Shown: positions 1-64,000 of the stretch, in pieces
Layout of the letters: every line of letters begins with the position of its first letter
Position numbering within the stretch: the first letter of the stretch is position 1
Source: Xanthobacter flavus
GTDB taxonomy: Bacteria > Pseudomonadota > Alphaproteobacteria > Rhizobiales > Xanthobacteraceae
Assembly: GCF_017875275.1 (NCBI RefSeq)
Contig: NZ_JAGGML010000001.1
Span: forward strand, 1,481,001 to 1,545,000
Length of the DNA stretch: 64,000 bases
Direction: 5' to 3'
Position numbers and translations under genes: made by a program
The notes under the pieces: model-generated
What the model was told of the DNA's origin: nothing
The model's input: only the letters and a program-made list of their open reading frames with translations
Database searches by the model: none

Positions 1-2
1 GC

Positions 3-125
3 CAGATCACCTTCGACCTGCCGCAGCTCTACGGCACCATCCTGGTGTCCGGCATCCTCGGCTACGGCCTCAACCTCGTCTTTCTCGCCGCCGAGAAGCT
101 GCTGGTCCACTGGTCCGGCCGCTGA
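3..125 (+). CDS. ABC transporter permease, C-terminal fragment
   Basis: The window opens inside this gene and only the last 40 codons are present, read in the frame starting at base 3 and ending in TGA. The tail has one hydrophobic segment (LYGTILVSGILGYGLNLVFL) followed by a short amphipathic end, as in the last membrane helix of SsuC/TauC-type permeases. A periplasmic binding protein and an ATPase of the same importer class follow immediately, so this is most likely the membrane subunit of that importer. Too little is left to say more about substrate or family. Confidence 0.7.
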   Translation, partial: QITFDLPQLYGTILVSGILGYGLNLVFLAAEKLLVHWSGR

Positions 126-163
126 TCTCCCGACCTTTCCGCCCTGCCCTGAAGGAACCGACC

Positions 164-1162
164 ATGACCACCCGCCGCAACTTCGTCCTCGGTGCCGGCG
201 CCGCGACGCTCGCCGCCGCCTCGTCCTTCCCGCGGCCGCTCCGCGCCCAGCCGAAGGAGAAGGTGGTGGTCTCCTGGCTGCCCATCATGCAGTCCTTCGC
301 CTATTACGTGGCGCTGGAGCAGAAGCTGTTCGAGAAGCGCGGCATCGAGATCGAATCCGTGCGCTTCCAGGCGCCCAACCAGATCATCGATTCCCTCGTC
401 TCCGGCCGGGCCGATGCCGGCGCACCGGGCGCCGCCGCCGGCATCGCGGTGATCGCCGAGACGCAGTTTCCCGGCACCTTCAAGGTGTTCGGCCTGCAGG
501 GCGGCGGCATCAAGGTGAACCGCATCAACGATGCGCTCATCGTCGCCAACAACTCTCCCATCGCCACCTTCGCCGACCTGAAGGGCAAGTCGCTGGGCCA
601 TCTGCCGGGCATCCAGTGGCGCACCCTGTCGCGCTACATGGTGCGCAAGGCCGGCCTCGACCCGGACAAGGACGTGCGCCTCGTGGAACTGGCGGTGGGC
701 CTTCAGGTTCAGGCCGTGATCGCCGGCACGGTGGACGCGACGCTCTCGCTGGAGCCGGTGGGCTCCATCGCCGTGGCGCTGGGCGAGGCCAAGCGCGCCA
801 TCACCAATCCCATGTCGATGGCGGTCTATGATCCCTTCTATTCGGGCGTGTCGCTGCTAACCACCAAGTTCATCACCGAGCGGCCGAAGGTGGCCAAGGC
901 CTTCGTGGAGGCGCTCGACGAGGCCACCATCATGGCCGAGAAGAACTACACCTCGCTGCGCACCATCCTGCCCGCCTACACGGCGGTGAAGCCGGACCAG
1001 GTGGCGATCGTCGCCCAGCCCTATTTGCGGCCGTGGGCCGAGCTGAACGAGACCGACCTCACCTCCTACCAGACCTTCGTCAACGTGTTCCGCTCCGAGG
1101 GCGCGCTAAAGCAGGACTTCGACATCAAGCCCTTCATCCTCAAGCCCTCCGACCTGTCGTGA
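164..1162 (+). CDS. ABC transporter substrate-binding protein (NMT1/SsuA/TauA type)
   Basis: A 332-residue periplasmic solute-binding protein of the nitrate/sulfonate/taurine class. The N-terminus TTRRNFVLGAG followed by an Ala-rich stretch to about residue 28 looks like a Tat-type signal peptide. The mature part has the type-II binding-protein pattern (start of the mature domain at VVSWLPIMQSFAYYVALEQK, then a hinge around residues 90-110). The ATG is 38 bases after the permease stop and is preceded by GAAGGA. It sits between permease and ATPase genes, so it supplies the ligand to that importer. The nitrile-hydratase/thiocyanate-hydrolase genes downstream suggest a small nitrile, thiocyanate or related anion as ligand, which is inference only. 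Confidence 0.85.
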   Translation: MTTRRNFVLGAGAATLAAASSFPRPLRAQPKEKVVVSWLPIMQSFAYYVALEQKLFEKRGIEIESVRFQAPNQIIDSLVSGRADAGAPGAAAGIAVIAETQFPGTFKVFGLQGGGIKVNRINDALIVANNSPIATFADLKGKSLGHLPGIQWRTLSRYMVRKAGLDPDKDVRLVELAVGLQVQAVIAGTVDATLSLEPVGSIAVALGEAKRAITNPMSMAVYDPFYSGVSLLTTKFITERPKVAKAFVEALDEATIMAEKNYTSLRTILPAYTAVKPDQVAIVAQPYLRPWAELNETDLTSYQTFVNVFRSEGALKQDFDIKPFILKPSDLS

Positions 1163-1173
1163 GCGCCTTCGCC

Positions 1174-2007
1174 ATGACCGCCACGGAGCGCAAGACGCGG
1201 GAGCCGGCGGGGGAGACCCTGCCGGACCTCACCTGGTTCACGCCCGGCACCCACATCACCATCCGCGGGCTCACCAAGACGTTCCGTGGCAACCCGGTCT
1301 ATACCGGCTTCGACATCGACTTCCCGCGCGGCGGCATCGTCTCCATCTTCGGGCCGAACGGCTGCGGCAAGTCCACGCTCATCAACATGATCTCCGGCAT
1401 CCTGCCCTATGATGCCGGGCAGATCCTGTTCGACGGCAAGACCATCGCCGAGACGCGCATCGGCTATGTGTTCCAGAACTATCGCGAGGCGCTGTTCCCC
1501 TGGCAGCGGGCCATCGACAACATCCATTATCCGCTGAAGATGATGGGCGTGCCCAAGGCCGAGCGGGAGCGACGCATCGAGAAGCTGGCGGCGCAGTTCG
1601 ACCTCAAGTTCGACCTCCACCGCTACCCCTATGAAATGTCCGGCGGCCAGCAGCAGACCGTCTCCATCATGCGCGCGCTGGTGGTGGACCCGGAAGTGCT
1701 GTTCCTCGACGAACCCTTCTCGGCGCTCGATTACGAGATGACGCTGACCATGCGCGACCTGCTCCAGAAGGTGCTCACCGAGACGCGCACCACCACCCTC
1801 CTCGTCAGCCACGATCTGGAAGAGGCCGTGTGGCTCTCCGACAAGGTGCTGCTGCTCACCCGCAGGCCGTCGCGCATCGCCGAATACATGGACATCGACT
1901 TGCCCCGGCCGCGCAATTCCGAGACCATATCGGACCCGCGCTTCGTGGCGCTGAAGGCCCATGCGCTGGAGGTGTTCCAGACGGCGGTGAGGAGCAGCGC
2001 CCCATGA
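1174..2007 (+). CDS. ABC transporter ATP-binding protein (SsuB/TauB type)
   Basis: A 277-residue nucleotide-binding subunit for the preceding permease and binding protein. Walker A (GPNGCGKST), the Q-loop (YVFQNYREALFPW), the signature MSGGQQQ and Walker B (VLFLDEP) appear in order, with the H-loop in LLVSHDLEEAV. The FPW after the Q-loop is typical of the SsuB/TauB/NrtD class. I chose ATG 1174; a GTG at 1159 overlapping the previous stop would add five residues. The end overlaps the next gene by ATGA, so transporter and hydrolase genes are probably one translationally coupled operon. Confidence 0.88.
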   Translation: MTATERKTREPAGETLPDLTWFTPGTHITIRGLTKTFRGNPVYTGFDIDFPRGGIVSIFGPNGCGKSTLINMISGILPYDAGQILFDGKTIAETRIGYVFQNYREALFPWQRAIDNIHYPLKMMGVPKAERERRIEKLAAQFDLKFDLHRYPYEMSGGQQQTVSIMRALVVDPEVLFLDEPFSALDYEMTLTMRDLLQKVLTETRTTTLLVSHDLEEAVWLSDKVLLLTRRPSRIAEYMDIDLPRPRNSETISDPRFVALKAHALEVFQTAVRSSAP

Positions 2008-2417
2008 ATGCCACCACGAGTTCGACCAGTTCAGACGCGCCCCCCTATCGCGGCTATCACGACATCGGCGGCCGGCCGGCCGGACCGGTGGTGAAGGACG
2101 AATACGCCTTCGCCGACTGGCAGAAGCTGTCCGAGGCCATGCGCGGCGCGCTGGAGGCCAAGGGGCGCATCGTCTCCCTCGATGAAATCCGCCGCGTGTT
2201 CGAGAGCTTCGGCGAGGACCTGTACAATACCCTCGGCTTCTACGAGCGGCGGGCGGAAGCCCTCACCGTGCTGCTCGACGAGAAGGGCATCGTGCCCCGC
2301 GCCGCCGTGCTCGCGCGCATGGACGCCATCGCCGCCATGGAATGCCGGCAGGTGGACCACGAGGCCAAGACGGTTTCCGGGAAGAGCGCCCCGCCCGCCG
2401 GGACCGAAGCGCCATGA
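2004..2417 (+). CDS. Nitrile hydratase beta-subunit N-terminal-like / thiocyanate hydrolase beta-type subunit
   Basis: A 137-residue protein matching the N-terminal half of nitrile hydratase beta subunits. It has the HDIGG motif near the start (HDxGG in the family) and a helical region with DEIRRVFESFGEDLYNTLGF. The ordinary two-subunit enzyme has one beta chain of about 220 residues; here the two halves are separate genes, as in thiocyanate hydrolase (scnB-scnA-scnC) and toyocamycin nitrile hydratase. The order here, N-half, C-half, alpha-like, is the scnBAC order. ATGA overlaps join it to the ATPase upstream and the next subunit downstream. The substrate cannot be settled from sequence. Confidence 0.75.
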   Translation: MNATTSSTSSDAPPYRGYHDIGGRPAGPVVKDEYAFADWQKLSEAMRGALEAKGRIVSLDEIRRVFESFGEDLYNTLGFYERRAEALTVLLDEKGIVPRAAVLARMDAIAAMECRQVDHEAKTVSGKSAPPAGTEAP

Positions 2418-2716
2418 GCGCGCCCCGCTTCGCCCCCGGCGACCGCGTGCGCATCCTCGACATCGGCAAACCCGGCCACGTGCGCATTCCCTGGTATGTG
2501 CGGCACAAGGTGGGGGTAGTGGAGCGCCATTGCGGCGCCTATCCCAATCCGGAAGAGCTTTCCTGCGCGCGGCCGGGCCTGCCGGCCATCGACCTTTATC
2601 GCGTGCGCCTCGGCCAGCGTGATCTGTGGCCCGATTATGCCGGCGCATCCGACGACACGCTGGAGATCGAAGTCTACGACCACTGGCTCGCGCCGGCACA
2701 GGACGACGCCCCATGA
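2414..2716 (+). CDS. Nitrile hydratase beta-subunit C-terminal-like (SH3-like) / thiocyanate hydrolase alpha-type subunit
   Basis: A 100-residue protein equivalent to the SH3-like C-terminal half of nitrile hydratase beta. Visible family features are FAPGDRVRILDIGKPGHVRIPWYVRHKVG, quoted here in pieces as the GDRVR strand and the R-IPWYVRHKVG strand, then LYRVRLGQRDLW and the ending VYDHWLAP, matching the family pattern of F-x-x-x-x-LW and DxWxxYLEP. Start ATG 2414 overlaps the upstream stop by ATGA, and the gene in turn overlaps the alpha-like gene by ATGA. A split beta chain is diagnostic of three-subunit members of the family. Confidence 0.75.
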   Translation: MSAPRFAPGDRVRILDIGKPGHVRIPWYVRHKVGVVERHCGAYPNPEELSCARPGLPAIDLYRVRLGQRDLWPDYAGASDDTLEIEVYDHWLAPAQDDAP

Positions 2717-3342
2717 TTGCGACACCCGCCTCCCCCGCCGAGATGAGCGCCGTTCCCGTGATCGAGGGGCATCAGGGCTCCGACTATTACGCCCTGATGA
2801 CCCGCGCCCTGCACCAGATCCTGCTGGAGGAGGGCCTCCTCGCCCCCGAGGAGACGGACAGGGTGATCGCCGCCCTCGAGGCGCCCCGGCCGGAATGGGG
2901 CGCGCGGCTGGTGGCCCGCGCCTGGGTGGATCCCGCCTTCAAGGCCCGCCTGCTGAAGGACGGCGCCGGCGCCGCCGCGGAGCTGGGCTTCACCATCAAG
3001 GAGGCGCAGCTGGTGGTGGTGGAGAATACGGACGATCTCCACAACGTCATCGTCTGTACCCTGTGCTCCTGCTATCCGCGCTCGCTGCTGGGCCAGCCGC
3101 CGTGGTGGTACATCTCGAAATCCTACCGCGCCCGCGCCGTGCGCGAGCCGCGCGACGTGCTGAAGGAATTCGGGCTGGACCTGCCGGAGAGCGTGAAGGT
3201 GCGCGTCCACGACAGCAATGCGGACATGCGCTATCTGGTCCTGCCCCGCCGCCCCGCCGGCACCGAGGACGCGAGCGAGGCGGATCTTGCCCGCCTCGTC
3301 ACCCGCGACAGCATGATCGGCACCGCGATCGTCGCGCCGTAA
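2713..3342 (+). CDS. Nitrile hydratase alpha-subunit-like / thiocyanate hydrolase gamma subunit, cobalt type
   Basis: A 209-residue catalytic subunit. The metal claw VCTLCSC lies at residues 114-120 (Cys115, Cys118, Cys120). Threonine after the first Cys is the cobalt-type signature (iron enzymes have Ser), and the two outer Cys are normally oxidised after translation. It is followed by YPRSLLGQPPWWY and REPRDVLKEFGL as in the family, and ends with LVTRDSMIGT. Together with the two half-beta genes it should form a three-subunit hydrolase that hydrates a nitrile or hydrolyses thiocyanate to carbonyl sulfide and ammonia. No separate activator or maturation gene is visible within the window. It converges on the IclR gene with only 10 bases between. 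Confidence 0.82.
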   Translation: MIATPASPAEMSAVPVIEGHQGSDYYALMTRALHQILLEEGLLAPEETDRVIAALEAPRPEWGARLVARAWVDPAFKARLLKDGAGAAAELGFTIKEAQLVVVENTDDLHNVIVCTLCSCYPRSLLGQPPWWYISKSYRARAVREPRDVLKEFGLDLPESVKVRVHDSNADMRYLVLPRRPAGTEDASEADLARLVTRDSMIGTAIVAP

Positions 3343-3352
3343 CAGGCCCGTC

Positions 3353-4186
3353 TCAGCCGTCCGCGTCGTCGGCGCCGGAATCGGGAAGGGTGGCGGCCAG
3401 CCGTTCGGCGGCTTCCTTGAGGTTGGGTACCAGCGTCTTCGCCTTCTCCAGCGAGAAGCGCGGCAGCGGGCCGTGGCAGGCGACCGCCGCGACCACCGTG
3501 CCGCGCCTGTCCTTCACCGGAACGGCGATGGCGACGAGGCCCTCCAGAAACTCCTGATCGTCGGTGCTGTAGCCATTCTTCGCGATGCGCTCCAGCTCGG
3601 CGTCCAGCGCCTCCACGGTGGTGAGGGTGTTGGGGGTCTGCGCCTTCAGGTGCAGCGTTTCGAGGATGCGCCGGCGCTGCACGGGGCGCATGGCGGAGAG
3701 GAAGAGCTTGCCGGAGGCCGTGCAGTGCATGGGCACGCGCGAGCCCACCTCCAGATGCAGGCGCAGCGGCCAGGCGGCTTCCACGCGGTCGAGATAGATG
3801 GCTTCCGAGCCGACGCGGGTGACGAAATTGCACGTCTCGCCCGCCACCTCCACCAGCGCCTCGAGGATGCCGCGCCGCTCGGCGCTCACCGAATTGCGCA
3901 GCATGTCGAAGCCCATGCGCAGGAAGCGCGGCCCCGTCGCGAAGCGCCGGCCGTCCGGCTCGCGCAGCAGGTAGGATTCCGCCTCCAGCTTCTGGCACAG
4001 GCGATGAACGGTGGGCTTGGGCAGGGACAGCCGCACGCACAGCTCCGGCACGCCGAGGGGCGTCTCCGATCGGGCGATCTCGCCGAGCAGATCCAGCGCC
4101 CGCAGCATGGCGGAGGCGTTGTCGCGCTCCTCCGGCTTCTCGGGCTTCTCCTGCGTCTCCAGCTGCTGCTTCGCTGCCTTGGCCAT
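3353..4186 (-). CDS. iseR: IclR-family transcriptional regulator, likely isethionate regulator
   Basis: A 277-residue IclR protein. The N-terminal winged helix contains LGVPELCVRLSLPKPTVHRL as recognition helix region, and the C-terminal effector domain includes the segment MHCTASGKLFLSAM. I chose ATG 4186, which has AAAGG 11-12 bases upstream, over a TTG at 4225 that lies inside an intergenic palindrome. It is divergent from a GMC oxidoreductase-MFS-xsc-pta operon. That arrangement matches described isethionate clusters, where an IclR protein (IseR) adjoins iseJ and iseU. The candidate operator TCTCA-N5-TGAGA at 4403-4417 lies in the shared intergenic region. The symbol rests on context. Confidence 0.75.
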   Translation of the reverse strand: MAKAAKQQLETQEKPEKPEERDNASAMLRALDLLGEIARSETPLGVPELCVRLSLPKPTVHRLCQKLEAESYLLREPDGRRFATGPRFLRMGFDMLRNSVSAERRGILEALVEVAGETCNFVTRVGSEAIYLDRVEAAWPLRLHLEVGSRVPMHCTASGKLFLSAMRPVQRRRILETLHLKAQTPNTLTTVEALDAELERIAKNGYSTDDQEFLEGLVAIAVPVKDRRGTVVAAVACHGPLPRFSLEKAKTLVPNLKEAAERLAATLPDSGADDADG

Positions 4187-4206
4187 TTGAATCGCCAGCC
4201 TTTCGC

Positions 4207-4258
4207 TAGAGCGCGATCCGATCAAGTTGAACCAACTTGATCGGTGAATCGCCCTCTA
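4207..4258. repeat. Intergenic palindromic repeat, copy 1
   Basis: A perfect 12-base inverted repeat CCGATCAAGTTG / CAACTTGATCGG (4218-4229 and 4233-4244, spacer AAC) is nested inside weaker outer arms TAGAG (4207-4211) and CTCTA (4254-4258). The overall shape, with AGAGC-type ends around a GATCAAGTTG core, resembles dispersed palindromic elements common between genes in Rhizobiales. Confidence 0.7.
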
Positions 4259-4272
4259 ACTTCGTAATCGAG

Positions 4273-4320
4273 AACGCGTTGTCCGATCTGATTGCGCTGC
4301 AATCAGATCGGCGCGTGCTC
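4273..4320. repeat. Intergenic palindromic repeat, copy 2
   Basis: A perfect 12-base inverted repeat CCGATCTGATTG / CAATCAGATCGG lies at 4283-4294 and 4300-4311, spacer CGCTG. It has weaker outer arms AGAACGCG (from 4271) and CGCGTGCTCT (to 4321). It shares the CCGATC start and length with copy 1 and follows it directly. Confidence 0.65.
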
Positions 4321-4402
4321 TGGATGCAGCCTTAGCGGCTGGCGGCGGGGTGTCAAACGCAACGCAGGTGCACACGGCGCCGCTCGCACTGCACAACACA
4401 AA

Positions 4403-4417
4403 TCTCACTCAATGAGA
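4403..4417. promoter_or_regulatory. Candidate IclR (IseR) operator
   Basis: TCTCACTCAATGAGA is a perfect 5-base inverted repeat with a 5-base spacer, 76 bases upstream of the GMC oxidoreductase start and in the divergent region with the IclR gene. The same TCTCR-N5-YGAGA pattern occurs at 46465, 48114 and 54591 around a second IclR-linked cluster, which supports it being a family operator. Confidence 0.55.
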
Positions 4418-4493
4418 CGTTTCAGTTCAAAAAATGCATTGACTCATCTCATCCCTTCGTCGCATCGTCTGTTTCGCAGAGAGGAAACTGCCC

Positions 4494-6200
4494 ATGCAAG
4501 GCGAGGAAAACTTCGACTTCGTCGTCGTCGGCGCCGGGTCGTCGGGGTGTGTTCTGGCCAACCGGCTGAGTGAAGACGGCAAAAGCCGCGTCGCTCTGGT
4601 CGAGGCCGGCCCCAAGGACACGAATCCCTGGATTCACGTGCCCATCGGCTACGGGAAGACCATGTGGAACGATCGCCTCAACTGGCGCTTCCACACCGAG
4701 CCGGAACCCACCATGGGCGACCGGCGCATCTACTGGCCGCGCGGGCGGGTGCTCGGCGGCTGCTCCTCCATCAACGGCCTCATCGTCATCCGCGGCCAGC
4801 AGGAGGATTACGACGGCTGGGCCGCGCGCGGCGCCACCGGCTGGGGCTTCGAGGATGTGCTGCCCTATTTCCGCAAGCTCGAGGACAATCCCGCCTTTGC
4901 CGGCGATCCCCTCCACGGCACCGGCGGGCCGGTGCGCATCAGCTCCATTCCGCGCAAGCATGAGCTGATCGAGGTCATCAAGGAGACCGGCGGCAAGCTC
5001 GGCGTGCCGGAAACCCAGGATTTCAACGGCGCCCGGCAGGAGGGCGTCGGCTATTATCAGCTCACCACCCGCAGCGGCTTCCGCATGAGCGCGGCGAAGG
5101 CCTATCTCTCCCCCGCCAAGGGCCGTGCGAACCTCTCCATCCTGACCGAGACGCAGGCGCGCCGCGTGCTGTTCGAGAACGGGCGGGCGGTGGGCCTGGA
5201 GGTGAGCACCGGCGGACAGGTGAAGGTCATCCGCGCGCGCCGCGGCGTGATCCTCTCGGCGGGCTCGGTGCAGTCGCCCCATCTGCTCATGCTCTCGGGC
5301 ATCGGGCCGGCGGAGCACCTGAAGGCCAACGGCATCGGTGTCCATGTGGACAGCCCCGGCGTGGGCGGCAATCTGCAGGACCATCTCCAGCTGCGCCTGC
5401 TCTATCGCTGCACGAAGCCCATCACGACGAACGATGCGCTGAACTCCCTGTTCGGGCGCCTCAGGATGGGGCTGGAATATCTCCTCTTCCGGGGAGGGCC
5501 GCTCGCCATCGGCATCAACCAGGGCGGACTGTTCACCCGCGTGCTGCCGGAATCGAAGACCCCCGACATCCAGTTCCACATCGGCACCCTTTCGGCCGAC
5601 ATGGCCGGCGGCAAGGTGCATGATTATTCCGGCTTCACCCTCTCGGTGTGCCAGCTGCGGCCGGAAAGCACCGGCTGGGTGCGGCTCGGCTCGGGCGATC
5701 CGCTCGCGCCGCCGAAGATCACCGCCAATTATCTCGCCACCGAGACGGACCGGCGCTGCGCCGTCGCCGCCATGACATTCGCGCGCAAACTCGCCGCCAC
5801 CGAGCCGCTGAAGAGCTATGTGGCGGAAGAGAAGCTGCCGGGACCGGGCGTCACCGACGACGAGGGCCTCCTCGCCTTCGCCCGCGAATACGGCGCCACC
5901 ATCTTCCACCCCGCCGGCACCTGCCGGATGGGCCCCGACGCCGACCGCGACGCGGTGGTGGACCCGCGCCTAAGGGTCCGTGGCGTCGATGGCCTGTGGG
6001 TGGTGGATTGCTCCGTGATGCCGAGCCTCGTGTCCGGCAACACAAATATTCCCGCGATCATGATCGGAGAAAAAGCCGCCGACATGATCCGGGAAGACGT
6101 GGCGAACAACAGAAACGGGCGAGACAACGCCCCAAATCAAATCAATGACGGGAGGACACAACAATGGCTGGGCAAGCGGGAGCTTCAAGTCGCGAGCTGA
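4494..6200 (+). CDS. iseJ: GMC-family flavin alcohol dehydrogenase, likely isethionate dehydrogenase
   Basis: A 568-residue GMC oxidoreductase. The FAD dinucleotide motif VVGAGSSGCVLANRL begins at residue 9. The GMC signatures GRVLGGCSSINGL and GSVQSPHLLMLSGIGP follow. The C-terminal active-site region has the HPAGTCRMG histidine and SGNTNIPAIMIGEKAADM asparagine. The start ATG is preceded by AGAGGAAA. In isethionate degraders such as Cupriavidus necator, a membrane-associated GMC enzyme oxidises isethionate to sulfoacetaldehyde. Here the next genes are an MFS transporter and xsc, which uses sulfoacetaldehyde, so that role fits well. The last 37 bases overlap the MFS gene. A generic choline-dehydrogenase-like function is the alternative. 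Confidence 0.78.
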   Translation: MQGEENFDFVVVGAGSSGCVLANRLSEDGKSRVALVEAGPKDTNPWIHVPIGYGKTMWNDRLNWRFHTEPEPTMGDRRIYWPRGRVLGGCSSINGLIVIRGQQEDYDGWAARGATGWGFEDVLPYFRKLEDNPAFAGDPLHGTGGPVRISSIPRKHELIEVIKETGGKLGVPETQDFNGARQEGVGYYQLTTRSGFRMSAAKAYLSPAKGRANLSILTETQARRVLFENGRAVGLEVSTGGQVKVIRARRGVILSAGSVQSPHLLMLSGIGPAEHLKANGIGVHVDSPGVGGNLQDHLQLRLLYRCTKPITTNDALNSLFGRLRMGLEYLLFRGGPLAIGINQGGLFTRVLPESKTPDIQFHIGTLSADMAGGKVHDYSGFTLSVCQLRPESTGWVRLGSGDPLAPPKITANYLATETDRRCAVAAMTFARKLAATEPLKSYVAEEKLPGPGVTDDEGLLAFAREYGATIFHPAGTCRMGPDADRDAVVDPRLRVRGVDGLWVVDCSVMPSLVSGNTNIPAIMIGEKAADMIREDVANNRNGRDNAPNQINDGRTQQWLGKRELQVAS

Positions 6201-7504
6201 GGCGCGTGGTCGGCGCCAGCGTCATCGGCGCGACCATCGAGTGGTACGACTTCTTCCTGTACGGCATCGTCGCCGGCATCGTCTTCAACAAGCTGTACTT
6301 TCCGGCCGACGATCCGGTCGTGTCCATCCTGCTCGCCTACACCACCTTCGCGGTGGGCTTCGTGGCGCGGCCGGTGGGCGGGCTCATCTTCGGCCATTTC
6401 GGCGACAAGCTGGGCCGCAAGAGCATGCTCATCATCACGCTGATGATCATGGGCGTGGCGACGGTGGCCATCGGCCTCCTGCCCACCTATGCGCAGATCG
6501 GCATTGCCGCGCCCATCCTGCTGCTGCTCCTGCGCATCGCCCAGGGCATCGGCATCGGCGGCGAGTGGGGCGGCGCGGTGCTGATGGCGTATGAATACGC
6601 GCCGGAGAACAAGCGCGGCTTCTTCGCCTCCATCCCGCAGATCGGCCTCGCGCTCGGCCTGTGCCTCGCCTCGGGCGTCACCGCCATCGTCTCCATGCTG
6701 CCGGACGAGCAGTTCATGGCGTGGGGCTGGCGCGTGGGCTTCATCGGCTCCATCGTGCTCATCATCGTGGGCATGTACATCCGCCTGAAGGTGCACGAGA
6801 CGCCGGAATTCGAGCAGGTGAAGGCCGCCAACAAGGCGGAGGCCATCCCCTTCTTCACCATGCTGCGGGAGTATCCGCGCAACGTGCTCCTGGGCATGGG
6901 CGTGCGCTACATCGATGGCGTGTTCTTCAACGTCTTCGCGGTGTTCTCCATCGTCTATCTGGCGAACTACGTGAAGATCCCGCGCACGACCGCGCTGTGG
7001 CTGGTGACGCTCGCCGCCTTCGTGATGGTGTTCACCATCCCCATGTTCGGCAAGCTCTCCGACAAGTGGGGCCGTCCGCGCACCTATGCGGTGGGCTCGG
7101 CGCTGCTGGCCCTGGTGGTGTACCCGGCCTTCTGGCTGTTCTCCACCGGCTCTCTGCCGCTGATCGCGCTCGGCATCGTGTTCCCGTTCGGCGTGCTCTA
7201 CGCCATGTGCTACGGGCCTGAAGCCGCACTGTTCTCGGACCTGTTCGACGCCCGGGTGCGCTACACCGGCATCTCGTTCGTCTACCAGTTCTCCGGCATC
7301 GTCGCGAGCGGCATCACCCCCATCATCGCCACCTATCTGCTCGCCCGTGGCGACGGACTGCCCTGGCAGGTGTGCGCCTACGTGGTGTTCGCCGCGCTGG
7401 TCTCCATGCTCTGCGCTTTGGCGATACGGGTGCCGGCCCCCGGCACCCAATTATCGAAGGCCGCGCGGGCCACCACTGAGGCGGCCCGGCAGCCGGCGCG
7501 CTGA
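6164..7504 (+). CDS. iseU: MFS transporter, metabolite:H+ symporter type, likely isethionate uptake
   Basis: A 446-residue, 12-helix major facilitator of the metabolite:proton symporter (ShiA/KgtP-like) group. It has the N-terminal signature GATIEWYDFFLYG and the loop 2-3 motif GHFGDKLGRK. RBS GGGAGGA precedes ATG 6164, which lies inside the end of the GMC gene in another frame, so the two are translationally linked. In described isethionate clusters the importer beside iseJ (IseU) is an MFS protein. That, plus xsc downstream, makes a sulfonate ligand the best guess; other small organic anions remain possible. Confidence 0.78.
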   Translation: MAGQAGASSRELRRVVGASVIGATIEWYDFFLYGIVAGIVFNKLYFPADDPVVSILLAYTTFAVGFVARPVGGLIFGHFGDKLGRKSMLIITLMIMGVATVAIGLLPTYAQIGIAAPILLLLLRIAQGIGIGGEWGGAVLMAYEYAPENKRGFFASIPQIGLALGLCLASGVTAIVSMLPDEQFMAWGWRVGFIGSIVLIIVGMYIRLKVHETPEFEQVKAANKAEAIPFFTMLREYPRNVLLGMGVRYIDGVFFNVFAVFSIVYLANYVKIPRTTALWLVTLAAFVMVFTIPMFGKLSDKWGRPRTYAVGSALLALVVYPAFWLFSTGSLPLIALGIVFPFGVLYAMCYGPEAALFSDLFDARVRYTGISFVYQFSGIVASGITPIIATYLLARGDGLPWQVCAYVVFAALVSMLCALAIRVPAPGTQLSKAARATTEAARQPAR

Positions 7505-7616
7505 GCCTCGGGACAGCGCGCAATCCGGAGGCGGCGCGCGGCCGCCGCCTCCCACTCTCCCAAGCACTCAAGATCTCACTGCAAGATCTCCAAAGGTTCC
7601 AAAAGGATTTTCCGTC

Positions 7617-9392
7617 ATGAAGATGACCACCGAAGAGGCGTTCATCAAAGTCCTGCAGGCGCACGGCATCAACGAGGCCTTCGGCATCATCGGTTCGGCC
7701 ATGATGCCGGTCTCCGACCTCTTCCCCAAGGCCGGCATCCGCTTCTGGGATTGCGCCCACGAGACCAATGCGGGCCTGATCTGCGACGGCTACACCCGCG
7801 CCACCGGCCGCATGGCCATGGCCATCGCCCAGAACGGGCCGGGCGTGACGGGCTTCGTCACCGCCATGAAGACCGCCTACTGGAACCACACGCCCATGCT
7901 GCTGGTGACACCCCAGGCGGCCAACAAGACCATCGGCCAGGGCGGCTTCCAGGAAGTCTCCCAGATGGCCATGTTCCAGGACATGGTCTGTTACCAGGAG
8001 GAGGTGCGCGACCCCTCCCGCGTCGCCGAGGTGCTGAACCGCGTCATCGAGAAGGCCTGGCGCGCCTGCGCCCCCGCGCAGATCAACGTGCCGCGTGATT
8101 TCTGGACCCAGGTGGTCGACATCGAGCTGCCGCAGATCGTGCGCCTCGAACGTCCCGCCGGCGGCCGCAACGCCATCGCCGAGGCGGCGGAAATCCTCTC
8201 GCAGGCGAAGTTCCCGGTGATCCTGAACGGCGCGGGCGTCGTCATCGGCAACGCCATCGGCGAGGCCATGGCGCTCGCCGAGCGGCTCGATGCGCCGGTG
8301 TGCGCCGGCTACCAGCACAACGATGCCGCCCCCGGCAGCCATCCGCTCGCCGTCGGCCCGCTGGGCTACAACGGCTCGAAGGCCGCCATGGAGCTGATCG
8401 CGCAGGCCGACGTGGTGCTGGCGCTCGGCACCCGCCTCAACCCCTTCTCCACCTTGCCCGGCTACGGCATCGACTACTGGCCGAAGCAGGCCAAGATCAT
8501 CCAGGTGGACATCAATCCGGACCGCATCGGCCTCACCAAGAAGATCACGGTGGGCATCTGCGGCGACGCGAAGGAAGTGGCCGGCCAGCTGCTCGACCGG
8601 CTCGCCCCCGGCGCCGGCGATGCCGGCCGGGCGGAGCGCCGCGCGCTGATCCACCAGACCCGCTCGCGCTGGCTCCAGCAGCTCGCCTCCATGGACCATG
8701 AGGACGACGATCCCGGCACCCGCTGGAACGAGGACGCCCGCGCCCGCGACAAGGGCCGCATGTCGCCCCGTCAGGCGTGGCGGGCGATCCAGGCGGCGCT
8801 GCCGAAGGACGTCATCATGTCCACGGACATCGGCAACAATTGCGCCATCGGCAATGCCTATCCGAGCTTCGAGATCGGCCGGAAATATCTGGCGCCGGGC
8901 ATGTTCGGCCCGTGCGGCTATGCCTTCCCGGCCATCATCGGCGCCAAGATCGGCTGCCCCGACGTACCGGTGTTCGGCTTCGCCGGCGACGGCGCCTTCG
9001 GCATCTCCATCAACGAGATGACCTCCATCGGCCGCGAGGAATGGCCGCCGGTGACCATGGTGGTGTTCCGCAATTTCCAGTGGGGCGCCGAGAAGCGCAA
9101 CACCACGCTCTGGTACGACAACAATTTCGTCGGCACCGAGCTGGACCCCAAGCTCTCCTACGCGAAGATCGCCGAGGGCTGCGGCTTCAAGGGCGTGCGC
9201 GTGGACACGCCGGAGAGCCTCAAGGAGGCCATCCACACCGCCGCCGAAGAGCAGAAGGCCGGCATCACCACCTTCATCGAGGTGGTGCTGAACCAGGAGC
9301 TCGGCGAGCCGTTCCGCCGGGATGCCATGAAGAAGCCGGTGCCGGTGGCCGGCATCGCCCGCGACGACATGCGCGCGCAGATCGCCCGCTGA
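7617..9392 (+). CDS. xsc: Sulfoacetaldehyde acetyltransferase
   Basis: A 591-residue thiamine-diphosphate enzyme of the acetolactate-synthase superfamily, the usual length for Xsc. It converts sulfoacetaldehyde plus phosphate to acetyl phosphate and sulfite. The N-terminal domain has AFGIIGSAMMPVSDLFP and HETNAGLICDGYTRATGR, with the conserved Glu after H. The C-terminal ThDP motif reads GDGAFGISINEM and continues to FRNFQWGAEKRN, characteristic of Xsc rather than IlvB. ATG 7617 has AAAAGGA ten bases upstream. It follows the transporter by 112 bases and precedes pta, the canonical C2-sulfonate arrangement. No sulfite dehydrogenase or exporter for the product is nearby. Confidence 0.93.
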   Translation: MKMTTEEAFIKVLQAHGINEAFGIIGSAMMPVSDLFPKAGIRFWDCAHETNAGLICDGYTRATGRMAMAIAQNGPGVTGFVTAMKTAYWNHTPMLLVTPQAANKTIGQGGFQEVSQMAMFQDMVCYQEEVRDPSRVAEVLNRVIEKAWRACAPAQINVPRDFWTQVVDIELPQIVRLERPAGGRNAIAEAAEILSQAKFPVILNGAGVVIGNAIGEAMALAERLDAPVCAGYQHNDAAPGSHPLAVGPLGYNGSKAAMELIAQADVVLALGTRLNPFSTLPGYGIDYWPKQAKIIQVDINPDRIGLTKKITVGICGDAKEVAGQLLDRLAPGAGDAGRAERRALIHQTRSRWLQQLASMDHEDDDPGTRWNEDARARDKGRMSPRQAWRAIQAALPKDVIMSTDIGNNCAIGNAYPSFEIGRKYLAPGMFGPCGYAFPAIIGAKIGCPDVPVFGFAGDGAFGISINEMTSIGREEWPPVTMVVFRNFQWGAEKRNTTLWYDNNFVGTELDPKLSYAKIAEGCGFKGVRVDTPESLKEAIHTAAEEQKAGITTFIEVVLNQELGEPFRRDAMKKPVPVAGIARDDMRAQIAR

Positions 9393-9399
9393 CCCGCCT

Positions 9400-9435
9400 C
9401 CGGGCGGGGATGGCCCCTCCGCACGCCCCGCCCGG
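9400..9435 (+). terminator. Stem-loop between xsc and pta
   Basis: Arms CCGGGCGGGG (9400-9409) and CCCCGCCCGG (9426-9435) form a perfect 10-bp stem with a 16-base loop, followed by CCTTTTC. It begins eight bases after the xsc stop. It could be a partial intrinsic terminator or an RNA-stability element that lowers pta relative to xsc. Confidence 0.5.
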
Positions 9436-9463
9436 CCTTTTCTGCCCCACCGAGATCACGGCC

Positions 9464-10555
9464 ATGCTCGCCCTCGACCGGATCATCGACGCCGCCCGTG
9501 CCGCGCCCCGCAGCATCGTCCTGCCGGAGGGGAGCGACCCGCGCATCGCGGCCGGCGCCCGCCGCGCCGTGGACGAAGGCATCGCCCGGCCCATCCTCCT
9601 CGGCGCCCACGAGGAGGTGCTGGCGGCCCTCGGTGGCGATGCGCGGGGCATTGCCATCGAGGATCCCGCCACCGCGCCGCGCGGCGAGGCCTATGCGGAG
9701 GCCCTGCACCTCCTGCGCCGCGCCAAGGGCATGGACCTTCCCGCCGCCCGGCGCCGCATCCGCGAGCCTTTGGCCTATGCCGCCATGATGGTGCGGCAGG
9801 GCGATGCGGACGGCACGGTGGGCGGCGCGGTCGCCACCACGGCGGAGACGGTGCGCGCCGCGCTCCAGATCATCGGCCTCGCGCCCGGGGCAAAGATCGT
9901 CTCCAGCTTCTTCCTCATGATCCTGTGCGAGGAGTATCACGCGCAGAAGGGCGCCTATGTGTTCTCCGACTGCGGCCTGGTGATCGACCCCGATGCGGCG
10001 GAACTCGCCGACATCGCCCGCGCGGCGGCGCACTCCTATACGGCCATGACCGGCGAGGCGCCGCGCGTCGCCATGCTCTCCTTCTCCACCAACGGCAGCG
10101 CGCGCCACCAGAGGGTGGACAAGGTGGTGGAGGCCGTGCGCCTCGTGCGACAGGCCGAGCCGGATCTGGTGATCGAGGGGGAATTGCAGTTCGACGCGGC
10201 CTTCGTCGCCACGGTGGGCGCGGCCAAGACGGCGCCGGGCTCGCAGATCCGGGGCGATGCGAACGTGTTCGTCTTCCCCAATCTCGATGCCGCCAACATC
10301 GGCTACAAGATCGCCCAGCGCATGGGCGGGGCGAAGGCCATCGGGCCGGTGCTTCAGGGCCTCGCCAGGCCCGCCAACGATCTCTCGCGCGGCTGCTCCC
10401 AGGACGACGTGTTCCACATGATCGCGCTCACCTGTGCGCAGGCTTCTCGCGCAGACGCGGGGCGAGCGCTTCCATCGGCGATGCCGGCGCGCGTCGACAG
10501 CCTGTGGCAGAGCCCTCGACCGTCAACGGATCTCGGCGTGACACGCGCGGGCTGA
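9464..10555 (+). CDS. pta: Phosphate acetyltransferase
   Basis: A 363-residue short-form phosphotransacetylase that converts the acetyl phosphate made by Xsc to acetyl-CoA. Family features are SIVLPEGSDPRIAAGARRAV at the N-terminus, the long motif region around KIVSSFFLMIL and VFSDCGLVIDPDA, and SFSTNGSARH, VEGELQFDAAF-like and NVFVFPNLDAANIGYKIAQR segments. After the usual end (about residue 328) there is an extra tail of about 35 residues of low-complexity character. It is the last gene of the isethionate operon, and its placement after xsc is the standard sulfonate-degradation order. Confidence 0.9.
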   Translation: MLALDRIIDAARAAPRSIVLPEGSDPRIAAGARRAVDEGIARPILLGAHEEVLAALGGDARGIAIEDPATAPRGEAYAEALHLLRRAKGMDLPAARRRIREPLAYAAMMVRQGDADGTVGGAVATTAETVRAALQIIGLAPGAKIVSSFFLMILCEEYHAQKGAYVFSDCGLVIDPDAAELADIARAAAHSYTAMTGEAPRVAMLSFSTNGSARHQRVDKVVEAVRLVRQAEPDLVIEGELQFDAAFVATVGAAKTAPGSQIRGDANVFVFPNLDAANIGYKIAQRMGGAKAIGPVLQGLARPANDLSRGCSQDDVFHMIALTCAQASRADAGRALPSAMPARVDSLWQSPRPSTDLGVTRAG

Positions 10556-10565
10556 AGGGACGAAA

Positions 10566-10745
10566 TCAGTTGCCCAGCTGGAGCATGGGCGCAGCGTCCG
10601 CATAGGCCTCGCCCCATTGGGCGAGCGACTTGGAGACGGCCGACAGCGAGATCGGCTGCCCGGCCGCGCGCGGCGCCGCGGCGGCAAACAGCGCCGCCAC
10701 CAGTACGAGCGGCAGGAAAACCTTGCGCAAGTCGTCTTGGGTCAT
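10566..10745 (-). CDS. Small secreted peptide, hypothetical
   Basis: A 59-codon reading frame from ATG 10745 to TGA 10566. It starts MTQDDLRKVF, has a hydrophobic segment LPLVLVAALFAAAAPRAAG that looks like a signal peptide cleaved near residue 28, and leaves a mature peptide of about 30 residues ending MLQLGN. Codon third positions are GC-rich like the neighbours. I do not recognise it. It lies alone between pta and the FUSC gene, so the call rests on the signal-peptide pattern only. Confidence 0.45.
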   Translation of the reverse strand: MTQDDLRKVFLPLVLVAALFAAAAPRAAGQPISLSAVSKSLAQWGEAYADAAPMLQLGN

Positions 10746-10846
10746 CTCTGGTCACGGACGTGGTTTCGAAGGGATGAATATACACCTTGCGCGACCGCCC
10801 GCCAAGTGCGGCGCAACATCACTCCTATTGCATCGCACAATCGACC

Positions 10847-12001
10847 TCAGCCCGACCGCCGGCCCTCGCGGGCCGCATGGTGGCGGGCGAGATGGATGCG
10901 GTCGTCCAGCGTCGAGAAGGCCACCGCCAGAACGATGCCGATGCCGGCGCCCACCAGCGTGTCGAACACCCGTTCCGGCGCCATGGCAGTGCCGGCGGCG
11001 CCGGGAGCGGCGAGGTAGCTCATCAGCAAAGCCATGGGCGTGACCAGGATCTGGCCGAGCGCGTAATTGGCGCCGATGATCAGCTCGGTGGTGAATTGCA
11101 GCAGCACCAGCAGCGCGATGACGCTCCCCACCGAGGGTTCCTGCGCGAGGATCACCCACACGAGGCCGGCCCCGACCACGGTGCCCGCCATGCGCTGCAG
11201 GGCGCGGTTCATGCTGATGTGCAGATGGGCGCCCTGCATCACCGCCACGGTGCCGAGCGCCGCCCAGGCGGGATGCGCCGCGCCGGCCCCATAAGCGGCA
11301 AAGGCGGCGATGCCCGAGCCGAGAACGATGCGCGCGGCGGCGATCAGCCGGTGATCCAGCGGCCGCAGCGGCTCCACCGGAAACGGCGCCTCATCCGAAG
11401 CCTGCCGGCGGAAACGCTCCGTCGCGGCGCAGATCAGCCAGGTGAGGCCCGCCGCCACCGCCGTCGCGGCGGCACGCTCGATCACGTCCCGCCCGGTCGT
11501 CGCATGGCCCATGGCGGCACCGGCGGCGAAGACGAAGATCAGCGCGCCGGGCGGGCCATATTGGCCGGTGGTGGCGACGAAGAAGAAGAATCCGCAGGCG
11601 ACGGCCAGCAGCCCGAGTTGCATGGTGAAGGACGCACCGAGCCACGCCGCCGCGGACATGGCGAGCACCGCCCCCGTCAGCCACAAGGCGCAGGCGAGCA
11701 CGATGCGGCCCCGCCCCGCCTGCGGGGCAAAGCGGCCGAACAAGGCGGCGAGCGTGCCCAGCGCCGCGAAGCCGACAAGATGCGGCCAGGGCGAGACCAG
11801 CGTCAGCGGCAAGGCGATGGCGGCGGCCAGCGCCGATTGCAGGCCGGCGAGCCCTGCATTGCGCAGCCACGGCTGCGGGGCGAGACCCCAGCTTTCGCGG
11901 ATCTGGTGCGGCTTCAACAGATGGCGCGCGGCATCGCGGCGGCGGGTCGGCAGCGTCGCCGCATCGGCGGAGGACGCCCGCGCGGGCTCGGGCGGGGCCA
12001 T
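10847..12001 (-). CDS. FUSC-family inner-membrane protein (aromatic acid exporter type)
   Basis: A roughly 384-residue membrane protein with about ten predicted helices arranged as two similar halves. The first half begins near NAGLAGLQSALAAAIALPLTL and the second near RIVLGSGIAAFAAYG, followed by HPAWAALGTVAVMQG, as in fusaric-acid-resistance/AaeB-like exporters. ATG 12001 shares a base with the stop of the MarR gene (TGATG); a GTG at 12004 is one codon earlier. The tight pairing with MarR suggests export of a phenolic or other amphipathic compound that also binds the regulator. Confidence 0.78.
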   Translation of the reverse strand: MAPPEPARASSADAATLPTRRRDAARHLLKPHQIRESWGLAPQPWLRNAGLAGLQSALAAAIALPLTLVSPWPHLVGFAALGTLAALFGRFAPQAGRGRIVLACALWLTGAVLAMSAAAWLGASFTMQLGLLAVACGFFFFVATTGQYGPPGALIFVFAAGAAMGHATTGRDVIERAAATAVAAGLTWLICAATERFRRQASDEAPFPVEPLRPLDHRLIAAARIVLGSGIAAFAAYGAGAAHPAWAALGTVAVMQGAHLHISMNRALQRMAGTVVGAGLVWVILAQEPSVGSVIALLVLLQFTTELIIGANYALGQILVTPMALLMSYLAAPGAAGTAMAPERVFDTLVGAGIGIVLAVAFSTLDDRIHLARHHAAREGRRSG

Positions 12002-12477
12002 CACGCCACCTGTTCCGCGCGCTGCGCCTGAAGGGCCTGGAGCCGCTGCTCGATCAGCTGGAAATTGCGGAGCATGGCCGCGATGTCGGCGTCCGAAAGA
12101 TCGGCCAGCATCTCGGCCTCCCCCTTGCCCAGCTCACGGCGGATCTCGGCGACGCGCGCGCGGCCGGCGTCGGTGAGATGGACCAGCCGGGCGCGGGCGT
12201 CTGCCGCATCCACCCGCCGCTCCACGAGGCCCTGCCGACACAGGATGTCGAGCAGGCGCACGAGGCTCGACCCATCGATGCCCACCAGCGCGGCCAGCTC
12301 CTTCTGGGTGATGCCGTCGCCGGATTCATGGAGATGGACCAGCGGCACCCAGGTGGCATCCGAGAGCCCCGCCTCGGCCAGACGGGCATCGAGCGCCCGG
12401 CGCCAGCGGCGGGCGAGAAGGGCGAAGCGGACGCCGAAACGGGCGCGGGGCGAGGTGGAGGCGGGGGCAGATTCCAT
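12001..12477 (-). CDS. MarR-family transcriptional regulator
   Basis: A 158-residue MarR protein. The winged-helix part has GITQKELAALVGIDGSSLVRLLDIL as recognition region and ARARLVHLTDAGRARV as the wing, with helices at both ends for dimerisation. It precedes the FUSC exporter with overlapping stop and start, so the two are one operon. A 30-base near-perfect palindrome at 12495-12524 just upstream of the start is an obvious autoregulatory operator. Confidence 0.88.
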   Translation of the reverse strand: MESAPASTSPRARFGVRFALLARRWRRALDARLAEAGLSDATWVPLVHLHESGDGITQKELAALVGIDGSSLVRLLDILCRQGLVERRVDAADARARLVHLTDAGRARVAEIRRELGKGEAEMLADLSDADIAAMLRNFQLIEQRLQALQAQRAEQVA

Positions 12478-12494
12478 GCCCGATGGAAACCAGA

Positions 12495-12524
12495 ATATAA
12501 TTTGAATTGCAATACAAATTATAT
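12495..12524. promoter_or_regulatory. Candidate MarR operator
   Basis: Outer arms ATATAATTTG (12495-12504) and CAAATTATAT (12515-12524) are exact inverted repeats. The centre, AATTGCAATA, contains ATTGCAAT, so the whole 30 bases are palindromic except one base pair. It starts 18 bases upstream of the MarR start and is strikingly AT-rich against the surroundings. TTG-ATTGCAAT-CAA is a classic MarR-type operator shape. Confidence 0.7.
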
Positions 12525-12701
12525 GGGGAGCTGGCCGGCTTATGCCATAGCGCGGAGAGCCTCGCGCCCTTTGCCGGCCGCGCCGCGTCGGGCGGGAGCT
12601 TGAGCGTCTCCGTATTGCCTTCCCCCCTCCGCGCCTGTACGCCCCCGCGACGCGGCGGGGGACAGGTGCGGCGTCGGCCGGGCGGCAGAAGGGGGAGAGG
12701 C

Positions 12702-13247
12702 ATGAACGAGCGGAATCCGAGGGCCGAAGGGGCCGGCGGCCGGGCGGCGGCGCTGAAGGAGATGGCGCTCCGGCAGGCGCGCAGCTTCCTGTTCCTGTTC
12801 CTCTATCTGTGGGTGCTGCTCGGCCTGTTCGTGCTCAACCAGGCGCTGGTGGAGCGCGCCCACGGCAACGCCGTCACCTTCCAGGGCTTCGCCTTCCTCA
12901 ACGCGCTGGTGCTCGCCAAGGTGATGCTGGTGATCGAGGAACTGGAGGTCGCCCGCTGGCTCAGGGGCCGCCCCCTCATTCTCGTCATCCTCTACGAGGC
13001 GGTGATCTGCACCCTGTTCTTCCTCGTCTTCCACGTCATCGAGCGGTCGGTGATCGCGAAGTTCAGCGGCCACGCCATCACCGCCAGCGCGGTCGAGGTC
13101 GGCGGCGGCGGGGTGGGCACGGTGATCGTCACCGTGATCCTGTTCGTGTCGCTGCTGCCCTTCTTCGCCTTCAAGAACGTGACGCGCGCCATCGGCGCGG
13201 ACCGGATGCGGCAGATCCTCTTCCGCCGGCACACCCCCGCCGACTGA
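12702..13247 (+). CDS. Hypothetical membrane protein
   Basis: A 181-residue protein with four likely membrane helices at about residues 28-46, 63-82, 93-113 and 138-157. A charged N-terminus of 25 residues and a basic C-terminal tail (RMRQILFRRH) flank them. ATG 12702 is preceded by GGGGGAGAGG; the upstream open frame has no such signal. It is divergent from MarR and convergent with the acetolactate decarboxylase gene. I do not recognise a family, and the context gives no clear role. Confidence 0.65.
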   Translation: MNERNPRAEGAGGRAAALKEMALRQARSFLFLFLYLWVLLGLFVLNQALVERAHGNAVTFQGFAFLNALVLAKVMLVIEELEVARWLRGRPLILVILYEAVICTLFFLVFHVIERSVIAKFSGHAITASAVEVGGGGVGTVIVTVILFVSLLPFFAFKNVTRAIGADRMRQILFRRHTPAD

Positions 13248-13262
13248 CGGGACGGCGCCCGC

Positions 13263-14096
13263 TCAGGAGTGCGAGCGCTCGACGGTGCTCAGCGTCGCCG
13301 CCACGTCCTGGTCGAGGTTCGCCTTCAGGAAGTGCTCGGTCTCGGGCAGGATGAGGTGGAAGTCGGTGAGGTTCTCCACCGCGATCTTCAGCGGCCCCGC
13401 CTCCACCTCCAGCACATGGCCGCCCTGGCTGCGGTCGTCCGAGAGGAAGTGGAAGTGGTAGCCCTCCACGCTGAACTCGGCGGAGTATGAGGGCGACCAG
13501 ATGCCCACCAGCGTGCCGTCCACGTCCTCGAAGGTGAACTCGCTCTGCGTCTTCGCCGCCTCGGCGAGCGGCGTGCCGGGCTTGGGCGGGCACACGGCGC
13601 GGGCCTTCACCTTCCTGAACCGCCCATCGAGCCGCACGGCGTGGAAGATGTTGTCGGAGGCGCGGAAGCAGTCGCAGGCGGCGCCGAGGCCGTCGAAGCT
13701 GGTGACGCTTTCCGTCTCCCCCACCCGATCGGCGGAAAAGCGCGTCACCACCGCGAAGGGCGAGCCGGCCTCCGCCGGCGCCTCATGCACCGCGCCGCTG
13801 CCGCGCACCTGGAAGGCCTTGCCGTCCAGCACCACCATCTCGCCATCGAGCCCGGCGAAGGTGCCGAGGCCGAAATCGCCGTGCTCCAGCAGCGTGCCGA
13901 CGCTCACCTCCCGGTCGTACACGCCGGCCACGAGCGCGCCGGAGGTGGACACCTGGAACACGGTGTGGACCTCGGCCTTCAGATGATCGGCGAGGATGGC
14001 GCGAATGTGCGTGCCGAGATCCTTCCCGGCGCGGGCGGCTTCCTGTTCCAGCGCGGTCTTCAGGGAGAGCGGCAGATCGATCTCGACGCGCGGCAT
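13263..14096 (-). CDS. Alpha-acetolactate decarboxylase with N-terminal ribbon-helix-helix segment
   Basis: A 277-residue protein. Residues 45-272 match acetolactate decarboxylase: STSGALVAGVYDREVSVGTLL, the hallmark HGDFGLGTFAGLDGEMVVLD (residues 72-91), PFAVVTRF, and the zinc-binding YHFHFLSDDRSQGGHVL with His214, His216 and His227. Family enzymes convert acetolactate to acetoin. Residues 1-41 are not part of the usual enzyme. They read as an Arc/CopG-type ribbon-helix-helix: strand RVEIDLP, helix LKTALEQEAARAG, then KDLGTHIRAILADHL. The gene is 71 bases downstream of livF on the same strand and may be the last gene of that operon. No acetolactate synthase is adjacent. Confidence 0.8.
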   Translation of the reverse strand: MPRVEIDLPLSLKTALEQEAARAGKDLGTHIRAILADHLKAEVHTVFQVSTSGALVAGVYDREVSVGTLLEHGDFGLGTFAGLDGEMVVLDGKAFQVRGSGAVHEAPAEAGSPFAVVTRFSADRVGETESVTSFDGLGAACDCFRASDNIFHAVRLDGRFRKVKARAVCPPKPGTPLAEAAKTQSEFTFEDVDGTLVGIWSPSYSAEFSVEGYHFHFLSDDRSQGGHVLEVEAGPLKIAVENLTDFHLILPETEHFLKANLDQDVAATLSTVERSHS

Positions 14097-14167
14097 GGGT
14101 CCATCTCTCCGGGGGCTGGGAGCAATGGCCCCTCAAGAGCAGATTTGCGGCGGGGAGGCAACGCGCC

Positions 14168-14869
14168 TCAAATCCCCAGATACGCCTCCCGCACGCGCGG
14201 GTCGGCGATCAGCTCCGCCGCCGGTCCCACCATCGTCACGCGGCCGGTCTCCATCACATAGCCGCGGTCGGCCACCGACAGCGCGCCGAAGGCGTTCTGC
14301 TCCACGAGCAGCACGGTGACATCCAGCGCTTTGAGCCCCTTCACCACCTCGAAGATCTGCGCCACCAGGATGGGCGCGAGGCCCATGGAGGGCTCGTCCA
14401 GCAAGAGGCAGGCGGGGCGACCCATGAGGGCGCGGGCGATGGCGAGCATCTGCTGCTGCCCGCCGGAAAGGCCTCCCGCCAGCTGGTTGCGCTTCTCCTT
14501 CAGGATGGGGAACATGGCGAAGGCGTCCGCCATGTCGCGCTCCACCCGCGCGTCGGCGAAGACGAAGGCGCCGAGGCGCAGGTTTTCCTCCACGCTGAGA
14601 TTGGTGAAGATCTGCCGCCCCTCCGGCGATTGCGCCAGCCCCCGCGCCACCCGGCGATAGGCCGGCACGGCCGTCAAAGCCTCGCCGCGGAAGGTGATGG
14701 AGCCGCCCGACACCGGCTGCACGCCGGAGAGGCAGCGCAGCAGCGTCGTCTTGCCCGCCCCGTTCGCCCCTACCACGGTGACGATCTCGCCGGAGCCGAC
14801 GAACAGGTCCACCCCGTGCAGCACCTCGATGCGCCCGTAGCGCGAGCGCAGCCCCTCAACCGTGAGCAT
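14168..14869 (-). CDS. livF: Branched-chain amino acid-type ABC transporter ATP-binding protein LivF
   Basis: A 233-residue ATPase. Walker A is GANGAGKTTLL, signature LSGGQQQML and Walker B CLLLDEPSMGLAP, the latter typical of LivF. It ends with DPRVREAYLGI, the usual LivF ending. It overlaps livG by 14 bases. It is one of two ATPases of the Liv importer encoded at 14168-18775. The location beside a CoA-dependent aromatic/alicyclic degradation regulon suggests import of a carboxylic acid rather than amino acids. Confidence 0.88.
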   Translation of the reverse strand: MLTVEGLRSRYGRIEVLHGVDLFVGSGEIVTVVGANGAGKTTLLRCLSGVQPVSGGSITFRGEALTAVPAYRRVARGLAQSPEGRQIFTNLSVEENLRLGAFVFADARVERDMADAFAMFPILKEKRNQLAGGLSGGQQQMLAIARALMGRPACLLLDEPSMGLAPILVAQIFEVVKGLKALDVTVLLVEQNAFGALSVADRGYVMETGRVTMVGPAAELIADPRVREAYLGI

Positions 14870-15641
14870 GAAGCGCCTCCGTCGTGCCGGCGCCGAGATA
14901 GGCCTCGATCACCTTCGGGTCGCGGCTGACGACGGCGGGATCGCCCTCGGCGATCTTCTCGCCATGGTCCAGCACCACGATGGTGTCGGACAGGCGCATC
15001 ACCAGCTTCATGTCGTGCTCCACGAGGAGGATGGCGACGCCGGTTTTCGCCACCTCGCAGATGAGGCGGTCGATCTCCTCCGTCTCCACCGCGTTGCAGC
15101 CGGCCGCCGGCTCGTCCAGCAGCAGCACGCGCGGGCTGGCCGCGAGCGCGCGGGCGATCTCGAGGCGCTTGAGCGCGCCGTAGGAGAGGGCGCCCGCCTC
15201 GCGCTCGGCCGCCCGCTCCAGCCCCACCCGCTCCAGCAGCACCCGCGCGCCCTCCGCCGCCGCCCGTGCCCGCTTGCGCGATCCGGGCAGGCCGAAGAGA
15301 TCGGCGAGCACCGGCCCGCGCTCGTGCATGTGGAAGCCGACGATGACGTTCTCCAGAACGCTCATCTCGTGGAAGATCTGGAGGTTCTGGAAGGTGCGCG
15401 ACATGCCCCGCACCGCCAGCAGGTCCGGGCGCAGGCCGGTCACGTCCTCGCCATCGAGGCGCACCCGGCCGGACTTCGGCAGATAGACGCCGGAGATCAT
15501 GTTGAACAGCGTGGTCTTGCCCGCCCCGTTGGGGCCGATGACGGACAGGATCCTGCCCGTCTCCAGCGCGAACGACACGTCGTTGACCGCCGTGACGCCG
15601 CCGAAGGAGATGCCGAGGCCTTCCACTTGCAAGAGGCTCAT
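14856..15641 (-). CDS. livG: Branched-chain amino acid-type ABC transporter ATP-binding protein LivG
   Basis: A 261-residue ATPase with Walker A GPNGAGKTTLF, signature SYGALKRLEIARAL and Walker B VLLLDEPAAGCN. The LivG hallmark LLVEHDMKLVM follows. The C-terminus DPKVIEAYLGAG is as expected for LivG. It overlaps livM by four bases (ATGA) and is part of the livKHMGF operon on the minus strand. Confidence 0.88.
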   Translation of the reverse strand: MSLLQVEGLGISFGGVTAVNDVSFALETGRILSVIGPNGAGKTTLFNMISGVYLPKSGRVRLDGEDVTGLRPDLLAVRGMSRTFQNLQIFHEMSVLENVIVGFHMHERGPVLADLFGLPGSRKRARAAAEGARVLLERVGLERAAEREAGALSYGALKRLEIARALAASPRVLLLDEPAAGCNAVETEEIDRLICEVAKTGVAILLVEHDMKLVMRLSDTIVVLDHGEKIAEGDPAVVSRDPKVIEAYLGAGTTEALHAHG

Positions 15642-16594
15642 TCCCCCCTCCCCCGCAACAGGCGCCGGGCGCTGGGGATGAGCCCCGCCGGCAGGAAGAT
15701 CATCACGAGCATCATCACGAGGCCGAGCACCACGTGCTCGTAATCCTGCAGCACGGTGAGCACCTGCGGCAGGAGCGTGAGCAGCGCCGCGCCGAAGATG
15801 CCGCCCAGCACCGATCCCGCCCCGCCCAGCACCGCCATGGTGACCAGCTCGATGGAGTGCATGAAGCCCGCCACGTCCGGCGTGATGAGCCGGTTCTGCA
15901 AGGCCAAAAGGGAGCCGGCCACCGAGGCGTAGACGGCCGAGATGACGAAGGCGTTCAGCTTCGCCTTCGCCACGTCGATGCCCGCCGTGCGCGCCGCCAC
16001 CTCCGAGCCATGCAGCGCGCGCAGCGCCCGGCCGGTGGGGCTTTCACGCAGGTTCAGCGCGAGCCATGCGCCGATGAAGAGCACGAGGCCGCAGAGGGCG
16101 TACCAGAATTGCGGGTTGGTGAGTTCGATGCCCGCCTGTTCCAGCAGCGCGCGCAGGCCGGGGTCCGGCACCTTGATGCCGTCCGGCCCGCCCGTCAGCC
16201 AGCCTTCGTTGGCGAGCACCATGGAGACGAGCACGCCGAAGCCCAGCGTCGCCACCGCGAGGTAATAGCCCTTCAGCTTCAGGATGGGCCGGCCCACCCC
16301 GTATGCGATGGCGCCGGAAATCGCCGCCCCGGCCACCACCGCGAGCGCGGGCGGCAGGCCGAAATGCGCCGGCAGCAGCGCGCAGGCATAGCCGCCGATG
16401 CCGAGGAAGCCGGCATGGCCGAGGCTGATCTGCCCGGCATAGCCGGTGAGGATGACGATGCCCACCACCGCGATGGAATTGACGAAGACCAGAGAGCCCA
16501 CGCGGTAATAATAGTTCGACGGGAAGAAGAAGGGACTGGCGATGATGAGCACCGCCAGCACCAGCAAGGTGGACTGCTTGGAGGAGAGCCGCAT
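15638..16594 (-). CDS. livM: Branched-chain amino acid-type ABC transporter permease LivM
   Basis: A 318-residue permease with about nine to ten hydrophobic helices. It carries the LivM pattern GYAGQISLGHAGFLGIGGYACALL and the later ALRGSE-like coupling region ALRALHGSEVAARTAGID. I take ATG 16594; a GTG at 16600 overlaps the livH stop as GTGA and could be the true start, adding two residues. It forms the membrane pore with LivH. Confidence 0.86.
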   Translation of the reverse strand: MRLSSKQSTLLVLAVLIIASPFFFPSNYYYRVGSLVFVNSIAVVGIVILTGYAGQISLGHAGFLGIGGYACALLPAHFGLPPALAVVAGAAISGAIAYGVGRPILKLKGYYLAVATLGFGVLVSMVLANEGWLTGGPDGIKVPDPGLRALLEQAGIELTNPQFWYALCGLVLFIGAWLALNLRESPTGRALRALHGSEVAARTAGIDVAKAKLNAFVISAVYASVAGSLLALQNRLITPDVAGFMHSIELVTMAVLGGAGSVLGGIFGAALLTLLPQVLTVLQDYEHVVLGLVMMLVMIFLPAGLIPSARRLLRGRGE

Positions 16595-16596
16595 GG

Positions 16597-17469
16597 TCAC
16601 ACGCGCTCCACCGGATTGCTGCCGTAAAGGCCGCGCGGGAAGGCGAACAGCACGGCGAGGATGACGAAGAAGGCCACCGCATCCTTGTAGTGGGAGGAGA
16701 TGTAGCCCGCCGTCAGCGCCTCCATGAGGCCCAGCAGTAGCCCGCCTGCGAGCGCGCCCTTCGGGTTGCCCATGCCGCCCAGCATGGCGGCGGCGAAGCC
16801 CTTCAGCGCCAGCGTGATGCCGATCTCGAAGCTGGTGGGCAGGATGGGGGTGATGAGCACGCCCGCCAGCGCGCCGATGGCGGCGGACAAGGCGAAAGAG
16901 AACGTCATCACGAAGCGGGTGTTGATGCCAACGAGCTGCGCCGCGAGGCGATTGTTGGAGGTGGCGAGCACCGCGCGGCCCATGAGCGTGCGGGTGAAGA
17001 ACAGCCACAGCGCCACGAAGATGGCCACCGCCCCCGCCACCACCCACAGGCTCTGCGGCAGCACGGTGGCGCCCAGCACGCGGATGGGATCGTCGCCGGA
17101 GAAGGAGGGCAGCCGGTGGGTGCCCTTGTCGAGCACGATCTGGGTGACGCCCCGGATGAAGATGGAGGCGCCGATGGTGATGATGATGAGCGACACCACG
17201 GGCGTCCCGCGCGCCGGCTCGATGGCGAAGGTGTTCAGCGCCACGCCGATGGCCGCCGTGAGTGCGATGGCGATGAGCGCCGCGAGCGGCAAGGGCAATC
17301 CGGCGGCGACCCCGGCCACCGAGATCATGCCGCCCAGCATCACGAACTCGCCCTGGGCGAAGTTCACCACGTCGGAGGCGTTGTAGATGATGGTGAAACC
17401 GAGGGCGACGAGGGCATAGACCGCGCCCACCGTGACCCCGGACACCAGGAATTGCAGCAGATCGGACAT
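16597..17469 (-). CDS. livH: Branched-chain amino acid-type ABC transporter permease LivH
   Basis: A 290-residue permease. The start of the mature fold, VSGVTVGAVYALVALGFTII, and the motif VVNFAQGEFVMLGG are diagnostic of LivH, and the coupling region ALATSNNRLAAQLVGIN is visible. ATG 17469 (MSDLLQFL) begins exactly where LivH proteins start; the open frame extends 15 codons further upstream without a good signal. It follows livK after 166 bases that include a strong stem-loop. Confidence 0.87.
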   Translation of the reverse strand: MSDLLQFLVSGVTVGAVYALVALGFTIIYNASDVVNFAQGEFVMLGGMISVAGVAAGLPLPLAALIAIALTAAIGVALNTFAIEPARGTPVVSLIIITIGASIFIRGVTQIVLDKGTHRLPSFSGDDPIRVLGATVLPQSLWVVAGAVAIFVALWLFFTRTLMGRAVLATSNNRLAAQLVGINTRFVMTFSFALSAAIGALAGVLITPILPTSFEIGITLALKGFAAAMLGGMGNPKGALAGGLLLGLMEALTAGYISSHYKDAVAFFVILAVLFAFPRGLYGSNPVERV

Positions 17470-17556
17470 GCGCTCGCTCCCCGCGGGCGGTTCAAAGCGG
17501 CGGCCGGGTTGCACCGGCGGGCCGCCTCACGCTGTGTGGAAGGGTGCCGCGCCTTG

Positions 17557-17578
17557 CCGCCGGGCGCTGGCCCGGCGG
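17557..17578 (-). terminator. Stem-loop between livK and livH
   Basis: CCGCCGGGC (17557-17565) and GCCCGGCGG (17570-17578) make a perfect 9-bp GC stem with a GCTG tetraloop, 58 bases after the livK stop. There is no T-run, so it is more likely an mRNA 3'-end stabiliser for the abundant binding-protein message than a full terminator. Confidence 0.5.
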
Positions 17579-17635
17579 GGGCGGCTTATGGTCCGCCGCG
17601 ACGGGCGCGGCGGAAGATGTGCAGCAAAGCTGCGT

Positions 17636-18775
17636 CTACTTCACCAGCTTCCAGCCGCCATTGCTGATTTCCAGCATGCGGAAGGCGGACAGATCGAGGC
17701 CGAGATGGTCGGTCTTCGAATAATTGTAGGTGCCGGTGGTGCCGACGAGGCCATTGGTGCCCTCGATGGCATCGCGGATGGCGGCGGGCTTCGCGGACGG
17801 CGCCTTGTTGAGCGCCTCGGTGAGGATGCGCATGGCGTCATGGGCATAGCCGCCGAAGGTGGAGACCGGCGCGCTCGCCGCCTTCTCGAAGCTCGCCTTG
17901 TAGGCCAGCACCACAGGCTTCTGCGGGTCCTTGGGATCGAGCAGTTCGCCCACGAGAAGGGCGGTGCCGGGCAGGCGCACGCCCTCGGCATTCTTGGCGC
18001 CGGACAATTCGATGAAGGCGTTGGAGGCGACGCCGTGGGACTGGTAGAGCGGCAAGGTGATGCCGAGCTGCGCATAGTTGCGGGTGATGGTCGCAGGCCC
18101 CTGCCCGAAGCCGGTGTTGAGCACCGCCTGGATGCCCGGCTTGTTGCGGATGTTGGTGAGCTGCGGGGTCATGTCCGCATCCTTCGGCCCATAGGTCTCG
18201 TCGGCGACGATCTCGATGCCGGAGGTCTTGGCCACCGCGATGCACTGGGCGCGCATGGAGGCGCCGAAGCCGTCGGTGCCGGAGATGAGTCCGATCTTCG
18301 TCAGGCCGCGGGCCTTCATGTCGTCGAAGATCTTCTGGCACGCCATGCGGTCGGTGTGCGGGGTCTTGAAGGTGAAGGGCTTCACCGGATCGATGATCTC
18401 GATGGCGCCGGCCAGCGAGATGAACGGCACCTTGCTCTCTTCCGCGACCGCGAGGATGGCAAGCGAGGTGCCGGTGGTGGTGCCGCCGACCATGGCGACG
18501 ACGCCGTCGTCTTCCACGAGGCGGGTGGCGAAGGTCTTGGCCTTGGAAGGGTCGCCGCCGTCGTCATAGAGGACGAGCTTGGCCTTCTCGCCCTTGATGC
18601 CGCCCTTGGCGTTCAGCTCCTCCACCATCATGCGGATGGTCTTGGCCTCGGGATCGCCGAGGGAGGAGGCCGGCCCCGTCTCGGAAACCACGGCGCCGAT
18701 CTTGATGTCGGCGAGAGCGGGGGCGGCGGTGGCGAGCAGGGCCAGCGCGAGGGCGCCCGTGACAATCCTCTTCAT
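17636..18775 (-). CDS. livK: Branched-chain amino acid-type ABC transporter substrate-binding protein
   Basis: A 379-residue type-I periplasmic binding protein. A clear signal peptide (MKRIVTGALALALLATAAPALA) precedes DIKIGAVVSETGPASSLGDP, the standard start of the LivK fold. It is the first gene of livKHMGF, reading away from the dioxygenase operon. Two TetR-type operator-like sites lie in the divergent promoter region. The ligand is unknown; aromatic-acid importers of this family are common beside CoA-ligase genes. Confidence 0.86.
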   Translation of the reverse strand: MKRIVTGALALALLATAAPALADIKIGAVVSETGPASSLGDPEAKTIRMMVEELNAKGGIKGEKAKLVLYDDGGDPSKAKTFATRLVEDDGVVAMVGGTTTGTSLAILAVAEESKVPFISLAGAIEIIDPVKPFTFKTPHTDRMACQKIFDDMKARGLTKIGLISGTDGFGASMRAQCIAVAKTSGIEIVADETYGPKDADMTPQLTNIRNKPGIQAVLNTGFGQGPATITRNYAQLGITLPLYQSHGVASNAFIELSGAKNAEGVRLPGTALLVGELLDPKDPQKPVVLAYKASFEKAASAPVSTFGGYAHDAMRILTEALNKAPSAKPAAIRDAIEGTNGLVGTTGTYNYSKTDHLGLDLSAFRMLEISNGGWKLVK

Positions 18776-18878
18776 GTGTCCTCCCCAGGATTGATGGCTG
18801 ACGCCGCCGCGCCGTCGCCACCGCGGGCAAGCCTGCGGAGATCAGCGAGGGGGCATCACGCTTCGATCTATTATCGTT

Positions 18879-18892
18879 AGATCGTTCGGTCT
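18879..18892. promoter_or_regulatory. Candidate TetR operator A (livK promoter)
   Basis: AGATCGTTCGGTCT matches the pattern AGAYCGNNCGRTCT at every position. It lies 104 bases upstream of livK in AT-rich DNA. It is one of six related sites before the transcription units of this cluster. Confidence 0.6.
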
Positions 18893-19057
18893 TTTTAATT
18901 CAGATCGCACCGCATTGCCACCAGAATCTTGGGCGTTTGAACGCAAGGTCAGCGAAGCGGACTTTTTGCGCCAATTCAGGGACGTACCAATATCAAGGCG
19001 CGCCTTTCGCGCATCCGCCCCTCAAAGATTTCGCATCGGCACGTCGCAGGGTTCCGC

Positions 19058-19106
19058 TTGACATGGCGCAAGGATCGCGGGAATAGTTAGATCGATCGTT
19101 CGATGA
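19058..19106 (+). promoter_or_regulatory. Promoter and candidate TetR operator B (dioxygenase operon)
   Basis: TTGACA (19058-19063) is followed after 17 bases by GAATAG (19081-19086), a plausible though weak -10. Immediately downstream, CGATCGTTCGATGA (19093-19106) matches AGAYCGNNCGRTCT at 11 of 14 positions and is positioned to block transcription start. Confidence 0.5.
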
Positions 19107-19147
19107 ATTATCCGCCAATCCAAAGACCACACCAGGGGTGGACCGCC

Positions 19148-20425
19148 ATGCCGCACGCCGCCGTGTCCGAGGCCGCACAGGCCCGCGACTATCGCGCGCT
19201 CATCGAGCCCGCGCGCATCAACAGCCGTCTTTACTATGATCCGGCCATCTTCCAGGAAGAGCTGGAGAAGATCTGGTACAAGACCTGGGTCTATGTGGGC
19301 CACACCAGCGAAATTCCCAACAAGAACGATTACGTCACCAAGTCCATCGGACCCATGCCGGTGCTGATGGTGCGGGACAAGGAGGGCGAGGTCCGCCTCC
19401 TCCTCAACAAGTGCCCCCATCGCGGCAACCAGCTCTGCGCCTACCAGAAGGGCAACCGCACCAGTTTCACCTGCCCCTATCACTCCTGGACCTTCTCCAA
19501 CACCGGCGACCTCATGGGCTATGCCCTGCCGGAGGGCTATGAGGGCCAGAGCAAGGCGGGGCTGAACCTCGGCAAGGTGCCGCGCATCGCCATCTATCGC
19601 GGCTTCGTGTTCGGCTCCCTGGCGGCCGAGGGCATCTCGCTGGAGGAACACCTCGGCGGCGCGAAGGCGGCCCTCGACCAGCTGCTCGACAACTCGCCCA
19701 CCGGCGAGCTGGAGCTGACCGCCGGCTTCCTGCAGCACCGCACCAAGGCCAACTGGAAGTTCATGCTGGAGAACGAGACGGACGGCTATCACCCCGGCTT
19801 CGTCCATGGCTCCGTCTTCCAGGTGACGAACTCCGGCATCGGCAGCCTCTACGCGGCGGACTCCACGGCGCTGACCCGCGACTATGGAAACGGCCACACC
19901 GAGTTCGACCTGCGCCCCGAATGGCGCAAGAACGACAAGCCGCTCCAGTGGTTCGGCACCACGCCGGAGCGCCTGCCCGACTATGTGACGCGCATGAACG
20001 CCGCCTATGGCGAGGAGCGCGCGCGAGAGATCATGATCGACGGCTCGCCCCACGTCATGATCTTCCCGAACCTCTTCATCGCCGAGATCCAGATCTTCGT
20101 GCTCCAGCCGGTGGCGGTGGACGAGACCATCCAGCATGTCACCGCCGTGCAGTTCAAGGGCGCGCCGGACATCAACCGCCGCCTGCGCCAGCAGACCATG
20201 GGCTCGGTGGGCCCCGCCGGCCTCCTCCTCGCCGACGATACGGAGATGTACGAGCGCAACCATCGCGGCGCGCAGATCCTCGATCCGGAATGGCTGGTGC
20301 TCTCGCGCGGCCTGCACCGCGAGCGCCTCGACGAGAACGGCTTCCGCATCGCCCATTCCACCGACGAGACGCCCCAGCGCGGCATCTGGCGCCACTATCT
20401 GAACCTGATGACGGAGGCCCGCTGA
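19148..20425 (+). CDS. Aromatic-ring-hydroxylating dioxygenase, large (alpha) subunit
   Basis: A 425-residue Rieske non-heme iron oxygenase. The [2Fe-2S] Rieske ligands are Cys89-x-His91 (CPHRGNQLC) and Cys109-x2-His112 (CPYHSW). The mononuclear-iron site is in NETDGYHPGFVH, with His214 and His219. ATG 19148 is used because the longer frame would begin inside the promoter/operator. The beta subunit follows with a TGATG overlap, and a ferredoxin (22621) and a reductase (27587) in the same regulon complete a three-component system. The substrate is unknown; a free or CoA-bound aromatic acid is plausible from the surrounding CoA genes. Confidence 0.88.
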   Translation: MPHAAVSEAAQARDYRALIEPARINSRLYYDPAIFQEELEKIWYKTWVYVGHTSEIPNKNDYVTKSIGPMPVLMVRDKEGEVRLLLNKCPHRGNQLCAYQKGNRTSFTCPYHSWTFSNTGDLMGYALPEGYEGQSKAGLNLGKVPRIAIYRGFVFGSLAAEGISLEEHLGGAKAALDQLLDNSPTGELELTAGFLQHRTKANWKFMLENETDGYHPGFVHGSVFQVTNSGIGSLYAADSTALTRDYGNGHTEFDLRPEWRKNDKPLQWFGTTPERLPDYVTRMNAAYGEERAREIMIDGSPHVMIFPNLFIAEIQIFVLQPVAVDETIQHVTAVQFKGAPDINRRLRQQTMGSVGPAGLLLADDTEMYERNHRGAQILDPEWLVLSRGLHRERLDENGFRIAHSTDETPQRGIWRHYLNLMTEAR

Positions 20426-20958
20426 TGACCGCCCTCGCTCACTCCTTCACGGACGCCTCCGCCCCCGACCTCGCCAAGATCGAGCCGGCGACGCTGCACC
20501 ATCAGGTGGCGCAATTCCTCTATCTGGAGGCGCGCCTCGCCGACACCCACGATTATGACGGGTGGGAGGCGTTGTGGACGGACGACGCCATCTACTGGGT
20601 CCCCGCCAATGGCGACGACACCGACCCCGAGAAGGAAATGTCGGTGCTCTATGACAACCGCTCGCGCATCGGCGTGCGCATCCGCCAGCTCAAGACCGGC
20701 CGCCGCCACACCCAGACGCCGCGCTCGGAGCTGGCCCGCGTGATCTCCAACATCGAGATCGCCGAGGTGCGCGGCCCCGAGGTGGACGTGCGCGCCAACG
20801 TCCTCATCTACGAGGACAATCTGCGCGGCGAGACGCTCTGGGCGGCGCGCAACACCTACCGCCTGCGCATGACGGAGCAAGGTTTCCGGCTGGTGCGCAA
20901 GAAGATCTGCCTCGTGAACAACATGAAGCCGATCTTCACCCTGTCGTTCCTGGTGTGA
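20425..20958 (+). CDS. Aromatic-ring-hydroxylating dioxygenase, small (beta) subunit
   Basis: A 177-residue cone-shaped (SnoaL/NTF2-like) beta subunit. It has EARLADTHDYDGWEALWTDD near the N-terminus, the RSRIGVRIRQLKTGRRHTQTP segment and the C-terminal FRLVRKKICLVNN as in benzoate/biphenyl dioxygenase beta chains. ATG 20425 shares a base with the alpha-subunit TGA, so the two subunits are translationally coupled. It supports the alpha hexamer and is not itself catalytic. Confidence 0.87.
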   Translation: MTALAHSFTDASAPDLAKIEPATLHHQVAQFLYLEARLADTHDYDGWEALWTDDAIYWVPANGDDTDPEKEMSVLYDNRSRIGVRIRQLKTGRRHTQTPRSELARVISNIEIAEVRGPEVDVRANVLIYEDNLRGETLWAARNTYRLRMTEQGFRLVRKKICLVNNMKPIFTLSFLV

Positions 20959-21007
20959 GGGCGGGCCCTGCCACCGTGCTCCCTCCCCTCCCACCCCAGA
21001 GGCTTCC

Positions 21008-21838
21008 ATGACACACAGCACCACACACGGCACCCCCGCCCCCGAAAGCTGGATCGCCGAAGGCCCCGTCCTGCTCGACTATGCCGATGGCGTCGCCACC
21101 CTCACGCTCAATCGCCCCGGCTCGGCCAACGGCATGAACATCGAGCTGATGCAGGCGCTCTATCGCGCCATCATGGTGGTGCATCGCGCCGCCGATGTCC
21201 GGGTGGTGCATCTGCGCGGCGCGGGCGCGAATTTCTGCGCCGGCGGCGACGTGCGCGAGTTCGCCTCCAAAGGTGAGGCGCTGGGCGATTTCCTGCGCGA
21301 GGTGACGGCCTATCTCCAGGTCGCCATCGGCGCCCTCATCCGCCTGAAGGCCATCGTCGTCACCGAGGTGCACGGCTATGCGGCGGGCGGCGGCGGGCTC
21401 GGCCTCGTCTGCGCCTCCGACATCGTGATCGCCGGCGCGGGCGCGAAGTTCATGGCCGGGGCGACGCGGGTGGGCATGGCGCCGGATGCCGGCGCCTCGG
21501 TCATCCTGCCCCATCTCGTGGGCTTCCGCCGCGCGGCCGAGATCATGCTCTCCAACCGCGTCGTCACCGCCGAGGAGGCGCAGTCCATCGGCCTCATCAC
21601 CAAGTGCGTGGCGGACGAGGCGCTGACCGAGGAAGCCGGCAAGGCCGCGCGCTTCTATGCCTCCGGCGCGCCGCTCGCCATGGCCGCCACCAAGCGCCTG
21701 TTGTGGAACGCGCTGGACGTGGAGCGCGCTTTGCCGGAGGAGGCGCGCACCGTCTCCGAACTCTCCTTCACCGCCGACAGCCGCGAGGGCCTCGCGGCGG
21801 TGATCGAGAAGCGCAAGCCCGTCTTCACCGGCCGATGA
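21008..21838 (+). CDS. Enoyl-CoA hydratase/isomerase family protein (PaaG-like)
   Basis: A 276-residue crotonase. The oxyanion-hole region is NFCAGGDVREFA and HGYAAGGGGLGL. The active-site segment reads GMAPDAGASVILPHLVG, with Asp where hydratases have the first Glu, as in PaaG/dienoyl isomerases, so isomerisation of an unsaturated or epoxidised CoA ester may be its task. It follows the dioxygenase by 49 bases and overlaps the next SDR gene by ATGA. Confidence 0.83.
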   Translation: MTHSTTHGTPAPESWIAEGPVLLDYADGVATLTLNRPGSANGMNIELMQALYRAIMVVHRAADVRVVHLRGAGANFCAGGDVREFASKGEALGDFLREVTAYLQVAIGALIRLKAIVVTEVHGYAAGGGGLGLVCASDIVIAGAGAKFMAGATRVGMAPDAGASVILPHLVGFRRAAEIMLSNRVVTAEEAQSIGLITKCVADEALTEEAGKAARFYASGAPLAMAATKRLLWNALDVERALPEEARTVSELSFTADSREGLAAVIEKRKPVFTGR

Positions 21839-22584
21839 GCGCGCCCGAGAAGCCGCTTTTGCCCCCGCGCCGCGCGCTCGTCACGGGAGGTGGCGCCGGC
21901 ATCGGCGCCGCCATCGTCCGCCAGCTCGGCGCGGACGGCATGGCCGTCACCTTCTGCGATCGCGATGCCACGACCGGCACCGTGCTCGCGGGCGAGACCG
22001 GGGCCACCTTCGTCCACATGGATGGCACGGACGCGGCGGCCGCGCAGGCGCTGTTCGCCACCCACGGCCCGTTCGACGTGCTGGTGAACAATATTGGCGC
22101 CGACCAGCACGCCTTCTTCACCGACACCACGGTGGACGACTGGCGGTTCCTGCTCTCGGTGAATCTGGAAACTGCCTTCCTCTTCACCCACCACGCGCTG
22201 CCGGCCATGCAGGCGGCGCGCTATGGGCGGATCGTGAACGTCGCGTCCGAGGCGGGGCGGCTGGGTTCGAAGGGCGGTGCGGTCTATGCCGCCGCCAAGG
22301 CCGGGCTCATCGGCTTCACCCGCTCCATCGCCCGCGAAAACGCCCGCTACGGCATCACCGCGAACGCCGTCGCCCCCGGCCCCATCCGCACCCCCATGGT
22401 GGAGCGGGCGGTGGCGGAGGTGGGCGAGAAGATCCTCTCCGACATGGCCGCCCTCACCCTCCTGCGCCGCATGGGCGAGCCGGAGGAAGTGGCGGCGGCG
22501 GTGGCCTTCCTCGCCTCGCCGGGCGCCGCCTTCATCACGGGCGAGGTGCTGGGCGTCTCCGGCGGCATGGGCTGCGGCGCCTGA
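21835..22584 (+). CDS. Short-chain dehydrogenase/reductase
   Basis: A 249-residue classical SDR. It has the cofactor motif TGGGAGIG near residue 19, NNIG, and the catalytic YAAAK, and ends with SGGMGCGA. ATG 21835 overlaps the crotonase stop. After a dioxygenase such an enzyme could dehydrogenate a cis-dihydrodiol or a 3-hydroxyacyl-CoA. Both are consistent with the operon; the sequence does not decide between them. Confidence 0.85.
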   Translation: MSAPEKPLLPPRRALVTGGGAGIGAAIVRQLGADGMAVTFCDRDATTGTVLAGETGATFVHMDGTDAAAAQALFATHGPFDVLVNNIGADQHAFFTDTTVDDWRFLLSVNLETAFLFTHHALPAMQAARYGRIVNVASEAGRLGSKGGAVYAAAKAGLIGFTRSIARENARYGITANAVAPGPIRTPMVERAVAEVGEKILSDMAALTLLRRMGEPEEVAAAVAFLASPGAAFITGEVLGVSGGMGCGA

Positions 22585-22620
22585 ATTTCGCAAGCAAGAC
22601 CAATACACTGGAAGCCCCCG

Positions 22621-22941
22621 ATGACCCGCATCGTCTTCGTCACGCCTGCCGCCGCGCGCATCGAGATCGATGCGGATGACGGGCTCTCCGTCATGGAATG
22701 CGCCCGCCGCGCCAATGTGCCCGGTATCGTCGCCGAGTGCGGCGGCGCCTGCTCCTGCGCCACCTGCCATGTGCATGTGGATCCCGCCTGGTCTTTGGCG
22801 GTGGGCGAGGCCACCGGCATGGAGCGCGACATGCTGGAATTCGCGGAGGACGTGGGCGAAACCTCCCGCCTCTCCTGCCAGATCAAGGTGGCCCCGGCGC
22901 TGGACGGCCTCGTCGTCCATCTGCCCGCCGGCCAGGGCTGA
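22621..22941 (+). CDS. [2Fe-2S] ferredoxin, plant/adrenodoxin type
   Basis: A 106-residue ferredoxin with cluster ligands Cys40, Cys46, Cys49 (ECGGACSCATC) and Cys86 (RLSCQI), the C-x5-C-x2-C...C pattern of adrenodoxin/putidaredoxin-like proteins. Within the dioxygenase operon it is the natural electron carrier between the FAD reductase at 27587-28834 and the Rieske oxygenase. Confidence 0.9.
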   Translation: MTRIVFVTPAAARIEIDADDGLSVMECARRANVPGIVAECGGACSCATCHVHVDPAWSLAVGEATGMERDMLEFAEDVGETSRLSCQIKVAPALDGLVVHLPAGQG

Positions 22942-22946
22942 GGACG

Positions 22947-24065
22947 ATGCCGGGTCCGCTTTCGGGACTGCGCATCGTCGAGATGGTGGGCCTCGGCCCG
23001 GCGCCGTTCGCCGCCATGATGCTGGCGGATGCGGGGGCGGAGGTCATCCGCATTCACCAGAAGGGCGCGCGGGCGGAACTGCCGCTCATGAACACGCGCT
23101 TCGACGTGCTGGCGCGCGGCCGCCGCTCGCTGGCCCTCGACCTGAAGGCCGAGGCCGACCTCGCCGTGATGCACGATCTGATCGCCCGCGCGGATGGCCT
23201 CATCGAGGGCTTCCGGCCGGGGGTGATGGAGCGCCTCGGCCTCGGCCCGGAGCCCTGCCTTGCCGCCCATCCGCGCCTCGTCTACGGCCGCATGACCGGC
23301 TGGGGGCAGGAGGGGCCGCTCAAGGACGCGGCCGGGCACGACCTCAATTATCTCGGCCTGACCGGGGCGCTGGCCGCCATCGGCCCGGCCGATGCGCCGC
23401 CCCCCGTGCCGCTGAACCTCGTCGCCGATTTCGGCGGCGGCGGCATGCTGATGGCGTTCGGCATGGTGGCAGCGCTGCTCGCGGCGCGGACCACCGGTCA
23501 GGGACAGGTGGTGGACGCCGCCATGACGGATGGCGCCTCGCTCCTCGCAGCCATGTTCTGGGGCTTCCGCGCCGGCGGGATGTGGAGGGATGCGCGCGGC
23601 GCGAACCTGCTGGATGGGGGGGCCTATTTCTACGGCACCTATGCCTGCGCGGACGGGAAGTTCCTCGCCGTCGCGCCGGTAGAGGGCCGCTTCCACCGCA
23701 TCCTCCTCGACCGGCTGGGGCTGGAGCCCACCGAGTTTACCCACGCCGCCGATCCCGCCCGCTGGGGCGAACTGCGCGCGCGGCTCGCGGCTCTGTTCAT
23801 CACGGAGCCGCGCGACCATTGGGCGGCGCTGTTTGACGGCACGGACGCCTGCGTCACCCCCATCCTCGACTGGGACGAGGCCGCCGCGCACCCCCATGCG
23901 CAGGCGCGCGGCGCGTTCGTGACGGTCGACGGCGTGACTCAACCCGCCCCCGCCCCCCGCTTCTCCGCCACCCCCTCGGAGGTGGCTCAAGGTCCCGCGG
24001 CACCGGGCGCGGATGGGCCGGCCATCCTCGCCGACTGGGGGCTCGATCCGGCGCGGCTGGGGTGA
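22947..24065 (+). CDS. CaiB/BaiF family protein, alpha-methylacyl-CoA racemase type
   Basis: A 372-residue family III CoA-transferase-fold protein. The segment AAGHDLNYLGLTGAL carries the His of racemases and VADFGGGGM the matching Asp. This pair is the signature of alpha-methylacyl-CoA racemase rather than of true CoA transferases. It implies that the pathway meets a 2-methyl-branched (or similarly chiral) acyl-CoA. It is the last gene of the dioxygenase operon, five bases after the ferredoxin. Confidence 0.78.
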   Translation: MPGPLSGLRIVEMVGLGPAPFAAMMLADAGAEVIRIHQKGARAELPLMNTRFDVLARGRRSLALDLKAEADLAVMHDLIARADGLIEGFRPGVMERLGLGPEPCLAAHPRLVYGRMTGWGQEGPLKDAAGHDLNYLGLTGALAAIGPADAPPPVPLNLVADFGGGGMLMAFGMVAALLAARTTGQGQVVDAAMTDGASLLAAMFWGFRAGGMWRDARGANLLDGGAYFYGTYACADGKFLAVAPVEGRFHRILLDRLGLEPTEFTHAADPARWGELRARLAALFITEPRDHWAALFDGTDACVTPILDWDEAAAHPHAQARGAFVTVDGVTQPAPAPRFSATPSEVAQGPAAPGADGPAILADWGLDPARLG

Positions 24066-24069
24066 AACG

Positions 24070-24104
24070 AAAAAACCGGCCTCCCGGCGGTGGCGGGAGG
24101 CCGG
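24070..24104 (-). terminator. Intrinsic terminator for the alpha/beta-hydrolase operon
   Basis: Arms CCGGCCTCCCG (24076-24086) and CGGGAGGCCGG (24094-24104) form a perfect 11-bp stem with a 7-base loop. The six A at 24070-24075 read as a U-tract on the minus strand. It ends the minus-strand transcript that includes the ligase and hydrolase genes and may also act on the convergent racemase transcript. Confidence 0.8.
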
Positions 24105-24156
24105 CGAGTGCGCCCGGCGCAAGCGACGTCGAAAGGCGTCGGGAGGAGGCCGGGTT

Positions 24157-25059
24157 TCAGAGCCCGCGCAGGAAATCGCCGATGCGGGAGAGCGACGCCG
24201 CTGCCTCGGGCAGCTCCGCGAACACCTGGAAATGGTGGCACATGCCGGGAAACACCTCGACTTCCACGCGCCCACCCTGTTCCACCGCGCGGCGGGCAAG
24301 AAGGTGGCTGTCGTCGAGGGTGATGTCGTGCCCGCCCGCGTGCACCAGCATCGGCGGCAGGCCGGAAAGATCGCCCAGCACCGGCGAGGCGGCGGGATCG
24401 GCCGGCGTGTGGTTCCGGCCGAGATAGGTGCGCGCCATGGCCTTCAACTGCTCGGGACGGGAGAAGATGTCCCGGTCCGCCAGCGCGCTATAGCTCTCCC
24501 CGCCCAGGGTGAGATCGAGCCAGGGCGAGAGCAGCACCAGCGCCTTGGGCAGCGCCAATCCCGCATCCCGCGCCCGCATCACCGTGCCCAGCGCCAGCGC
24601 CCCGCCGGCGGAATCCCCCACGAGCGCGAGCGGCGTTTCCCCCGCCTCCAACATCGCGCGATAGATTGCGAAGACATCGTCGTGCGCCGCCGGAAAGCGG
24701 TGCTCGGGGGCGAGGCGATAGTCGAAACCGATCACCCGCATCCCGCTCGCCGCCGCAAGCCGCGCCATCAGCCCGGCATGGGAGCGGATGGAACCGATCT
24801 GGAAGCCGCCGCCATGGCAATAGAGCAGGACGCGGGCGGCATCGCCCCCCGGGGCATCGAAGGCGCAGGCGGGAAGGCCGGCGCGGGCGAGCGGCGTGCG
24901 CGTCACCTCCGGCGCGCTCTCCCCGTCTGCGAGGAAAGCCTCGAAGCTGTCGCGGATCTCGGCGAGCGTCAGCCCCGCCGCCCAGGCGGAGGTCGCGGCC
25001 TCGATGCGCGCGCGCACCCGCTCGAAGGCGGGTGCGTCGGAGGAAAGAGCCTCTGCCAA
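24157..25059 (-). CDS. Alpha/beta hydrolase, hormone-sensitive lipase family
   Basis: A 300-residue esterase. It has the HSL oxyanion motif YCHGGGF, nucleophile GDSAGG, and C-terminal acid and base in HAGGHDITLDD and CHHFQ. I chose TTG 25059, ten bases after... the ligase stop region with GAGGCGG upstream. An ATG at 25116 would start inside the ligase gene, has no RBS, and adds residues that merely mirror the other frame. It shares an operon with the CoA ligase. It could release a carboxylic acid from an ester before CoA activation, or hydrolyse a ring-cleavage lactone. Confidence 0.78.
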   Translation of the reverse strand: MAEALSSDAPAFERVRARIEAATSAWAAGLTLAEIRDSFEAFLADGESAPEVTRTPLARAGLPACAFDAPGGDAARVLLYCHGGGFQIGSIRSHAGLMARLAAASGMRVIGFDYRLAPEHRFPAAHDDVFAIYRAMLEAGETPLALVGDSAGGALALGTVMRARDAGLALPKALVLLSPWLDLTLGGESYSALADRDIFSRPEQLKAMARTYLGRNHTPADPAASPVLGDLSGLPPMLVHAGGHDITLDDSHLLARRAVEQGGRVEVEVFPGMCHHFQVFAELPEAAASLSRIGDFLRGL

Positions 25060-25066
25060 GGCCGCC

Positions 25067-26392
25067 TCAGTGGGTCGCTTCGGGCCGGTGCAGCACGCGC
25101 GTGGCCTTGGCCTCATAGCGCGGCAGCACGCCTTCCGCGTGGCATTCCACGTTCACGTTGATGCCGAGGCGGGCCTTGATCTCGCGCCGCACATCGGCCG
25201 CCGCATCCTCGCCGGGACGCTGCGAGGCGGTGACCGCCTCCACCGCCACCGTCATCTTGCCGATGGTGGTGGCTTCCTTGTCCACGTAGATCTGCCAGGC
25301 TTCCTTGGCGAGGCCGGGAATGCCGGCGATCACGTCTTCGATCTGGGACGGGAAGACGATGACGCCCTTGAACTTGATCATGTCGTCGGTGCGCCCGATG
25401 ATCCGGCCGATCTTGCGCATGCCGCGCCGGCCCGAGGGGCAATCGTAGGGGCGCGGGGAGAGGCGCACGAGATCGCGCGTGCGCCAGCGCACCACGGGGG
25501 AGGCCTCCTTGCGCAGGGTGGTGATGACGATCTCGCCCACCTCACCCTCGGACACCGGCTTCATGGTCTTGGGATCGAGGATCTCGACGATCACCGTATC
25601 CTCGTTGAGGAGCTGAAGCTCGTCGTCCGCATGGGTGTGGGGCGTGGAGATGGCGAGGATGGGCCCGCCGGCTTCCGTGGTGCCGTAGATGTTGTGGCTC
25701 ATGAAGCCCGCGGGCATCTCGGCCTCCAGCTGCGCGCGGAATTCGGCCGAGACCGACTGGCCGCCGAGGATGGCGACCTTGAGCGTCCAGTCCGTGCGCG
25801 GATCGATGCCCTGGTTCTTGGCGGCCTGCACCAGCGTCATCAGCCACAGCGGCGACATGGAGGCGACGTCATAGGCGTGGTCGCGCAGCCAGCGGGCGGC
25901 GAGTTCGCCGCGTCCGGGCCCGATGGGAAAGTTGGTGCAGCCCACGGCGGAGAAGCCGGCATCCAGCGCCGGCCCGCCGATCCACAGGCCATAGCCATAG
26001 CCCTGATAGGCGCGGAAGCCCGGCTTCACGCCGGCGGCGCTGAGCAGGCGCGCCATCTGATAGGGCAGCAGCGTGTTGTAATCATTCTTCGTCATGCCGA
26101 AGGTCACCGGCAGGCCGGTGGTGCCGGAGGTGGCGACGAAGCGTTCCACGCTCTCCATGGGCACGGTGAGGAAGGGGAAGGGATAGAGGTCGCGCAGCAG
26201 CGACTTGTCCATGAAGGGCGCGTTGGCGAGGCCGTCCTCGGAGGCGAGATCCTCCGGCTTCATGCCGGCCTGGGCAAAATGCGCCTTCCAGGTGTCACAC
26301 CGGGCGAGACGCGCGCCGAGGCCGGCGAGGCCCTCGCGCTGAAGCTTCAGAATTCCGTCGCGGTCGAGCGACTCCACCTCGGGATGCTGCAT
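25067..26392 (-). CDS. Phenylacetate-CoA ligase family protein (PaaK-like)
   Basis: A 441-residue adenylate-forming ligase that should activate an aromatic or related acid with ATP and CoA. The phosphate loop is FVATSGTTGLPVTF, the adenine region YGTTEAGGP, and the hinge/C-terminal domain motif GRTDDMIKFKGVIVFPSQIE, all PaaK-like. It is transcribed divergently from the TetR gene through a region with two operator-like sites. As the first gene of its unit it is probably induced with the pathway. The exact acid cannot be read from the sequence. Confidence 0.87.
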   Translation of the reverse strand: MQHPEVESLDRDGILKLQREGLAGLGARLARCDTWKAHFAQAGMKPEDLASEDGLANAPFMDKSLLRDLYPFPFLTVPMESVERFVATSGTTGLPVTFGMTKNDYNTLLPYQMARLLSAAGVKPGFRAYQGYGYGLWIGGPALDAGFSAVGCTNFPIGPGRGELAARWLRDHAYDVASMSPLWLMTLVQAAKNQGIDPRTDWTLKVAILGGQSVSAEFRAQLEAEMPAGFMSHNIYGTTEAGGPILAISTPHTHADDELQLLNEDTVIVEILDPKTMKPVSEGEVGEIVITTLRKEASPVVRWRTRDLVRLSPRPYDCPSGRRGMRKIGRIIGRTDDMIKFKGVIVFPSQIEDVIAGIPGLAKEAWQIYVDKEATTIGKMTVAVEAVTASQRPGEDAAADVRREIKARLGINVNVECHAEGVLPRYEAKATRVLHRPEATH

Positions 26393-26459
26393 CTGGCTCC
26401 TCCCCCATCCGACCGTTGGAACACACGGCTCTTGTGGCCGCTCTCGATTGGCGAATTAA

Positions 26460-26479
26460 TAGACCGAACGGATGGTCTA
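26460..26479. promoter_or_regulatory. Candidate TetR operator C (CoA ligase promoter)
   Basis: TAGACCGAACGGATGGTCTA is an inverted repeat TAGACC/GGTCTA with an 8-base centre, 68 bases upstream of the ligase start. Its left half AGACCGAACG is shared with sites A (reverse strand), D and E. Confidence 0.6.
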
Positions 26480-26662
26480 TGTAAACGGCGATTTTGATCT
26501 GCATCAACGTCGGTGGCGCGCTGACGCGGCGAGGCTACCATAGGGAAGGCGCCTTGATCACCTGTCGCGCCGCTCGATGCAGCGGCCGATGGTGCCTCAG
26601 TAGGCGATGCGCCGGTGTACCGCCCTTTGTACCGCCCTTGGCACCGACGCCCCATGCGCCTA

Positions 26663-26679
26663 TAGACCGAATGATCGGA
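26663..26679. promoter_or_regulatory. Candidate TetR operator D (autoregulation)
   Basis: The stretch TAGACCGAATGATCGGA contains AGACCGAATGATCG, 12 of 14 matches to AGAYCGNNCGRTCT. It lies about 25 bases before the proposed GTG start of the TetR gene, where binding would block its transcription. Confidence 0.5.
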
Positions 26680-26702
26680 TCATTCTTGCAGGTGTGGCCG
26701 CC

Positions 26703-27374
26703 GTGGCGAGAACGCGCTCAGCCGAATACGACAATATCCACGACACCATCCTCGAGCGGGCGGCGTCCGTGTTCGCGCAGCGCGGCTATGCCGCGACCTC
26801 CATCGGCGACATCGCCGAGGCGTGCGAGTGCTCCAAGTCGCGGCTCTATCACTATTTCACCTCCAAGGAGGCGATCCTTTCCGACCTGCTGACCTCGCAT
26901 GTGGAAAGCCTCCTCATGAAGTGCCGGCAGACCCTCTACGGCTATCAGGACCCGGAGGAGCGCTTCCGCCAGCTCACCCGCCTGTTCCTGAACGTCTATT
27001 CCGTCTCGCGCGACCAGCATGTGGCGCTGCTCACCTGCACCGAATTCCTCGCGCCCGAGACGCGCAAGGTGCTGGTGGCCAAGCAGCGCGAGCTGATCGC
27101 CTATGTCAGGGACATCCTTCTGCAATTGCGGCCGGATCTCGCCCATTCCCCCACGGCGCACGTGGACACCATGCTCTTCTTCGGCATGATCAACTGGACC
27201 TACACCTGGTACCACGCCGACGGCGCCGTGACGCCCGACGAGCTGGCCGACCGCACCGTGGCCCTCTTCGTGAAGGGCTACGCCAATGCCCCCGCGCCGA
27301 CGACCACCGGCGCGGCACATGCGAAGCCGGACGGGCGGCATGGGAGCCGGCATGAGGGGCGCGGCAAGGAGTAG
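26703..27374 (+). CDS. TetR-family transcriptional regulator
   Basis: A 223-residue TetR protein. The helix-turn-helix spans ASVFAQRGYAATSIGDIAEACE and SRLYHYFTSKEAILSDLL (about residues 18-60), followed by an all-helical ligand domain. GTG 26703 is used, with AGG ten bases upstream; GTG 26694 is too close to it. The protein sits between the ligase unit and the reductase gene. Six related palindromes flank the transcription units from 18.8 to 33.9 kb, so it is probably the local repressor, relieved by an acyl-CoA as for PaaR-type regulators (family knowledge; the ligand here is inferred). The last 25 residues are a disordered, charged tail. Confidence 0.86.
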   Translation: MARTRSAEYDNIHDTILERAASVFAQRGYAATSIGDIAEACECSKSRLYHYFTSKEAILSDLLTSHVESLLMKCRQTLYGYQDPEERFRQLTRLFLNVYSVSRDQHVALLTCTEFLAPETRKVLVAKQRELIAYVRDILLQLRPDLAHSPTAHVDTMLFFGMINWTYTWYHADGAVTPDELADRTVALFVKGYANAPAPTTTGAAHAKPDGRHGSRHEGRGKE

Positions 27375-27428
27375 AGGGGCGGGGCGACCCAGCGATCTGT
27401 CAGACGCCTTCAACCCCTTTCTCGCGCC

Positions 27429-27537
27429 GTCATCCCCCGGCTTGTCCGGGGGATCCACTCCACGGCTGGGCCGGCTTTTGGCGATCAAGCACCCAGGCCG
27501 CGGCCGGGTGGATGCCCCGGCCAAGCCGGGGCATGAC
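27429..27537. repeat. Dispersed intergenic palindromic repeat
   Basis: GTCATCCCCCGGCTTGTCC with GGGGGATCCAC (27429-27458) is mirrored by GTGGATGCCCCGG with CCAAGCCGGGGCATGAC (27508-27537). The two are inverted copies of the same roughly 30-base unit about 50 bases apart, each containing its own small palindrome. The GTCATCCCCGG...CTTG...GGGGATCC / GTGGATG...CATGAC form is typical of mobile intergenic repeats seen many times per genome in alphaproteobacteria. It lies between the convergent TetR and reductase genes. Confidence 0.7.
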
Positions 27538-27586
27538 AGCGCTCTAAATCACTCCGGCGTTCCCTACAGCCAGACCGGCGCCCCCC

Positions 27587-28834
27587 TCACGCCGACCGCT
27601 TCATCCGCGCCACCGGATCGAACCCCGCGTCCGCCACCTCGTCCAGCGTCAGGACCGCGCCCGCTTCCAGCAGCTTCTTCGCGGCCATGTAGGTGCGCGC
27701 GTCGTTCAGCGCATCCACGGCGATCATGCGCCTGTCGCGGAAGTACCAGAGCGATTCCCCCCGCTCGGACTGCCGGCGCAGCACGGCGTCATAGCCCCGG
27801 TTGAGGCCGACGATCTGCAATTTCATCTCGTACTGATCGGACCAGAACCACGGCACCGGCGCATAGGAACGGGTGTGGCCGAGCATGTCGTCGGCGGCGC
27901 ATTCCGCCTGGTCCACCGCATTCTGCACGCTCTCCAGCCGGGTCGGCACGCCCTCAAACGGAAAGGACGCGCAATCGCCCGCCGCCCAGATGCCGGGTGT
28001 CCAGTTGCCCCCCACCGAGGTGCGGCCGTGCGCGTCCACCACGATGCCGTTCTCGCAGGTGAGGCCGGCCGCGCGGGCGAGTTCATCACGCGGCAGGACG
28101 CCGATGCCCACCAGCACCGCATCCACATCCAGGCGCGTGCCGTCGTCCAGCGTCACCGCTGCGACGGCGCCCTCCCGCGCCTCCACCCCGGCCACGCTGC
28201 GGCCTTCCAGGATGCGCACGCCGTGGCCCGCGTGGAGCGCGCGGATGGCGTCGGAGGTTTCGGCGCAGGCGACGCGCTCCAGAATGCGCGCGGCACGCTC
28301 CACCACGGTCACGGTGACGCCGGCCTTCGCCGCCACCGCCGCCGTCTCCAGCCCCACATAGCCGCCGCCGAGCACGAGGAGCCGCCGGCCGGGGCGGATC
28401 TCGCCTTCCAGCCGGTCCGCATCAGCGAGGCTGCGCAATTCGTAGACGCCTGAAAGATCGGCGAATTCCGGCGGCAGCGGGCGGGGCCGGGTGCCGGTGG
28501 CCAATGCCAGCTTCGTCCACGCCACGCTGCGCCCGCCCACCTCCAGCGTGCGCGCGGCGGGATCGAGCGCGGTGACGGGCGCCCCCGTCACCACATCGAC
28601 GCCGAGGCCGCTCCAGAATTCGGCCGGGCGCAGATAGAGCCGGTCCACCGTCCATTCGCGCTTGAGATAGGCCTTGGAGAGCGGCGGGCGCTGATAGGGC
28701 GGGTGCGGCTCGTCGCCAAAGATCGTCAGCGCTCCGGAATAGCCCCCGTGCCGCAGGCGCAGCGCGAGGGAGGCGGCCGCCTGCCCGGCCCCGACAATGG
28801 CGATGTGCTCCTCACCCGTCCGCACGTCTCCCAT
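27587..28834 (-). CDS. FAD-dependent ferredoxin reductase (dioxygenase reductase component)
   Basis: A 415-residue oxidoreductase of the putidaredoxin/rubredoxin reductase class. It has the FAD motif IVGAGQAAASLALRLR at the N-terminus, NAD motif VLGGGYVGLETAA near residue 150, and the FAD-binding WAAGDCASFPFEG near residue 290. The RPPLSKAYL segment is typical of BphA4/TodA-like reductases. It should pass electrons from NADH to the ferredoxin at 22621. Its promoter region (28835-28989) carries operator site E, shared with the divergent HMG-CoA-synthase-like gene. Confidence 0.88.
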   Translation of the reverse strand: MGDVRTGEEHIAIVGAGQAAASLALRLRHGGYSGALTIFGDEPHPPYQRPPLSKAYLKREWTVDRLYLRPAEFWSGLGVDVVTGAPVTALDPAARTLEVGGRSVAWTKLALATGTRPRPLPPEFADLSGVYELRSLADADRLEGEIRPGRRLLVLGGGYVGLETAAVAAKAGVTVTVVERAARILERVACAETSDAIRALHAGHGVRILEGRSVAGVEAREGAVAAVTLDDGTRLDVDAVLVGIGVLPRDELARAAGLTCENGIVVDAHGRTSVGGNWTPGIWAAGDCASFPFEGVPTRLESVQNAVDQAECAADDMLGHTRSYAPVPWFWSDQYEMKLQIVGLNRGYDAVLRRQSERGESLWYFRDRRMIAVDALNDARTYMAAKKLLEAGAVLTLDEVADAGFDPVARMKRSA

Positions 28835-28857
28835 GGCGCCCCCCTCTGGATATTTAT

Positions 28858-28871
28858 TGACCGAACGTTCT
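28858..28871. promoter_or_regulatory. Candidate TetR operator E (reductase / thiolase operon promoters)
   Basis: TGACCGAACGTTCT matches AGAYCGNNCGRTCT at 12 of 14 positions and lies in an AT-rich divergent region 24 bases before the reductase start and about 120 bases before the opposite gene. Confidence 0.55.
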
Positions 28872-28989
28872 GATTATTATACTGCCGAAATGCGGGCGGC
28901 AATCGGCTTTCCCGCGCGCCGTCGACCCCGACGTTCGGCGCGCGGCGACCGGTGAAGCCCCCTCCCCCGGCCGCACAGACGGGCACCAC

Positions 28990-30435
28990 ATGACGGGCAT
29001 CACAGCACTCGCGATCCACCTGCCGCGCCTGCGCCTCCAGCGCGCCGCCATGGCCGCCGCCATGGGCTGGCTCTGCCCCCGGGGCGAGGCCCGCGGCGCC
29101 CGCACTTTGGCCTATTGGGACGAAGACCCGATCACGATGGGCGTCGCCGCCGCCCGCGCCTGCCTGGCACAGGTTCCGCAGGCGCGCACCGCCATCCGCG
29201 CCCTCACCTTCGCCACCACCACCCCGGTGTTCGCCGAGCCGCAGCAGGCCGCCCTCGTCCATGCCGCCCTCCGCCTCCCCGAGGCGACCCGGACGCAGGA
29301 TGTGGGAGGTACCATGAGGTGCGGGCTGCTCGCGCTGCATGGGGCGCTCGAATCCACCGACCCGGCATTGCTGATCGCCGCCGATATGCCTCTCAACAAC
29401 CCGGGTGGAATGGCCGAAATGCGCTATTCGGATGGGGGTGTCAGCGCCCTCGTCGGCGGCGGGCCGGACCTCCTCACCTATCGCGGCGGTGCCAGCCTCT
29501 CCGCCCCTTTCATCGAGCGCTACCGCGTCCCCGACCGGCCGCTGGCGACCGACTGGGAGGAGCGCTGGGTGCGGGAAGAAGGCTTCCTCGACCTCGTGCC
29601 CCGCGCCATCACGGAAGCTCTTGCAAAAGCGCAGCTTTCTGCCGCCGACATCGACCATTTCGTCCTGCCCTGCGTCATCCCCGGCGCAGCCAAGGCGGTG
29701 GCGCAGGCGGCCGGCCTCTCCCGCGCAAAACTCGCGCAACCCCTTGATCTGGAATGCGGAGACACGGGCGCGGCCCATGCCCTCGTGATGCTGGCGCGAG
29801 TGATGGAAGACATGCACCCCGGCGAGCGGGTGCTGGTGGCCCAGTTCGGCCAGGGCGCCACCGCTCTGGTGCTGGAGGCGACCGACGCCATCACCACCTT
29901 CCCGGCCGCCGCCTCGGCCGCTCTGGCGGCTGGGGTCACCGAGGGCAACTATCTGAAACTCCCCATCTTTCGCGGCCTCATGCCGTGGGAGCGCGGCCTG
30001 CGCGGACGTTTCCCGGTCAACGAGGCGCTCACCACCGCCTACCGCAATTCCGAGGCCCTGCTGGGCTTCGTCGGCAGTCGCAGCCCCGAGACAGGGCAGG
30101 TGCAGTTTCCCCCCTCCCGCCTCGCCGTGGCGGAGGCTGGTTTGTTCGCGCAAACCCAGCAACCATGCCCCTTCGCGGACCTCGGCGGCACGGTGGCCAC
30201 CGCCACCGCAGACCGCCTCGCCTTCTCCCGCAGCCCGCCCAATTGCTACGGCCTCATCGACATCCCCGGCGGCGCCCGCCTGATGATGGACTTCACCGAC
30301 CCCGAAGCGGAGCGTCTCTCGCCCGGCGATGCGGTCAATTTCGTCTTTCGCATCAAGGATTTGGACGAGCGAACCGGGTACCGTCGCTATTTCTGGAAAG
30401 CGGTCGCGGCCCCCGCGCCGTCCGCCGCAGACTGA
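28990..30435 (+). CDS. HMG-CoA synthase-like protein fused to a C-terminal OB-fold (DUF35-like) domain
   Basis: A 481-residue protein. Residues 1-330 follow the thiolase-fold HMG-CoA synthase/KAS III pattern (GITALAIHLPRLRL start, DIDHFVLPC, and AQFGQGATALVLEA near the end). Residues 360-470 resemble the acyl-CoA-associated OB-fold partner of thiolases, ending GDAVNFVFRIKDL and YRRYFWKA. Two things are odd. Where the family has the nucleophile Cys (about residue 109) this protein reads GTMRCGLLAL, so the Cys may be shifted or lost. The zinc-ribbon CxxCG before QFPPSR is SPETG, without Cys. It precedes a thiolase by 15 bases; such pairs (compare BbsA/BbsB) cleave branched beta-ketoacyl-CoA. 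Its own reaction is unknown. Confidence 0.7.
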   Translation: MTGITALAIHLPRLRLQRAAMAAAMGWLCPRGEARGARTLAYWDEDPITMGVAAARACLAQVPQARTAIRALTFATTTPVFAEPQQAALVHAALRLPEATRTQDVGGTMRCGLLALHGALESTDPALLIAADMPLNNPGGMAEMRYSDGGVSALVGGGPDLLTYRGGASLSAPFIERYRVPDRPLATDWEERWVREEGFLDLVPRAITEALAKAQLSAADIDHFVLPCVIPGAAKAVAQAAGLSRAKLAQPLDLECGDTGAAHALVMLARVMEDMHPGERVLVAQFGQGATALVLEATDAITTFPAAASAALAAGVTEGNYLKLPIFRGLMPWERGLRGRFPVNEALTTAYRNSEALLGFVGSRSPETGQVQFPPSRLAVAEAGLFAQTQQPCPFADLGGTVATATADRLAFSRSPPNCYGLIDIPGGARLMMDFTDPEAERLSPGDAVNFVFRIKDLDERTGYRRYFWKAVAAPAPSAAD

Positions 30436-30450
30436 CGAGAGGGCGAGAAA

Positions 30451-31644
30451 ATGGCCAATGGAATCAAGGACAAGGTCGCCATCCTCGCCATGGGCTGCTC
30501 CCGCTTTGGCGAGCGCTGGGATGTGGGGCAGGAAGAGCTGATGGCGGAAGCGTATCTTGAGGCGCTCAGCCATGCCGGCATCACGCCCGAACAGATTGGC
30601 GCGGCTTGGTATTCTTCCCATTATGACGATATCGGCGCCGGCAAGGCCGGCACCCCGATGGCCCAGGCTCTGCGCCTTCCGAACATCGGCGTCACCCGTG
30701 TCGAAAACTTCTGCGCCGGCGGCACGGAAGCCTTTCGCGGTGCCGTCTATGCCGTGGCGTCGGGGGCGGTGGACATTGCACTGGCGGTGGGTGTCGAGAA
30801 GCTGAAGGACACCGGCTTTGCCGGCCTGCCCCCGGCCTCGCGCGGCACCTTCGCGCCCATGTATCTGCCAACACACACGAATCCGGGAAACTTCGCCCAG
30901 CTCGCGCGGGCCTATGGAACGCGGCACAACATCTCGCCGGGTGATCTCAAGCGGGCCATGGGGCACACCTCCATGAAGAGCCACGCCAATGCGGTCAGCA
31001 ACAAAAACGCCCATCTGCGCAAGGCGATAACCGTCGAGCAGGCGGTGAATGCGCCCCTCGTGGCGGACCCGCTGGGCCTGTTCGATTGCTGCCCGGTGTC
31101 GGACGGCGCCGCCTGCGCCATCGTCACCACGCCGGAAATCGCCCAAAGCCTTGGAAAGACGCTGGTTCTGGTCAAGGCGATCCAGCTCGTCGCCTCCAAT
31201 GGCTGGGAGGTGCAGAGCAGCGGCTGGAACGGCTCCTATGTCCACACGGCCCGCATCGCCGCGCGCCGGGCCTATGCCGAGGCGGGCATCGCCGAACCCC
31301 GCGCCCAGCTGAGCTTCACAGAGCTGCACGACTGCTTCTCCATCACCGAGCTGGTGACGCTGGAAGACATCGGCCTCGCCGACGAAGGCACCGCCTGGAA
31401 ACGTATGCTGGACGGCGCTTTCGACGCAGACGGCACCCTGCCCTGCCAGGTGGATGGCGGCCTGAAATGCTTCGGCCATCCCGTCGGCGCCTCCGGACTG
31501 CGCATGCTCTACGAATGCTGGCTGCAACTGACGGGGCAGGCCGGCGAGCGCCAGCTCGGCAATCCCAGCCTCGCCCTCACCCACAATCTGGGCGGTGCGC
31601 CGGCGCAGAACGTCTGCTCCATCACCATTGTCGGTGCCGCCTGA
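30451..31644 (+). CDS. Thiolase family protein (SCP-x / BbsB type)
   Basis: A 397-residue thiolase. The nucleophile Cys88 is in ENFCAGGTEAF and the C-terminal catalytic histidine in GGLKCFGHPVGASG. The region HNLGGAPAQNVCS replaces the usual CxG motif. This pattern belongs to the sterol-carrier-protein-x-like group, whose members often work with an OB-fold partner. The gene follows the HMG-CoA-synthase/OB-fold gene by 15 bases, has GAGAGGGCG before its ATG, and ends just before a strong terminator. It probably does the final thiolytic (or retro-Claisen) step of the pathway. Confidence 0.84.
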   Translation: MANGIKDKVAILAMGCSRFGERWDVGQEELMAEAYLEALSHAGITPEQIGAAWYSSHYDDIGAGKAGTPMAQALRLPNIGVTRVENFCAGGTEAFRGAVYAVASGAVDIALAVGVEKLKDTGFAGLPPASRGTFAPMYLPTHTNPGNFAQLARAYGTRHNISPGDLKRAMGHTSMKSHANAVSNKNAHLRKAITVEQAVNAPLVADPLGLFDCCPVSDGAACAIVTTPEIAQSLGKTLVLVKAIQLVASNGWEVQSSGWNGSYVHTARIAARRAYAEAGIAEPRAQLSFTELHDCFSITELVTLEDIGLADEGTAWKRMLDGAFDADGTLPCQVDGGLKCFGHPVGASGLRMLYECWLQLTGQAGERQLGNPSLALTHNLGGAPAQNVCSITIVGAA

Positions 31645-31669
31645 TCCGACCGTGGCGGCCCGCTGACTG

Positions 31670-31706
31670 CCCCGCCGCCCGGCACGCGCCGGCGGCGGGG
31701 TTTTTT
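31670..31706 (+). terminator. Intrinsic terminator of the thiolase operon
   Basis: CCCCGCCGCC (31670-31679) pairs with GGCGGCGGGG (31691-31700), and six T follow (31701-31706). It lies 25 bases after the thiolase stop, in front of the convergent 3-hydroxyacyl-CoA dehydrogenase gene. Confidence 0.88.
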
Positions 31707-31723
31707 ACTTCTGGGCGAGAGGC

Positions 31724-33844
31724 TTAGGCCTTCTGCCAGTCTGCGAATGTCGTCCCCTCGGCGGCGAGCTGGGCGAGGAGCGGTGCGGGGTCGGAGCCGG
31801 TGCCGCCGGTGGCGTGGGCGGCTTCGACTTCGGCGAGGATGGCGGCGAGGCCGAGGGCGTCGGCGGCATGCATGGGGCCGCCCTTCAGGCGGGGGAAGCC
31901 GTAGCCGTTGACGAAGGCGAGGTCGATGTCGGACGGCCGCAGCGCGATGCCCTCTGCGAGGGCCTTGGCGCCTTCGTTCGCCATCACCGCCAGAAGCCGG
32001 AGCTGGATCTCTTCGGGGGTGAAGGATCGCGGCTGAATGCCTTTGGCGGCGCGGGCTTGCGCGATGATCTGCGTGACGGCTGGGTCGGGCGTGCGGTTGC
32101 CGTTTGCGTCGTAGGCGTACCAACCGGCCTGGGTCTTTCGGCCGAGACGCCCCGCTTCCACCAATTGATCGGCGATATCCACGTAGCGCTCGGCGGGGTC
32201 GCGCGTCGCCGCCCGGCGCTTCCTCATGGCGTAGGCGATGTCGAGGCCGGACATGTCCGACACCGCGAAGATGCCCATGGCGAAGCCGAAGGCCTCCAGC
32301 GCCGCATCCACCTGTTCGGGGCTGGCCCCGTCCTCCACCAGATATTCCGCGTGGCGCCGGTAGACCGCATAGATGCGGTTGCCGATGAAGCCGTCGCAAT
32401 TGCCCGCCACCACCGGCTGCTTGCCCATCTTCTTTGCCAGCGCGAGGGCGGTCGCCAGCACATCCGGCGCGGTATGGGTGGCTTTCACCACCTCCAGCAG
32501 CTTCATGATGTTGGCCGGGGCGAAGAAGTGCAGGCCCACCACATCCTGCGGCCGGGCGGTGGCGGCGGCGATGGCATCGAGGTCGAGATAGGAGGTGTTG
32601 GTGGCGAGCACCGCGCCCGGCTTTGCCACCGCATCGAGGCGGAGGAAGATGTCGGTCTTGACGGCCATGTCCTCGAACGCGGCCTCGACGATGAGGTCGG
32701 CTTCGGACAGCGCCGCATAGTCGGATGCGGGCGCGAGGCGGGCGAGGCGCTCGGCCTTCTGCGCCTCGGTGATGCGGCTGCTCTTCACCTGCCGGGCGTA
32801 AAGCCCGTCGATGCGCGCGACGCCGGCCTGGGCGGCCTCGTCATCCCGCTCCACGAGGATCACCGGGTAACCTGCATCCAGCAGCGCCACGGCAATGCCC
32901 GCGCCCATGGTGCCGGCGCCGATGACGGCGGTCGAGGAGACCGGGCGTGCCTTCGCCCCCTCCAGCCCCGGCACCTTCACCGCCTCCCGCTCGGCGAGGA
33001 AGAGATGGCGCAGGGCTTTCGCTTCCGGGCTCTCGCGCAAGGCGAGGAACGCCGCGCGCTCGGCAGCGAGGCCGGCGGCGAAGTCGCCCGCCCGCGCGGC
33101 CTTGATGACGCGGATCGCCTCGGCGATGGCGGGCACGCCCTTGGCCCCCTTCAGCGCCTTGGCGGTCGCGGCCTCCTCCTCGCCAATATCGCCCGCCGGC
33201 ACCGGCATCGCCGAGAGCCGGCGCTTCGCGACCGTCGGCGCGCGGGCGATGGCTTCGGCGAGGAGATCGCCCTCCACCACCGCATCCATGAGGCCCAGCG
33301 CCAGCGCCTCGCCGGCCTTCAGCACCCGCCCCTCGCACACCAGCGCGATGGCCTGCGCGACCCCCACCAGCCGCACCAGCCGCTGGGTCCCGCCGGCACC
33401 GGGGATGATGCCGAGCCTTGTCTCGGTGAGCCCGACCAGCGCCTTCGTCGAACCGAGCCTGAGATCGCAGGCCAGTGCGATCTCGCAGCCGCCGCCCAGC
33501 GCCGCGCCATCCAGCGCCGCGACCACGGGCTTGGTTGAGGCATCGATCGCGCCCACCACCTCGGGCAAAAACGGCTCATCCGGCGGCAGCGCCATCTCAC
33601 GCAGGTCCGCCCCGGCGATGAAGCGTCCCGGACCGCCGCTCAGGACGATGGCGGAGACGGCGGGGTCGGCATTCAGCGCGCGCACCGCATCCAGCAGACC
33701 CTGACGCACGCCGCGAGACAGCGCGTTCACCGGAGCATGGTCGATGTGAATGACAGCAACAGGACCGTGACGGGTGATCGTGACGGGGGAAGCTCCCTCA
33801 TGCGCGGGCACGCCGCGCGGAGGCACGGGCCGATGGTCGGTCAT
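31724..33844 (-). CDS. Fused enoyl-CoA hydratase / 3-hydroxyacyl-CoA dehydrogenase (FadB/FadJ-like)
   Basis: A 706-residue bifunctional beta-oxidation enzyme. The N-terminal crotonase (residues about 20-190) has GGPGRFIAGADLREM and LGIIPGAGGTQRLVR with the catalytic Glu position. The dehydrogenase starts at VIGAGTMGAGIAVALLDAGY (about residue 305), with LVERD closing the NAD site and HFFAPANIMKLLEVV further on. Two C-terminal 3HCDH domains follow. Length and order match the monofunctional-operon FadJ/PaaC-type fusion. It is a single-gene unit with operator-like site F upstream, so it is likely part of the TetR regulon. Confidence 0.88.
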   Translation of the reverse strand: MTDHRPVPPRGVPAHEGASPVTITRHGPVAVIHIDHAPVNALSRGVRQGLLDAVRALNADPAVSAIVLSGGPGRFIAGADLREMALPPDEPFLPEVVGAIDASTKPVVAALDGAALGGGCEIALACDLRLGSTKALVGLTETRLGIIPGAGGTQRLVRLVGVAQAIALVCEGRVLKAGEALALGLMDAVVEGDLLAEAIARAPTVAKRRLSAMPVPAGDIGEEEAATAKALKGAKGVPAIAEAIRVIKAARAGDFAAGLAAERAAFLALRESPEAKALRHLFLAEREAVKVPGLEGAKARPVSSTAVIGAGTMGAGIAVALLDAGYPVILVERDDEAAQAGVARIDGLYARQVKSSRITEAQKAERLARLAPASDYAALSEADLIVEAAFEDMAVKTDIFLRLDAVAKPGAVLATNTSYLDLDAIAAATARPQDVVGLHFFAPANIMKLLEVVKATHTAPDVLATALALAKKMGKQPVVAGNCDGFIGNRIYAVYRRHAEYLVEDGASPEQVDAALEAFGFAMGIFAVSDMSGLDIAYAMRKRRAATRDPAERYVDIADQLVEAGRLGRKTQAGWYAYDANGNRTPDPAVTQIIAQARAAKGIQPRSFTPEEIQLRLLAVMANEGAKALAEGIALRPSDIDLAFVNGYGFPRLKGGPMHAADALGLAAILAEVEAAHATGGTGSDPAPLLAQLAAEGTTFADWQKA

Positions 33845-33904
33845 GGTTCGCTCCAGAGGGGGGGAGGCCAGATCAACCGCAGGGCGCGGCTGGAATTTAT
33901 AGAC

Positions 33905-33918
33905 TAATCGATCGATCT
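33905..33918. promoter_or_regulatory. Candidate TetR operator F (FadB-like promoter)
   Basis: TAATCGATCGATCT matches AGAYCGNNCGRTCT at 12 of 14 positions, inside the AT-rich run ATAGACTAATCGATCGATCT, 60 bases upstream of the dehydrogenase start. Confidence 0.5.
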
Positions 33919-33955
33919 ATTAATTCCAAGTCCAGGTCACGCGAGCGCTTTGGTC

Positions 33956-36503
33956 TCATTTACAGCTGTAGCGCCCCCCCGGATCATTGCCCGACGATGC
34001 CAGCTCTATCGACGGGCTGCTGAGCGCGCCCGTCACGGTGAAGCTGTGCCCGGCCGGCCCCTCGGGCGCGTTGAGCGGCCGGGGCGCCACGCGCAGGTCG
34101 ATGCGATTGCGCACGAGGTCGACCGTCCCTCGGGCGAGCGCCTGCACATTCTCCGTATTCACGACGATGACCGGATTGGTGCGGCCGACACCCTTGTGGA
34201 ACACCAGGGGCACCTTGGCACAGCGCATCACGCTCTCGCCCTTCTGGACCGACGAGGTGAAGATGCCCGCGATAATGCCGACACCGGCGAGATCAAGCAG
34301 GCCAGTGCCGATGCGGCCGCTGCCCACGCGGCCGGTGAGCGTGCCGGCGAGGGTGGCGAGAGGATCGGCGGCATCCATCCGCGCGGTGAGATTGAAGACG
34401 ATCTGCAGGGTGCCGGACACCGAGATGGCCGAGCCGCGCCCAAGCACGGAGGACAGCGGCCAGCCCTGTCCCGACCCCTTGGCGCGCATGACGGAGCGGC
34501 CCTCGCTCGCCACGACGCCGGTGATCACGCCACCCCGGTAGCCGATGCGCATCGGGTCCACCCTCAGGCTGCCGTCTTTCACCGCGAGACGCGCCTGAAC
34601 GCCGGTGGCGCTGTCGCCGCCGCCCTGGAGACGCGTGGCGGTAATGCTCACGTCCGCATCCGTGGTGCCGATCAAGGTCGAGCTGGCTGCCGCCATCCCG
34701 CTCGCGGGCGCCCACCACCCGCACGGTCTTGGGGCGCCGCTGGCCCGCCGGCCGAAGGAACGAGATGAGTTCGTCCGCATAGACCATCGGGGAGCTGATG
34801 GTGCCCTTCACCAACGAGCGTCCCCCGGGGGCGGCAAGGCTGGAGAGGGTTCCGTTGATGCGTGTGCGCCCGATGTCGGTGCGGCCCTCCATCGTCAGGG
34901 CGTCGGTGTTGCCGCTGAGGCGCCCCTCGAACCCCAGCTGCCCCCGGAAGTTGGATGCTTCCCCCAAAGCAGCTGCGAAGGCGGAATAGTTGGGCACCTT
35001 GAGGCGCGCATCCACCTGGGTGGTGGCCGCCACGCCGGGCTTGCCGAGCTCGTCCAGCACGAGAGCGAGATCGGCGGAGATCAGGTCGCTGCCGTCTATG
35101 CGGGCCGCGAAGGAATCCACCCCGAGGCCGTCCCCGGCGTCCGACAGGGACAGGCTGCCGACGATACGGCCGAGCCTGTCCTGGGCCTCAGCGGGCAAGG
35201 AAAGAACGCTGGCCACGGGAATGTCGATGCTGCCCGCCAGTTCGACGCCGGCAAGGCCGAGGACGTCATCCACATTGCCCTCAAGCTGGGCGATGGGCCG
35301 ATCCGGGGGGCCGGCGCGCACAGATAGGCCCCGGAAGGCCACGTGACCTTCCGGGTCACGGGCGACCGAGCGCACGCGGATGGGGCCGATCTCGCGCAGG
35401 CTCTGGTCGAACGCATTGGTGGAGATGAGCGCCTCGTCCAGCATCATGCCTTCGGCACGGCTGTGGAAGGTGCCCGTCAGGCGGGTCACGACGATCTCGC
35501 GGAGGGAGACGGCGGGCGGCGCGTCCGTCTTGAGATCGGCGACCGCCTTCAGCTCGGCGCCGGCGAGGGTTTCGAGGTCGTCGGCCTGCCCTGTGACTGA
35601 AATCCTTTGGCCCTCGGCCAAATTGAGGACGAGATCCAGATCGTGAAAGCTGGCGTGGTCCGGCTCGACCTTGAGGCGCACGGCGATTTGGCCGGTCCCG
35701 TCAATGGTCGGCGCGATCCCGGCGAGGGTGAGCACCTTGGCGAGGCTGCCGGCATCGGCATGCAGCCGCATTGAAAGGCCGTGATCGAAGCGCTTGGTCG
35801 GCGCGCGCACATCGAGACGGGCCGAGAGGCCCCGGGCGTCGGCCTCGCCGGCGGTCGCGAGCGTGATCTGCGCGCCATAGGGGCGCTCCCGCTCCTCTTT
35901 CTCCACATCGATGTCGAAGGCAAATGCGAGGGTCAACGCCTGGCCGTTCAACGCCGCGTCGGCGACGAGCACGTTGCGCCCCGTCTCGATCGCGCTCTTC
36001 AGGTTCGACACCTTCAGTTCGAACAGCCAGCCGTTCATTGGATCGGTGAAGCGCATCACCGTGTCGCGGATCGAAAGGTGGGGCAGCAACGAGAGCACGT
36101 GGATGGGAGATGCCAGCAACGATCCGGGGCGGGCCTTCAGGCCGGCGTCGAACGGCAGGTCGAAATCGCCACCCCCGACCTCGAGGCCGTAGCGCAGGCG
36201 ACCGGCGAGCAGTTGCGCATAGCGCGAAATGGAGACGGTGAGGCGGTCGATGCGCGCGTTGGCGCCATCGGCACCGCGGGCCTCCACGCCGTCCATGTCC
36301 ACCGACACGCGAGGCCAAAGGCTAACGGCGACGGCTCCTGTCACTCGGACCGGCTCGCCCCAAAGCTGGGTCAGCCCCTCTTCCGCCAGCGCCCGGCGCG
36401 CGCCCTCCGCCTGCGGAAGGTTGACCGCGAGCACCAGCGCGAGGATCGCGACACACGCCAGCGCCAGCAGGACCGCGACTGCCCGCAGCGCAAAGCGAAC
36501 CAT
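33956..36503 (-). pseudogene. AsmA-family protein, interrupted by a frameshift
   Basis: The first part (36503 to about 34700) has the AsmA start: a membrane anchor AVAVLLALACVAILALVLAV, then LTQLWGEPVRVTGAVAVSLWPRV quoted in part, and long beta-rich repeats. The frame then turns to nonsense after ELISFLRPAGQRRPKTVRVVG. The adjacent frame picks up at TLIGTTDADVSITATRLQGG and runs to 33956 with the usual AsmA C-terminus (SGTLQIVFNLTARM, VGSGRIGTGLLDL). One base gained or two lost between about 34680 and 34730 explain it; total length is 849 codons plus one base. ATG 36503 has GGAGG five bases upstream. It may be a true pseudogene or a sequencing error. Confidence 0.75.
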
Positions 36504-36597
36504 TTGCTCCTCCAGCTTGCCCCTGGCCGCGACGCGACCGCCTCGCGCGAGCATACCTATCGCAGCACCAGCAGGCCAATTCTGCCGCGCGCGTCCC

Positions 36598-37551
36598 TCA
36601 GTCCGACGCAGGCCCCGCGCGGCGCACGTTGGCGATGGTCTGGCCGATGAGGCGTTCCAGCGTCTCCGCCACGATGCGGCCCACGCGCGTCAGCGGCTTG
36701 CGCCCGTCGATGGCGATGGACACCATCTGCGGCTCGGCGCCCTTGTCGCGCACGGGCCGGAACACCAGCGTGCCGGCAATCAGCTCCGGCGCCGCGTCCA
36801 GTTCGGAGGTGAACGCAACGTAGCCCTCCTCGCGGGCGAGGATCTTCACCAGTTGCAGCGAATTGGTCTCCAGCGTCTTGCGCTCCTGCGTGAACAGCCA
36901 GCCGTGCCGTGCCTCCAGATAGCGGCGGATCATCAAGGCGCGGCTTTGCAGCACAATGGGATGGGCCACCACCTCCTGCAGGCTGATGGAGCCGCGCCGC
37001 GCGAGCGGATGGTCCGGCGCGATCACGCAGCCGAACGGCAGCTCCGCCGACCACAACACATGGATGTCGCGCCGGGGCGACAGGTTGAAGATCGCGGCGA
37101 TGTCCGCATCCCCGGCCGTCAGGGCGGCGACGGCGGCATCCGTGCTCGCCACCTCCACGTCCAACGAGATGCGCGGATGGCGGACGTCGAGATCGGCGAT
37201 GAGGGCGGGCAGGATGCCGTTGACGTGGCTGTCCATGGCCATCACCCGCACATGGCCCTGATCCACCCCCTGAAGCTGGCGCAGCTCGGCGGCGGTGCGC
37301 CGCTCGTCCGCCATCCATCGGCGGGCGAGGGTGACGAGGGCATCCCCGGCGGGAGTGAGGCGCATGCCCTTTGCCACCCGCTCGAACAGGGGGACGCCCA
37401 GCGTCTCCTCCAGTTGCAGCACCTGCCGGTTGATGGCCGAGGCGGCGACGTTGAGATCCTTCGCGGCGCGCTGGATCGAGCCGGAGCGGGCCACCTGCTC
37501 GGCATAGCGCAGGGCGGCGGGAACGAGGGATGCCGGCACCACTGCCTCCAT
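36598..37551 (-). CDS. LysR-family transcriptional regulator
   Basis: A 317-residue LTTR. The N-terminal helix-turn-helix contains ARSGSIQRAAKDLNVAASAINRQVLQLEETLG, seen here in pieces, and the co-inducer domain follows. ATG 37551 lies within a perfect palindrome with the ATAC-N9-GTAT form of LysR boxes, so the protein probably controls its own translation start region and the divergent importer operon at 37674. The function of the neighbours suggests a purine- or amine-derived inducer (inference). Confidence 0.87.
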   Translation of the reverse strand: MEAVVPASLVPAALRYAEQVARSGSIQRAAKDLNVAASAINRQVLQLEETLGVPLFERVAKGMRLTPAGDALVTLARRWMADERRTAAELRQLQGVDQGHVRVMAMDSHVNGILPALIADLDVRHPRISLDVEVASTDAAVAALTAGDADIAAIFNLSPRRDIHVLWSAELPFGCVIAPDHPLARRGSISLQEVVAHPIVLQSRALMIRRYLEARHGWLFTQERKTLETNSLQLVKILAREEGYVAFTSELDAAPELIAGTLVFRPVRDKGAEPQMVSIAIDGRKPLTRVGRIVAETLERLIGQTIANVRRAGPASD

Positions 37552-37569
37552 ACGCAATCTGCGTATGGA
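37547..37569. promoter_or_regulatory. Candidate LysR operator overlapping the regulator start codon
   Basis: TCCATACGCA (37547-37556) and TGCGTATGGA (37560-37569) are exact inverted repeats with a 3-base spacer. The centre ATAC-N9-GTAT is the classical T-N11-A LTTR box. It covers the LysR ATG and lies about 105 bases upstream of the divergent ABC operon. Confidence 0.65.
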
Positions 37570-37673
37570 AAAGTATCAAATCTGCGATGGACGGCAATGG
37601 CTCGCACGGCGACACTCCTGATGTCGCGGGCGATGGGGCGTCCCGATCAGACTGCACCCTTGAGGCTTCAAAC

Positions 37674-38780
37674 ATGAGCCAGTCCGCCGGACACGCGCTG
37701 ACGCTGAGGGGGATTTCCCACGCGTTCGGGCAGGTGGTGGCCGCGAACGCCGTCGATCTCGACATCCGCCCCGGGGAACTCGTCTCGCTGCTTGGCCCCT
37801 CGGGCTGCGGCAAGACCACCCTCCTCAAGATCATCGCCGGCTTCCTGCGCCAGACCTCCGGCGACGTGCTGGTGGACGGTGCCTCCATCTCCCATCTGCC
37901 CACCAACCGGCGGCGCATCGGCATCGTGTTCCAGAACTATGCCCTGTTCCCGCACATGAGCGTGGCGCAGAACATCGCCTACGGCCCCATCGCCGCCGGC
38001 CGGCCCAAGGCGGAGACGGACTCGGTCGTCACCGAGATGCTGGACGTGGTGCAGATGGCCGCGTTCCGCGACCGGCTACCGCGCGAGCTTTCCGGCGGCC
38101 AGCAGCAGCGCGTGGCCCTCGCCCGCTGCCTCGCCATCCGCCCGCGCATCCTGCTGCTGGATGAGCCGTTCAGCGCCCTCGACAAGAATCTGCGCCTGGA
38201 CATGCAGATCGAGATCAAGCGGCTCCAGCGCCAGTCGGGCATCACCACGGTGATGGTGACCCACGATCAGGAGGAGGCGCTCAGCATGTCCGACCGGATC
38301 GCCGTACTCTCCCGCGGCAACCTCGAGCAGTTCGCCCCGCCGGCCGACATCTACGACCGGCCGGCCTCCCTCTTCGTGAACACCTTCGTCGGCACCGCCA
38401 ACCTGCTCAGGGCCACAGTGGCCGGCACGTCCGCCAACGGAACTGCCGTACGCCTCGTGGACAGCATCGTCATCGAGACCGGGCGCGAGACATCGCTGCC
38501 CGTTGGCGCCCCCGTCCTCGTCGCGGTGCGCCCCGAGGGCCTTCGCGTGAGCGCCGCAGGCGGCGTGGACGCCATCGCCGCCGAGATCACCGCCGTCATG
38601 CCCATCGGCCCCGCGCTCATCTACGAGGCGCGGCTCATGGACGGCTCGTCGGTGAAGGTGGTGCAGGAGCGCGAGGCCAATGCCCCGCTCGAAGGCGCCG
38701 TCTTCCTCGAGTTCAAGCCCAACCGCATCACCGGACTGTTCCCGGACCCGTCTGGCGACACCCACAAGAAGGGGAATTGA
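37674..38780 (+). CDS. ABC transporter ATP-binding protein (PotA-like)
   Basis: A 368-residue ATPase with Walker A GPSGCGKTTLL, signature LSGGQQQRVALARCL, Walker B ILLLDEPFSALD and a C-terminal TOBE-like regulatory domain from about residue 250. This is the spermidine/putrescine/iron type. ATG 37674 lies 123 bases from the LysR start. It is the first gene of ATPase, binding protein, two permeases, then urate-catabolism genes, so the ligand may be a purine derivative or ureide; polyamines are the family default. Confidence 0.87.
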   Translation: MSQSAGHALTLRGISHAFGQVVAANAVDLDIRPGELVSLLGPSGCGKTTLLKIIAGFLRQTSGDVLVDGASISHLPTNRRRIGIVFQNYALFPHMSVAQNIAYGPIAAGRPKAETDSVVTEMLDVVQMAAFRDRLPRELSGGQQQRVALARCLAIRPRILLLDEPFSALDKNLRLDMQIEIKRLQRQSGITTVMVTHDQEEALSMSDRIAVLSRGNLEQFAPPADIYDRPASLFVNTFVGTANLLRATVAGTSANGTAVRLVDSIVIETGRETSLPVGAPVLVAVRPEGLRVSAAGGVDAIAAEITAVMPIGPALIYEARLMDGSSVKVVQEREANAPLEGAVFLEFKPNRITGLFPDPSGDTHKKGN

Positions 38781-38782
38781 GC

Positions 38783-39832
38783 ATGACGTTCGAAATGTCC
38801 CGGCGAGGGTTCCTCGCCTCCGCCGCCGCTGCCGCTGCCGGCCTCGCGCTCTCCCCGCGCGGTGCGTTCGCAGCGGACGAACTGGTGGCTGCCACCTTCG
38901 GCGGCACCTGGGCCAATGTGCAGAAGCAGATCCTCCCGCCCTATTTCGTCAAGCGCACCGGGGCGAGCGTGGTGCAGTCGCCCATGCTGGCGACCGAGCA
39001 GATCGCCAAGCTGACCGCCGCCAAGGGCAACCAGCCGCCGTTCGACGTCGCCATGCTGGACGAAGGCCCGGCGCTGGAAGCCATCGATGCCGGCCTCATC
39101 GCCAAATACGATCCGGCCAAGTCGCCGAACTTCGCAGCGCTGAACCCGAAGTTCCAGGGCACGTTCGGCCCGGCCATCACCATGCAGGCCATCGGCATTG
39201 CCTACAATCCGAAGACGGTGAAGACCCCGCCCACCTCCTGGGAGGACCTCTGGAAGCCGGAATACAAGGGCCGGGTGGGCATCACCTCGCTGGCCTCCAC
39301 CCTCGGCCTCGCCTTCCTGCTCGACATCAACCGGCTGGCCGGGGGAACCGAGGCGAACATGGAGCCGGGCTTCAAGAAGCTGAAGACGCTGCTGCCGAAC
39401 CTCGCCGCCGTCTCCGCCAATTTCGGCGCCCACGGGGCGTTGTTCCAGCAGGGCGAGATCGACATCGGCGTGCAGAACTTCAATTTCGCCGAGGAGCTGA
39501 AGGCCAAGGGCGTGCCCATCGAGTTCGTCCGCGTCGATACCGGCACCCCGGCCTGGAAGACCACCATGCACATCGTCGCCGGCGCGCTGAAGCCGGAGCT
39601 GGCCTATGCCTATGTGGACAGCCAGATCTCGCCCGAGGTGCAGAGCGAGATGCAGAAGTCGCCCTGGAACGTGATCCCCACCTCCAGCAAGGTGCCCTAC
39701 GCCGGGCTGGTGGCGGAGAAGATCGCCAAGACCCCCACCGACCTCGACAAGATGGTGTTCTTCGACTGGGCCAAGGTGAACCAGAACCGCGCCGCCTGGA
39801 CCCAGCAGTTCAACCGCGACATCCGGGCGTGA
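38783..39832 (+). CDS. ABC transporter substrate-binding protein (PotD/Fbp-like)
   Basis: A 349-residue periplasmic binding protein. The N-terminus SRRGFLASAAAAAAGLALSP is a Tat signal, with cleavage likely after AFA. The mature start, ADELVAATFGGTWANVQKQI, matches the spermidine/putrescine-type class. ATG 38783 has AAGGGGAA upstream; a TTG at 38777 overlapping the ATPase stop is less likely. The ligand is not known. Confidence 0.86.
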   Translation: MTFEMSRRGFLASAAAAAAGLALSPRGAFAADELVAATFGGTWANVQKQILPPYFVKRTGASVVQSPMLATEQIAKLTAAKGNQPPFDVAMLDEGPALEAIDAGLIAKYDPAKSPNFAALNPKFQGTFGPAITMQAIGIAYNPKTVKTPPTSWEDLWKPEYKGRVGITSLASTLGLAFLLDINRLAGGTEANMEPGFKKLKTLLPNLAAVSANFGAHGALFQQGEIDIGVQNFNFAEELKAKGVPIEFVRVDTGTPAWKTTMHIVAGALKPELAYAYVDSQISPEVQSEMQKSPWNVIPTSSKVPYAGLVAEKIAKTPTDLDKMVFFDWAKVNQNRAAWTQQFNRDIRA

Positions 39833-39834
39833 CC

Positions 39835-40692
39835 ATGGCGGGCGCCCATCACTCCAAACCAAGAGACTGGGCGCTCGCGCTGCCGCTTGCGGCCTTCTTC
39901 GCGCTGTTCTTCGTCGCGCCGCTCGGCCTGCTCGTCGCCATCAGCTTCGAGACCGAGCGGCAGATGACCGGCACGCTGGGCCTTGCCCAATACGCCGCCT
40001 TCCTCACCGACGGCCTCAACCTCGCCGTGCTGCGCGACACCCTGCTGGTGGGCGCGAAGGCGACCCTTCTGTGCCTCCTGTTCGGCTATCCACTGGCCTG
40101 GCTCTCGACACGGGTCGCCGCCCGCTGGCAGGCCGTGCTGATCTTCCTCGTGGTGCTGCCCATCGTTACCAGCGTGGTGGTGCGCACCTTCGCGTGGATC
40201 GTCATCCTCGGCCGGCACGGCATCGTCAACGAGGCGATCCTCGCGCTCGGCCTCTCGGCGCAACCGCTCAAGCTTTTGTTCAGCGAGACCGGCGTCGTCA
40301 TCGTGCTGGCGCAGGTGCAGATGCCGCTCATGGTGTTGCCGCTCATCACCACGCTCCAGCGCATCGATCCCAATCTCGAGAGCGCCTCGCAGGCGCTGGG
40401 CGCGGGGGCGTGGCGCACCTTCTTCAAGGTCACGCTGCCGCTCTCCCTTCCCGGCATCATCGCCGGCACCATCCTCACCTACACGGCGAGCGTGACGGCC
40501 TTCGTCACCCAGTCGCTCATCGGCGGTTCCCGGCTGCTCTACATGCCCATGATGATCTTCCAGCAGGCCATGGATTTGCAGAACTGGCCCTTCGCCGCCG
40601 CCGTCTCGGTCATCTTCATGATTTCCGTGCTGCTCATCGTCGCCATGCTGGTGGCGCTCTCGCGCAGCCGCGCGGCCCGGCTCTACGGCTAG
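39835..40692 (+). CDS. ABC transporter permease (PotB-like)
   Basis: A 285-residue inner-membrane permease with six helices. The cytoplasmic coupling motif is ASQALGAGAWRTFFKVTLPLSLPG (EAA loop), quoted in part. The first helix is ALPLAAFFALFFVAPLGLLV. It starts three bases after the binding-protein stop, and a second permease follows after nine bases. Confidence 0.87.
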   Translation: MAGAHHSKPRDWALALPLAAFFALFFVAPLGLLVAISFETERQMTGTLGLAQYAAFLTDGLNLAVLRDTLLVGAKATLLCLLFGYPLAWLSTRVAARWQAVLIFLVVLPIVTSVVVRTFAWIVILGRHGIVNEAILALGLSAQPLKLLFSETGVVIVLAQVQMPLMVLPLITTLQRIDPNLESASQALGAGAWRTFFKVTLPLSLPGIIAGTILTYTASVTAFVTQSLIGGSRLLYMPMMIFQQAMDLQNWPFAAAVSVIFMISVLLIVAMLVALSRSRAARLYG

Positions 40693-40701
40693 GAGGACGC
40701 C

Positions 40702-41505
40702 ATGCTCCGCGACTGGCAGACCCTCTCCTTCAACACCGTGTTCGGCCTCCTTTCCCTCATCTCCGTCATCGTACTGGCGGGGCCGACGCTGGTCATCCTC
40801 ATCCTCTCCTTCACCGGGGAGGAGGCGCTGCACTTCCCGCCCGCCAGCTATTCGCTGCGCTGGTATGCGGCGCTGATCGACGCCAACGAATTGCAGGCCG
40901 CCCTGTGGGTGAGCCTGAAGGTGGCGGTCATCAGCGTCACCGCCTGCGTGGTGCTGGGGGTCGCCGCCGCACTCGGCATCGCTCGCAGCGAGGGCGCGGT
41001 GGCGCGGGGGCTGGAGACGCTGTTCCTGTCGCCGCTGATCCTGCCGGCGCTGGCCTTCGGCTTCGCGGCGCTGATGCTGTTCTCGATCCTGGGGATGCGG
41101 CCCTCGACGCTGACGCTCGCCATCGGCCATATCGTGGTGTGCGTGCCCTTCGTGCTGCGCACCACGCTCGCCAGCCTCGCCCAGCTCGATCCGGCCCTGC
41201 TCGACGCCTCGCGCAGCCTCGGCGCCTCGCGCGTGCATACGTTCCGGACGGTGACGCTGCCGCTCATCAGCCCCGGCGTCGCCTCGGGCGCCTTCATCGC
41301 CTTCATGGCCTCGTTCGACAACGTGCCGGTGTCGCTGTTCCTCCAGGATGCCCGCACGCAGGTGCTGCCCATCTATCTCTGGGACATCATCCAGAACCAG
41401 CTCGACAGCCGGGCCGCCTCCGCCTGCGGCGTCATCATCATCGCCACCGTGCTGATGATGGTGCTGATGGAGCGCGTCGCCGGCTTCTCACGCTTCATGA
41501 AATGA
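40702..41505 (+). CDS. ABC transporter permease (PotC-like)
   Basis: A 267-residue permease, partner of the previous one, with the EAA loop in ASRSLGASRVHTFRTVTLPL and about six membrane helices. RBS AGGAGG lies just upstream of ATG 40702. The stop overlaps the next gene (ATGA), which ties the transporter to the urate-pathway enzyme. Confidence 0.87.
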   Translation: MLRDWQTLSFNTVFGLLSLISVIVLAGPTLVILILSFTGEEALHFPPASYSLRWYAALIDANELQAALWVSLKVAVISVTACVVLGVAAALGIARSEGAVARGLETLFLSPLILPALAFGFAALMLFSILGMRPSTLTLAIGHIVVCVPFVLRTTLASLAQLDPALLDASRSLGASRVHTFRTVTLPLISPGVASGAFIAFMASFDNVPVSLFLQDARTQVLPIYLWDIIQNQLDSRAASACGVIIIATVLMMVLMERVAGFSRFMK

Positions 41506-42398
41506 CCGGGAGACGGGATGTGCAGAACGACCTCCTGCGCCTCGACGCGCTGAATGCCATGACCGCCACCGACTTCTCGGCGGCCCTCGGCCCGGTGTTC
41601 GAGAATGCCCCGTGGGTGGCGCGCAACGCCGCCGCCGCGCGCCCCTTCGCCACCCTCACCGCCCTGCACAAGGCGATGCTCGCCGGCATCGAGGCGCTGC
41701 CCGCGCCGGCCCTTGCGGATTTCCTCAACGGCCATCCCCGCCTCTCCCCCGAGACGCTCCGGCGCGGCACCACGGCGGAATCCACCGCCGAGCAGACCGC
41801 CCTCGGGCTAGATGCGCTCGACGCCGAGATCAGCGCCCGGCTGGACCGGCTCAACGCCGCCTATGAGGCGCGCTTCGGCTATCCCTTCATCCTGGCGGTG
41901 CGCAAGGCCTCGCTGGAAACCCTGTTCGCCACCTTCGAGCGGCGCCTCGCGGCGAGCCCGGAGACGGAGCGTACGGAGGCGCTGGCGGAGGTCGCGGCCA
42001 TCTCCTGGATGCGGCTGCTCGACCGCGTGCGCGCCGCGCCCACGGGCAGCGTCTCCACCCACGTGCTCGACACCGTGCGCGCGGCACCGGCCGGCGGGCT
42101 GGGCGTGGAGCTGTGGCGGCGGGAGAGCGATGGCGGCATGACGCGCCTCACCTCCTTCGTCACCAACGATGACGGCGCCTGCGACCACCATCTCCTCGGC
42201 AACGGCGACCTTGCCGCCGGCACCTATGAGTGGCGCTACGACACGCCCACCTATTTCGCCCGCCACGGCTATTCCACCACCGCCCGCGCCTATCTCGGCA
42301 AGGTGCGCGTGGCCTTCACCGTGTGGAATCCGGAGGAGCATTTCCACGTCCCGCTCCTGCTTTCGCCGGGCGCCTACACCACCTATCGCGGGAGCTGA
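41502..42398 (+). CDS. Fused OHCU decarboxylase / 5-hydroxyisourate hydrolase (allantoin synthase)
   Basis: A 298-residue fusion of two consecutive urate-pathway enzymes. Residues 10-175 are 2-oxo-4-hydroxy-4-carboxy-5-ureidoimidazoline decarboxylase: APWVARNAAAARPF, catalytic-type HPRLS with His78, and ARFGYPFILAVRKAS. Residues 183-298 are a transthyretin-like hydroxyisourate hydrolase: VSTHVLDTVRAAPAGGL, then HFHVPLLLSPGAYTTYRGS with the YRGS ending. The order converts hydroxyisourate to allantoin. The gene overlaps the upstream permease, so the ABC importer is probably for a purine-pathway compound. Neither uricase nor xanthine dehydrogenase is in the window. Confidence 0.87.
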   Translation: MTGRRDVQNDLLRLDALNAMTATDFSAALGPVFENAPWVARNAAAARPFATLTALHKAMLAGIEALPAPALADFLNGHPRLSPETLRRGTTAESTAEQTALGLDALDAEISARLDRLNAAYEARFGYPFILAVRKASLETLFATFERRLAASPETERTEALAEVAAISWMRLLDRVRAAPTGSVSTHVLDTVRAAPAGGLGVELWRRESDGGMTRLTSFVTNDDGACDHHLLGNGDLAAGTYEWRYDTPTYFARHGYSTTARAYLGKVRVAFTVWNPEEHFHVPLLLSPGAYTTYRGS

Positions 42399-42483
42399 GG
42401 ACGATCTGGCGCGCAATGTGCTTCTGGGCGGGCAATGTCGATTTTTGTCGCATGTCCAACGACCCACCCGACAGGAGCGTATT

Positions 42484-42948
42484 TTGCCGGCATTGCAGGA
42501 AACCCGCACCAGCGTGACACTGGCCCCCGCCAAGCCCACCGGGCTCGCCGACCTCGGCGTGCTGCCCGCCGACGGCCTCGCGGTGAAGAAGGGGCGCGTG
42601 CATGAATTCCCGCAATTGCTGGCGGACGGCAGCATCGGCCGGCGCTTCCAGGACCTGAAGGTCATCGCCATCAGGACGGAGGAGGCGGGCGCCCCGCTGG
42701 TGCGGCTCGTCGTGCAGTTCGAGGTGTTCGGCGACAACACCGCCGCAGCTGAAGCCGGCCCCGGCTTCGAGGCGGTGCTGAAGGCGAGCGACACGCCGCT
42801 CGCCACCTTCACCTCCGGCAGCCTGTTCCTGCCCTTCGGCAATTTCTGGTACGCGAACCGCTTCGCCTTCGCGGTGCCTGTGGCGGATTTCGACGCAGCG
42901 GACACGCTGGAGTTCGTCGCCAAAGCGGAAGAGGTGCGGGCGATCTGA
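42484..42948 (+). CDS. Hypothetical protein in the ureide cluster
   Basis: A 154-residue protein starting at TTG 42484, with AGGAG eight bases upstream. The frame has no ATG and this is the only start with a good signal. It has no membrane segment. It is rich in beta-forming stretches (LKVIAIRTEE, VRLVVQFEVFG, FAVPVADFDAADTLEFVAK) and may be a small beta-barrel or sandwich. I do not recognise a family. Position directly after the urate-pathway fusion suggests a role in ureide use. Confidence 0.6.
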   Translation: MPALQETRTSVTLAPAKPTGLADLGVLPADGLAVKKGRVHEFPQLLADGSIGRRFQDLKVIAIRTEEAGAPLVRLVVQFEVFGDNTAAAEAGPGFEAVLKASDTPLATFTSGSLFLPFGNFWYANRFAFAVPVADFDAADTLEFVAKAEEVRAI

Positions 42949-42978
42949 GCGGCCGGACTTCGCCATGAGCCTCAAGCA

Positions 42979-43302
42979 ATGACCGACCACAGCGTCCCCT
43001 ACCCCTTCGTCCGGCGCGTGTCCCACCGCCTGCTCGGCGACATGCTGCGCATGACGCTGAGCGAGGCGCTGCACTATGACCTGACGCTGGAGGAGGGGCG
43101 CACCCTGTCGCGCGCCTTCACCGCCGTCGCCCACGACTGGCGGCGCACGGATTTCCTCTATCTCAGCCCCGTGGGCATGGACGGCGACTTCTCCGCCAAC
43201 GTCCATGCGGAGGGCGTCGATGTGGACACCGGTGGCGACGCACGCCACCGGCTGAGCTGGGACGACGTGCGCGAACTCGCCGAGCGGTTGGCGGTGGAAT
43301 AG
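42979..43302 (+). CDS. Hypothetical protein in the ureide cluster
   Basis: A 107-residue soluble protein that ends the importer/urate operon. It is acidic with mixed helix and strand predictions. The middle reads HDWRRTDFLYLSPVGMDGDF. No family is recognised and no catalytic motif is obvious. The start ATG 42979 is the first in frame; the upstream signal is weak. Coding is supported by GC-rich third positions and the 30-base distance from the previous gene. Confidence 0.5.
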   Translation: MTDHSVPYPFVRRVSHRLLGDMLRMTLSEALHYDLTLEEGRTLSRAFTAVAHDWRRTDFLYLSPVGMDGDFSANVHAEGVDVDTGGDARHRLSWDDVRELAERLAVE

Positions 43303-43375
43303 GGGCGCGTCTCGATGAGCCTCATCCGGCGCACGCCGGATCGCAGACCGGCAACCCGAGATGCACTCCGAAGCC

Positions 43376-43714
43376 CTACTGACCCGACAGCGTCACGCCG
43401 GGCCATGGGGAAAAAGCCGTGGGGAGCAGGATGCGGTTTTCCATGGTCCGGATCATGGGGCGTATCTTGACGAGGCACGCCTGCCAGGCGGGCTGGGCCG
43501 CAAGTTTTTCCCGGCGCTTGCGGCGCTCCTCCAGGTCCGCATAGGCCCAGAAGTGGATGAGCTGGTTCTGCGTGCCGATCTCGGTCGTGAAGTAGCCGAG
43601 GAAGCCGCCGAGGATCTCCCGCTGCACCGGCAGGCCCTCGCTGGTGTAGATCGCCATATAGTCGGCGATGTTCACCTCGGTGTGGAGCACATACATCCGC
43701 TCTTCGACGATCAT
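43376..43714 (-). CDS. NIPSNAP-family protein
   Basis: A 112-residue ferredoxin-like-fold protein. It begins MIVEERMYVLHTE and contains LIHFWAYADLEERRKRREKL and the repeated beta-alpha-beta of NIPSNAP domains. ATG 43714 overlaps the stop of the FAH gene (ATGA), so it is translationally linked and last in the operon that runs from 48022. Its function in such catabolic operons is unknown; many small proteins of this fold are isomerases or decyclases. Confidence 0.8.
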   Translation of the reverse strand: MIVEERMYVLHTEVNIADYMAIYTSEGLPVQREILGGFLGYFTTEIGTQNQLIHFWAYADLEERRKRREKLAAQPAWQACLVKIRPMIRTMENRILLPTAFSPWPGVTLSGQ

Positions 43715-44577
43715 CGCCGCACGCCTTCCTGTTCGCCTGCGCCAGAGGATTCGTCCACGATGGTGTTGGCGAGAATGCCGATACCTTCGATCTCGATCTC
43801 GATGAGATCGCCGGCCTGCATGAAACGCGGTGGCGTGCGGGCGAAGCCGACGCCGGCGGGTGTGCCGGTGGCGATCACATCGCCGGGATCGAGCGTCATG
43901 ACGGCGGAGAGGATTTCGATGAGGTCCGGCACCGGGAAGATCATGTCGCAGGTGGAACCATCCTGCAGCGTCTCGCCATTGAGGCGCGCGGCTATGCGCA
44001 GGTTGCCGACGCCTGAGGGCAGCGCCTCCTGGGTCACCAGTTCGGGACCGATGGAGCCGGACTTGTCGAAGTTCTTGCCCATGGTCCACTGGGTGGACTT
44101 CCGCTGGAAGTCGCGCAGCGAACCATCGTTGAAGCACGAGTAGCCGGCGACGAAATCCAGCGCCTCGGCCGCGCGGGCATGCCGGGCGGTGCGCCCGATG
44201 ACCACTGCCAGCTCGGCTTCGTAGTCGAAGCGGTCCGAGGCCATGGGCCGCAAGAGAGGCTGGCCGTGGCCGACCAGCGAGGTGGCGGTGCGCAGGAAGA
44301 CCGCCGGATAGGTCGGAATGGGGTGGCCACCTTCGCGCGCATGGTCCGCATAATTGAGGCCGATGCAGATGATCTTGCCGGTCAGCGGCACGGGCGGCAG
44401 CAGGTTCACCTGCGTCTGCGCGACAGCCTCAGCCTCGGGAAGGGGTGTCCCGTCGCGAAGCCCGGCGAGGAGGGCGGCGAAGGATCCTCCCGCCAGCCCG
44501 GCGAAAGGTGCCACATGGCTTCCACGGCGCGCTCCGAACTGGATGCGCCCCTGATGTTCGAAACGGACGATGCGCAT
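43711..44577 (-). CDS. Fumarylacetoacetate hydrolase family protein
   Basis: A 288-residue FAH enzyme. The metal site shows EAELAVVIG (E-x-E) and the later Asp in NDGSLRDFQRKSTQWTMGKN, quoted in part. IICIGLNYADHA and LDPGDVIATGTPAGVGFARTP are family hallmarks. It starts at ATG 44577 with LRDxxxK catalytic pattern intact. In clusters with several SDRs, FAH enzymes usually cleave a 2,4-diketo acid from sugar acid or aromatic breakdown; which one cannot be told. It is co-directional with two SDRs, a binding protein and a cupin. Confidence 0.85.
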   Translation of the reverse strand: MRIVRFEHQGRIQFGARRGSHVAPFAGLAGGSFAALLAGLRDGTPLPEAEAVAQTQVNLLPPVPLTGKIICIGLNYADHAREGGHPIPTYPAVFLRTATSLVGHGQPLLRPMASDRFDYEAELAVVIGRTARHARAAEALDFVAGYSCFNDGSLRDFQRKSTQWTMGKNFDKSGSIGPELVTQEALPSGVGNLRIAARLNGETLQDGSTCDMIFPVPDLIEILSAVMTLDPGDVIATGTPAGVGFARTPPRFMQAGDLIEIEIEGIGILANTIVDESSGAGEQEGVRR

Positions 44578-44639
44578 GATGCTCTTTCGCACGGGCCCGG
44601 AGCCGGACGCCGGTCCAGCCCCGAACGTGGACCCAGGGA

Positions 44640-45041
44640 TTACTTCAGTTCCTGGCCGGCGAGATCGCCGTCGAGGAACTTGTTCGGGCGCAGGAACATG
44701 GAGATGACGAGCGCGCCGTTGGGGGAGCGTGCCACATGCTGGTTGCCCGCCGGGCGCCACACGTAGTTGCCGGACAGCGCCTCGCCCTCGGCATCCACGA
44801 TGCTGCCTTCGAGCACGTAGGTCTGCTCGATCTCCACATGCTCGTGGCGCGGCAACACGGTGCCGGGCTCCCAGCGGAAGAGCGCGGTCATGAGCCCCGT
44901 CTCCTCGTCGAGGAGGAGGATCTTCATGTCGATACCCTTGGTGGGCGTGGGCTTCCACGGCAGGCTCGCCACATCCACATAGCGCGAGTCCGTCGGCCCG
45001 AGCTTGTCCTCGCCGGCGAGGCCGGGGGTGATTGCAACCAT
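44640..45041 (-). CDS. Cupin-domain protein (ChrR-like)
   Basis: A 133-residue single cupin. Motif 1 is PGTVLPRHEHVEIEQTYVLEG (H-x-H...E, quoted in part), and motif 2 contains AGNQHVARSP with a matching His. It could bind a divalent metal and act as an isomerase or dioxygenase. It sits between an FAH enzyme and a binding protein in the IclR-regulated operon. Confidence 0.82.
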   Translation of the reverse strand: MVAITPGLAGEDKLGPTDSRYVDVASLPWKPTPTKGIDMKILLLDEETGLMTALFRWEPGTVLPRHEHVEIEQTYVLEGSIVDAEGEALSGNYVWRPAGNQHVARSPNGALVISMFLRPNKFLDGDLAGQELK

Positions 45042-45091
45042 GATCTGCTCCTGAAAATCGATGCGGGACCGAGAGTGTGCGGGGGCAAGTT

Positions 45092-45115
45092 GCCGGGAGC
45101 CCGCAGCCTCCCGGC
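45092..45115 (-). terminator. Stem-loop after the orphan binding-protein gene
   Basis: GCCGGGAG (45092-45099) pairs with CTCCCGGC (45108-45115) around an 8-base loop, 26 bases beyond the binding-protein stop, with no T-run. It is probably an mRNA-stabilising hairpin of the kind also seen after livK and after the SBP at 57347. Confidence 0.45.
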
Positions 45116-45140
45116 TTCGCTGAAGGAAAAGCCCGCCCGC

Positions 45141-46373
45141 TCAGTTCTGCTTCACCAGGGCGCAGCCGCCGGCCTCAAGCGGCTTGAAGGCCTGCTCGGC
45201 GGGCGTTTCGCCGATCTTGGCGTAGAGATCCCACGGACCCTTGGATTCGTCCGGGCTCTTCACCTTGAACAGGTACATGGGGTGAATCTTGCGGCCATCC
45301 GCCCGGACGTAGCCCTTACCGAAGGCGAGGTCGTCGGTGGGCAGCTCCTTCATCTTGGCAACAATGGTGCGGCCGTCCGCGTCGCTGTTGAGGGCCTGGA
45401 GCGCCTTGAGATAGTGGAGCACGCCGGAGTAGACGCCCGCCTGGAAGGAGGTGGGCATGGCACCGTTCATTTTCTCCGAGAACTTCTTGGCGAAGGCGCG
45501 TGTCTGGTCATTGAGATCCCAGTAGAACGGCTCGCTGAGATAGAGCCCCTGCCCGCTCGTGAGGCCGAGCGACTTGATATCCGTCAGGTAGACCGCCAGC
45601 GCCGCAAGCTTCTGCTTGCCCTGGGTTATGCCGAATTCCGCCGACTGCTTCATGGAATTGGTGAAATCGGCGCCCGAATTGGCAAAGCCGATCACCTTGG
45701 CGCCGGAAGCCTGGGCCTGCAGCAGGAAGGAGGAGAGGTCCGACGAGCCGAGCGGATGGCGGACGGAGCCGACCACGGTGCCGCCGGCATTCTTCACGAT
45801 CTGTCCCGCCTCGCGCTCCATGTCATGGCCGAACGCATAGTCCACCGTCACGAAATACCAGCTGCTGCCGCCGGACTTCAGCACTTCCGTCGCCGTGCTC
45901 TTGGCGAGGGCGTAATTGTCGAGCGTCCAGTGGACATGGTTGGGCGTGCACGAATCGCCGGTCAGCCGGTTGCTGTTGGAAGTGGCGATGACGGCCACCT
46001 TGTTCTTTTCCTTCACCAGCTGGACGAGCGCCAGGGAGATGGAGGAATTGGGGATGTCGGCGATCATGTCGACGCCGTCCACGTCCAGCCACTTGCGCGC
46101 GATGTTGAGGCCGATGTCCGGCTTGTTCTGGTGGTCGCCGACGATGATCTCGATGGGCGTGTTGCCAATCTTGCCGCCGATCTGCTCCACCGCGATCTTG
46201 GCCGCCGCGACGGAGCCGGGGCCGGCCATGTCGGCGTAAATGCCGTTCTGGTCGTTCAGCACGCCGATGCGGATCACGCCATCGCTGAACTGCGCCCGCG
46301 CGGCGGATGTCGCCGCGAGCGAGAAACCGCCCACCGCCAGGGCAACGGCGGCGCGGGCCAACATGCGCTTCAT
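45141..46373 (-). CDS. ABC transporter substrate-binding protein, Liv type (orphan)
   Basis: A 410-residue type-I periplasmic binding protein. The signal peptide MKRMLARAAVALAVGGFSL is followed by DGVIRIGVLNDQNGIYADM, the standard LivK start. ATG 46373 has GGGGAGGAG upstream. No permease is adjacent on this side; the LivHMGF set at 50432-53665 with its own binding protein is the likely partner. Operator site TCTCATTTTGTGAGA lies 92 bases upstream, so this gene has its own IclR-type promoter. Confidence 0.85.
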   Translation of the reverse strand: MKRMLARAAVALAVGGFSLAATSAARAQFSDGVIRIGVLNDQNGIYADMAGPGSVAAAKIAVEQIGGKIGNTPIEIIVGDHQNKPDIGLNIARKWLDVDGVDMIADIPNSSISLALVQLVKEKNKVAVIATSNSNRLTGDSCTPNHVHWTLDNYALAKSTATEVLKSGGSSWYFVTVDYAFGHDMEREAGQIVKNAGGTVVGSVRHPLGSSDLSSFLLQAQASGAKVIGFANSGADFTNSMKQSAEFGITQGKQKLAALAVYLTDIKSLGLTSGQGLYLSEPFYWDLNDQTRAFAKKFSEKMNGAMPTSFQAGVYSGVLHYLKALQALNSDADGRTIVAKMKELPTDDLAFGKGYVRADGRKIHPMYLFKVKSPDESKGPWDLYAKIGETPAEQAFKPLEAGGCALVKQN

Positions 46374-46464
46374 CTGTGTCTCCTCCCCTTGATCGGACGC
46401 CGAAGCGTCCAACGCGCGCCTGCTTCGCAGGTCGTTTCCGCATCTGATAGCGAATAGCTAAAAA

Positions 46465-46479
46465 TCTCATTTTGTGAGA
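46465..46479. promoter_or_regulatory. Candidate IclR operator 1
   Basis: TCTCATTTTGTGAGA is a perfect 5-base inverted repeat with a 5-base spacer in an AT-rich patch, upstream of the binding-protein gene and just downstream of the SDR gene. It has the same form as sites at 48114 and 54591. Confidence 0.6.
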
Positions 46480-46501
46480 CTAGTGTCAACCGCGACGCGC
46501 A

Positions 46502-47245
46502 TCAGTGCATGTGCATGCCGCCATTCACATCCACCGACGCGCCGGTGACGTAGCCGGCCAGGTCCGAGGCCAGGAACAGGCACGCGCCGGCCACGTCGTC
46601 CGGCGTGCCGAGCCGGGCGAGCGGAATGGTGGAGATGACACTCGCGCCGCGCTCGCCCTCATAGGCGCCCGCGGTTATGCCGGTGAGAATGACGCCCGGA
46701 TTGACGGCATTCACACGGATTCCGGCCGGGCCGAACTCGCGCGCCATGGACTTCACCAGCGCCAGCACACCGCCCTTCGAGGCGGCATAGTGCGGCCCGC
46801 CCATGAGCCCGCCGCCGCGCTGCGCGGCGATGGAGGCGATGCAGACGATGGAGCCGCCCGGCCCCATGTGCGCCAGCGCCTGCTGGGACATGTGGAGCGT
46901 GCCGCGCAGGTTCACGTCCATGACGAGGTCGTAGTCGTCGCGGGAGATGTCGCGCGTCCGGCGGGCCTGCACCACGCCGGCGTTGTTCACGAGCACGTCG
47001 AGCCGCCCCCAGCGGGCCACCACCTCGGCGATGGCGGCGGCGCAGGCGGCCTCGTCGCGCACGTCGGCGATCACCGCCATGGCGTCAGGTCCCAGCTCGT
47101 GCTCCAACTGCTGTGCCGATCTGGGCGAGCGATCGAGCAGTGCCACCCGCGCCCCCTCCCGTGCGAAGCGGCGCGCCACCCCATAGCCGATCCCCTGCGG
47201 GCTGCCCGCGCCCGTGACGATGGCCACCCTGCCGTCCAGCAACAT
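46502..47245 (-). CDS. Short-chain dehydrogenase/reductase
   Basis: A 247-residue classical SDR with the cofactor motif TGAGSPQGIG, NNAG and catalytic YAASK. It ends with the usual VDVNGGMHMH. It is co-directional with the second SDR (gap 33 bases) and the binding protein. The two SDRs plus FAH suggest successive oxidation of a hydroxylated carbon skeleton before hydrolytic cleavage. Confidence 0.87.
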   Translation of the reverse strand: MLLDGRVAIVTGAGSPQGIGYGVARRFAREGARVALLDRSPRSAQQLEHELGPDAMAVIADVRDEAACAAAIAEVVARWGRLDVLVNNAGVVQARRTRDISRDDYDLVMDVNLRGTLHMSQQALAHMGPGGSIVCIASIAAQRGGGLMGGPHYAASKGGVLALVKSMAREFGPAGIRVNAVNPGVILTGITAGAYEGERGASVISTIPLARLGTPDDVAGACLFLASDLAGYVTGASVDVNGGMHMH

Positions 47246-47278
47246 GATGTTTTCCCTGATTGAAAGGCGCCGCGGCCC

Positions 47279-48022
47279 TCAGCCCATGTAGGCGCCGCCG
47301 TTCACGTCCAGAATGGCGCCGCACACGAAGCTCGCGCCAGGGGAGCAGAGAAAGGCGATCGGCCAGGCAATCTCCTCGGGCCGGCCGAATCGCGGCACGG
47401 GCATGGCCTCCAGCGCCCTGGGATCGGCAGTTGCCACCATGCGCGTGAGGGTGGATCCGGGCGCCACCGCGTTCACCAGCACCTCCGGCGCCGCACGCCG
47501 CGCCAGCCATCGCACGAAGGTGTGGATCGCGCCCTTGGAGGCCGCATAGCTCACGGGAGAATGAGCGTAGGTGCCGCCGGTGTGGGCCGCCACCGAGCCC
47601 AAAAGCACGATGCGGCCGTTGCCGCGCGCCTTCATGGCCGGAACGAGCGCGCGGGCAAAATGCGCCGGCCCAGCCACATTCACCGCCATCACCTCGTGGA
47701 AGAGGTCGTCCCAATCGTCGGCGAGCCACTGCTCCTGCGGAAAGATGCCGGCGTTCAGCACGGCGGCGTCGAGTGCGCCCACGGATGCGCAGAGCGCCTC
47801 AACGGCAGCGCGGTTGCGCACGTCGCAGGCCGCGTAGCTGTGGGCCTGACCATGATCGCGAGGCAGGTCTTCGGCGAGGCCGGGAGCGGGCGCGACGTCG
47901 GTCAGCACCATTTCGGCGCCAAGACGCGCACACAGCTGCGCCGTCGCCTGACCGATGCCGCCGGCAGCGCCGGTGAGCAGGATGCGCATGCCGGAGAGGT
48001 CGTAGGGGGCACGGGCCTTCAC
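47279..48022 (-). CDS. Short-chain dehydrogenase/reductase
   Basis: A 247-residue SDR with TGAAGGIG and catalytic YAASK, ending LDVNGGAYMG. The frame opens at GTG 48022; an ATG twelve codons in (MRILLTG) would be an unusually short start for the family, so the GTG is preferred. It is the first gene of the minus-strand operon and lies 92 bases from the candidate IclR operator at 48114. Confidence 0.85.
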   Translation of the reverse strand: MKARAPYDLSGMRILLTGAAGGIGQATAQLCARLGAEMVLTDVAPAPGLAEDLPRDHGQAHSYAACDVRNRAAVEALCASVGALDAAVLNAGIFPQEQWLADDWDDLFHEVMAVNVAGPAHFARALVPAMKARGNGRIVLLGSVAAHTGGTYAHSPVSYAASKGAIHTFVRWLARRAAPEVLVNAVAPGSTLTRMVATADPRALEAMPVPRFGRPEEIAWPIAFLCSPGASFVCGAILDVNGGAYMG

Positions 48023-48357
48023 TGGCGGCCCCCGCCCGACCGGACAGGGGCTGCGATGGCCCGAAGCGCGACGTCTTCCGGATCGGACACGACAGTTCCT
48101 CGTATTAAATTATTCTCGTATTATGAGATTATTTCTTGATCTTGAGCCATGTCAATGTCTCATGGCATTGTGTCGCCTCGATTTACAGAGGCTTGGCTTC
48201 TCCTGACGTTCCCGCGCGAACATTGCCGCCGGGGGAGCGGAAACGGAGTTGAAACTGCTCGCAAATTTCAATCCGCGGGCTTGGCCCTATAATGCGGTGA
48301 CGGTTGGTGCGCCGCGGGTGCATGAAACTGGGCGCATGAAACCGAAGGGACGCAGCC
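48023..48357. other. Intergenic region between SDR and IclR genes
   Basis: The 335 bases include an AT-rich block (48100-48140) with the IclR operator at 48114 and an upstream partial copy CTCGTATTA at 48099-48107. TCTCATGGCATTG at about 48157 is a half-site. No gene is seen; the plus-strand half up to 48357 probably carries the IclR promoter and leader. Confidence 0.5.
48114..48128. promoter_or_regulatory. Candidate IclR operator 2
   Basis: TCTCGTATTATGAGA fits TCTCR-N5-YGAGA, is AT-rich, and lies between the SDR operon and the divergent IclR gene. It is the best candidate for coordinated control of both. Confidence 0.65.
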
Positions 48358-49179
48358 ATGAGCAGTCTCGACAAGATGCTGAAGGTTCTCGACCTTTTCG
48401 GCGAGGACCGCATGAGCATCCAGCTCGAGGACGTCCAGGCGGCCGGCGCCTCCCGCGCCACCGCCTATCGCTATATCCAGTCGCTGTGCGATTCGGGGCT
48501 GCTCGCCCCGACCACGGGCGGCAGCTACGTGCTCGGCCCGCGCATCATTGAGCTCGACCGCCTCGTGCGCCGCGCCGACCCGCTGCTGACCCGCGCCGGC
48601 GCCCCCATGCGGGACGTGAGCGCGCGCCTCGGCATCAATGTGATGCTGTGCAGCTATTACGGCGACAAGGTCATGTGCGCGGATATCGTCTGGCCAGAGC
48701 GCTCAGTGCCGGAATATTACGAGCGCGGCCGGCCCATGCCCATGTTCCGCGGCGCCATGGCGAAGACCATCCTTGCCCATCTGACCCCCTACCAGCTGCG
48801 CAACATCATGCTGTGGCACGGCGAATTGGTGCGGGAGGCGGGGCTCGGCGAGAACTGGGAGCAGTTCCGCTCCAATATGTCCCGCCTGCGCCGCGACGGA
48901 TATTGCGTCACGCGGGGCGAGGTGATCCCGGATCTCGTGGGCATCGGCGCGCCGGTGTTCGATGCGGAGAAGCGCATCCTCGGCAGCGTGGTGTTCGCGG
49001 TGCGTGAGGCGCGTTTCGAGAGCGACGGCAAGGAAGACCTGGTGGGCGAGATCAAGGATCTGGCCGCCCGCATCACCAGTGCCATCGCCGGAGAGGCCGG
49101 AGACCGGCCGGCGCAGCGGGCGGCGCGCCCCCGCAGGATCCGTACCCCGTCCCCCGAGGATGCCTCGCCCGTCGACTGA
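48358..49179 (+). CDS. IclR-family transcriptional regulator
   Basis: A 273-residue IclR protein with an N-terminal winged helix (ASRATAYRYIQSLCDSGLL) and a C-terminal effector domain (SYYGDKVMCADIVWPERSV and CVTRGEVIPDLVGIGAPVFD, in part). It is divergent from the SDR-FAH operon and convergent with the second Liv binding protein. Sites at 46465, 48114 and 54591 are its probable targets, linking the two Liv operons, the SDRs and the FAH gene into one regulon. Confidence 0.87.
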   Translation: MSSLDKMLKVLDLFGEDRMSIQLEDVQAAGASRATAYRYIQSLCDSGLLAPTTGGSYVLGPRIIELDRLVRRADPLLTRAGAPMRDVSARLGINVMLCSYYGDKVMCADIVWPERSVPEYYERGRPMPMFRGAMAKTILAHLTPYQLRNIMLWHGELVREAGLGENWEQFRSNMSRLRRDGYCVTRGEVIPDLVGIGAPVFDAEKRILGSVVFAVREARFESDGKEDLVGEIKDLAARITSAIAGEAGDRPAQRAARPRRIRTPSPEDASPVD

Positions 49180-49216
49180 GGAGGGGGCGGCGCCCCCGCG
49201 AACGCTGCCCGCCCCC

Positions 49217-50404
49217 TCAACCCGCGATCTTGCAGGCCGGGCTCGCCGCGACCGTGGCCGTATCGGCCGGGACCGACATCTTCACCACCGGGCGCAGCTT
49301 GCCCTCGAACACCTCCACGACGCCGAAGAAGTTCGGCCCGACCAACTGGTTGTCCTCGCGGCGCATCTGCTGATCGCCCAGAATGGTCGCGTAGGTGCGG
49401 CCCGGCAGGGCCTTGGCGATGTCCGCCGCCTTCACGCTGCCGGCAGCCTTCACCGCCTGGAACAGCACCTGCATGGCGATGTAGGTTTCGCCCTCGAAAT
49501 TGGTCGGCGCGGTGCCGGGATACACCTTCTCCCACGCCGCCACGAAGGCGGTGTTGGCCGGATTGTCGAGGGTGGACGAGTAGTTGATGATGCCGGCGAT
49601 GCCCTTCGCTGCGTCGCCGATGGAGGCGACGGTGTTGTCGGTCACGAAGCTCACCCCGGCCACGGTGGCGCTGTCGAGCAGGCCAGCCTGCTTGGCCTGC
49701 ATGGCGAAGTTCACCGCATCGCGGCCGGCCAGAGCCACCCACACGCCCTTGGCGCCGGAATCCTTGATCTTCTGGATGTAGGTCGCGAAATCATTGGTGC
49801 CGAGGGCAGAGAAATTCTCCAGCACCACCTTCTTGCCCTGCGCCGCCGCGGCCTTGCCGAAGCTCGCGGCCACATCCCGGCCCCAGGCGATGTCGGCGGC
49901 CATCACCGCCCAGGTCTCCTCACCCCGCCCCTTCAGCCACGGCGCCATGGTGGCAGCGTCGGAGCTGTCGGGACGGTTGACGCGAAACAGGCGCGGCACG
50001 CAGGCCTCGCCCGTGATCTTGTCGCTCTTGTTGGTGGTCGCGATGTAGAGCGCGTCCCAGCGCGCCAGCAGGGGCGCGATGGCGAGGGCCTCGCCGGAGG
50101 CGATGGCGCCGATGAGCACCTTGTTGCCCTGGAGCGCCAGCTTTTCCGCCTGGCGCCGGGCGAGATCGGGCTTGGCCTCGGTGTCGAGATATTCCACCTC
50201 CACCTTGTGGCCGTCGACGCCGCCCGCCGCATTGGCCTCGGCGGCGGCGAAGGCAATGGCGCGCTTCACCTGGCTGCCGAGGTCGGCATAGGTGCCGGTC
50301 AGCGCGGTCGGCACGCCGATCCGCAGCGGCTCCTGCGCCATCGCCGCCACCGGCAGCAACATGGCGGCGGCGAGCACGCCGCCCAAACGCATCGTCCATC
50401 CCAT
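49217..50404 (-). CDS. ABC transporter substrate-binding protein, Liv type
   Basis: A 395-residue type-I binding protein. The signal peptide reads GWTMRLGGVLAAAMLLPVAA, with cleavage probably after AMA, then EPLRIGVPTALTGTYADLG. ATG 50404 is used; GTG 50416 is a possible earlier start. It is the last gene of SDR-livHMGF and is probably the main binding protein of this importer. Confidence 0.86.
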   Translation of the reverse strand: MGWTMRLGGVLAAAMLLPVAAMAQEPLRIGVPTALTGTYADLGSQVKRAIAFAAAEANAAGGVDGHKVEVEYLDTEAKPDLARRQAEKLALQGNKVLIGAIASGEALAIAPLLARWDALYIATTNKSDKITGEACVPRLFRVNRPDSSDAATMAPWLKGRGEETWAVMAADIAWGRDVAASFGKAAAAQGKKVVLENFSALGTNDFATYIQKIKDSGAKGVWVALAGRDAVNFAMQAKQAGLLDSATVAGVSFVTDNTVASIGDAAKGIAGIINYSSTLDNPANTAFVAAWEKVYPGTAPTNFEGETYIAMQVLFQAVKAAGSVKAADIAKALPGRTYATILGDQQMRREDNQLVGPNFFGVVEVFEGKLRPVVKMSVPADTATVAASPACKIAG

Positions 50405-50431
50405 TGGCAGTCCCACCCTTTTTTTACGCCT

Positions 50432-51127
50432 TCAGACGGCGACGTGTTGCTTGAGCTTTTCGGTCGTCAGCTGGGCCAACGGTCCGCTGTCCACGATCAT
50501 GCCCTTGGCCATGATGTGGTACCTTTCCACCACGCGCCGGATGAGGCTGATGTGCTGCTCGATGAGGAGCAGGCTGGTGCCCTCGTCGGCGAGGCGCACG
50601 AAGACCTCCGCCAGTTCATCCACGATCACCGGCGCCAGCCCCTCGGAGGGCTCGTCCAGCACAAGGAGATCGGGATTGGCCATCAGCGCACGGCCAATGG
50701 CGAGCATCTGCTGCTGGCCGCCGCTTAGGGCCGTGCCGGGGCTGTGCTGACGTTCCTTCAGCACCGGGAACAGGTCGAACACCCGCGCCAGCGTCCAGGG
50801 ACCGGGCCGTGCGACGGCGGCGCCGAGCAGAAGGTTCTCCCGCACGCTCAGCGCGGGGATGATGCGCCTGCCCTGCGGCACCACGGAGATTCCGGCCCGG
50901 GCGGCGCTGTAGTGGCGGATGCGCGGCGCCGGCTGCCCGGCCATCACCACCGCCCCTCGGCCCACCTGGGCGATGCCCTGCAGGGCGTTGACCACCGTGG
51001 TCTTGCCGACGCCGTTGCGTCCGAGCAGCCCCACGCGCTCGCCCTTGCCGATGGCGATGCTGACGCCCCTCAACACCTGGGCGCGACCATAGAAGGCGTC
51101 CACCGCCTCGAAGCCGAGCAAGGTCAT
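50432..51127 (-). CDS. livF: Liv-type ABC transporter ATP-binding protein LivF
   Basis: A 231-residue ATPase with Walker A GRNGVGKTTVV, signature LSGGQQQMLAIGRAL and Walker B LLVLDEPSEGLAPV. It overlaps LivG by four bases. It is the second LivF in the window and belongs to the IclR-linked importer. Confidence 0.87.
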   Translation of the reverse strand: MTLLGFEAVDAFYGRAQVLRGVSIAIGKGERVGLLGRNGVGKTTVVNALQGIAQVGRGAVVMAGQPAPRIRHYSAARAGISVVPQGRRIIPALSVRENLLLGAAVARPGPWTLARVFDLFPVLKERQHSPGTALSGGQQQMLAIGRALMANPDLLVLDEPSEGLAPVIVDELAEVFVRLADEGTSLLLIEQHISLIRRVVERYHIMAKGMIVDSGPLAQLTTEKLKQHVAV

Positions 51128-51831
51128 GCGGCAGTCCCCAGATAGGCGGAGATGACCCGCGGATCGGACCGGATTTCATCCGGCGTGCCTTCTGCGAGCA
51201 GGCGGCCGAGGTGGAGCACGGTGATGCGGTCGCAGATGCCGAACACCACCTCCATGTCGTGCTCGACCAGCAGCACCGTCACCTGCCAACGCCGGGCGAG
51301 ATGCTTCAGCAGGCCGGCCATGGAGAGGGATTCCTCAACCGTGAGGCCGGCCGCCGGCTCGTCGAGCAGCAGCACCTGCGGGCGGCCCACCAGCGCCAAA
51401 GCGAGATCCAGCCGGCGCCGATCGCCATAGGAAATGTCGGCGGCGGGACGGTGGGCGATCTCGGCGAGGCCCAGCGCCACCAGCACCTCCTCGCCGTTGT
51501 CGAGCGTTGCGCAGCGACCGGCGAGGCGGATCTGCTCTCCGACGGTGAGGTCGAGGAAGACGTTGGTCTTCTGGAACGACCGGGCGAGGCCGGCGCGCTG
51601 GCGGGCGCGGGGCGCCAGCGCGCTGATGTCCCGCCCCCCCAGCAACACCATTCCACTGCGCGTGGCGGCACGGCCGGTGAGCACGTCCATGAGCGTGGAC
51701 TTGCCCGCCCCGTTCGGGCCGATGATGCCCCGCACCTCGCCGCGCGCCACCGTGAGGTCGACGCCGTCCAGCGCGCGGAACCCGCCGTAGGTGCGGGAGA
51801 GAGCACGCCCCTCGATGGCCGGCACACTCAT
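51124..51831 (-). CDS. livG: Liv-type ABC transporter ATP-binding protein LivG
   Basis: A 235-residue ATPase with Walker A GPNGAGKSTLM, signature SYGDRRRLDLALAL and Walker B VLLLDEPAAGL, followed by LLVEHDMEVVF. ATG 51831 gives the usual LivG start (MSVPAIEGRALSRTYGG) and overlaps LivM by ATGA; the longer frame upstream is not LivG-like. Confidence 0.87.
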   Translation of the reverse strand: MSVPAIEGRALSRTYGGFRALDGVDLTVARGEVRGIIGPNGAGKSTLMDVLTGRAATRSGMVLLGGRDISALAPRARQRAGLARSFQKTNVFLDLTVGEQIRLAGRCATLDNGEEVLVALGLAEIAHRPAADISYGDRRRLDLALALVGRPQVLLLDEPAAGLTVEESLSMAGLLKHLARRWQVTVLLVEHDMEVVFGICDRITVLHLGRLLAEGTPDEIRSDPRVISAYLGTAA

Positions 51832-52820
51832 GCCGCCCTCCCGGAGAAAAGCCGCGCGAGCAGCCCGCTGAGGCCGACCGGCGCGAACAGGGTGACCACG
51901 ATGAGGGTGACGCCGATCACCGCCGGCCAATGCTCGGTGGCGTCGCCCACGATTTCCTTGAAGAAGAAGAACACCACCGCGCCGAGCGCCGGCCCCCACA
52001 CGGCCCGGGTGCCGCCGATGACGGCCATCACAAGGGCCGAGCCGGAGAGGGTCCAGTGCATCATGTCGGGGGAGATGAAGGCGTTGTAGAAAGTCGCCAG
52101 CACCCCCGCGAGGCCCGCCACGCCCGCCGACAGCGCATAGACGGCGGCGCGCGGCACCACGGTCTCGTAGCCGATGAAGCGCGCGCGCTCCTCATTGGAG
52201 CGGATGGCCAGCGTCAGCAGGCCATAGGGCGAGCGGGTGAACAGCCACAGGCCGAGAAGAACCGCCGCGAGCAGCCCCCAGCAGATCAGGAACATGGAGC
52301 GCGGCTCCTGCAGCAGGGCCACGTCGAGCCCGAAGATCCGCACCGGGAAGGTGATGGACATGCCGTCGTCGCCGTTGGCCAGCGTCCGCACCTTCAGCAC
52401 GACCTCGTAGAAGGTCTGCGCGCAGGCGAGGCTGAGCATGGAGAAGGCGACGCCGGGAATGCGCGTGATGACGAGGCCGAGCAGGAAGGCGAGCAGCGCC
52501 GGCACGACCAGTGCCAGCAGCACCGCCACCTCCGGCGGCAGCAGCCCGTGCGCCATCGGCACGCCGAGCACATAGCCGCCGAGGCCGAAGAACAGGGCAT
52601 GGCCGAAGCTGACCATGCCGTTCTGCCGCACCAGGAAGCCGACGCCGGTCGCCAGGATGGCGCCGATGACGGCCTGGACCAGCAGCGACAGGAGAAGCGG
52701 CGACGCGCCGGCGAAGGGCAGCAGGCACCCGGCAGCCACCACGATGGCGGCGACGAGGCCGCCCGGTACGCGCGCACCGCGCACGGGGGCGGCGGTTGCG
52801 AGGGTGGTGGGGGTCGTCAT
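51828..52820 (-). CDS. livM: Liv-type ABC transporter permease LivM
   Basis: A 330-residue permease. It has LATGVGFLVRQNGMVSFGHALFFGLGGYVLG in pieces as the LivM motif and AIRSNEERARFIGYET as coupling region. ATG 52820 (MTTPTTLAT) is chosen because it overlaps the LivH stop by four bases. It has about eight to nine helices. Confidence 0.86.
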   Translation of the reverse strand: MTTPTTLATAAPVRGARVPGGLVAAIVVAAGCLLPFAGASPLLLSLLVQAVIGAILATGVGFLVRQNGMVSFGHALFFGLGGYVLGVPMAHGLLPPEVAVLLALVVPALLAFLLGLVITRIPGVAFSMLSLACAQTFYEVVLKVRTLANGDDGMSITFPVRIFGLDVALLQEPRSMFLICWGLLAAVLLGLWLFTRSPYGLLTLAIRSNEERARFIGYETVVPRAAVYALSAGVAGLAGVLATFYNAFISPDMMHWTLSGSALVMAVIGGTRAVWGPALGAVVFFFFKEIVGDATEHWPAVIGVTLIVVTLFAPVGLSGLLARLFSGRAA

Positions 52821-53665
52821 GCCGCCCTCCCCGTGAGGCCGAGGGGACGCCACAAGAGGATGAGCATCCTCAGCAGGAAGGGGATCATCGTGGCGAAGGA
52901 CGGGATGAAGACGATGCCGAGGTTCTGGAGCTGGCCGATCACGAGGGCCGCCACGAACGCGCCGGAGAAGCTGCCGAAGCCGCCCACCACCACCACGATG
53001 AAGCTCTCGATGAGGATGGACCCGCCCATGGCCGGCGAGAGGGCGAGGAGGGGACCTGCGATGATGCCGGCGAGCCCCGCGAAGCCCGCGCCCAGCGCGA
53101 CCACGGCGGCGCTGACGCGCTCGGTGTCAACGCCCTGCGTGCCCGTGGTCAGGGGATCGGAGGCGAAGGCCCGCACATAGAGGCCGATGCGGCTGCGCTT
53201 GAGCCACAGTGTGAGCCCCGCCCCCATGCCCGCCGCGACCAGGATCACGAACAGGCGGTAGACCGGGAAATCCTCGCCGGCGATGCGCACCGTGCCGCTC
53301 AGCAGGTCCGGCATGGCGATGGTCAGCGTGTCCTTGCCCCAGACCGTGCGCACCAGATCCTCCAGCACCAGCAGGAGGCCGAAAGTCACGAGCAGGGTGA
53401 CGATGGGATCCTGGTCCTGCAGTGGGCGGAACACCGCGCGGTCGAGGAGCAGGCCGAGCGCTGCGAGCACCAGCGTCGCCACCACAACGCCAGCCCAGAA
53501 TCCGGCCACGGCGGTGGCGGCGTAGCCCACATAGGCCCCCAGCATGAAGAGGCTGCCGTGGGCGAAATTCACCACCTGCCGGAGCCCGAAAATGAGCACG
53601 AGCCCGATGGCGACCAGATAGAGCAGGCCCCCGTAGACGAAGCCATTGAGGATATGGATGATCAA
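52817..53665 (-). CDS. livH: Liv-type ABC transporter permease LivH
   Basis: A 282-residue permease that starts at TTG 53665, preceded by AGGAGGGG at a six-base spacing. There is no ATG that fits, and the TTG start gives the normal N-terminus IIHILNGFVYGGLLYLVAIG. The motif QVVNFAHGSLFMLGAY identifies LivH. It follows an SDR by 109 bases that hold a strong hairpin. Confidence 0.86.
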   Translation of the reverse strand: MIIHILNGFVYGGLLYLVAIGLVLIFGLRQVVNFAHGSLFMLGAYVGYAATAVAGFWAGVVVATLVLAALGLLLDRAVFRPLQDQDPIVTLLVTFGLLLVLEDLVRTVWGKDTLTIAMPDLLSGTVRIAGEDFPVYRLFVILVAAGMGAGLTLWLKRSRIGLYVRAFASDPLTTGTQGVDTERVSAAVVALGAGFAGLAGIIAGPLLALSPAMGGSILIESFIVVVVGGFGSFSGAFVAALVIGQLQNLGIVFIPSFATMIPFLLRMLILLWRPLGLTGRAA

Positions 53666-53713
53666 CAGACCCCTCCTGTGGGCGGGCGGCTGCGGTCTGG
53701 CGGCGAGGCGGTG

Positions 53714-53760
53714 TCCCTACCGCCAGGTGGCGGGCCCTGACCGCTCCCTGGCGGTAGGGA
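53714..53760 (-). terminator. Stem-loop between SDR and livH
   Basis: TCCCTACCGCCAGG (53714-53727) and CCTGGCGGTAGGGA (53747-53760) are perfect 14-base arms around a 19-base loop. It lies 15 bases after the SDR stop and 49 bases before the livH start, without a T-run. It may be a processing or stability site that sets the SDR to transporter ratio. Confidence 0.5.
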
Positions 53761-53774
53761 TGCGGTCGGCTGGA

Positions 53775-54524
53775 TCAGGAGATGGAGAGGCCGCTATCCA
53801 CGGGCAGCACATGCCCGGTGGTCCGGCCGGAAGCCTCGGACGCGAGGAACAGCGCCGCCTGCGCCACATGCAGCGGCTCGACCATGCCCAGCAGGTGGGC
53901 GGCGGTGAGGCGCTGGGTGGTCTCAAGCTGCTCCAGTTGCGCCACCACGCGGGGCGTGCGGGTGACCCCCGGCGCGACCGCGTTCACGCGGATGTTGTGG
54001 GGCGCGAACTCCACCGCCATGGAGCGGGTGAGCGCGGCGACGGCCCCCTTGGCTGCGGTGTAGGCATCCTTGCCCGGCCACCCCATGAGGGCCACCACCG
54101 AGGCCGCGTTCACCACCGCCCCGCCACCGGCCTTGATAAGCTCGGGAATGCCGAAGCGGCTGACGAGCCAGGTGCCGTGCAGATCGAGCGTCATGGCCCG
54201 CCAGAATTCGTCGTCCGGCGCGCGGGTGACATCGCTGTCCCGGGTCGTGGAGCCGCCGGCATTGTTGTAGATCACCTCCAACCGGCCATAGTGCGCGACG
54301 CCGGCCGCCACCGCCGCCTCGACGCCGGCCGCGTCGGTCACGTCGGTCCGCACAAAGAGAGCTTCGCCGCCCTGGGCCTGGATGCGCTCGGCTGTTTCCC
54401 GGCCCGCCTCCTCGTTGATCTCGGCCACGACGATGCGGGCGCCGTTGCGGGCGAACAGCTCCGCCGCACAGCGGCCGATCCCGATGCCGGCCCCCGTGAT
54501 GAGGGCGACCTTTCCTTGCAGCAT
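53775..54524 (-). CDS. Short-chain dehydrogenase/reductase
   Basis: A 249-residue SDR with TGAGIGIG, YNNAG and catalytic YTAAK, ending LPVDSGLSIS. It is the first gene of the minus-strand operon with livHMGF and a binding protein. The third of four SDRs in the IclR cluster; its substrate should be one of the imported compound's oxidation intermediates. Confidence 0.86.
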   Translation of the reverse strand: MLQGKVALITGAGIGIGRCAAELFARNGARIVVAEINEEAGRETAERIQAQGGEALFVRTDVTDAAGVEAAVAAGVAHYGRLEVIYNNAGGSTTRDSDVTRAPDDEFWRAMTLDLHGTWLVSRFGIPELIKAGGGAVVNAASVVALMGWPGKDAYTAAKGAVAALTRSMAVEFAPHNIRVNAVAPGVTRTPRVVAQLEQLETTQRLTAAHLLGMVEPLHVAQAALFLASEASGRTTGHVLPVDSGLSIS

Positions 54525-54590
54525 CCCGTTTCCTCCCCCGTCCCGGTTCTGCGACCCTGTCGAGTCCGGAGATCGTTGAGCGACGATTAA

Positions 54591-54605
54591 TCTCGTATTA
54601 TGCGA
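54591..54605. promoter_or_regulatory. Candidate IclR operator 3
   Basis: TCTCGTATTATGCGA matches operator 2 (48114) at 14 of 15 positions and lies in the divergent region between two SDR genes (54524 minus, 54711 plus). Confidence 0.6.
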
Positions 54606-54710
54606 TTTTTAGTTTATTCTAAAATCTGTGGCAAGGGCTTTCCGGTGGCCCCTCTTGGGCTAGACGTCCACGGCCGGCCGGGCTCGAACACCAAATCCGG
54701 GGAGAAAAGC

Positions 54711-55487
54711 ATGAGGGAACTGGAGGGGCGCGTTGCCGTCGTCACCGGCGGGGCGCGAGGCCAGGGCGCGGCGGAGGCGCGACGCCTGGGCCGCGAGGGG
54801 GCGGCGGTGATGGTGTGCGACGTGCTCGCACCGGAGGGCGAAGCTTTCGCGGCTGAGCTTGCCGCAGAGGGGATCGAGGCCCGCTTCCGCGCGCTCGACG
54901 TGACCGACGCGGCCGACTGGTCTCAGGCCATCGCGGCGGTGCGCGACTGGAAAGGGCGGCTCGACATCCTCGTCAACAACGCCGGCATCATCAACCGCAC
55001 AACGGTCTCCGCCACCGAGCCGGAGGCGTGGGAGCGCGTTCTCAAGGTCAACCTCACCGGCGCCTTCCTCGGTATCCGGGCAGCGGTGCCGCTGATGGAG
55101 GAGACCGGCGGCGGGAGCATCGTCAACATTTCTTCGAACAGCGCCTTTTCCGGCCATTACGACCCGGCCTACACGGCGAGCAAATGGGGGCTGCGCGGCC
55201 TCACCCGCAGCGCCGCCATGGAATATGCCGCGCGCGGCATCCGCGTGAACGCCGTATGCCCGGGCCTGGTGGTGACGGCCCTCAACGCCGCGAGCCCGCA
55301 TCTCCAGCCCATGATCGGCATGACGCCCATGGGCCGCAGCGGCACACCGGAAGAGATCGCCGAGCTGGTACTGTTCCTCGCCTCCGACCGCTCCGCCTTC
55401 ATCACGGGCGAGGATTTCGTGATCGACGGCGGCTTCACCGCCGGCGCCAGCTATCGGCGTGTGGCCGTGGAAACCGGCATCATCTGA
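54711..55487 (+). CDS. Short-chain dehydrogenase/reductase
   Basis: A 258-residue SDR with TGGARGQG, NNAG and catalytic YTASK. ATG 54711 has GGGGAGAA upstream and gives the normal N-terminus MRELEGRVAVVTGG. It is a single-gene unit divergent from the SDR-liv operon across IclR operator 3, so it is the fourth SDR likely controlled by the IclR protein. Confidence 0.87.
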   Translation: MRELEGRVAVVTGGARGQGAAEARRLGREGAAVMVCDVLAPEGEAFAAELAAEGIEARFRALDVTDAADWSQAIAAVRDWKGRLDILVNNAGIINRTTVSATEPEAWERVLKVNLTGAFLGIRAAVPLMEETGGGSIVNISSNSAFSGHYDPAYTASKWGLRGLTRSAAMEYAARGIRVNAVCPGLVVTALNAASPHLQPMIGMTPMGRSGTPEEIAELVLFLASDRSAFITGEDFVIDGGFTAGASYRRVAVETGII

Positions 55488-55516
55488 GGTCATGGGGCAG
55501 CCGGCCCAGGCTGCCC

Positions 55517-56431
55517 CTACTCTGCCGGCACCTCCATGCGCCCGCGCAACGCGCCGGCCAGATGCTCGGCGAACTGGGCGCTCGCCAGCGGGAGGTTGCG
55601 GTCGCGCAGCTGGCCGAGCACCAGATCGGCGCTCGGCAGGTCGCGCTCGTCCACCGGACGCACGACGATGCCGGGCGGCATGGCCTCGGGCTGCGCGCCG
55701 ATCTCGATCTGGAACGAGATCATGCCCGTGTGGGCGACCAGCCCGCGCAGCAGCTCGAACGAATTGGTCTCTGCCGCCACCGACAGCTTCAGCCCCGCGC
55801 GGGACAGCCGCTCCTCGATCATCTGCCGGCCGCCGGTGGAGAATTCCGGCAGGGCCAGCGGATAGCCCGTGCAGTCGGCGAGACGCAGCTTCGCCTTGCG
55901 GGCGAGGGGATGGTCCTCGACCATCAGCGCCACCAGCCGCTGCGGCAGGGTCATGATCGGCCGCAGGCGCCCCAGGAACGGCGGGCGGAAGACGAGGATG
56001 AGGTCCACCACATAGTCCACCAGCAGGCCCATCGCCCGCTCGTGGTCCACAACCATCACCTCGAACGTCATCAGCGGATAGCGCTTGCGGAAGGCGCCGA
56101 TCTGCCGGGGCAGGAAATCATGCGCCAGCGCCTGGCTGCAGGCGATGCGCACGGTGCCCCGGCGCAGGCCGCGCAGATCCTCGAGCTGCGAGCGCATCCG
56201 GTCAGCGTCGTTCAACTGCTCGCGCACATAGGTGAGGAAGACCTCGCCGGCCGAGGTGAGCCGCACGCCACGGGGGCGCCGCTCCAGCAGCTTCAGCCCC
56301 AGTTCCTCCTCCAGATCCATGATGCGACGGTTGAGGGCGGAGGGCGTCACATTGAGCCGGTCGGCGGCGCCGCGAATGGAGCCGGTGCGCGCAACTTCGT
56401 CCATGTAGCGCAGGAATCTGAGGTGCCGCAT
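55517..56431 (-). CDS. LysR-family transcriptional regulator
   Basis: A 304-residue LTTR with the helix-turn-helix ARTGSIRGAADRLNVTPSALNRRIMDLEEEL (in pieces) and a periplasmic-binding-like effector domain. It is divergent from the isochorismatase-type gene at 56564. A 17-base palindrome with GTAGCC/GGCTAC arms sits 17 bases upstream of its start, so it most likely controls the ring-amide hydrolase operon. Confidence 0.87.
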   Translation of the reverse strand: MRHLRFLRYMDEVARTGSIRGAADRLNVTPSALNRRIMDLEEELGLKLLERRPRGVRLTSAGEVFLTYVREQLNDADRMRSQLEDLRGLRRGTVRIACSQALAHDFLPRQIGAFRKRYPLMTFEVMVVDHERAMGLLVDYVVDLILVFRPPFLGRLRPIMTLPQRLVALMVEDHPLARKAKLRLADCTGYPLALPEFSTGGRQMIEERLSRAGLKLSVAAETNSFELLRGLVAHTGMISFQIEIGAQPEAMPPGIVVRPVDERDLPSADLVLGQLRDRNLPLASAQFAEHLAGALRGRMEVPAE

Positions 56432-56447
56432 GCCGTCCTCACCTATC

Positions 56448-56464
56448 GTAGCCTTTTAGGCTAC
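56448..56464. promoter_or_regulatory. Candidate LysR operator for the amidohydrolase operon
   Basis: GTAGCC (56448-56453) and GGCTAC (56459-56464) are exact inverted repeats around TTTTA. The site lies 17 bases upstream of the LysR start and 100 bases before the divergent hydrolase gene; form and spacing fit a LysR recognition box. Confidence 0.55.
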
Positions 56465-56563
56465 AGCATGTGGAATAATCGGCAATGGATCGCATCACTG
56501 TGTCGTGCCAGTGTCATCTCTCAGCAGGAGAGCCCTTCTCCGGCGTGTCGCGAGAGCAATTGT

Positions 56564-57322
56564 ATGTCCGCGTCCGACCCGAGCCCGCTGAAACAGGCCC
56601 CGCTGAAATTCGCCCGATCGGTGGTCGCCCCACGCATCGTGACGCTGCCGGCGGCGCCGCAACCGGCGGAAATCGACCTGGCGCGCAGCGCGCTCGTCGT
56701 CGTCGACATGCAGAACGATTTCCTCGAACCCGACGGCTGGTTTCCCCGCCTCGGCGTCGACCCGTCCCCGCTTCTAGCCATCGTTCCCACCCTCCAGGCG
56801 CTGACGGCGTCCGCGCGGGCGGCAGGCTTGCCGGTGATCTTCGTGAACTGGGGGGTGCGGGCGGACCGTGCCGAGCTTTCGGCCCCGCTGCTCGCCAAGG
56901 CGTCCGGCGCAGGCACGCGGCCCGTCTATGGCGACCCCTCGGTGGAGGGGCGCGGCCGCATTCTCGTGGAAGGCGAGTGGGGCGCCGCGACCATCGACGC
57001 GCTCGCACCGGAGCCGGGCGACCTCGTGGTCCACAAGCATCGCCTCTCCGGCTTCCACGACAACGAGTTCGACTCCATCCTGCGCAACCGGGGCATCGAC
57101 ACGCTCGTGTTCACCGGCGTGAACATCGACCGCTGCGTGTTCTCCACCCTCTGCGACGCGAGCTTCCGGGGCTACGGCTGCCTTCTGGTGGAAGACGCCT
57201 GCGCCACCGTCTCCCCGGCCTTTGTGTCGGACGCCGTCCTCTTCCTCGTGCGCCAGCTCTACGGCGTCACGCTTTCGAGCGGCGACCTCCTCGCCGCCCT
57301 TGAAGACCAGCCTCAACAATAA
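56564..57322 (+). CDS. Isochorismatase-family cysteine hydrolase (biuret/ureidoacid amidase type)
   Basis: A 252-residue cysteine hydrolase. The triad is Asp48 (VVVDMQNDF), Lys158 (VVHKHRLSGF) and Cys191 (NIDRCVFSTLCDAS). Lys-to-Cys spacing of 33 equals that reported for biuret hydrolase of Rhizobium. With a cyanuric acid hydrolase/barbiturase-family enzyme at 62337 in the same operon, biuret or a ureido acid is a sensible substrate; other amides of this broad family cannot be excluded. ATG 56564 is the first in frame after the LysR operator region. Confidence 0.8.
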   Translation: MSASDPSPLKQAPLKFARSVVAPRIVTLPAAPQPAEIDLARSALVVVDMQNDFLEPDGWFPRLGVDPSPLLAIVPTLQALTASARAAGLPVIFVNWGVRADRAELSAPLLAKASGAGTRPVYGDPSVEGRGRILVEGEWGAATIDALAPEPGDLVVHKHRLSGFHDNEFDSILRNRGIDTLVFTGVNIDRCVFSTLCDASFRGYGCLLVEDACATVSPAFVSDAVLFLVRQLYGVTLSSGDLLAALEDQPQQ

Positions 57323-57346
57323 CCAGAGCCAGACGGGACCCTCAGA

Positions 57347-58402
57347 ATGACACTCCGGACACTCTCGCGACGCCTTTCAAGCAGCAAATTTGCGCTTGCC
57401 CTTGCCCTCGGCGTCGCCTCGACGGCCGTCGCCGGCCTGCCGGCGCTGGCGGACACCAAGCTGAAGATGGTGCTCAACTGGAAGTATCAGGGCCCGCAGG
57501 GCATGTTCTTCCTCGCGCAGGACCGCGGATACTTCAAGGCCGAGGGTCTCGACGTCACCTTCGACCAGGGCAACGGCTCCGGCGCCGCCGTTCCGCTGGT
57601 GGCCAACGGCACCTATGACATGGGCTTCGGCGACGTGAACGCGCTGATCGAGCTCGCCGCCAAGAAGCCCGAGGGCGCGCCGACCGCCGTCTACATCATG
57701 TTCAACCAGCCGCCCTTCACCATCGCGGTGAAGGCGGACAGCCCGATCAAGACGCCCAAGGATCTGGAAGGCAAGACGCTGGGCGGCGCGGCCAATGACG
57801 GCGCGCTGAAGCTCTTCCCCGCCTTCTGCAAGGTGGCGAAGATCGACTGCTCCGGCATCAAGATCACCAACATGCAGCCCAACCTGCGCGAGCAGATGCT
57901 GATGCAGGGCCAGGTGGACGGCGTGTTCGGCTATGTGAACACCATCCGCTTCTCCGCCAAGCTCATCGGTGCCGACGACGACAAGCTGCGCTACATCAGC
58001 TTCGGCGACTACGGCATGGACCTTTATTCCAACGGCATCATCGTGTCGGCCGATCTCATCAAGAACAATCCGGAGGCCATCAGAGGCTTCCTGCGCGCCC
58101 TCAACAAGGGCGTCATGGAGACGCTGAAGGATCCGGACGCGGCGGTGGCCGCCGTCGCCAAGCGCGAGCCGCTCATCAAGGTTCCGCTTGAGAAGGAACG
58201 CCTCGACGCCACCCTGAAGGCGGAGATGAACCACCCCGAGATCGCGAAGATCGGCCTCGGCAACGTGGACATGAAGCGCCTGCAGCAGTCCATCGACATC
58301 CTGGTGGACGCCAACAAGCTGCCCACCACGCCGAAGGCGTCGCAGATCTTCGATCCCGCCTTCCTGCCGCCGGTGGCGGACCTGCCCAAGAAACTGTTCT
58401 GA
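57347..58402 (+). CDS. ABC transporter substrate-binding protein (NMT1/THI5-like)
   Basis: A 351-residue periplasmic protein. The signal peptide (FALALALGVASTAVAGLPALA) is followed by DTKLKMVLNWKYQGPQGMFF, typical of pyrimidine/thiamine-precursor and nitrate/sulfonate-type binding proteins. It lies 24 bases after the hydrolase. A hairpin follows the gene at 58435. Its ATPase and permease are at 60719 and 61555, separated by two enzymes, an unusual order for this class. The ligand is likely a heterocyclic ring compound or ureide. Confidence 0.85.
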   Translation: MTLRTLSRRLSSSKFALALALGVASTAVAGLPALADTKLKMVLNWKYQGPQGMFFLAQDRGYFKAEGLDVTFDQGNGSGAAVPLVANGTYDMGFGDVNALIELAAKKPEGAPTAVYIMFNQPPFTIAVKADSPIKTPKDLEGKTLGGAANDGALKLFPAFCKVAKIDCSGIKITNMQPNLREQMLMQGQVDGVFGYVNTIRFSAKLIGADDDKLRYISFGDYGMDLYSNGIIVSADLIKNNPEAIRGFLRALNKGVMETLKDPDAAVAAVAKREPLIKVPLEKERLDATLKAEMNHPEIAKIGLGNVDMKRLQQSIDILVDANKLPTTPKASQIFDPAFLPPVADLPKKLF

Positions 58403-58434
58403 CCGAACCGGCCTGACCTTCCTTTTCGAGACCC

Positions 58435-58463
58435 GGCGCCGCTCCCCGAAGCGGAGCGGCGCC
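58435..58463 (+). terminator. Stem-loop after the binding-protein gene
   Basis: GGCGCCGCTCC (58435-58445) and GGAGCGGCGCC (58453-58463) form a perfect 11-bp stem with a 7-base loop. It is 32 bases after the binding-protein stop and 20 bases before the SDR start, with no T-run. It fits the repeated pattern of hairpins after binding-protein genes. Confidence 0.5.
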
Positions 58464-58483
58464 CCATACCCTACGGAATTCCC

Positions 58484-59275
58484 ATGGATCTCAAGCTCAA
58501 GGATCGCGTCGCGCTGATCACCGGCCCCGCCAAGGGCATGGGCGCCGCCATCACCCGCGCGTTCGCGGCCGAAGGCTGCCGCCTCGCCCTCATCGGCCGC
58601 GACGTGGCCGCCATCGCGCCGGTTGCGGATGACGTGCGCGCCGCCGGCGCCGAGGCCCTCGTGATCGCCTGCGACCTCACCGACGCCGATGCCTGCGATG
58701 CCGCCGCCGCGCGGACGGTCGAGGCCTTCGGCACGGTGGACATCCTCGTCAACGTGGCCGGCGGCTCCGGCCCCATCGGCAAGACCGGGGTGGAGACGAC
58801 GCCTGCGGAGTTCGACGAGATCGTCACCCTCAACATGAACGGCTGCTTCCACACCATGCGCGCCGTGCTGCCCACCATGATCGAGCGCCGCTATGGCAAG
58901 ATCGTCAATGTGGGCGGCACCTTCGGCATGCGCGGGCGGGCCGGACGCATGGCCTATTCGGCCTCCAAATGGGGCCTGCGCGGCATCACCAAGAGCTTCG
59001 CGCTGGAGGTGGGCCAACACAACATCAACGTGAACTGCGTGGAACCCGGCATGGTGGACGGCCCGCGCTTCCGCGAGAAGGTCTGCGCCGACATGGCGAA
59101 GAAGCTCTCCATCACGCTGGAGGAAGCCATGGCCCGCCACGCGGCGGACTACGCGCTGCGCCGCGTGACCACCGACGAGGACGTGGCAAACGCCTGTCTG
59201 TTCCTCGCCAGCGACGTATCCCGCCAGCTCACCGGCATCGACATGCCGGTCGATGGCGGCTGGGCGATGCTTTGA
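58484..59275 (+). CDS. Short-chain dehydrogenase/reductase
   Basis: A 263-residue SDR with TGPAKGMG and catalytic YSASK, ending DMPVDGGWAML. It is the third gene of the LysR-linked operon. A dehydrogenase here is not a known part of cyanurate degradation, so it may act on a side chain of the imported ring compound or on a ring-opened product. Confidence 0.85.
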   Translation: MDLKLKDRVALITGPAKGMGAAITRAFAAEGCRLALIGRDVAAIAPVADDVRAAGAEALVIACDLTDADACDAAAARTVEAFGTVDILVNVAGGSGPIGKTGVETTPAEFDEIVTLNMNGCFHTMRAVLPTMIERRYGKIVNVGGTFGMRGRAGRMAYSASKWGLRGITKSFALEVGQHNINVNCVEPGMVDGPRFREKVCADMAKKLSITLEEAMARHAADYALRRVTTDEDVANACLFLASDVSRQLTGIDMPVDGGWAML

Positions 59276-59285
59276 GGAGGATGAC

Positions 59286-60722
59286 ATGAACGAACCGGTC
59301 GATCTCGTCATCCATGGCGGGCGCATCGTCTCCCCCGAAACGGTCATCGAGGCCTCCATCGCCATCCGTGGCGAGACCATCGTCGCCGTGGGCACGCCCG
59401 ATGCCATGTCGGAGGCGAAGGAGACCTTCGACGCCACGGGCCTCACCATCCTGCCCGGCGCCATCGACGTGCATGTGCACTTCCGCGATCCCGGCTACAC
59501 GCACAAAGAAGACTTCGAGAGCGGCACCGCCGCCGCGGCCTTCGGTGGCGTGACCACCGTGTTCGACATGCCCAACACCATCCCCACCGTCGCGGATGGA
59601 GAAACACTCAAGGCCAAGCACGCCATCGCCTCTTCGAAGGCGCATGTGGACTACGGCCTCTATGCCGTGCTGGGCGAAGACACCATCGACAAGGTGCCGG
59701 AGCTGATCGAGGCCGGAATCATCGGCTTCAAATGCTACATGGGCAACACCTTCGGCCGCATCCCGACGCCCTCCACCGGGGCGATGCTGGAGGCGTTCGA
59801 GATGGTGGCGCCCACCGGCAAGCGCATCTCGCTGCATGCCGAGACCAATTCCGTGATGGAGCGGCGCCAGAAGCGCCTGACCGAGAGCGGGCGCACCGAT
59901 CCCCTCGCCCATCTCGCCTCCCGACCCGCCGTCGTGGCGGTGGAGGCCGTGGCCCGCGCCGCCATTCTTGCGGAGTGGACCGGCGCGCGCATCCACATCC
60001 TGCACATCTCCTCTGCCGCCGAACTCGGACCGCTGCGCGACGCCAAGGCGCGCGGCGTGGACATCACCGGCGAGACCTGCCCGCATTATCTCATGCTCGG
60101 CGAGGCCGATTACGCCCGCTGCCGCGGCATCATCCGCGTCAACCCGCCGGTCCGGGAGAGCGTGAACAACGAACCGCTGTGGGCCGGCCTTCTCGACGGC
60201 ACCATCGACATGATCGCCACCGACCACGCTCCCCACACCCCGGAGGAGAAGACCCGCGCCGACATCTGGAGCGTCGATTGCGGCTTCCCCGGCGTGGAAA
60301 CCCAGATGCCGCTGATGCTCACCGAGGTCGCGGCCGGCCGCTACGATATCCGCGACTATGTGCGCTGGAGCGCGGTGAACCCGGCCAAGGTGTGGGGCCT
60401 CTACCCGAAGAAGGGCGCCATCCTGCCGGGTGCCGACGCCGACCTCGCGTTCGTGGACCTCGACCACGCCTGGACGCTGCGCGACGCCGACCTTCAGTCC
60501 CGCTCGAAGATCTCCCCGTGGGATGGCCGGAAGGTGGTCGGCCTGCCGCGCCATACCATGGTGCGCGGGCGCTTCGTGATGAAGGATCGCGCGCTGGTCG
60601 CCGACACGAAGGGCCATGGCCGTTCCGTCCATGCCATCCAGCAGATGCCGGAGGCCCGTCCCCTGCACACCGACGAGACCCTGTCGGCGGTCACCGCCGA
60701 CCGACCGGAGGTGGCGGCATGA
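59286..60722 (+). CDS. Cyclic amidohydrolase (dihydroorotase/allantoinase/hydantoinase family)
   Basis: A 478-residue metal-dependent amidohydrolase. It has the metal motif DVHVHFRDPG (H-x-H), the carboxylated-lysine region GFKCYMGN, HAE, HILHIS and the catalytic-acid motif TDHAPH, all in order. RBS GAGGAGG lies six bases before ATG 59286. It hydrolyses a cyclic amide such as a hydantoin, dihydropyrimidine or allantoin. In this operon it works beside a second ring-opening hydrolase (62337), which implies two ring systems or two successive steps. Confidence 0.85.
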   Translation: MNEPVDLVIHGGRIVSPETVIEASIAIRGETIVAVGTPDAMSEAKETFDATGLTILPGAIDVHVHFRDPGYTHKEDFESGTAAAAFGGVTTVFDMPNTIPTVADGETLKAKHAIASSKAHVDYGLYAVLGEDTIDKVPELIEAGIIGFKCYMGNTFGRIPTPSTGAMLEAFEMVAPTGKRISLHAETNSVMERRQKRLTESGRTDPLAHLASRPAVVAVEAVARAAILAEWTGARIHILHISSAAELGPLRDAKARGVDITGETCPHYLMLGEADYARCRGIIRVNPPVRESVNNEPLWAGLLDGTIDMIATDHAPHTPEEKTRADIWSVDCGFPGVETQMPLMLTEVAAGRYDIRDYVRWSAVNPAKVWGLYPKKGAILPGADADLAFVDLDHAWTLRDADLQSRSKISPWDGRKVVGLPRHTMVRGRFVMKDRALVADTKGHGRSVHAIQQMPEARPLHTDETLSAVTADRPEVAA

Positions 60723-61558
60723 CCGAGGACGCTCCCCCCTTCGTCCAGCTCCAGGACGTGCGCCTCGCCTACGGGCGCGGCGAGCGCACCGTCGAGGCGC
60801 TCGGCACCACAAACCTCAAGATCGGCAAGGGTGATTTCGTCGCCCTCGTCGGGCCCTCCGGCTGCGGCAAATCCACCATCCTGAAGCTGGTGACGGGGCT
60901 GATTTCCGCCTCGGCTGGCTGGGTGTTCGTGGCCCAGCGCGAAGTGGGTGCCGAGCCCGTGCGGGTGGGCATGGCCTTCCAGAACCCGACGCTGCTGCCG
61001 TGGCTTTCCATCCGGCAGAACGTGATGTTGCCGCTGAAGATCGTGCCGCCCTTCCGCCAGCAGTATCGCGCCAAGAAGAAGACCGAATTCCGCGACCGCG
61101 CCGATGCGCTGCTGGCGCAGGTGGGGCTCGCCGGCTTCGGCGACAAGTTTCCCTGGCAGCTCTCCGGCGGCATGCTCCAGCGCGCCTCCCTGTGCCGCGC
61201 GCTGATCCACGACCCGCAGCTTCTGATGCTGGACGAGCCGTTCGGCGCCCTCGACCAGTTCACCCGCGAGGAATTGTGGGCGATCCTTCAGGATCTCTGG
61301 CTGACCCGGCGGCCGACCGTGCTGCTGGTGACCCATGATCTCAAGGAAGCCGGATACCTTGCCAACCGCGTCTGTGTCATGCGCGCCCGGCCGGGGCGGA
61401 TCGTCGAGGATTGCGTGGTGGATTTCGCCCGCCCGCGCACCATCGAGATGACCTACGAGCCGGGCTTCGTCTCCCTCACCCAGCGCCTGCGCAGCCTCAT
61501 CGTCTCGGCCCGCGCGCCCGCCGCCACACCCGACGCCACGGTGGAGAGCGCCGCATGA
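60719..61558 (+). CDS. ABC transporter ATP-binding protein (SsuB/ThiZ-like)
   Basis: A 279-residue ATPase with Walker A GPSGCGKSTIL, the Q-loop FQNPTLLPW, signature LSGGMLQRASLCRAL and Walker B LLMLDEPFGALD. ATG 60719 overlaps the amidohydrolase stop, so it is coupled to it. It energises the binding protein at 57347 with the permease that follows. Confidence 0.87.
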   Translation: MTEDAPPFVQLQDVRLAYGRGERTVEALGTTNLKIGKGDFVALVGPSGCGKSTILKLVTGLISASAGWVFVAQREVGAEPVRVGMAFQNPTLLPWLSIRQNVMLPLKIVPPFRQQYRAKKKTEFRDRADALLAQVGLAGFGDKFPWQLSGGMLQRASLCRALIHDPQLLMLDEPFGALDQFTREELWAILQDLWLTRRPTVLLVTHDLKEAGYLANRVCVMRARPGRIVEDCVVDFARPRTIEMTYEPGFVSLTQRLRSLIVSARAPAATPDATVESAA

Positions 61559-62328
61559 CCTACACCCTGCGTCGCCGCCTCAATTCCGCAGCCGTCATCG
61601 TCGGCTTCTTCCTCGTCTGGGAACTCGCCTGCGTGGTCTTCCACATCAAGGAGATCGTGCTGCCGCGCCCGAGCCAGATCTTTGAAACACTCTGGCTGCA
61701 GGCCCCGGCCATCTGGCCGCACACGGTGCAGACGCTCTACACCACGCTGGTCGGCTTCGCCCTCGGCATCGTCATCGGCGTGCTGCTCGGGGTGCTGATC
61801 GGCTCCTCGCGCCTTGCCTATGACACGGGCTATCCGCTGCTGATCGGCTTCTCCTCCATCCCCAAGGTGGCGGTCGTCCCGATCTTCGTCCTGTGGTTCG
61901 GCGCGGGAACGGTGCCGGCGGTGCTCACCGCCATGATCATGAGCCTCTTCCCCATCGTGGTGAATGTGGCCACGGGCCTTGCCACCACGGAGCCTGAACT
62001 GGAAGACGTGATGAAGGCGCTGCGCGCCACCAAGCTCGACATCCTGTTCAATGTCGGCCTGCCCCGCGCCATGCCCTATTTCTTCGCCTCCCTGAAGGTG
62101 TCGGTGACGCTCGCCTTCGTCGGCACCGTCATCGCCGAGACCGTGGCCTCCAACCGCGGGATCGGCAATCTGATGATGATCGCCTCCTCCTCCTTCGACG
62201 TGCCCCTCGTCTTCGCCGGACTGCTCGTGCTGGCGCTGCTGGGCGTCGGCCTCTACGCCATCTTCTCCCTCATCGAGGGGCGGGTGATCGGCTGGGCCCG
62301 ACGCAAGGACGGGGCGGAATTCGCCTGA
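61555..62328 (+). CDS. ABC transporter permease (SsuC/ThiX-like)
   Basis: A 257-residue permease with six helices. The EAA loop region is in MKALRATKLDILFNVGLPRA, and GFSSIPKVAVVPIFVLWFG is typical of the nitrate/sulfonate/pyrimidine family. ATG 61555 overlaps the ATPase stop. It completes the importer for the ring compound. Confidence 0.87.
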   Translation: MTYTLRRRLNSAAVIVGFFLVWELACVVFHIKEIVLPRPSQIFETLWLQAPAIWPHTVQTLYTTLVGFALGIVIGVLLGVLIGSSRLAYDTGYPLLIGFSSIPKVAVVPIFVLWFGAGTVPAVLTAMIMSLFPIVVNVATGLATTEPELEDVMKALRATKLDILFNVGLPRAMPYFFASLKVSVTLAFVGTVIAETVASNRGIGNLMMIASSSFDVPLVFAGLLVLALLGVGLYAIFSLIEGRVIGWARRKDGAEFA

Positions 62329-62336
62329 GACACGCC

Positions 62337-63416
62337 ATGCGCACAGCCAAGGTCCATCGCATCCCCACCGCGAGCCCCGACGACGTGTCGGGCCTTGCTG
62401 CCGCCATCGCCTCCGGCGCCATCGCGCCCGAGGGCATTCTCGCGATCTTCGGCAAGACCGAGGGCAACGGCTGCGTCAACGATTTCTCGCGCGGCTTCTC
62501 GGTTTCCGTCTTGCAGGCGCTGCTGCGCGCGCATCTCGGCGCGGCGGCGGACGATATCTGTCTCGTCATGTCGGGCGGGACCGAGGGCGGCATGTCCCCG
62601 CACCTTCTCGTGTTCGAGGTTGCCCAGACCGCGCCGGGCGGTCCCTCCCCCGCCCTCGCGGTTGGCCGCGCGCATACGCCGGACCTTCCGTCCGAGCATC
62701 TCGGCCGGATGGGACAGGTGCGCGCGGTGGCTGAAGGCGTGCGCCAGGCTATGGCCGCGGCCGGCATCAGGGACGCCGGCGACGTTCATTTCGTGCAGGT
62801 GAAGTGCCCGCTGCTCACCGCCGCGCGGGTACGCGAAGCCGAGGCGCGGGGCGCCACCACGGCCACCTCCGACACGCTCAAATCCATGGGGCTGTCGCGC
62901 GGGGCCAGCGCCCTCGGCATCGCCCTCGCGCTTGGGGAGGTCGCCGAGGCGGCGCTGTCCGATGCCGCCATCTGCGCCGATTACGGCCTGTGGTCCGGAC
63001 GCGCAAGTTGCTCCAGTGGCATCGAACTGCTCGGCCATGAGATCGTCGTGCTAGGCCTGTCGAAAGACTGGAGCGGCCCCCTCGCCATTGCCCATGGAGT
63101 GATGGCGGATGCCATCGACGTGGCGCCGGCGCGCGAGGCCATCGGCACGCTGGGTGTTAGTGCAGGCGACGACACCATCGTGCTCGCAAAGGCGGAGGCG
63201 AGCCGCAGCGGCCTCATTCGCGGCCGACGCCACACCATGCTGGACGACAGCGACATTTCCTCCACCCGCCACGCCCGCGCCTTCGTCGCCGGTGCGCTGG
63301 CCGGTGTCGTCGGCCACACGGACATCTACGTTTCCGGCGGTGCGGAGCACCAGGGCCCGGACGGAGGAGGCCCGGTGGCAATCATCGCGCGGCGCATCGT
63401 TGCCGAGCAAAGGTAA
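62337..63416 (+). CDS. Ring-opening amidohydrolase (cyanuric acid hydrolase / barbiturase family)
   Basis: A 359-residue member of the small, unusual AtzD/barbiturase family. Three repeated domains are visible: EGNGCVNDFSRGF with SGGTEGGMSPH in the first, a middle domain with VKCPLL and SRGASALGIALALG, and the C-terminal HTDIYVSGGAEHQGPDGGGP. Each domain supplies a Ser/Lys pair for ring opening. Cyanuric acid to carboxybiuret (then biuret) and barbiturate to ureidomalonate are the two known reactions; sequence alone does not choose. Biuret-hydrolase-like gene 56564 favours cyanurate; the cyclic amidohydrolase could favour a pyrimidine route. It is the last gene of the operon. Confidence 0.85.
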   Translation: MRTAKVHRIPTASPDDVSGLAAAIASGAIAPEGILAIFGKTEGNGCVNDFSRGFSVSVLQALLRAHLGAAADDICLVMSGGTEGGMSPHLLVFEVAQTAPGGPSPALAVGRAHTPDLPSEHLGRMGQVRAVAEGVRQAMAAAGIRDAGDVHFVQVKCPLLTAARVREAEARGATTATSDTLKSMGLSRGASALGIALALGEVAEAALSDAAICADYGLWSGRASCSSGIELLGHEIVVLGLSKDWSGPLAIAHGVMADAIDVAPAREAIGTLGVSAGDDTIVLAKAEASRSGLIRGRRHTMLDDSDISSTRHARAFVAGALAGVVGHTDIYVSGGAEHQGPDGGGPVAIIARRIVAEQR

Positions 63417-63429
63417 TTTGCCCGCTCCC

Positions 63430-63777
63430 TTACAGCAGGCGGGCCTTGAGCCGCGCCTGCCATAAAGCCCGGCGCTTCTTCAGTTCGTCGTCCCGTTCGA
63501 AATCGGGAAAATCATCGCGCAGGCGGTCGAGTTCCTCATAACGGAACTCGCCGGCGCCATGGGCGGTCCAGGTCGCTTGGAGCGCGCCGTTCGCGTGGCT
63601 GCCGATGGCGAGCTCGAACCAGAGTCGGTTCTTGATCGTGTCCAAGGTCCGGCTGGTCCCGACCCACGTTTCTCCCGTCGCGGTGCAGATCACCGTATAG
63701 ACGCCGAGTGCGGGTTTGCGCTCCTTGTAGGCCGTTATGGCCGCTTTTCGCTCTTGCCTGTCCACCGCAACCTCCAT
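63430..63777 (-). CDS. GIY-YIG nuclease-like protein
   Basis: A 115-residue protein with a degenerate GIY-YIG core: GVYTVICTATGETWVGTSRT in place of GIY-x10-YIG, followed by a conserved-looking Arg (NRLWFEL). It may be a nuclease or an inactive DNA-binding relative. ATG 63777 is preferred to a GTG at 63834, since the latter would include the palindrome at 63778-63817. It converges on the ring-opening hydrolase. Confidence 0.65.
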   Translation of the reverse strand: MEVAVDRQERKAAITAYKERKPALGVYTVICTATGETWVGTSRTLDTIKNRLWFELAIGSHANGALQATWTAHGAGEFRYEELDRLRDDFPDFERDDELKKRRALWQARLKARLL

Positions 63778-63817
63778 TTTACCCGGATGATATATCCCAT
63801 ATTTGACTCCGGGTAAA
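63778..63817. promoter_or_regulatory. Inverted repeat at the GIY-YIG-like promoter
   Basis: TTTACCCGGA (63778-63787) and TCCGGGTAAA (63808-63817) are exact 10-base inverted repeats 20 bases apart, flanking an AT-rich core with TATAT. This touches the ATG of the GIY-YIG-like gene and could be an autoregulatory site. Confidence 0.5.
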
Positions 63818-63837
63818 TATGACCGGACCGGCACTCA

Positions 63838-63859
63838 TCCCTGCCCGTCTGGGCAGGGA
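63838..63859. terminator. Stem-loop near the end of the tautomerase gene
   Basis: TCCCTGCCC (63838-63846) pairs with GGGCAGGGA (63851-63859) around GTCT. It lies just beyond the tautomerase stop on its strand, without a T-run. It may end or protect that transcript. Confidence 0.5.
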
Positions 63860-63873
63860 CAAGCCGATGCGGT

Positions 63874-64000
63874 TCAGGCGTAATGCGCGATGCCGTTGCC
63901 GAGCGACCAATTCTCCTTTTTCACCTCAATGAGATTGATGAACACATCTTCCTGCCGCAGCCCAGGATTCTCGCTCAAATATTGAGCGATCCGCCGAAAC
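63874..64000 (-). CDS. Tautomerase-family protein, C-terminal fragment
   Basis: The last 41 codons of a gene that begins outside the window. The translated end contains LRQEDVFINLIEVKKENWSL and finishes GNGIAHYA, the usual C-terminus of 4-oxalocrotonate-tautomerase superfamily proteins (a D-V-x-I-x-L-x-E-x-x-x-E-N-W-S-x-G-N-G pattern). The catalytic N-terminal proline is not in view. Confidence 0.75.
   Translation of the reverse strand, partial: FRRIAQYLSENPGLRQEDVFINLIEVKKENWSLGNGIAHYA

Follow-up and report, generated by a model that had tools for sequence, protein, structure and literature searches.

The window (the whole 64-kb stretch of DNA that was analysed) holds, between positions 14168 and 33844, every gene type that an earlier sequence-only reading had named there, as confirmed by Pfam and NCBIfam profiles. 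The genes and predicted control sites are as follows (operators have no strand assigned and are scored as matches to consensus):

14168..14869, minus strand, LivF-type ABC ATPase (PF00005)
14856..15641, minus strand, LivG-type ABC ATPase (PF00005 and BCA_ABC_TP_C)
15638..16594, minus strand, LivM-type permease (PF02653), 318 aa once a shadow N-terminus is trimmed, start corrected to near 16594
16597..17514, minus strand, LivH-type permease (PF02653)
17636..18775, minus strand, LivJ-type solute-binding protein (PF13458; top PDB match 7ylt_B, E 1.9e-41)
18874..18893, predicted TetR operator on the livJ side (15/20)
19058-19087, plus strand, sigma-70-like promoter (TTGACA-18-AATAGT), with a predicted operator directly 3' at 19088-19107 (16/20)
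19148..20425, plus strand, rhdA, Rieske oxygenase alpha subunit (PF00355, PF00848), in an ORF that opens at 19103
20425..20958, plus strand, rhdB, oxygenase beta subunit (PF00866, 8.4e-27)
21008..21838, plus strand, ech, PaaG-type crotonase (best structures PaaG 6sl9/6slb and 3hrx)
21835..22584, plus strand, SDR dehydrogenase (PF13561/PF00106), start corrected to near 21835
22621..22941, plus strand, fdx, [2Fe-2S] ferredoxin of 106 aa (PF00111, 3.1e-10)
22947..24065, plus strand, alpha-methylacyl-CoA racemase (PF02515; MCR 1x74, E 9.9e-115), start corrected to 22947
24157..25116, minus strand, HSL-type esterase (PF07859, 5e-56), start uncertain
25067..26392, minus strand, PaaK-type CoA ligase (PaaK 2y4o, E 5.8e-66; under the TIGR02155 cut-off)
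26460..26479, predicted TetR operator between paaK and tetR (17/20)
26607..27374, plus strand, TetR regulator (PF00440, PF17932), true start probably 3' of the operator
26663..26682, predicted TetR operator in the tetR leader (16/20), within the longest tetR ORF
27587..28834, minus strand, fdr, ferredoxin reductase (PF07992 and PF14759)
28857..28876, predicted TetR operator between fdr and hmgs (15/20)
28990..30435, plus strand, PhlA-PhlB-like fusion of an HMGS-like domain and an OB fold (model pLDDT 85.6)
30451..31644, plus strand, SCP2-type thiolase (PRK06157, 655.5 bits against a cut-off of 403)
31724..33844, minus strand, FadB-like hydratase/3-hydroxyacyl-CoA dehydrogenase (PF00378, PF02737, PF00725)
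33900..33919, predicted TetR operator at the fadB promoter (16/20)

The ferredoxin gene lies hidden beneath longer shadow ORFs and encodes the third oxygenase component, completing the three-component enzyme that had been claimed. Beyond the last gene, the ORFs tried within 33950-36554 gave no Pfam match, and tRNA and Rfam scans of the whole 64-kb window returned no matches.

A near-palindrome with the consensus TAGACCGAACGATCGGTCTA occurs in all four promoter-bearing intergenic regions of the island, and its copy at 18874..18893 overlaps a minus-strand promoter-like site (18898-18870). The copy at 19088-19107 covers position 19103; since that ORF opening falls inside the predicted operator, 19148 is more likely to be the rhdA start. 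Six sites in the 64-kb window score at least 15/20, and every one is at an island promoter; 20 random control sequences averaged 0.15 such sites, two of them reaching a single 15 at best. The same consensus found 3, 4 and 4 sites of at least 16/20, at equivalent places, in the related loci L025, L026 and L084 (control means 0, 0.025 and 0, from 40 random sequences each), while no site of at least 16/20 was found in L024, L027, L035, L005 or L085. A genome-wide search at 3 mismatches returned the single site 26460..26479 (control 0), and so identified no distant regulon members at that threshold. Since the near-palindrome is shared by every promoter region of the island and turns up at matching positions in three related loci, co-regulation is supported, in line with the one TetR regulon that had been suggested; a TetR-repressed catabolic regulon is the likely reading of the island.

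Looking in other genomes, we found the whole island in six of 14 members of the genus, and its core in a wider clade. The oxygenase, the thiolase, the HMGS-like gene and the cluster's racemase occur together in the same six members, and none of these copies was found in the remaining eight; within the genus the gene set is thus one discrete, all-or-none island. This, together with the recurrence of the order rhdA-rhdB-ech-sdr across phyla, makes the island more than a chance assembly. Elsewhere in the same genome, PaaA/PaaC-family matches occur only at a separate locus (1.34 Mb), and two intradiol dioxygenases are encoded outside the island; a catechol could therefore be processed elsewhere.

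In our tree RhdA falls in a clade X (branch support 98/97), represented by 72 examined loci of Proteobacteria and Actinobacteria, and the ibuprofen oxygenase subunit IpfA in a neighbouring clade Y (97/65), represented by 20 loci; the two nearest plasmid homologues of RhdA are 65-69% identical to it. Linkage to rhdA in clade X was strongest for ech (62/72) and the SDR gene (58/72), followed by HMGS-OB (37/72) and the thiolase (34/72), and the SDR gene stood immediately 3' of ech in all 35 clade-X loci scored. An AMP ligase was present in 39 of the 72 loci, drawn from several families. HMGS-OB was absent from the whole genome in 18 of the 24 examined clade-X genomes without it near rhdA, so thiolysis by a thiolase/HMGS-OB complex is not universal in the clade. 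Individual loci vary further: L025 combines rhdAB and this operator with an FMN-dependent dehydrogenase (PF01070), ech and sdr not being found in that locus, and in the closely related L023 an extradiol-like match lies at the locus edge, ~9.6 kb from rhdA. Among the actinobacterial relatives there are acyl-CoA dehydrogenases, and also a flavoprotein with homology to the amine-oxidase-family protein of L004.

The racemase is a true alpha-methylacyl-CoA racemase, as had been proposed, with the His, Asp and Glu that we take to be the catalytic residues of MCR all aligned. The further claim that racemase and thiolase imply a branched acyl-CoA is weak, as a racemase lies near rhdA in only 10 of the 72 clade-X loci, where it is not core, and such a thiolase by itself needs no branch; as a necessary conclusion, a branched substrate was rejected on the racemase count. 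The PaaG-like identity of the isomerase stands: its Asp160 aligns with PaaG Asp136, whose role is described in the available part of PMC7497051, and is Asp in 62 of 62 aligned rows.

An HMG-CoA-synthase step, in contrast, did not survive. The fusion protein has 5mg5_A and 6esq_I among the top fold matches of its model, PhlA and the HMGS subunit from an archaeal thiolase complex are the closest solved relatives, and its OB assignment rests on PF01796 (29.6 bits, cut-off 27.1). At the presumed position of the HMGS nucleophile, which we placed by motif count, Cys occurs in none of 36 sequences at position 109 and in 3 of 36 at position 111; HMG-CoA synthase activity was rejected because the nucleophile is not conserved. 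As a PhlA-PhlB-like protein with no conserved nucleophilic Cys, the fusion is probably a thiolase scaffold, and the adjacent SCP2-type thiolase its probable partner, the island proteins showing the PhlACB-type arrangement of HMGS-like fold, OB-fold partner and neighbouring thiolase. The thiolase itself keeps Cys/HDCF/His; C88, H293, C295 and H343, with the HDC/GHP motifs, are present in 33 of 33 clade-X sequences.

These data support CoA-based catabolism, as the sequence-only reading had it, and we give an even chance to a CoA-dependent 'hybrid' aromatic-acid route in which a Rieske dioxygenase replaces the PaaABCE epoxidase and cleavage is by thiolase, not by retro-aldolase and catechol formation. 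The Liv importer would take up an aromatic acid, the ligase would join it to CoA and the three-component Rieske enzyme would dioxygenate the ring of the CoA ester, activation before dioxygenation being assumed by analogy with ipf. The PaaG-type isomerase could then shift a double bond of the ring so that it becomes conjugated with the thioester, and the SDR could make the ketone required by the thiolase, so that these two enzymes, the FadB-like protein and the thiolase/PhlA-PhlB-like complex would break the carbon skeleton; in this variant the racemase may epimerise an alpha-methyl group of the acid. Our best guess for the substrate is an aryl-alkanoic acid, perhaps alpha-methyl-branched. For this route we counted the operator sites, the linkage of ech, the SDR gene, HMGS-OB and the thiolase to rhdA in clade X, the thiolase motifs, the scarcity of meta-pathway genes near clade-X loci, the support for clade X, the isomerase Asp160 and the finding that the solved protein nearest to LivJ is 7ylt, which we take to be IadK2; against it we counted the L025 and L023 loci, the non-universal HMGS-OB, the racemase frequency, the separate PaaA/PaaC locus and intradiol dioxygenases of the genome and the limited reach of the ring-cleavage comparison, and against RhdAB acting on CoA esters the AMP ligases, found in part of the loci and from several families.

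An alicyclic or terpenoid acid as substrate, with the Rieske enzyme hydroxylating a non-aromatic ring and the remainder serving branched-chain beta-oxidation, is in our view unlikely. The racemase, thiolase, FadB-like protein and esterase would suit branched acyl-CoA oxidation, and the actinobacterial acyl-CoA dehydrogenases and L004-like flavoprotein would too, but the oxygenase is nearest to benzoate-, anthranilate- and ipf-type enzymes (scoring under the family cut-offs), LivJ is nearest to 7ylt and the ligase is of PaaK type.

Quite unlikely is an ipf-type pathway, in which a 2-arylpropionyl-CoA is dioxygenated at the side-chain-bearing ring carbon and its neighbour, the thiolase-fold protein releases propionyl-CoA, and the ring of the remaining catechol is opened by enzymes encoded elsewhere. 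RhdA and IpfA share 42% identity (347 bits), both systems have a ligase, an alpha/beta oxygenase, a thiolase-fold protein and an OB-fold protein, and the racemase and the intradiol dioxygenases of the genome would fit. However, thiolase-fold proteins of the ipf-type clade have Gly for Cys88 and the retro-aldolase Tyr for His293 in 9 of 9 sequences, whereas the island thiolase keeps the nucleophilic Cys and HDCF, and the island has an isomerase and an SDR; no PaaG-type isomerase was found at a 45% threshold in the 20 clade-Y loci. Meta-pathway genes lie near 2 of 72 clade-X loci versus 11 of 20 clade-Y loci, a limited comparison in that only the four queries taken from clade-Y loci, of eight in all, gave any match. 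RhdA thus stands outside the IpfA-containing clade and the island thiolase lacks the retro-aldolase motif, two marks of an ipf-type system; an ipf label from RhdA similarity was rejected, as thiolase motif and tree disagree with it.

That an auxin-like indole acid is degraded as by the Variovorax iad operon is improbable: the best solved relatives are 9o71 (the iad oxygenase) and its near-twin 7yls for RhdA and 7ylt for LivJ, and a CoA synthetase and a thiolase also occur in iad, but RhdA scores higher with IpfA than with 9o71 (347 against 190 bits, from different programs), the iad oxygenase is described as two-component where the island has a ferredoxin plus a reductase, and the racemase, PaaG-type isomerase and FadB-like protein are without counterpart among the iad steps given in the available part of the source (PMC12633357).

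Returning to the Rieske-initiated CoA route, its occurrence in two phyla points to a natural substrate that is common. If such genes are annotated as ibuprofen-type on similarity, the C-C cleavage chemistry predicted for them could be wrong. Routes for aerobic ring degradation are usually sorted into those through catechol-type ring-cleavage dioxygenases and those through CoA epoxides (Paa, Box); if true, a route that couples a Rieske dioxygenase to CoA/thiolase steps would be a third combination. We put forward only tentatively the broader proposal of an undescribed aerobic CoA 'hybrid' route in Proteobacteria and Actinobacteria, where a Rieske dioxygenase would dearomatise an aryl-acyl-CoA, and isomerase, dehydrogenase and thiolysis would open the ring with no ring-cleavage dioxygenase, the PhlA-PhlB fusion serving as thiolase scaffold.

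In line with the sequence-only reading, which knew of no described pathway with this exact set, open-licence literature searched by title and abstract gave no paper describing it. The closest described relative found, which the sequence-only reading did not name, is the ibuprofen ipf pathway of Rhizorhabdus wittichii MPO218 (pIBU218). It shares a CoA ligase, Rieske alpha and beta subunits of the neighbouring clade, thiolase-fold and OB-fold proteins and a nearby CaiB/BaiF-family protein; it differs in its IpfD-type proteins (retro-aldolase Tyr, and Gly replacing the nucleophilic Cys), in the catechol and extradiol cleavage that follow, and in a separate OB protein, with no HMGS-like part found. 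Its cleavage step, in the available part of PMC9195938, is a retro-aldolase reaction yielding propionyl-CoA and 4-isobutylcatechol. The iad operon shares the closest solved Rieske alpha subunit, a CoA synthetase and thiolase and, probably, LivJ's closest solved solute-binding protein; it differs in its other downstream steps and in the island's separate ferredoxin (22621-22941) and reductase (27587-28834). With the phenylacetyl-CoA hybrid pathway (PaaK, PaaABCE, PaaG, PaaZ, PaaFHJ) the island has in common the PaaK-type ligase, PaaG-type isomerase, hydratase/dehydrogenase, thiolase and CoA-ester logic, but none of its genes is PaaABCE or PaaZ, and in their place it has a Rieske oxygenase, an SDR, an esterase and a racemase. 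In PhlA, too, the HMGS nucleophile is reportedly not conserved, as far as the available part of the source goes; the island differs from PhlACB and from the archaeal thiolase/HMGS/DUF35 complex in that its HMGS-like and OB parts are fused and stand in a catabolic context.

The window covers positions 1,481,001–1,545,000 of the 5.35-Mb X. flavus genome (single contig), and every one of the gene types listed by a sequence-only reading of this DNA was found in the island at 14168–33844. Among the matches listed in a species-genome scan, the closest named relatives of its Rieske oxygenase were those of Xanthobacter oligotrophicus (97%) and Azorhizobium doebereinerae (96%). The oxygenase set is complete as a three-component system, since a ferredoxin gene, which had been masked by shadow ORFs, and a reductase gene are both present:

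rhdA-rhdB-ech-sdr-fdx-amacr, gene order, + strand
22621–22941, + strand, [2Fe-2S] ferredoxin (fdx), 106 aa
27587–28834, ferredoxin reductase (fdr)

Beside the island, an acetolactate decarboxylase gene (TIGR01252, above cut-off; 13263–14096) adjoins the Liv genes on the same strand, and a stretch of ~2.6 kb (33950–36554) has long ORFs in several frames; Pfam matched none of the four that were scanned, and the stretch may carry a gene that is decayed or has escaped recognition. Elsewhere in the window, 3353–10555 encodes an IclR regulator, a choline-dehydrogenase-like GMC oxidoreductase, an MFS transporter, a sulfoacetaldehyde acetyltransferase (980 bits to TIGR03457, whose cut-off is 676) and a phosphotransacetylase, and looks like a utilisation operon for isethionate or another C2-sulfonate; 45141–54524 carries another importer of Liv type, which has two solute-binding proteins, alongside three SDR genes and a regulator of the IclR type.

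Reading the island's intergenic regions picked out a 20-bp near-palindrome (consensus TAGACCGAACGATCGGTCTA, scored as matches out of 20), of which the 64-kb window holds six sites at ≥15/20, all at island promoters, against a mean of 0.15 in 20 random trials with the same neighbour frequencies:

Predicted operators, each ≥15/20 to the consensus
livJ
rhdA
paaK/tetR
tetR leader
fdr/hmgs
fadB

A promoter-like TTGACA-18-AATAGT stands directly 5' of the predicted rhdA operator, and in the whole genome at ≤3 mismatches the paaK/tetR site alone was recovered (reversed control, 0). As the consensus was built from the island's own six sites, the independent test lay in other genomes. Three loci with a related rhdA had sites at ≥16/20: L025 three (rhdA, livJ, tetR), L026 four (rhdA, tetR, hsl/fdr, paaK/livJ) and L084 four (rhdA, livJ, paaK/tetR, fdr/hmgs), with random means of 0, 0.025 and 0, respectively (40 trials each); scans of L024, L027, L035, L005 and L085 gave no site at this threshold. 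The co-regulation that the first reading had proposed is supported at the sequence level, with predicted operators at all island promoters and at these three loci, and the island appears, on such evidence, to be co-regulated.

Among 14 genomes of the genus, X. flavus included, clade-X rhdA (90–100%), HMGS-OB (the PhlA-PhlB-like fusion), the thiolase (90–100%) and the cluster racemase (81–100%) occurred together in the same six, at neighbouring places on one contig; none of the four was found at the thresholds used in the other eight, four of which have a more distant racemase (51–56%). Within the genus, the island thus comes as a whole unit or not at all. In one of the six (G002), a different contig carries an additional HMGS-OB/thiolase pair that is less closely related, and in other genera one genome (G029) has rhdA (68%) without HMGS-OB or thiolase and another (G055) has both of these without rhdA.

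Relatives were taken from the best 80 loci of the species-genome scan, among the matches listed, and from plasmid records, and fell into clade X (RhdA identity ≥53%) and clade Y (40–45%), the latter including IpfA of the ibuprofen plasmid pIBU218. In a tree of 91 rows, X (70 rows) had support of 98/97 and Y (16 rows) 97/65, with an uncertain root and long outgroup branches. Neighbours were counted at 72 X loci (fragment L085 left out) and 20 Y loci, as lower bounds given flanks of ~10–14 kb and some short contigs. Within the fetched flanks, ech (≥45%) was present at at least 62 X loci, HMGS-OB at at least 37, the thiolase (≥43%) at at least 34, the racemase (≥45%) at at least 10 and a PaaK-type ligase at at least seven, versus 0/20 Y loci for each; an SDR (≥33%) was found at at least 58/72 versus at least 2/20, and any AMP ligase at at least 39/72 versus at least 14/20. 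SDR immediately followed ech at all 35 X loci scored, and ech immediately followed rhdB at 34 of 62. For 24 of the 35 X loci lacking HMGS-OB in the fetched stretch, the genome carried it elsewhere or past the flank in six cases and lacked it in 18. Two further neighbours recur at the 65 clade-X genome loci: an 87-aa protein adjoining rhdB without a Pfam match (L007, 13797–14060), with homologues at 27 loci that appear actinobacterial, and an amine-oxidase-family flavoprotein (PF01593; L004, 24185–25492) at 18.

Residues of the racemase align with the His, Asp and Glu of Mycobacterium tuberculosis MCR, which we take to be catalytic. The thiolase residues C88, H293, C295, H343 and H378 are kept in 33/33 clade-X sequences, versus Gly at C88 and Tyr at H293 in the clade-Y thiolase-fold proteins (nine clustered sequences from 20 loci). 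According to PMC12329534, a Tyr starting this motif marks steroid retro-aldolases, and the ibuprofen (ipf) cleavage step is described in PMC9195938 as a retro-aldolase reaction yielding propionyl-CoA and 4-isobutylcatechol; the two clades therefore probably differ in the chemistry by which they cleave the C-C bond. In Ech, the residue aligned with Asp136 of PaaG is Asp160, with Asp in 62/62 rows; the PaaG residue is described in PMC7497051 as a proton shuttle through which the double bond of the ring becomes conjugated to the thioester.

Ring-cleavage genes were sought by tblastn with eight queries (L006 BphC, L009 VOC protein, L107 HpaD, L104 HpaH and four ORF candidates from the two intradiol loci of X. 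flavus). Matches occurred at 2/72 X loci (L098, and L023 at its extreme edge) versus 11/20 Y loci, four of the 11 being sources of queries. Every match came from one of the four queries taken from Y loci, and this biases the contrast. For six X plasmid loci with annotation (L004, L005, L007, L008, L102, L103), the gene tables, themselves incomplete, list no ring-cleavage dioxygenase. X. flavus has intradiol dioxygenases away from the island, and PaaA/PaaC at a separate locus.

The LivJ protein had as its nearest solved structure 7ylt, which we take to be the auxin-binding IadK2, followed by other solved binding proteins; these are aromatic-acid binders. IadK2 is described as auxin-specific. 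For this variant only, the racemase points to a substrate with an alpha-methyl branch. CoA activation likely precedes dioxygenation, because oxygenation in the related ipf system targets the CoA ester (PMC9195938). The Bradyrhizobium sp. C9 locus L025 has rhdAB under the same predicted operator, with the gene of an FMN-dependent dehydrogenase (397 bits to PF01070; 11809–13122) after the pair, and neither ech nor sdr was found there; this pairing implies that the oxygenase can serve other chemistry, and counts against reading the island as a hybrid pathway. In its logic, the island set nevertheless corresponds to the phenylacetyl-CoA hybrid pathway (paa), with its Rieske system in the position of PaaABCE: it has a ligase, a presumed dearomatising oxygenase, a PaaG-type isomerase, a hydratase/dehydrogenase and a thiolase. 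The island is real, and is related to ipf, to the Variovorax auxin operon iad and to paa, yet distinct from each.
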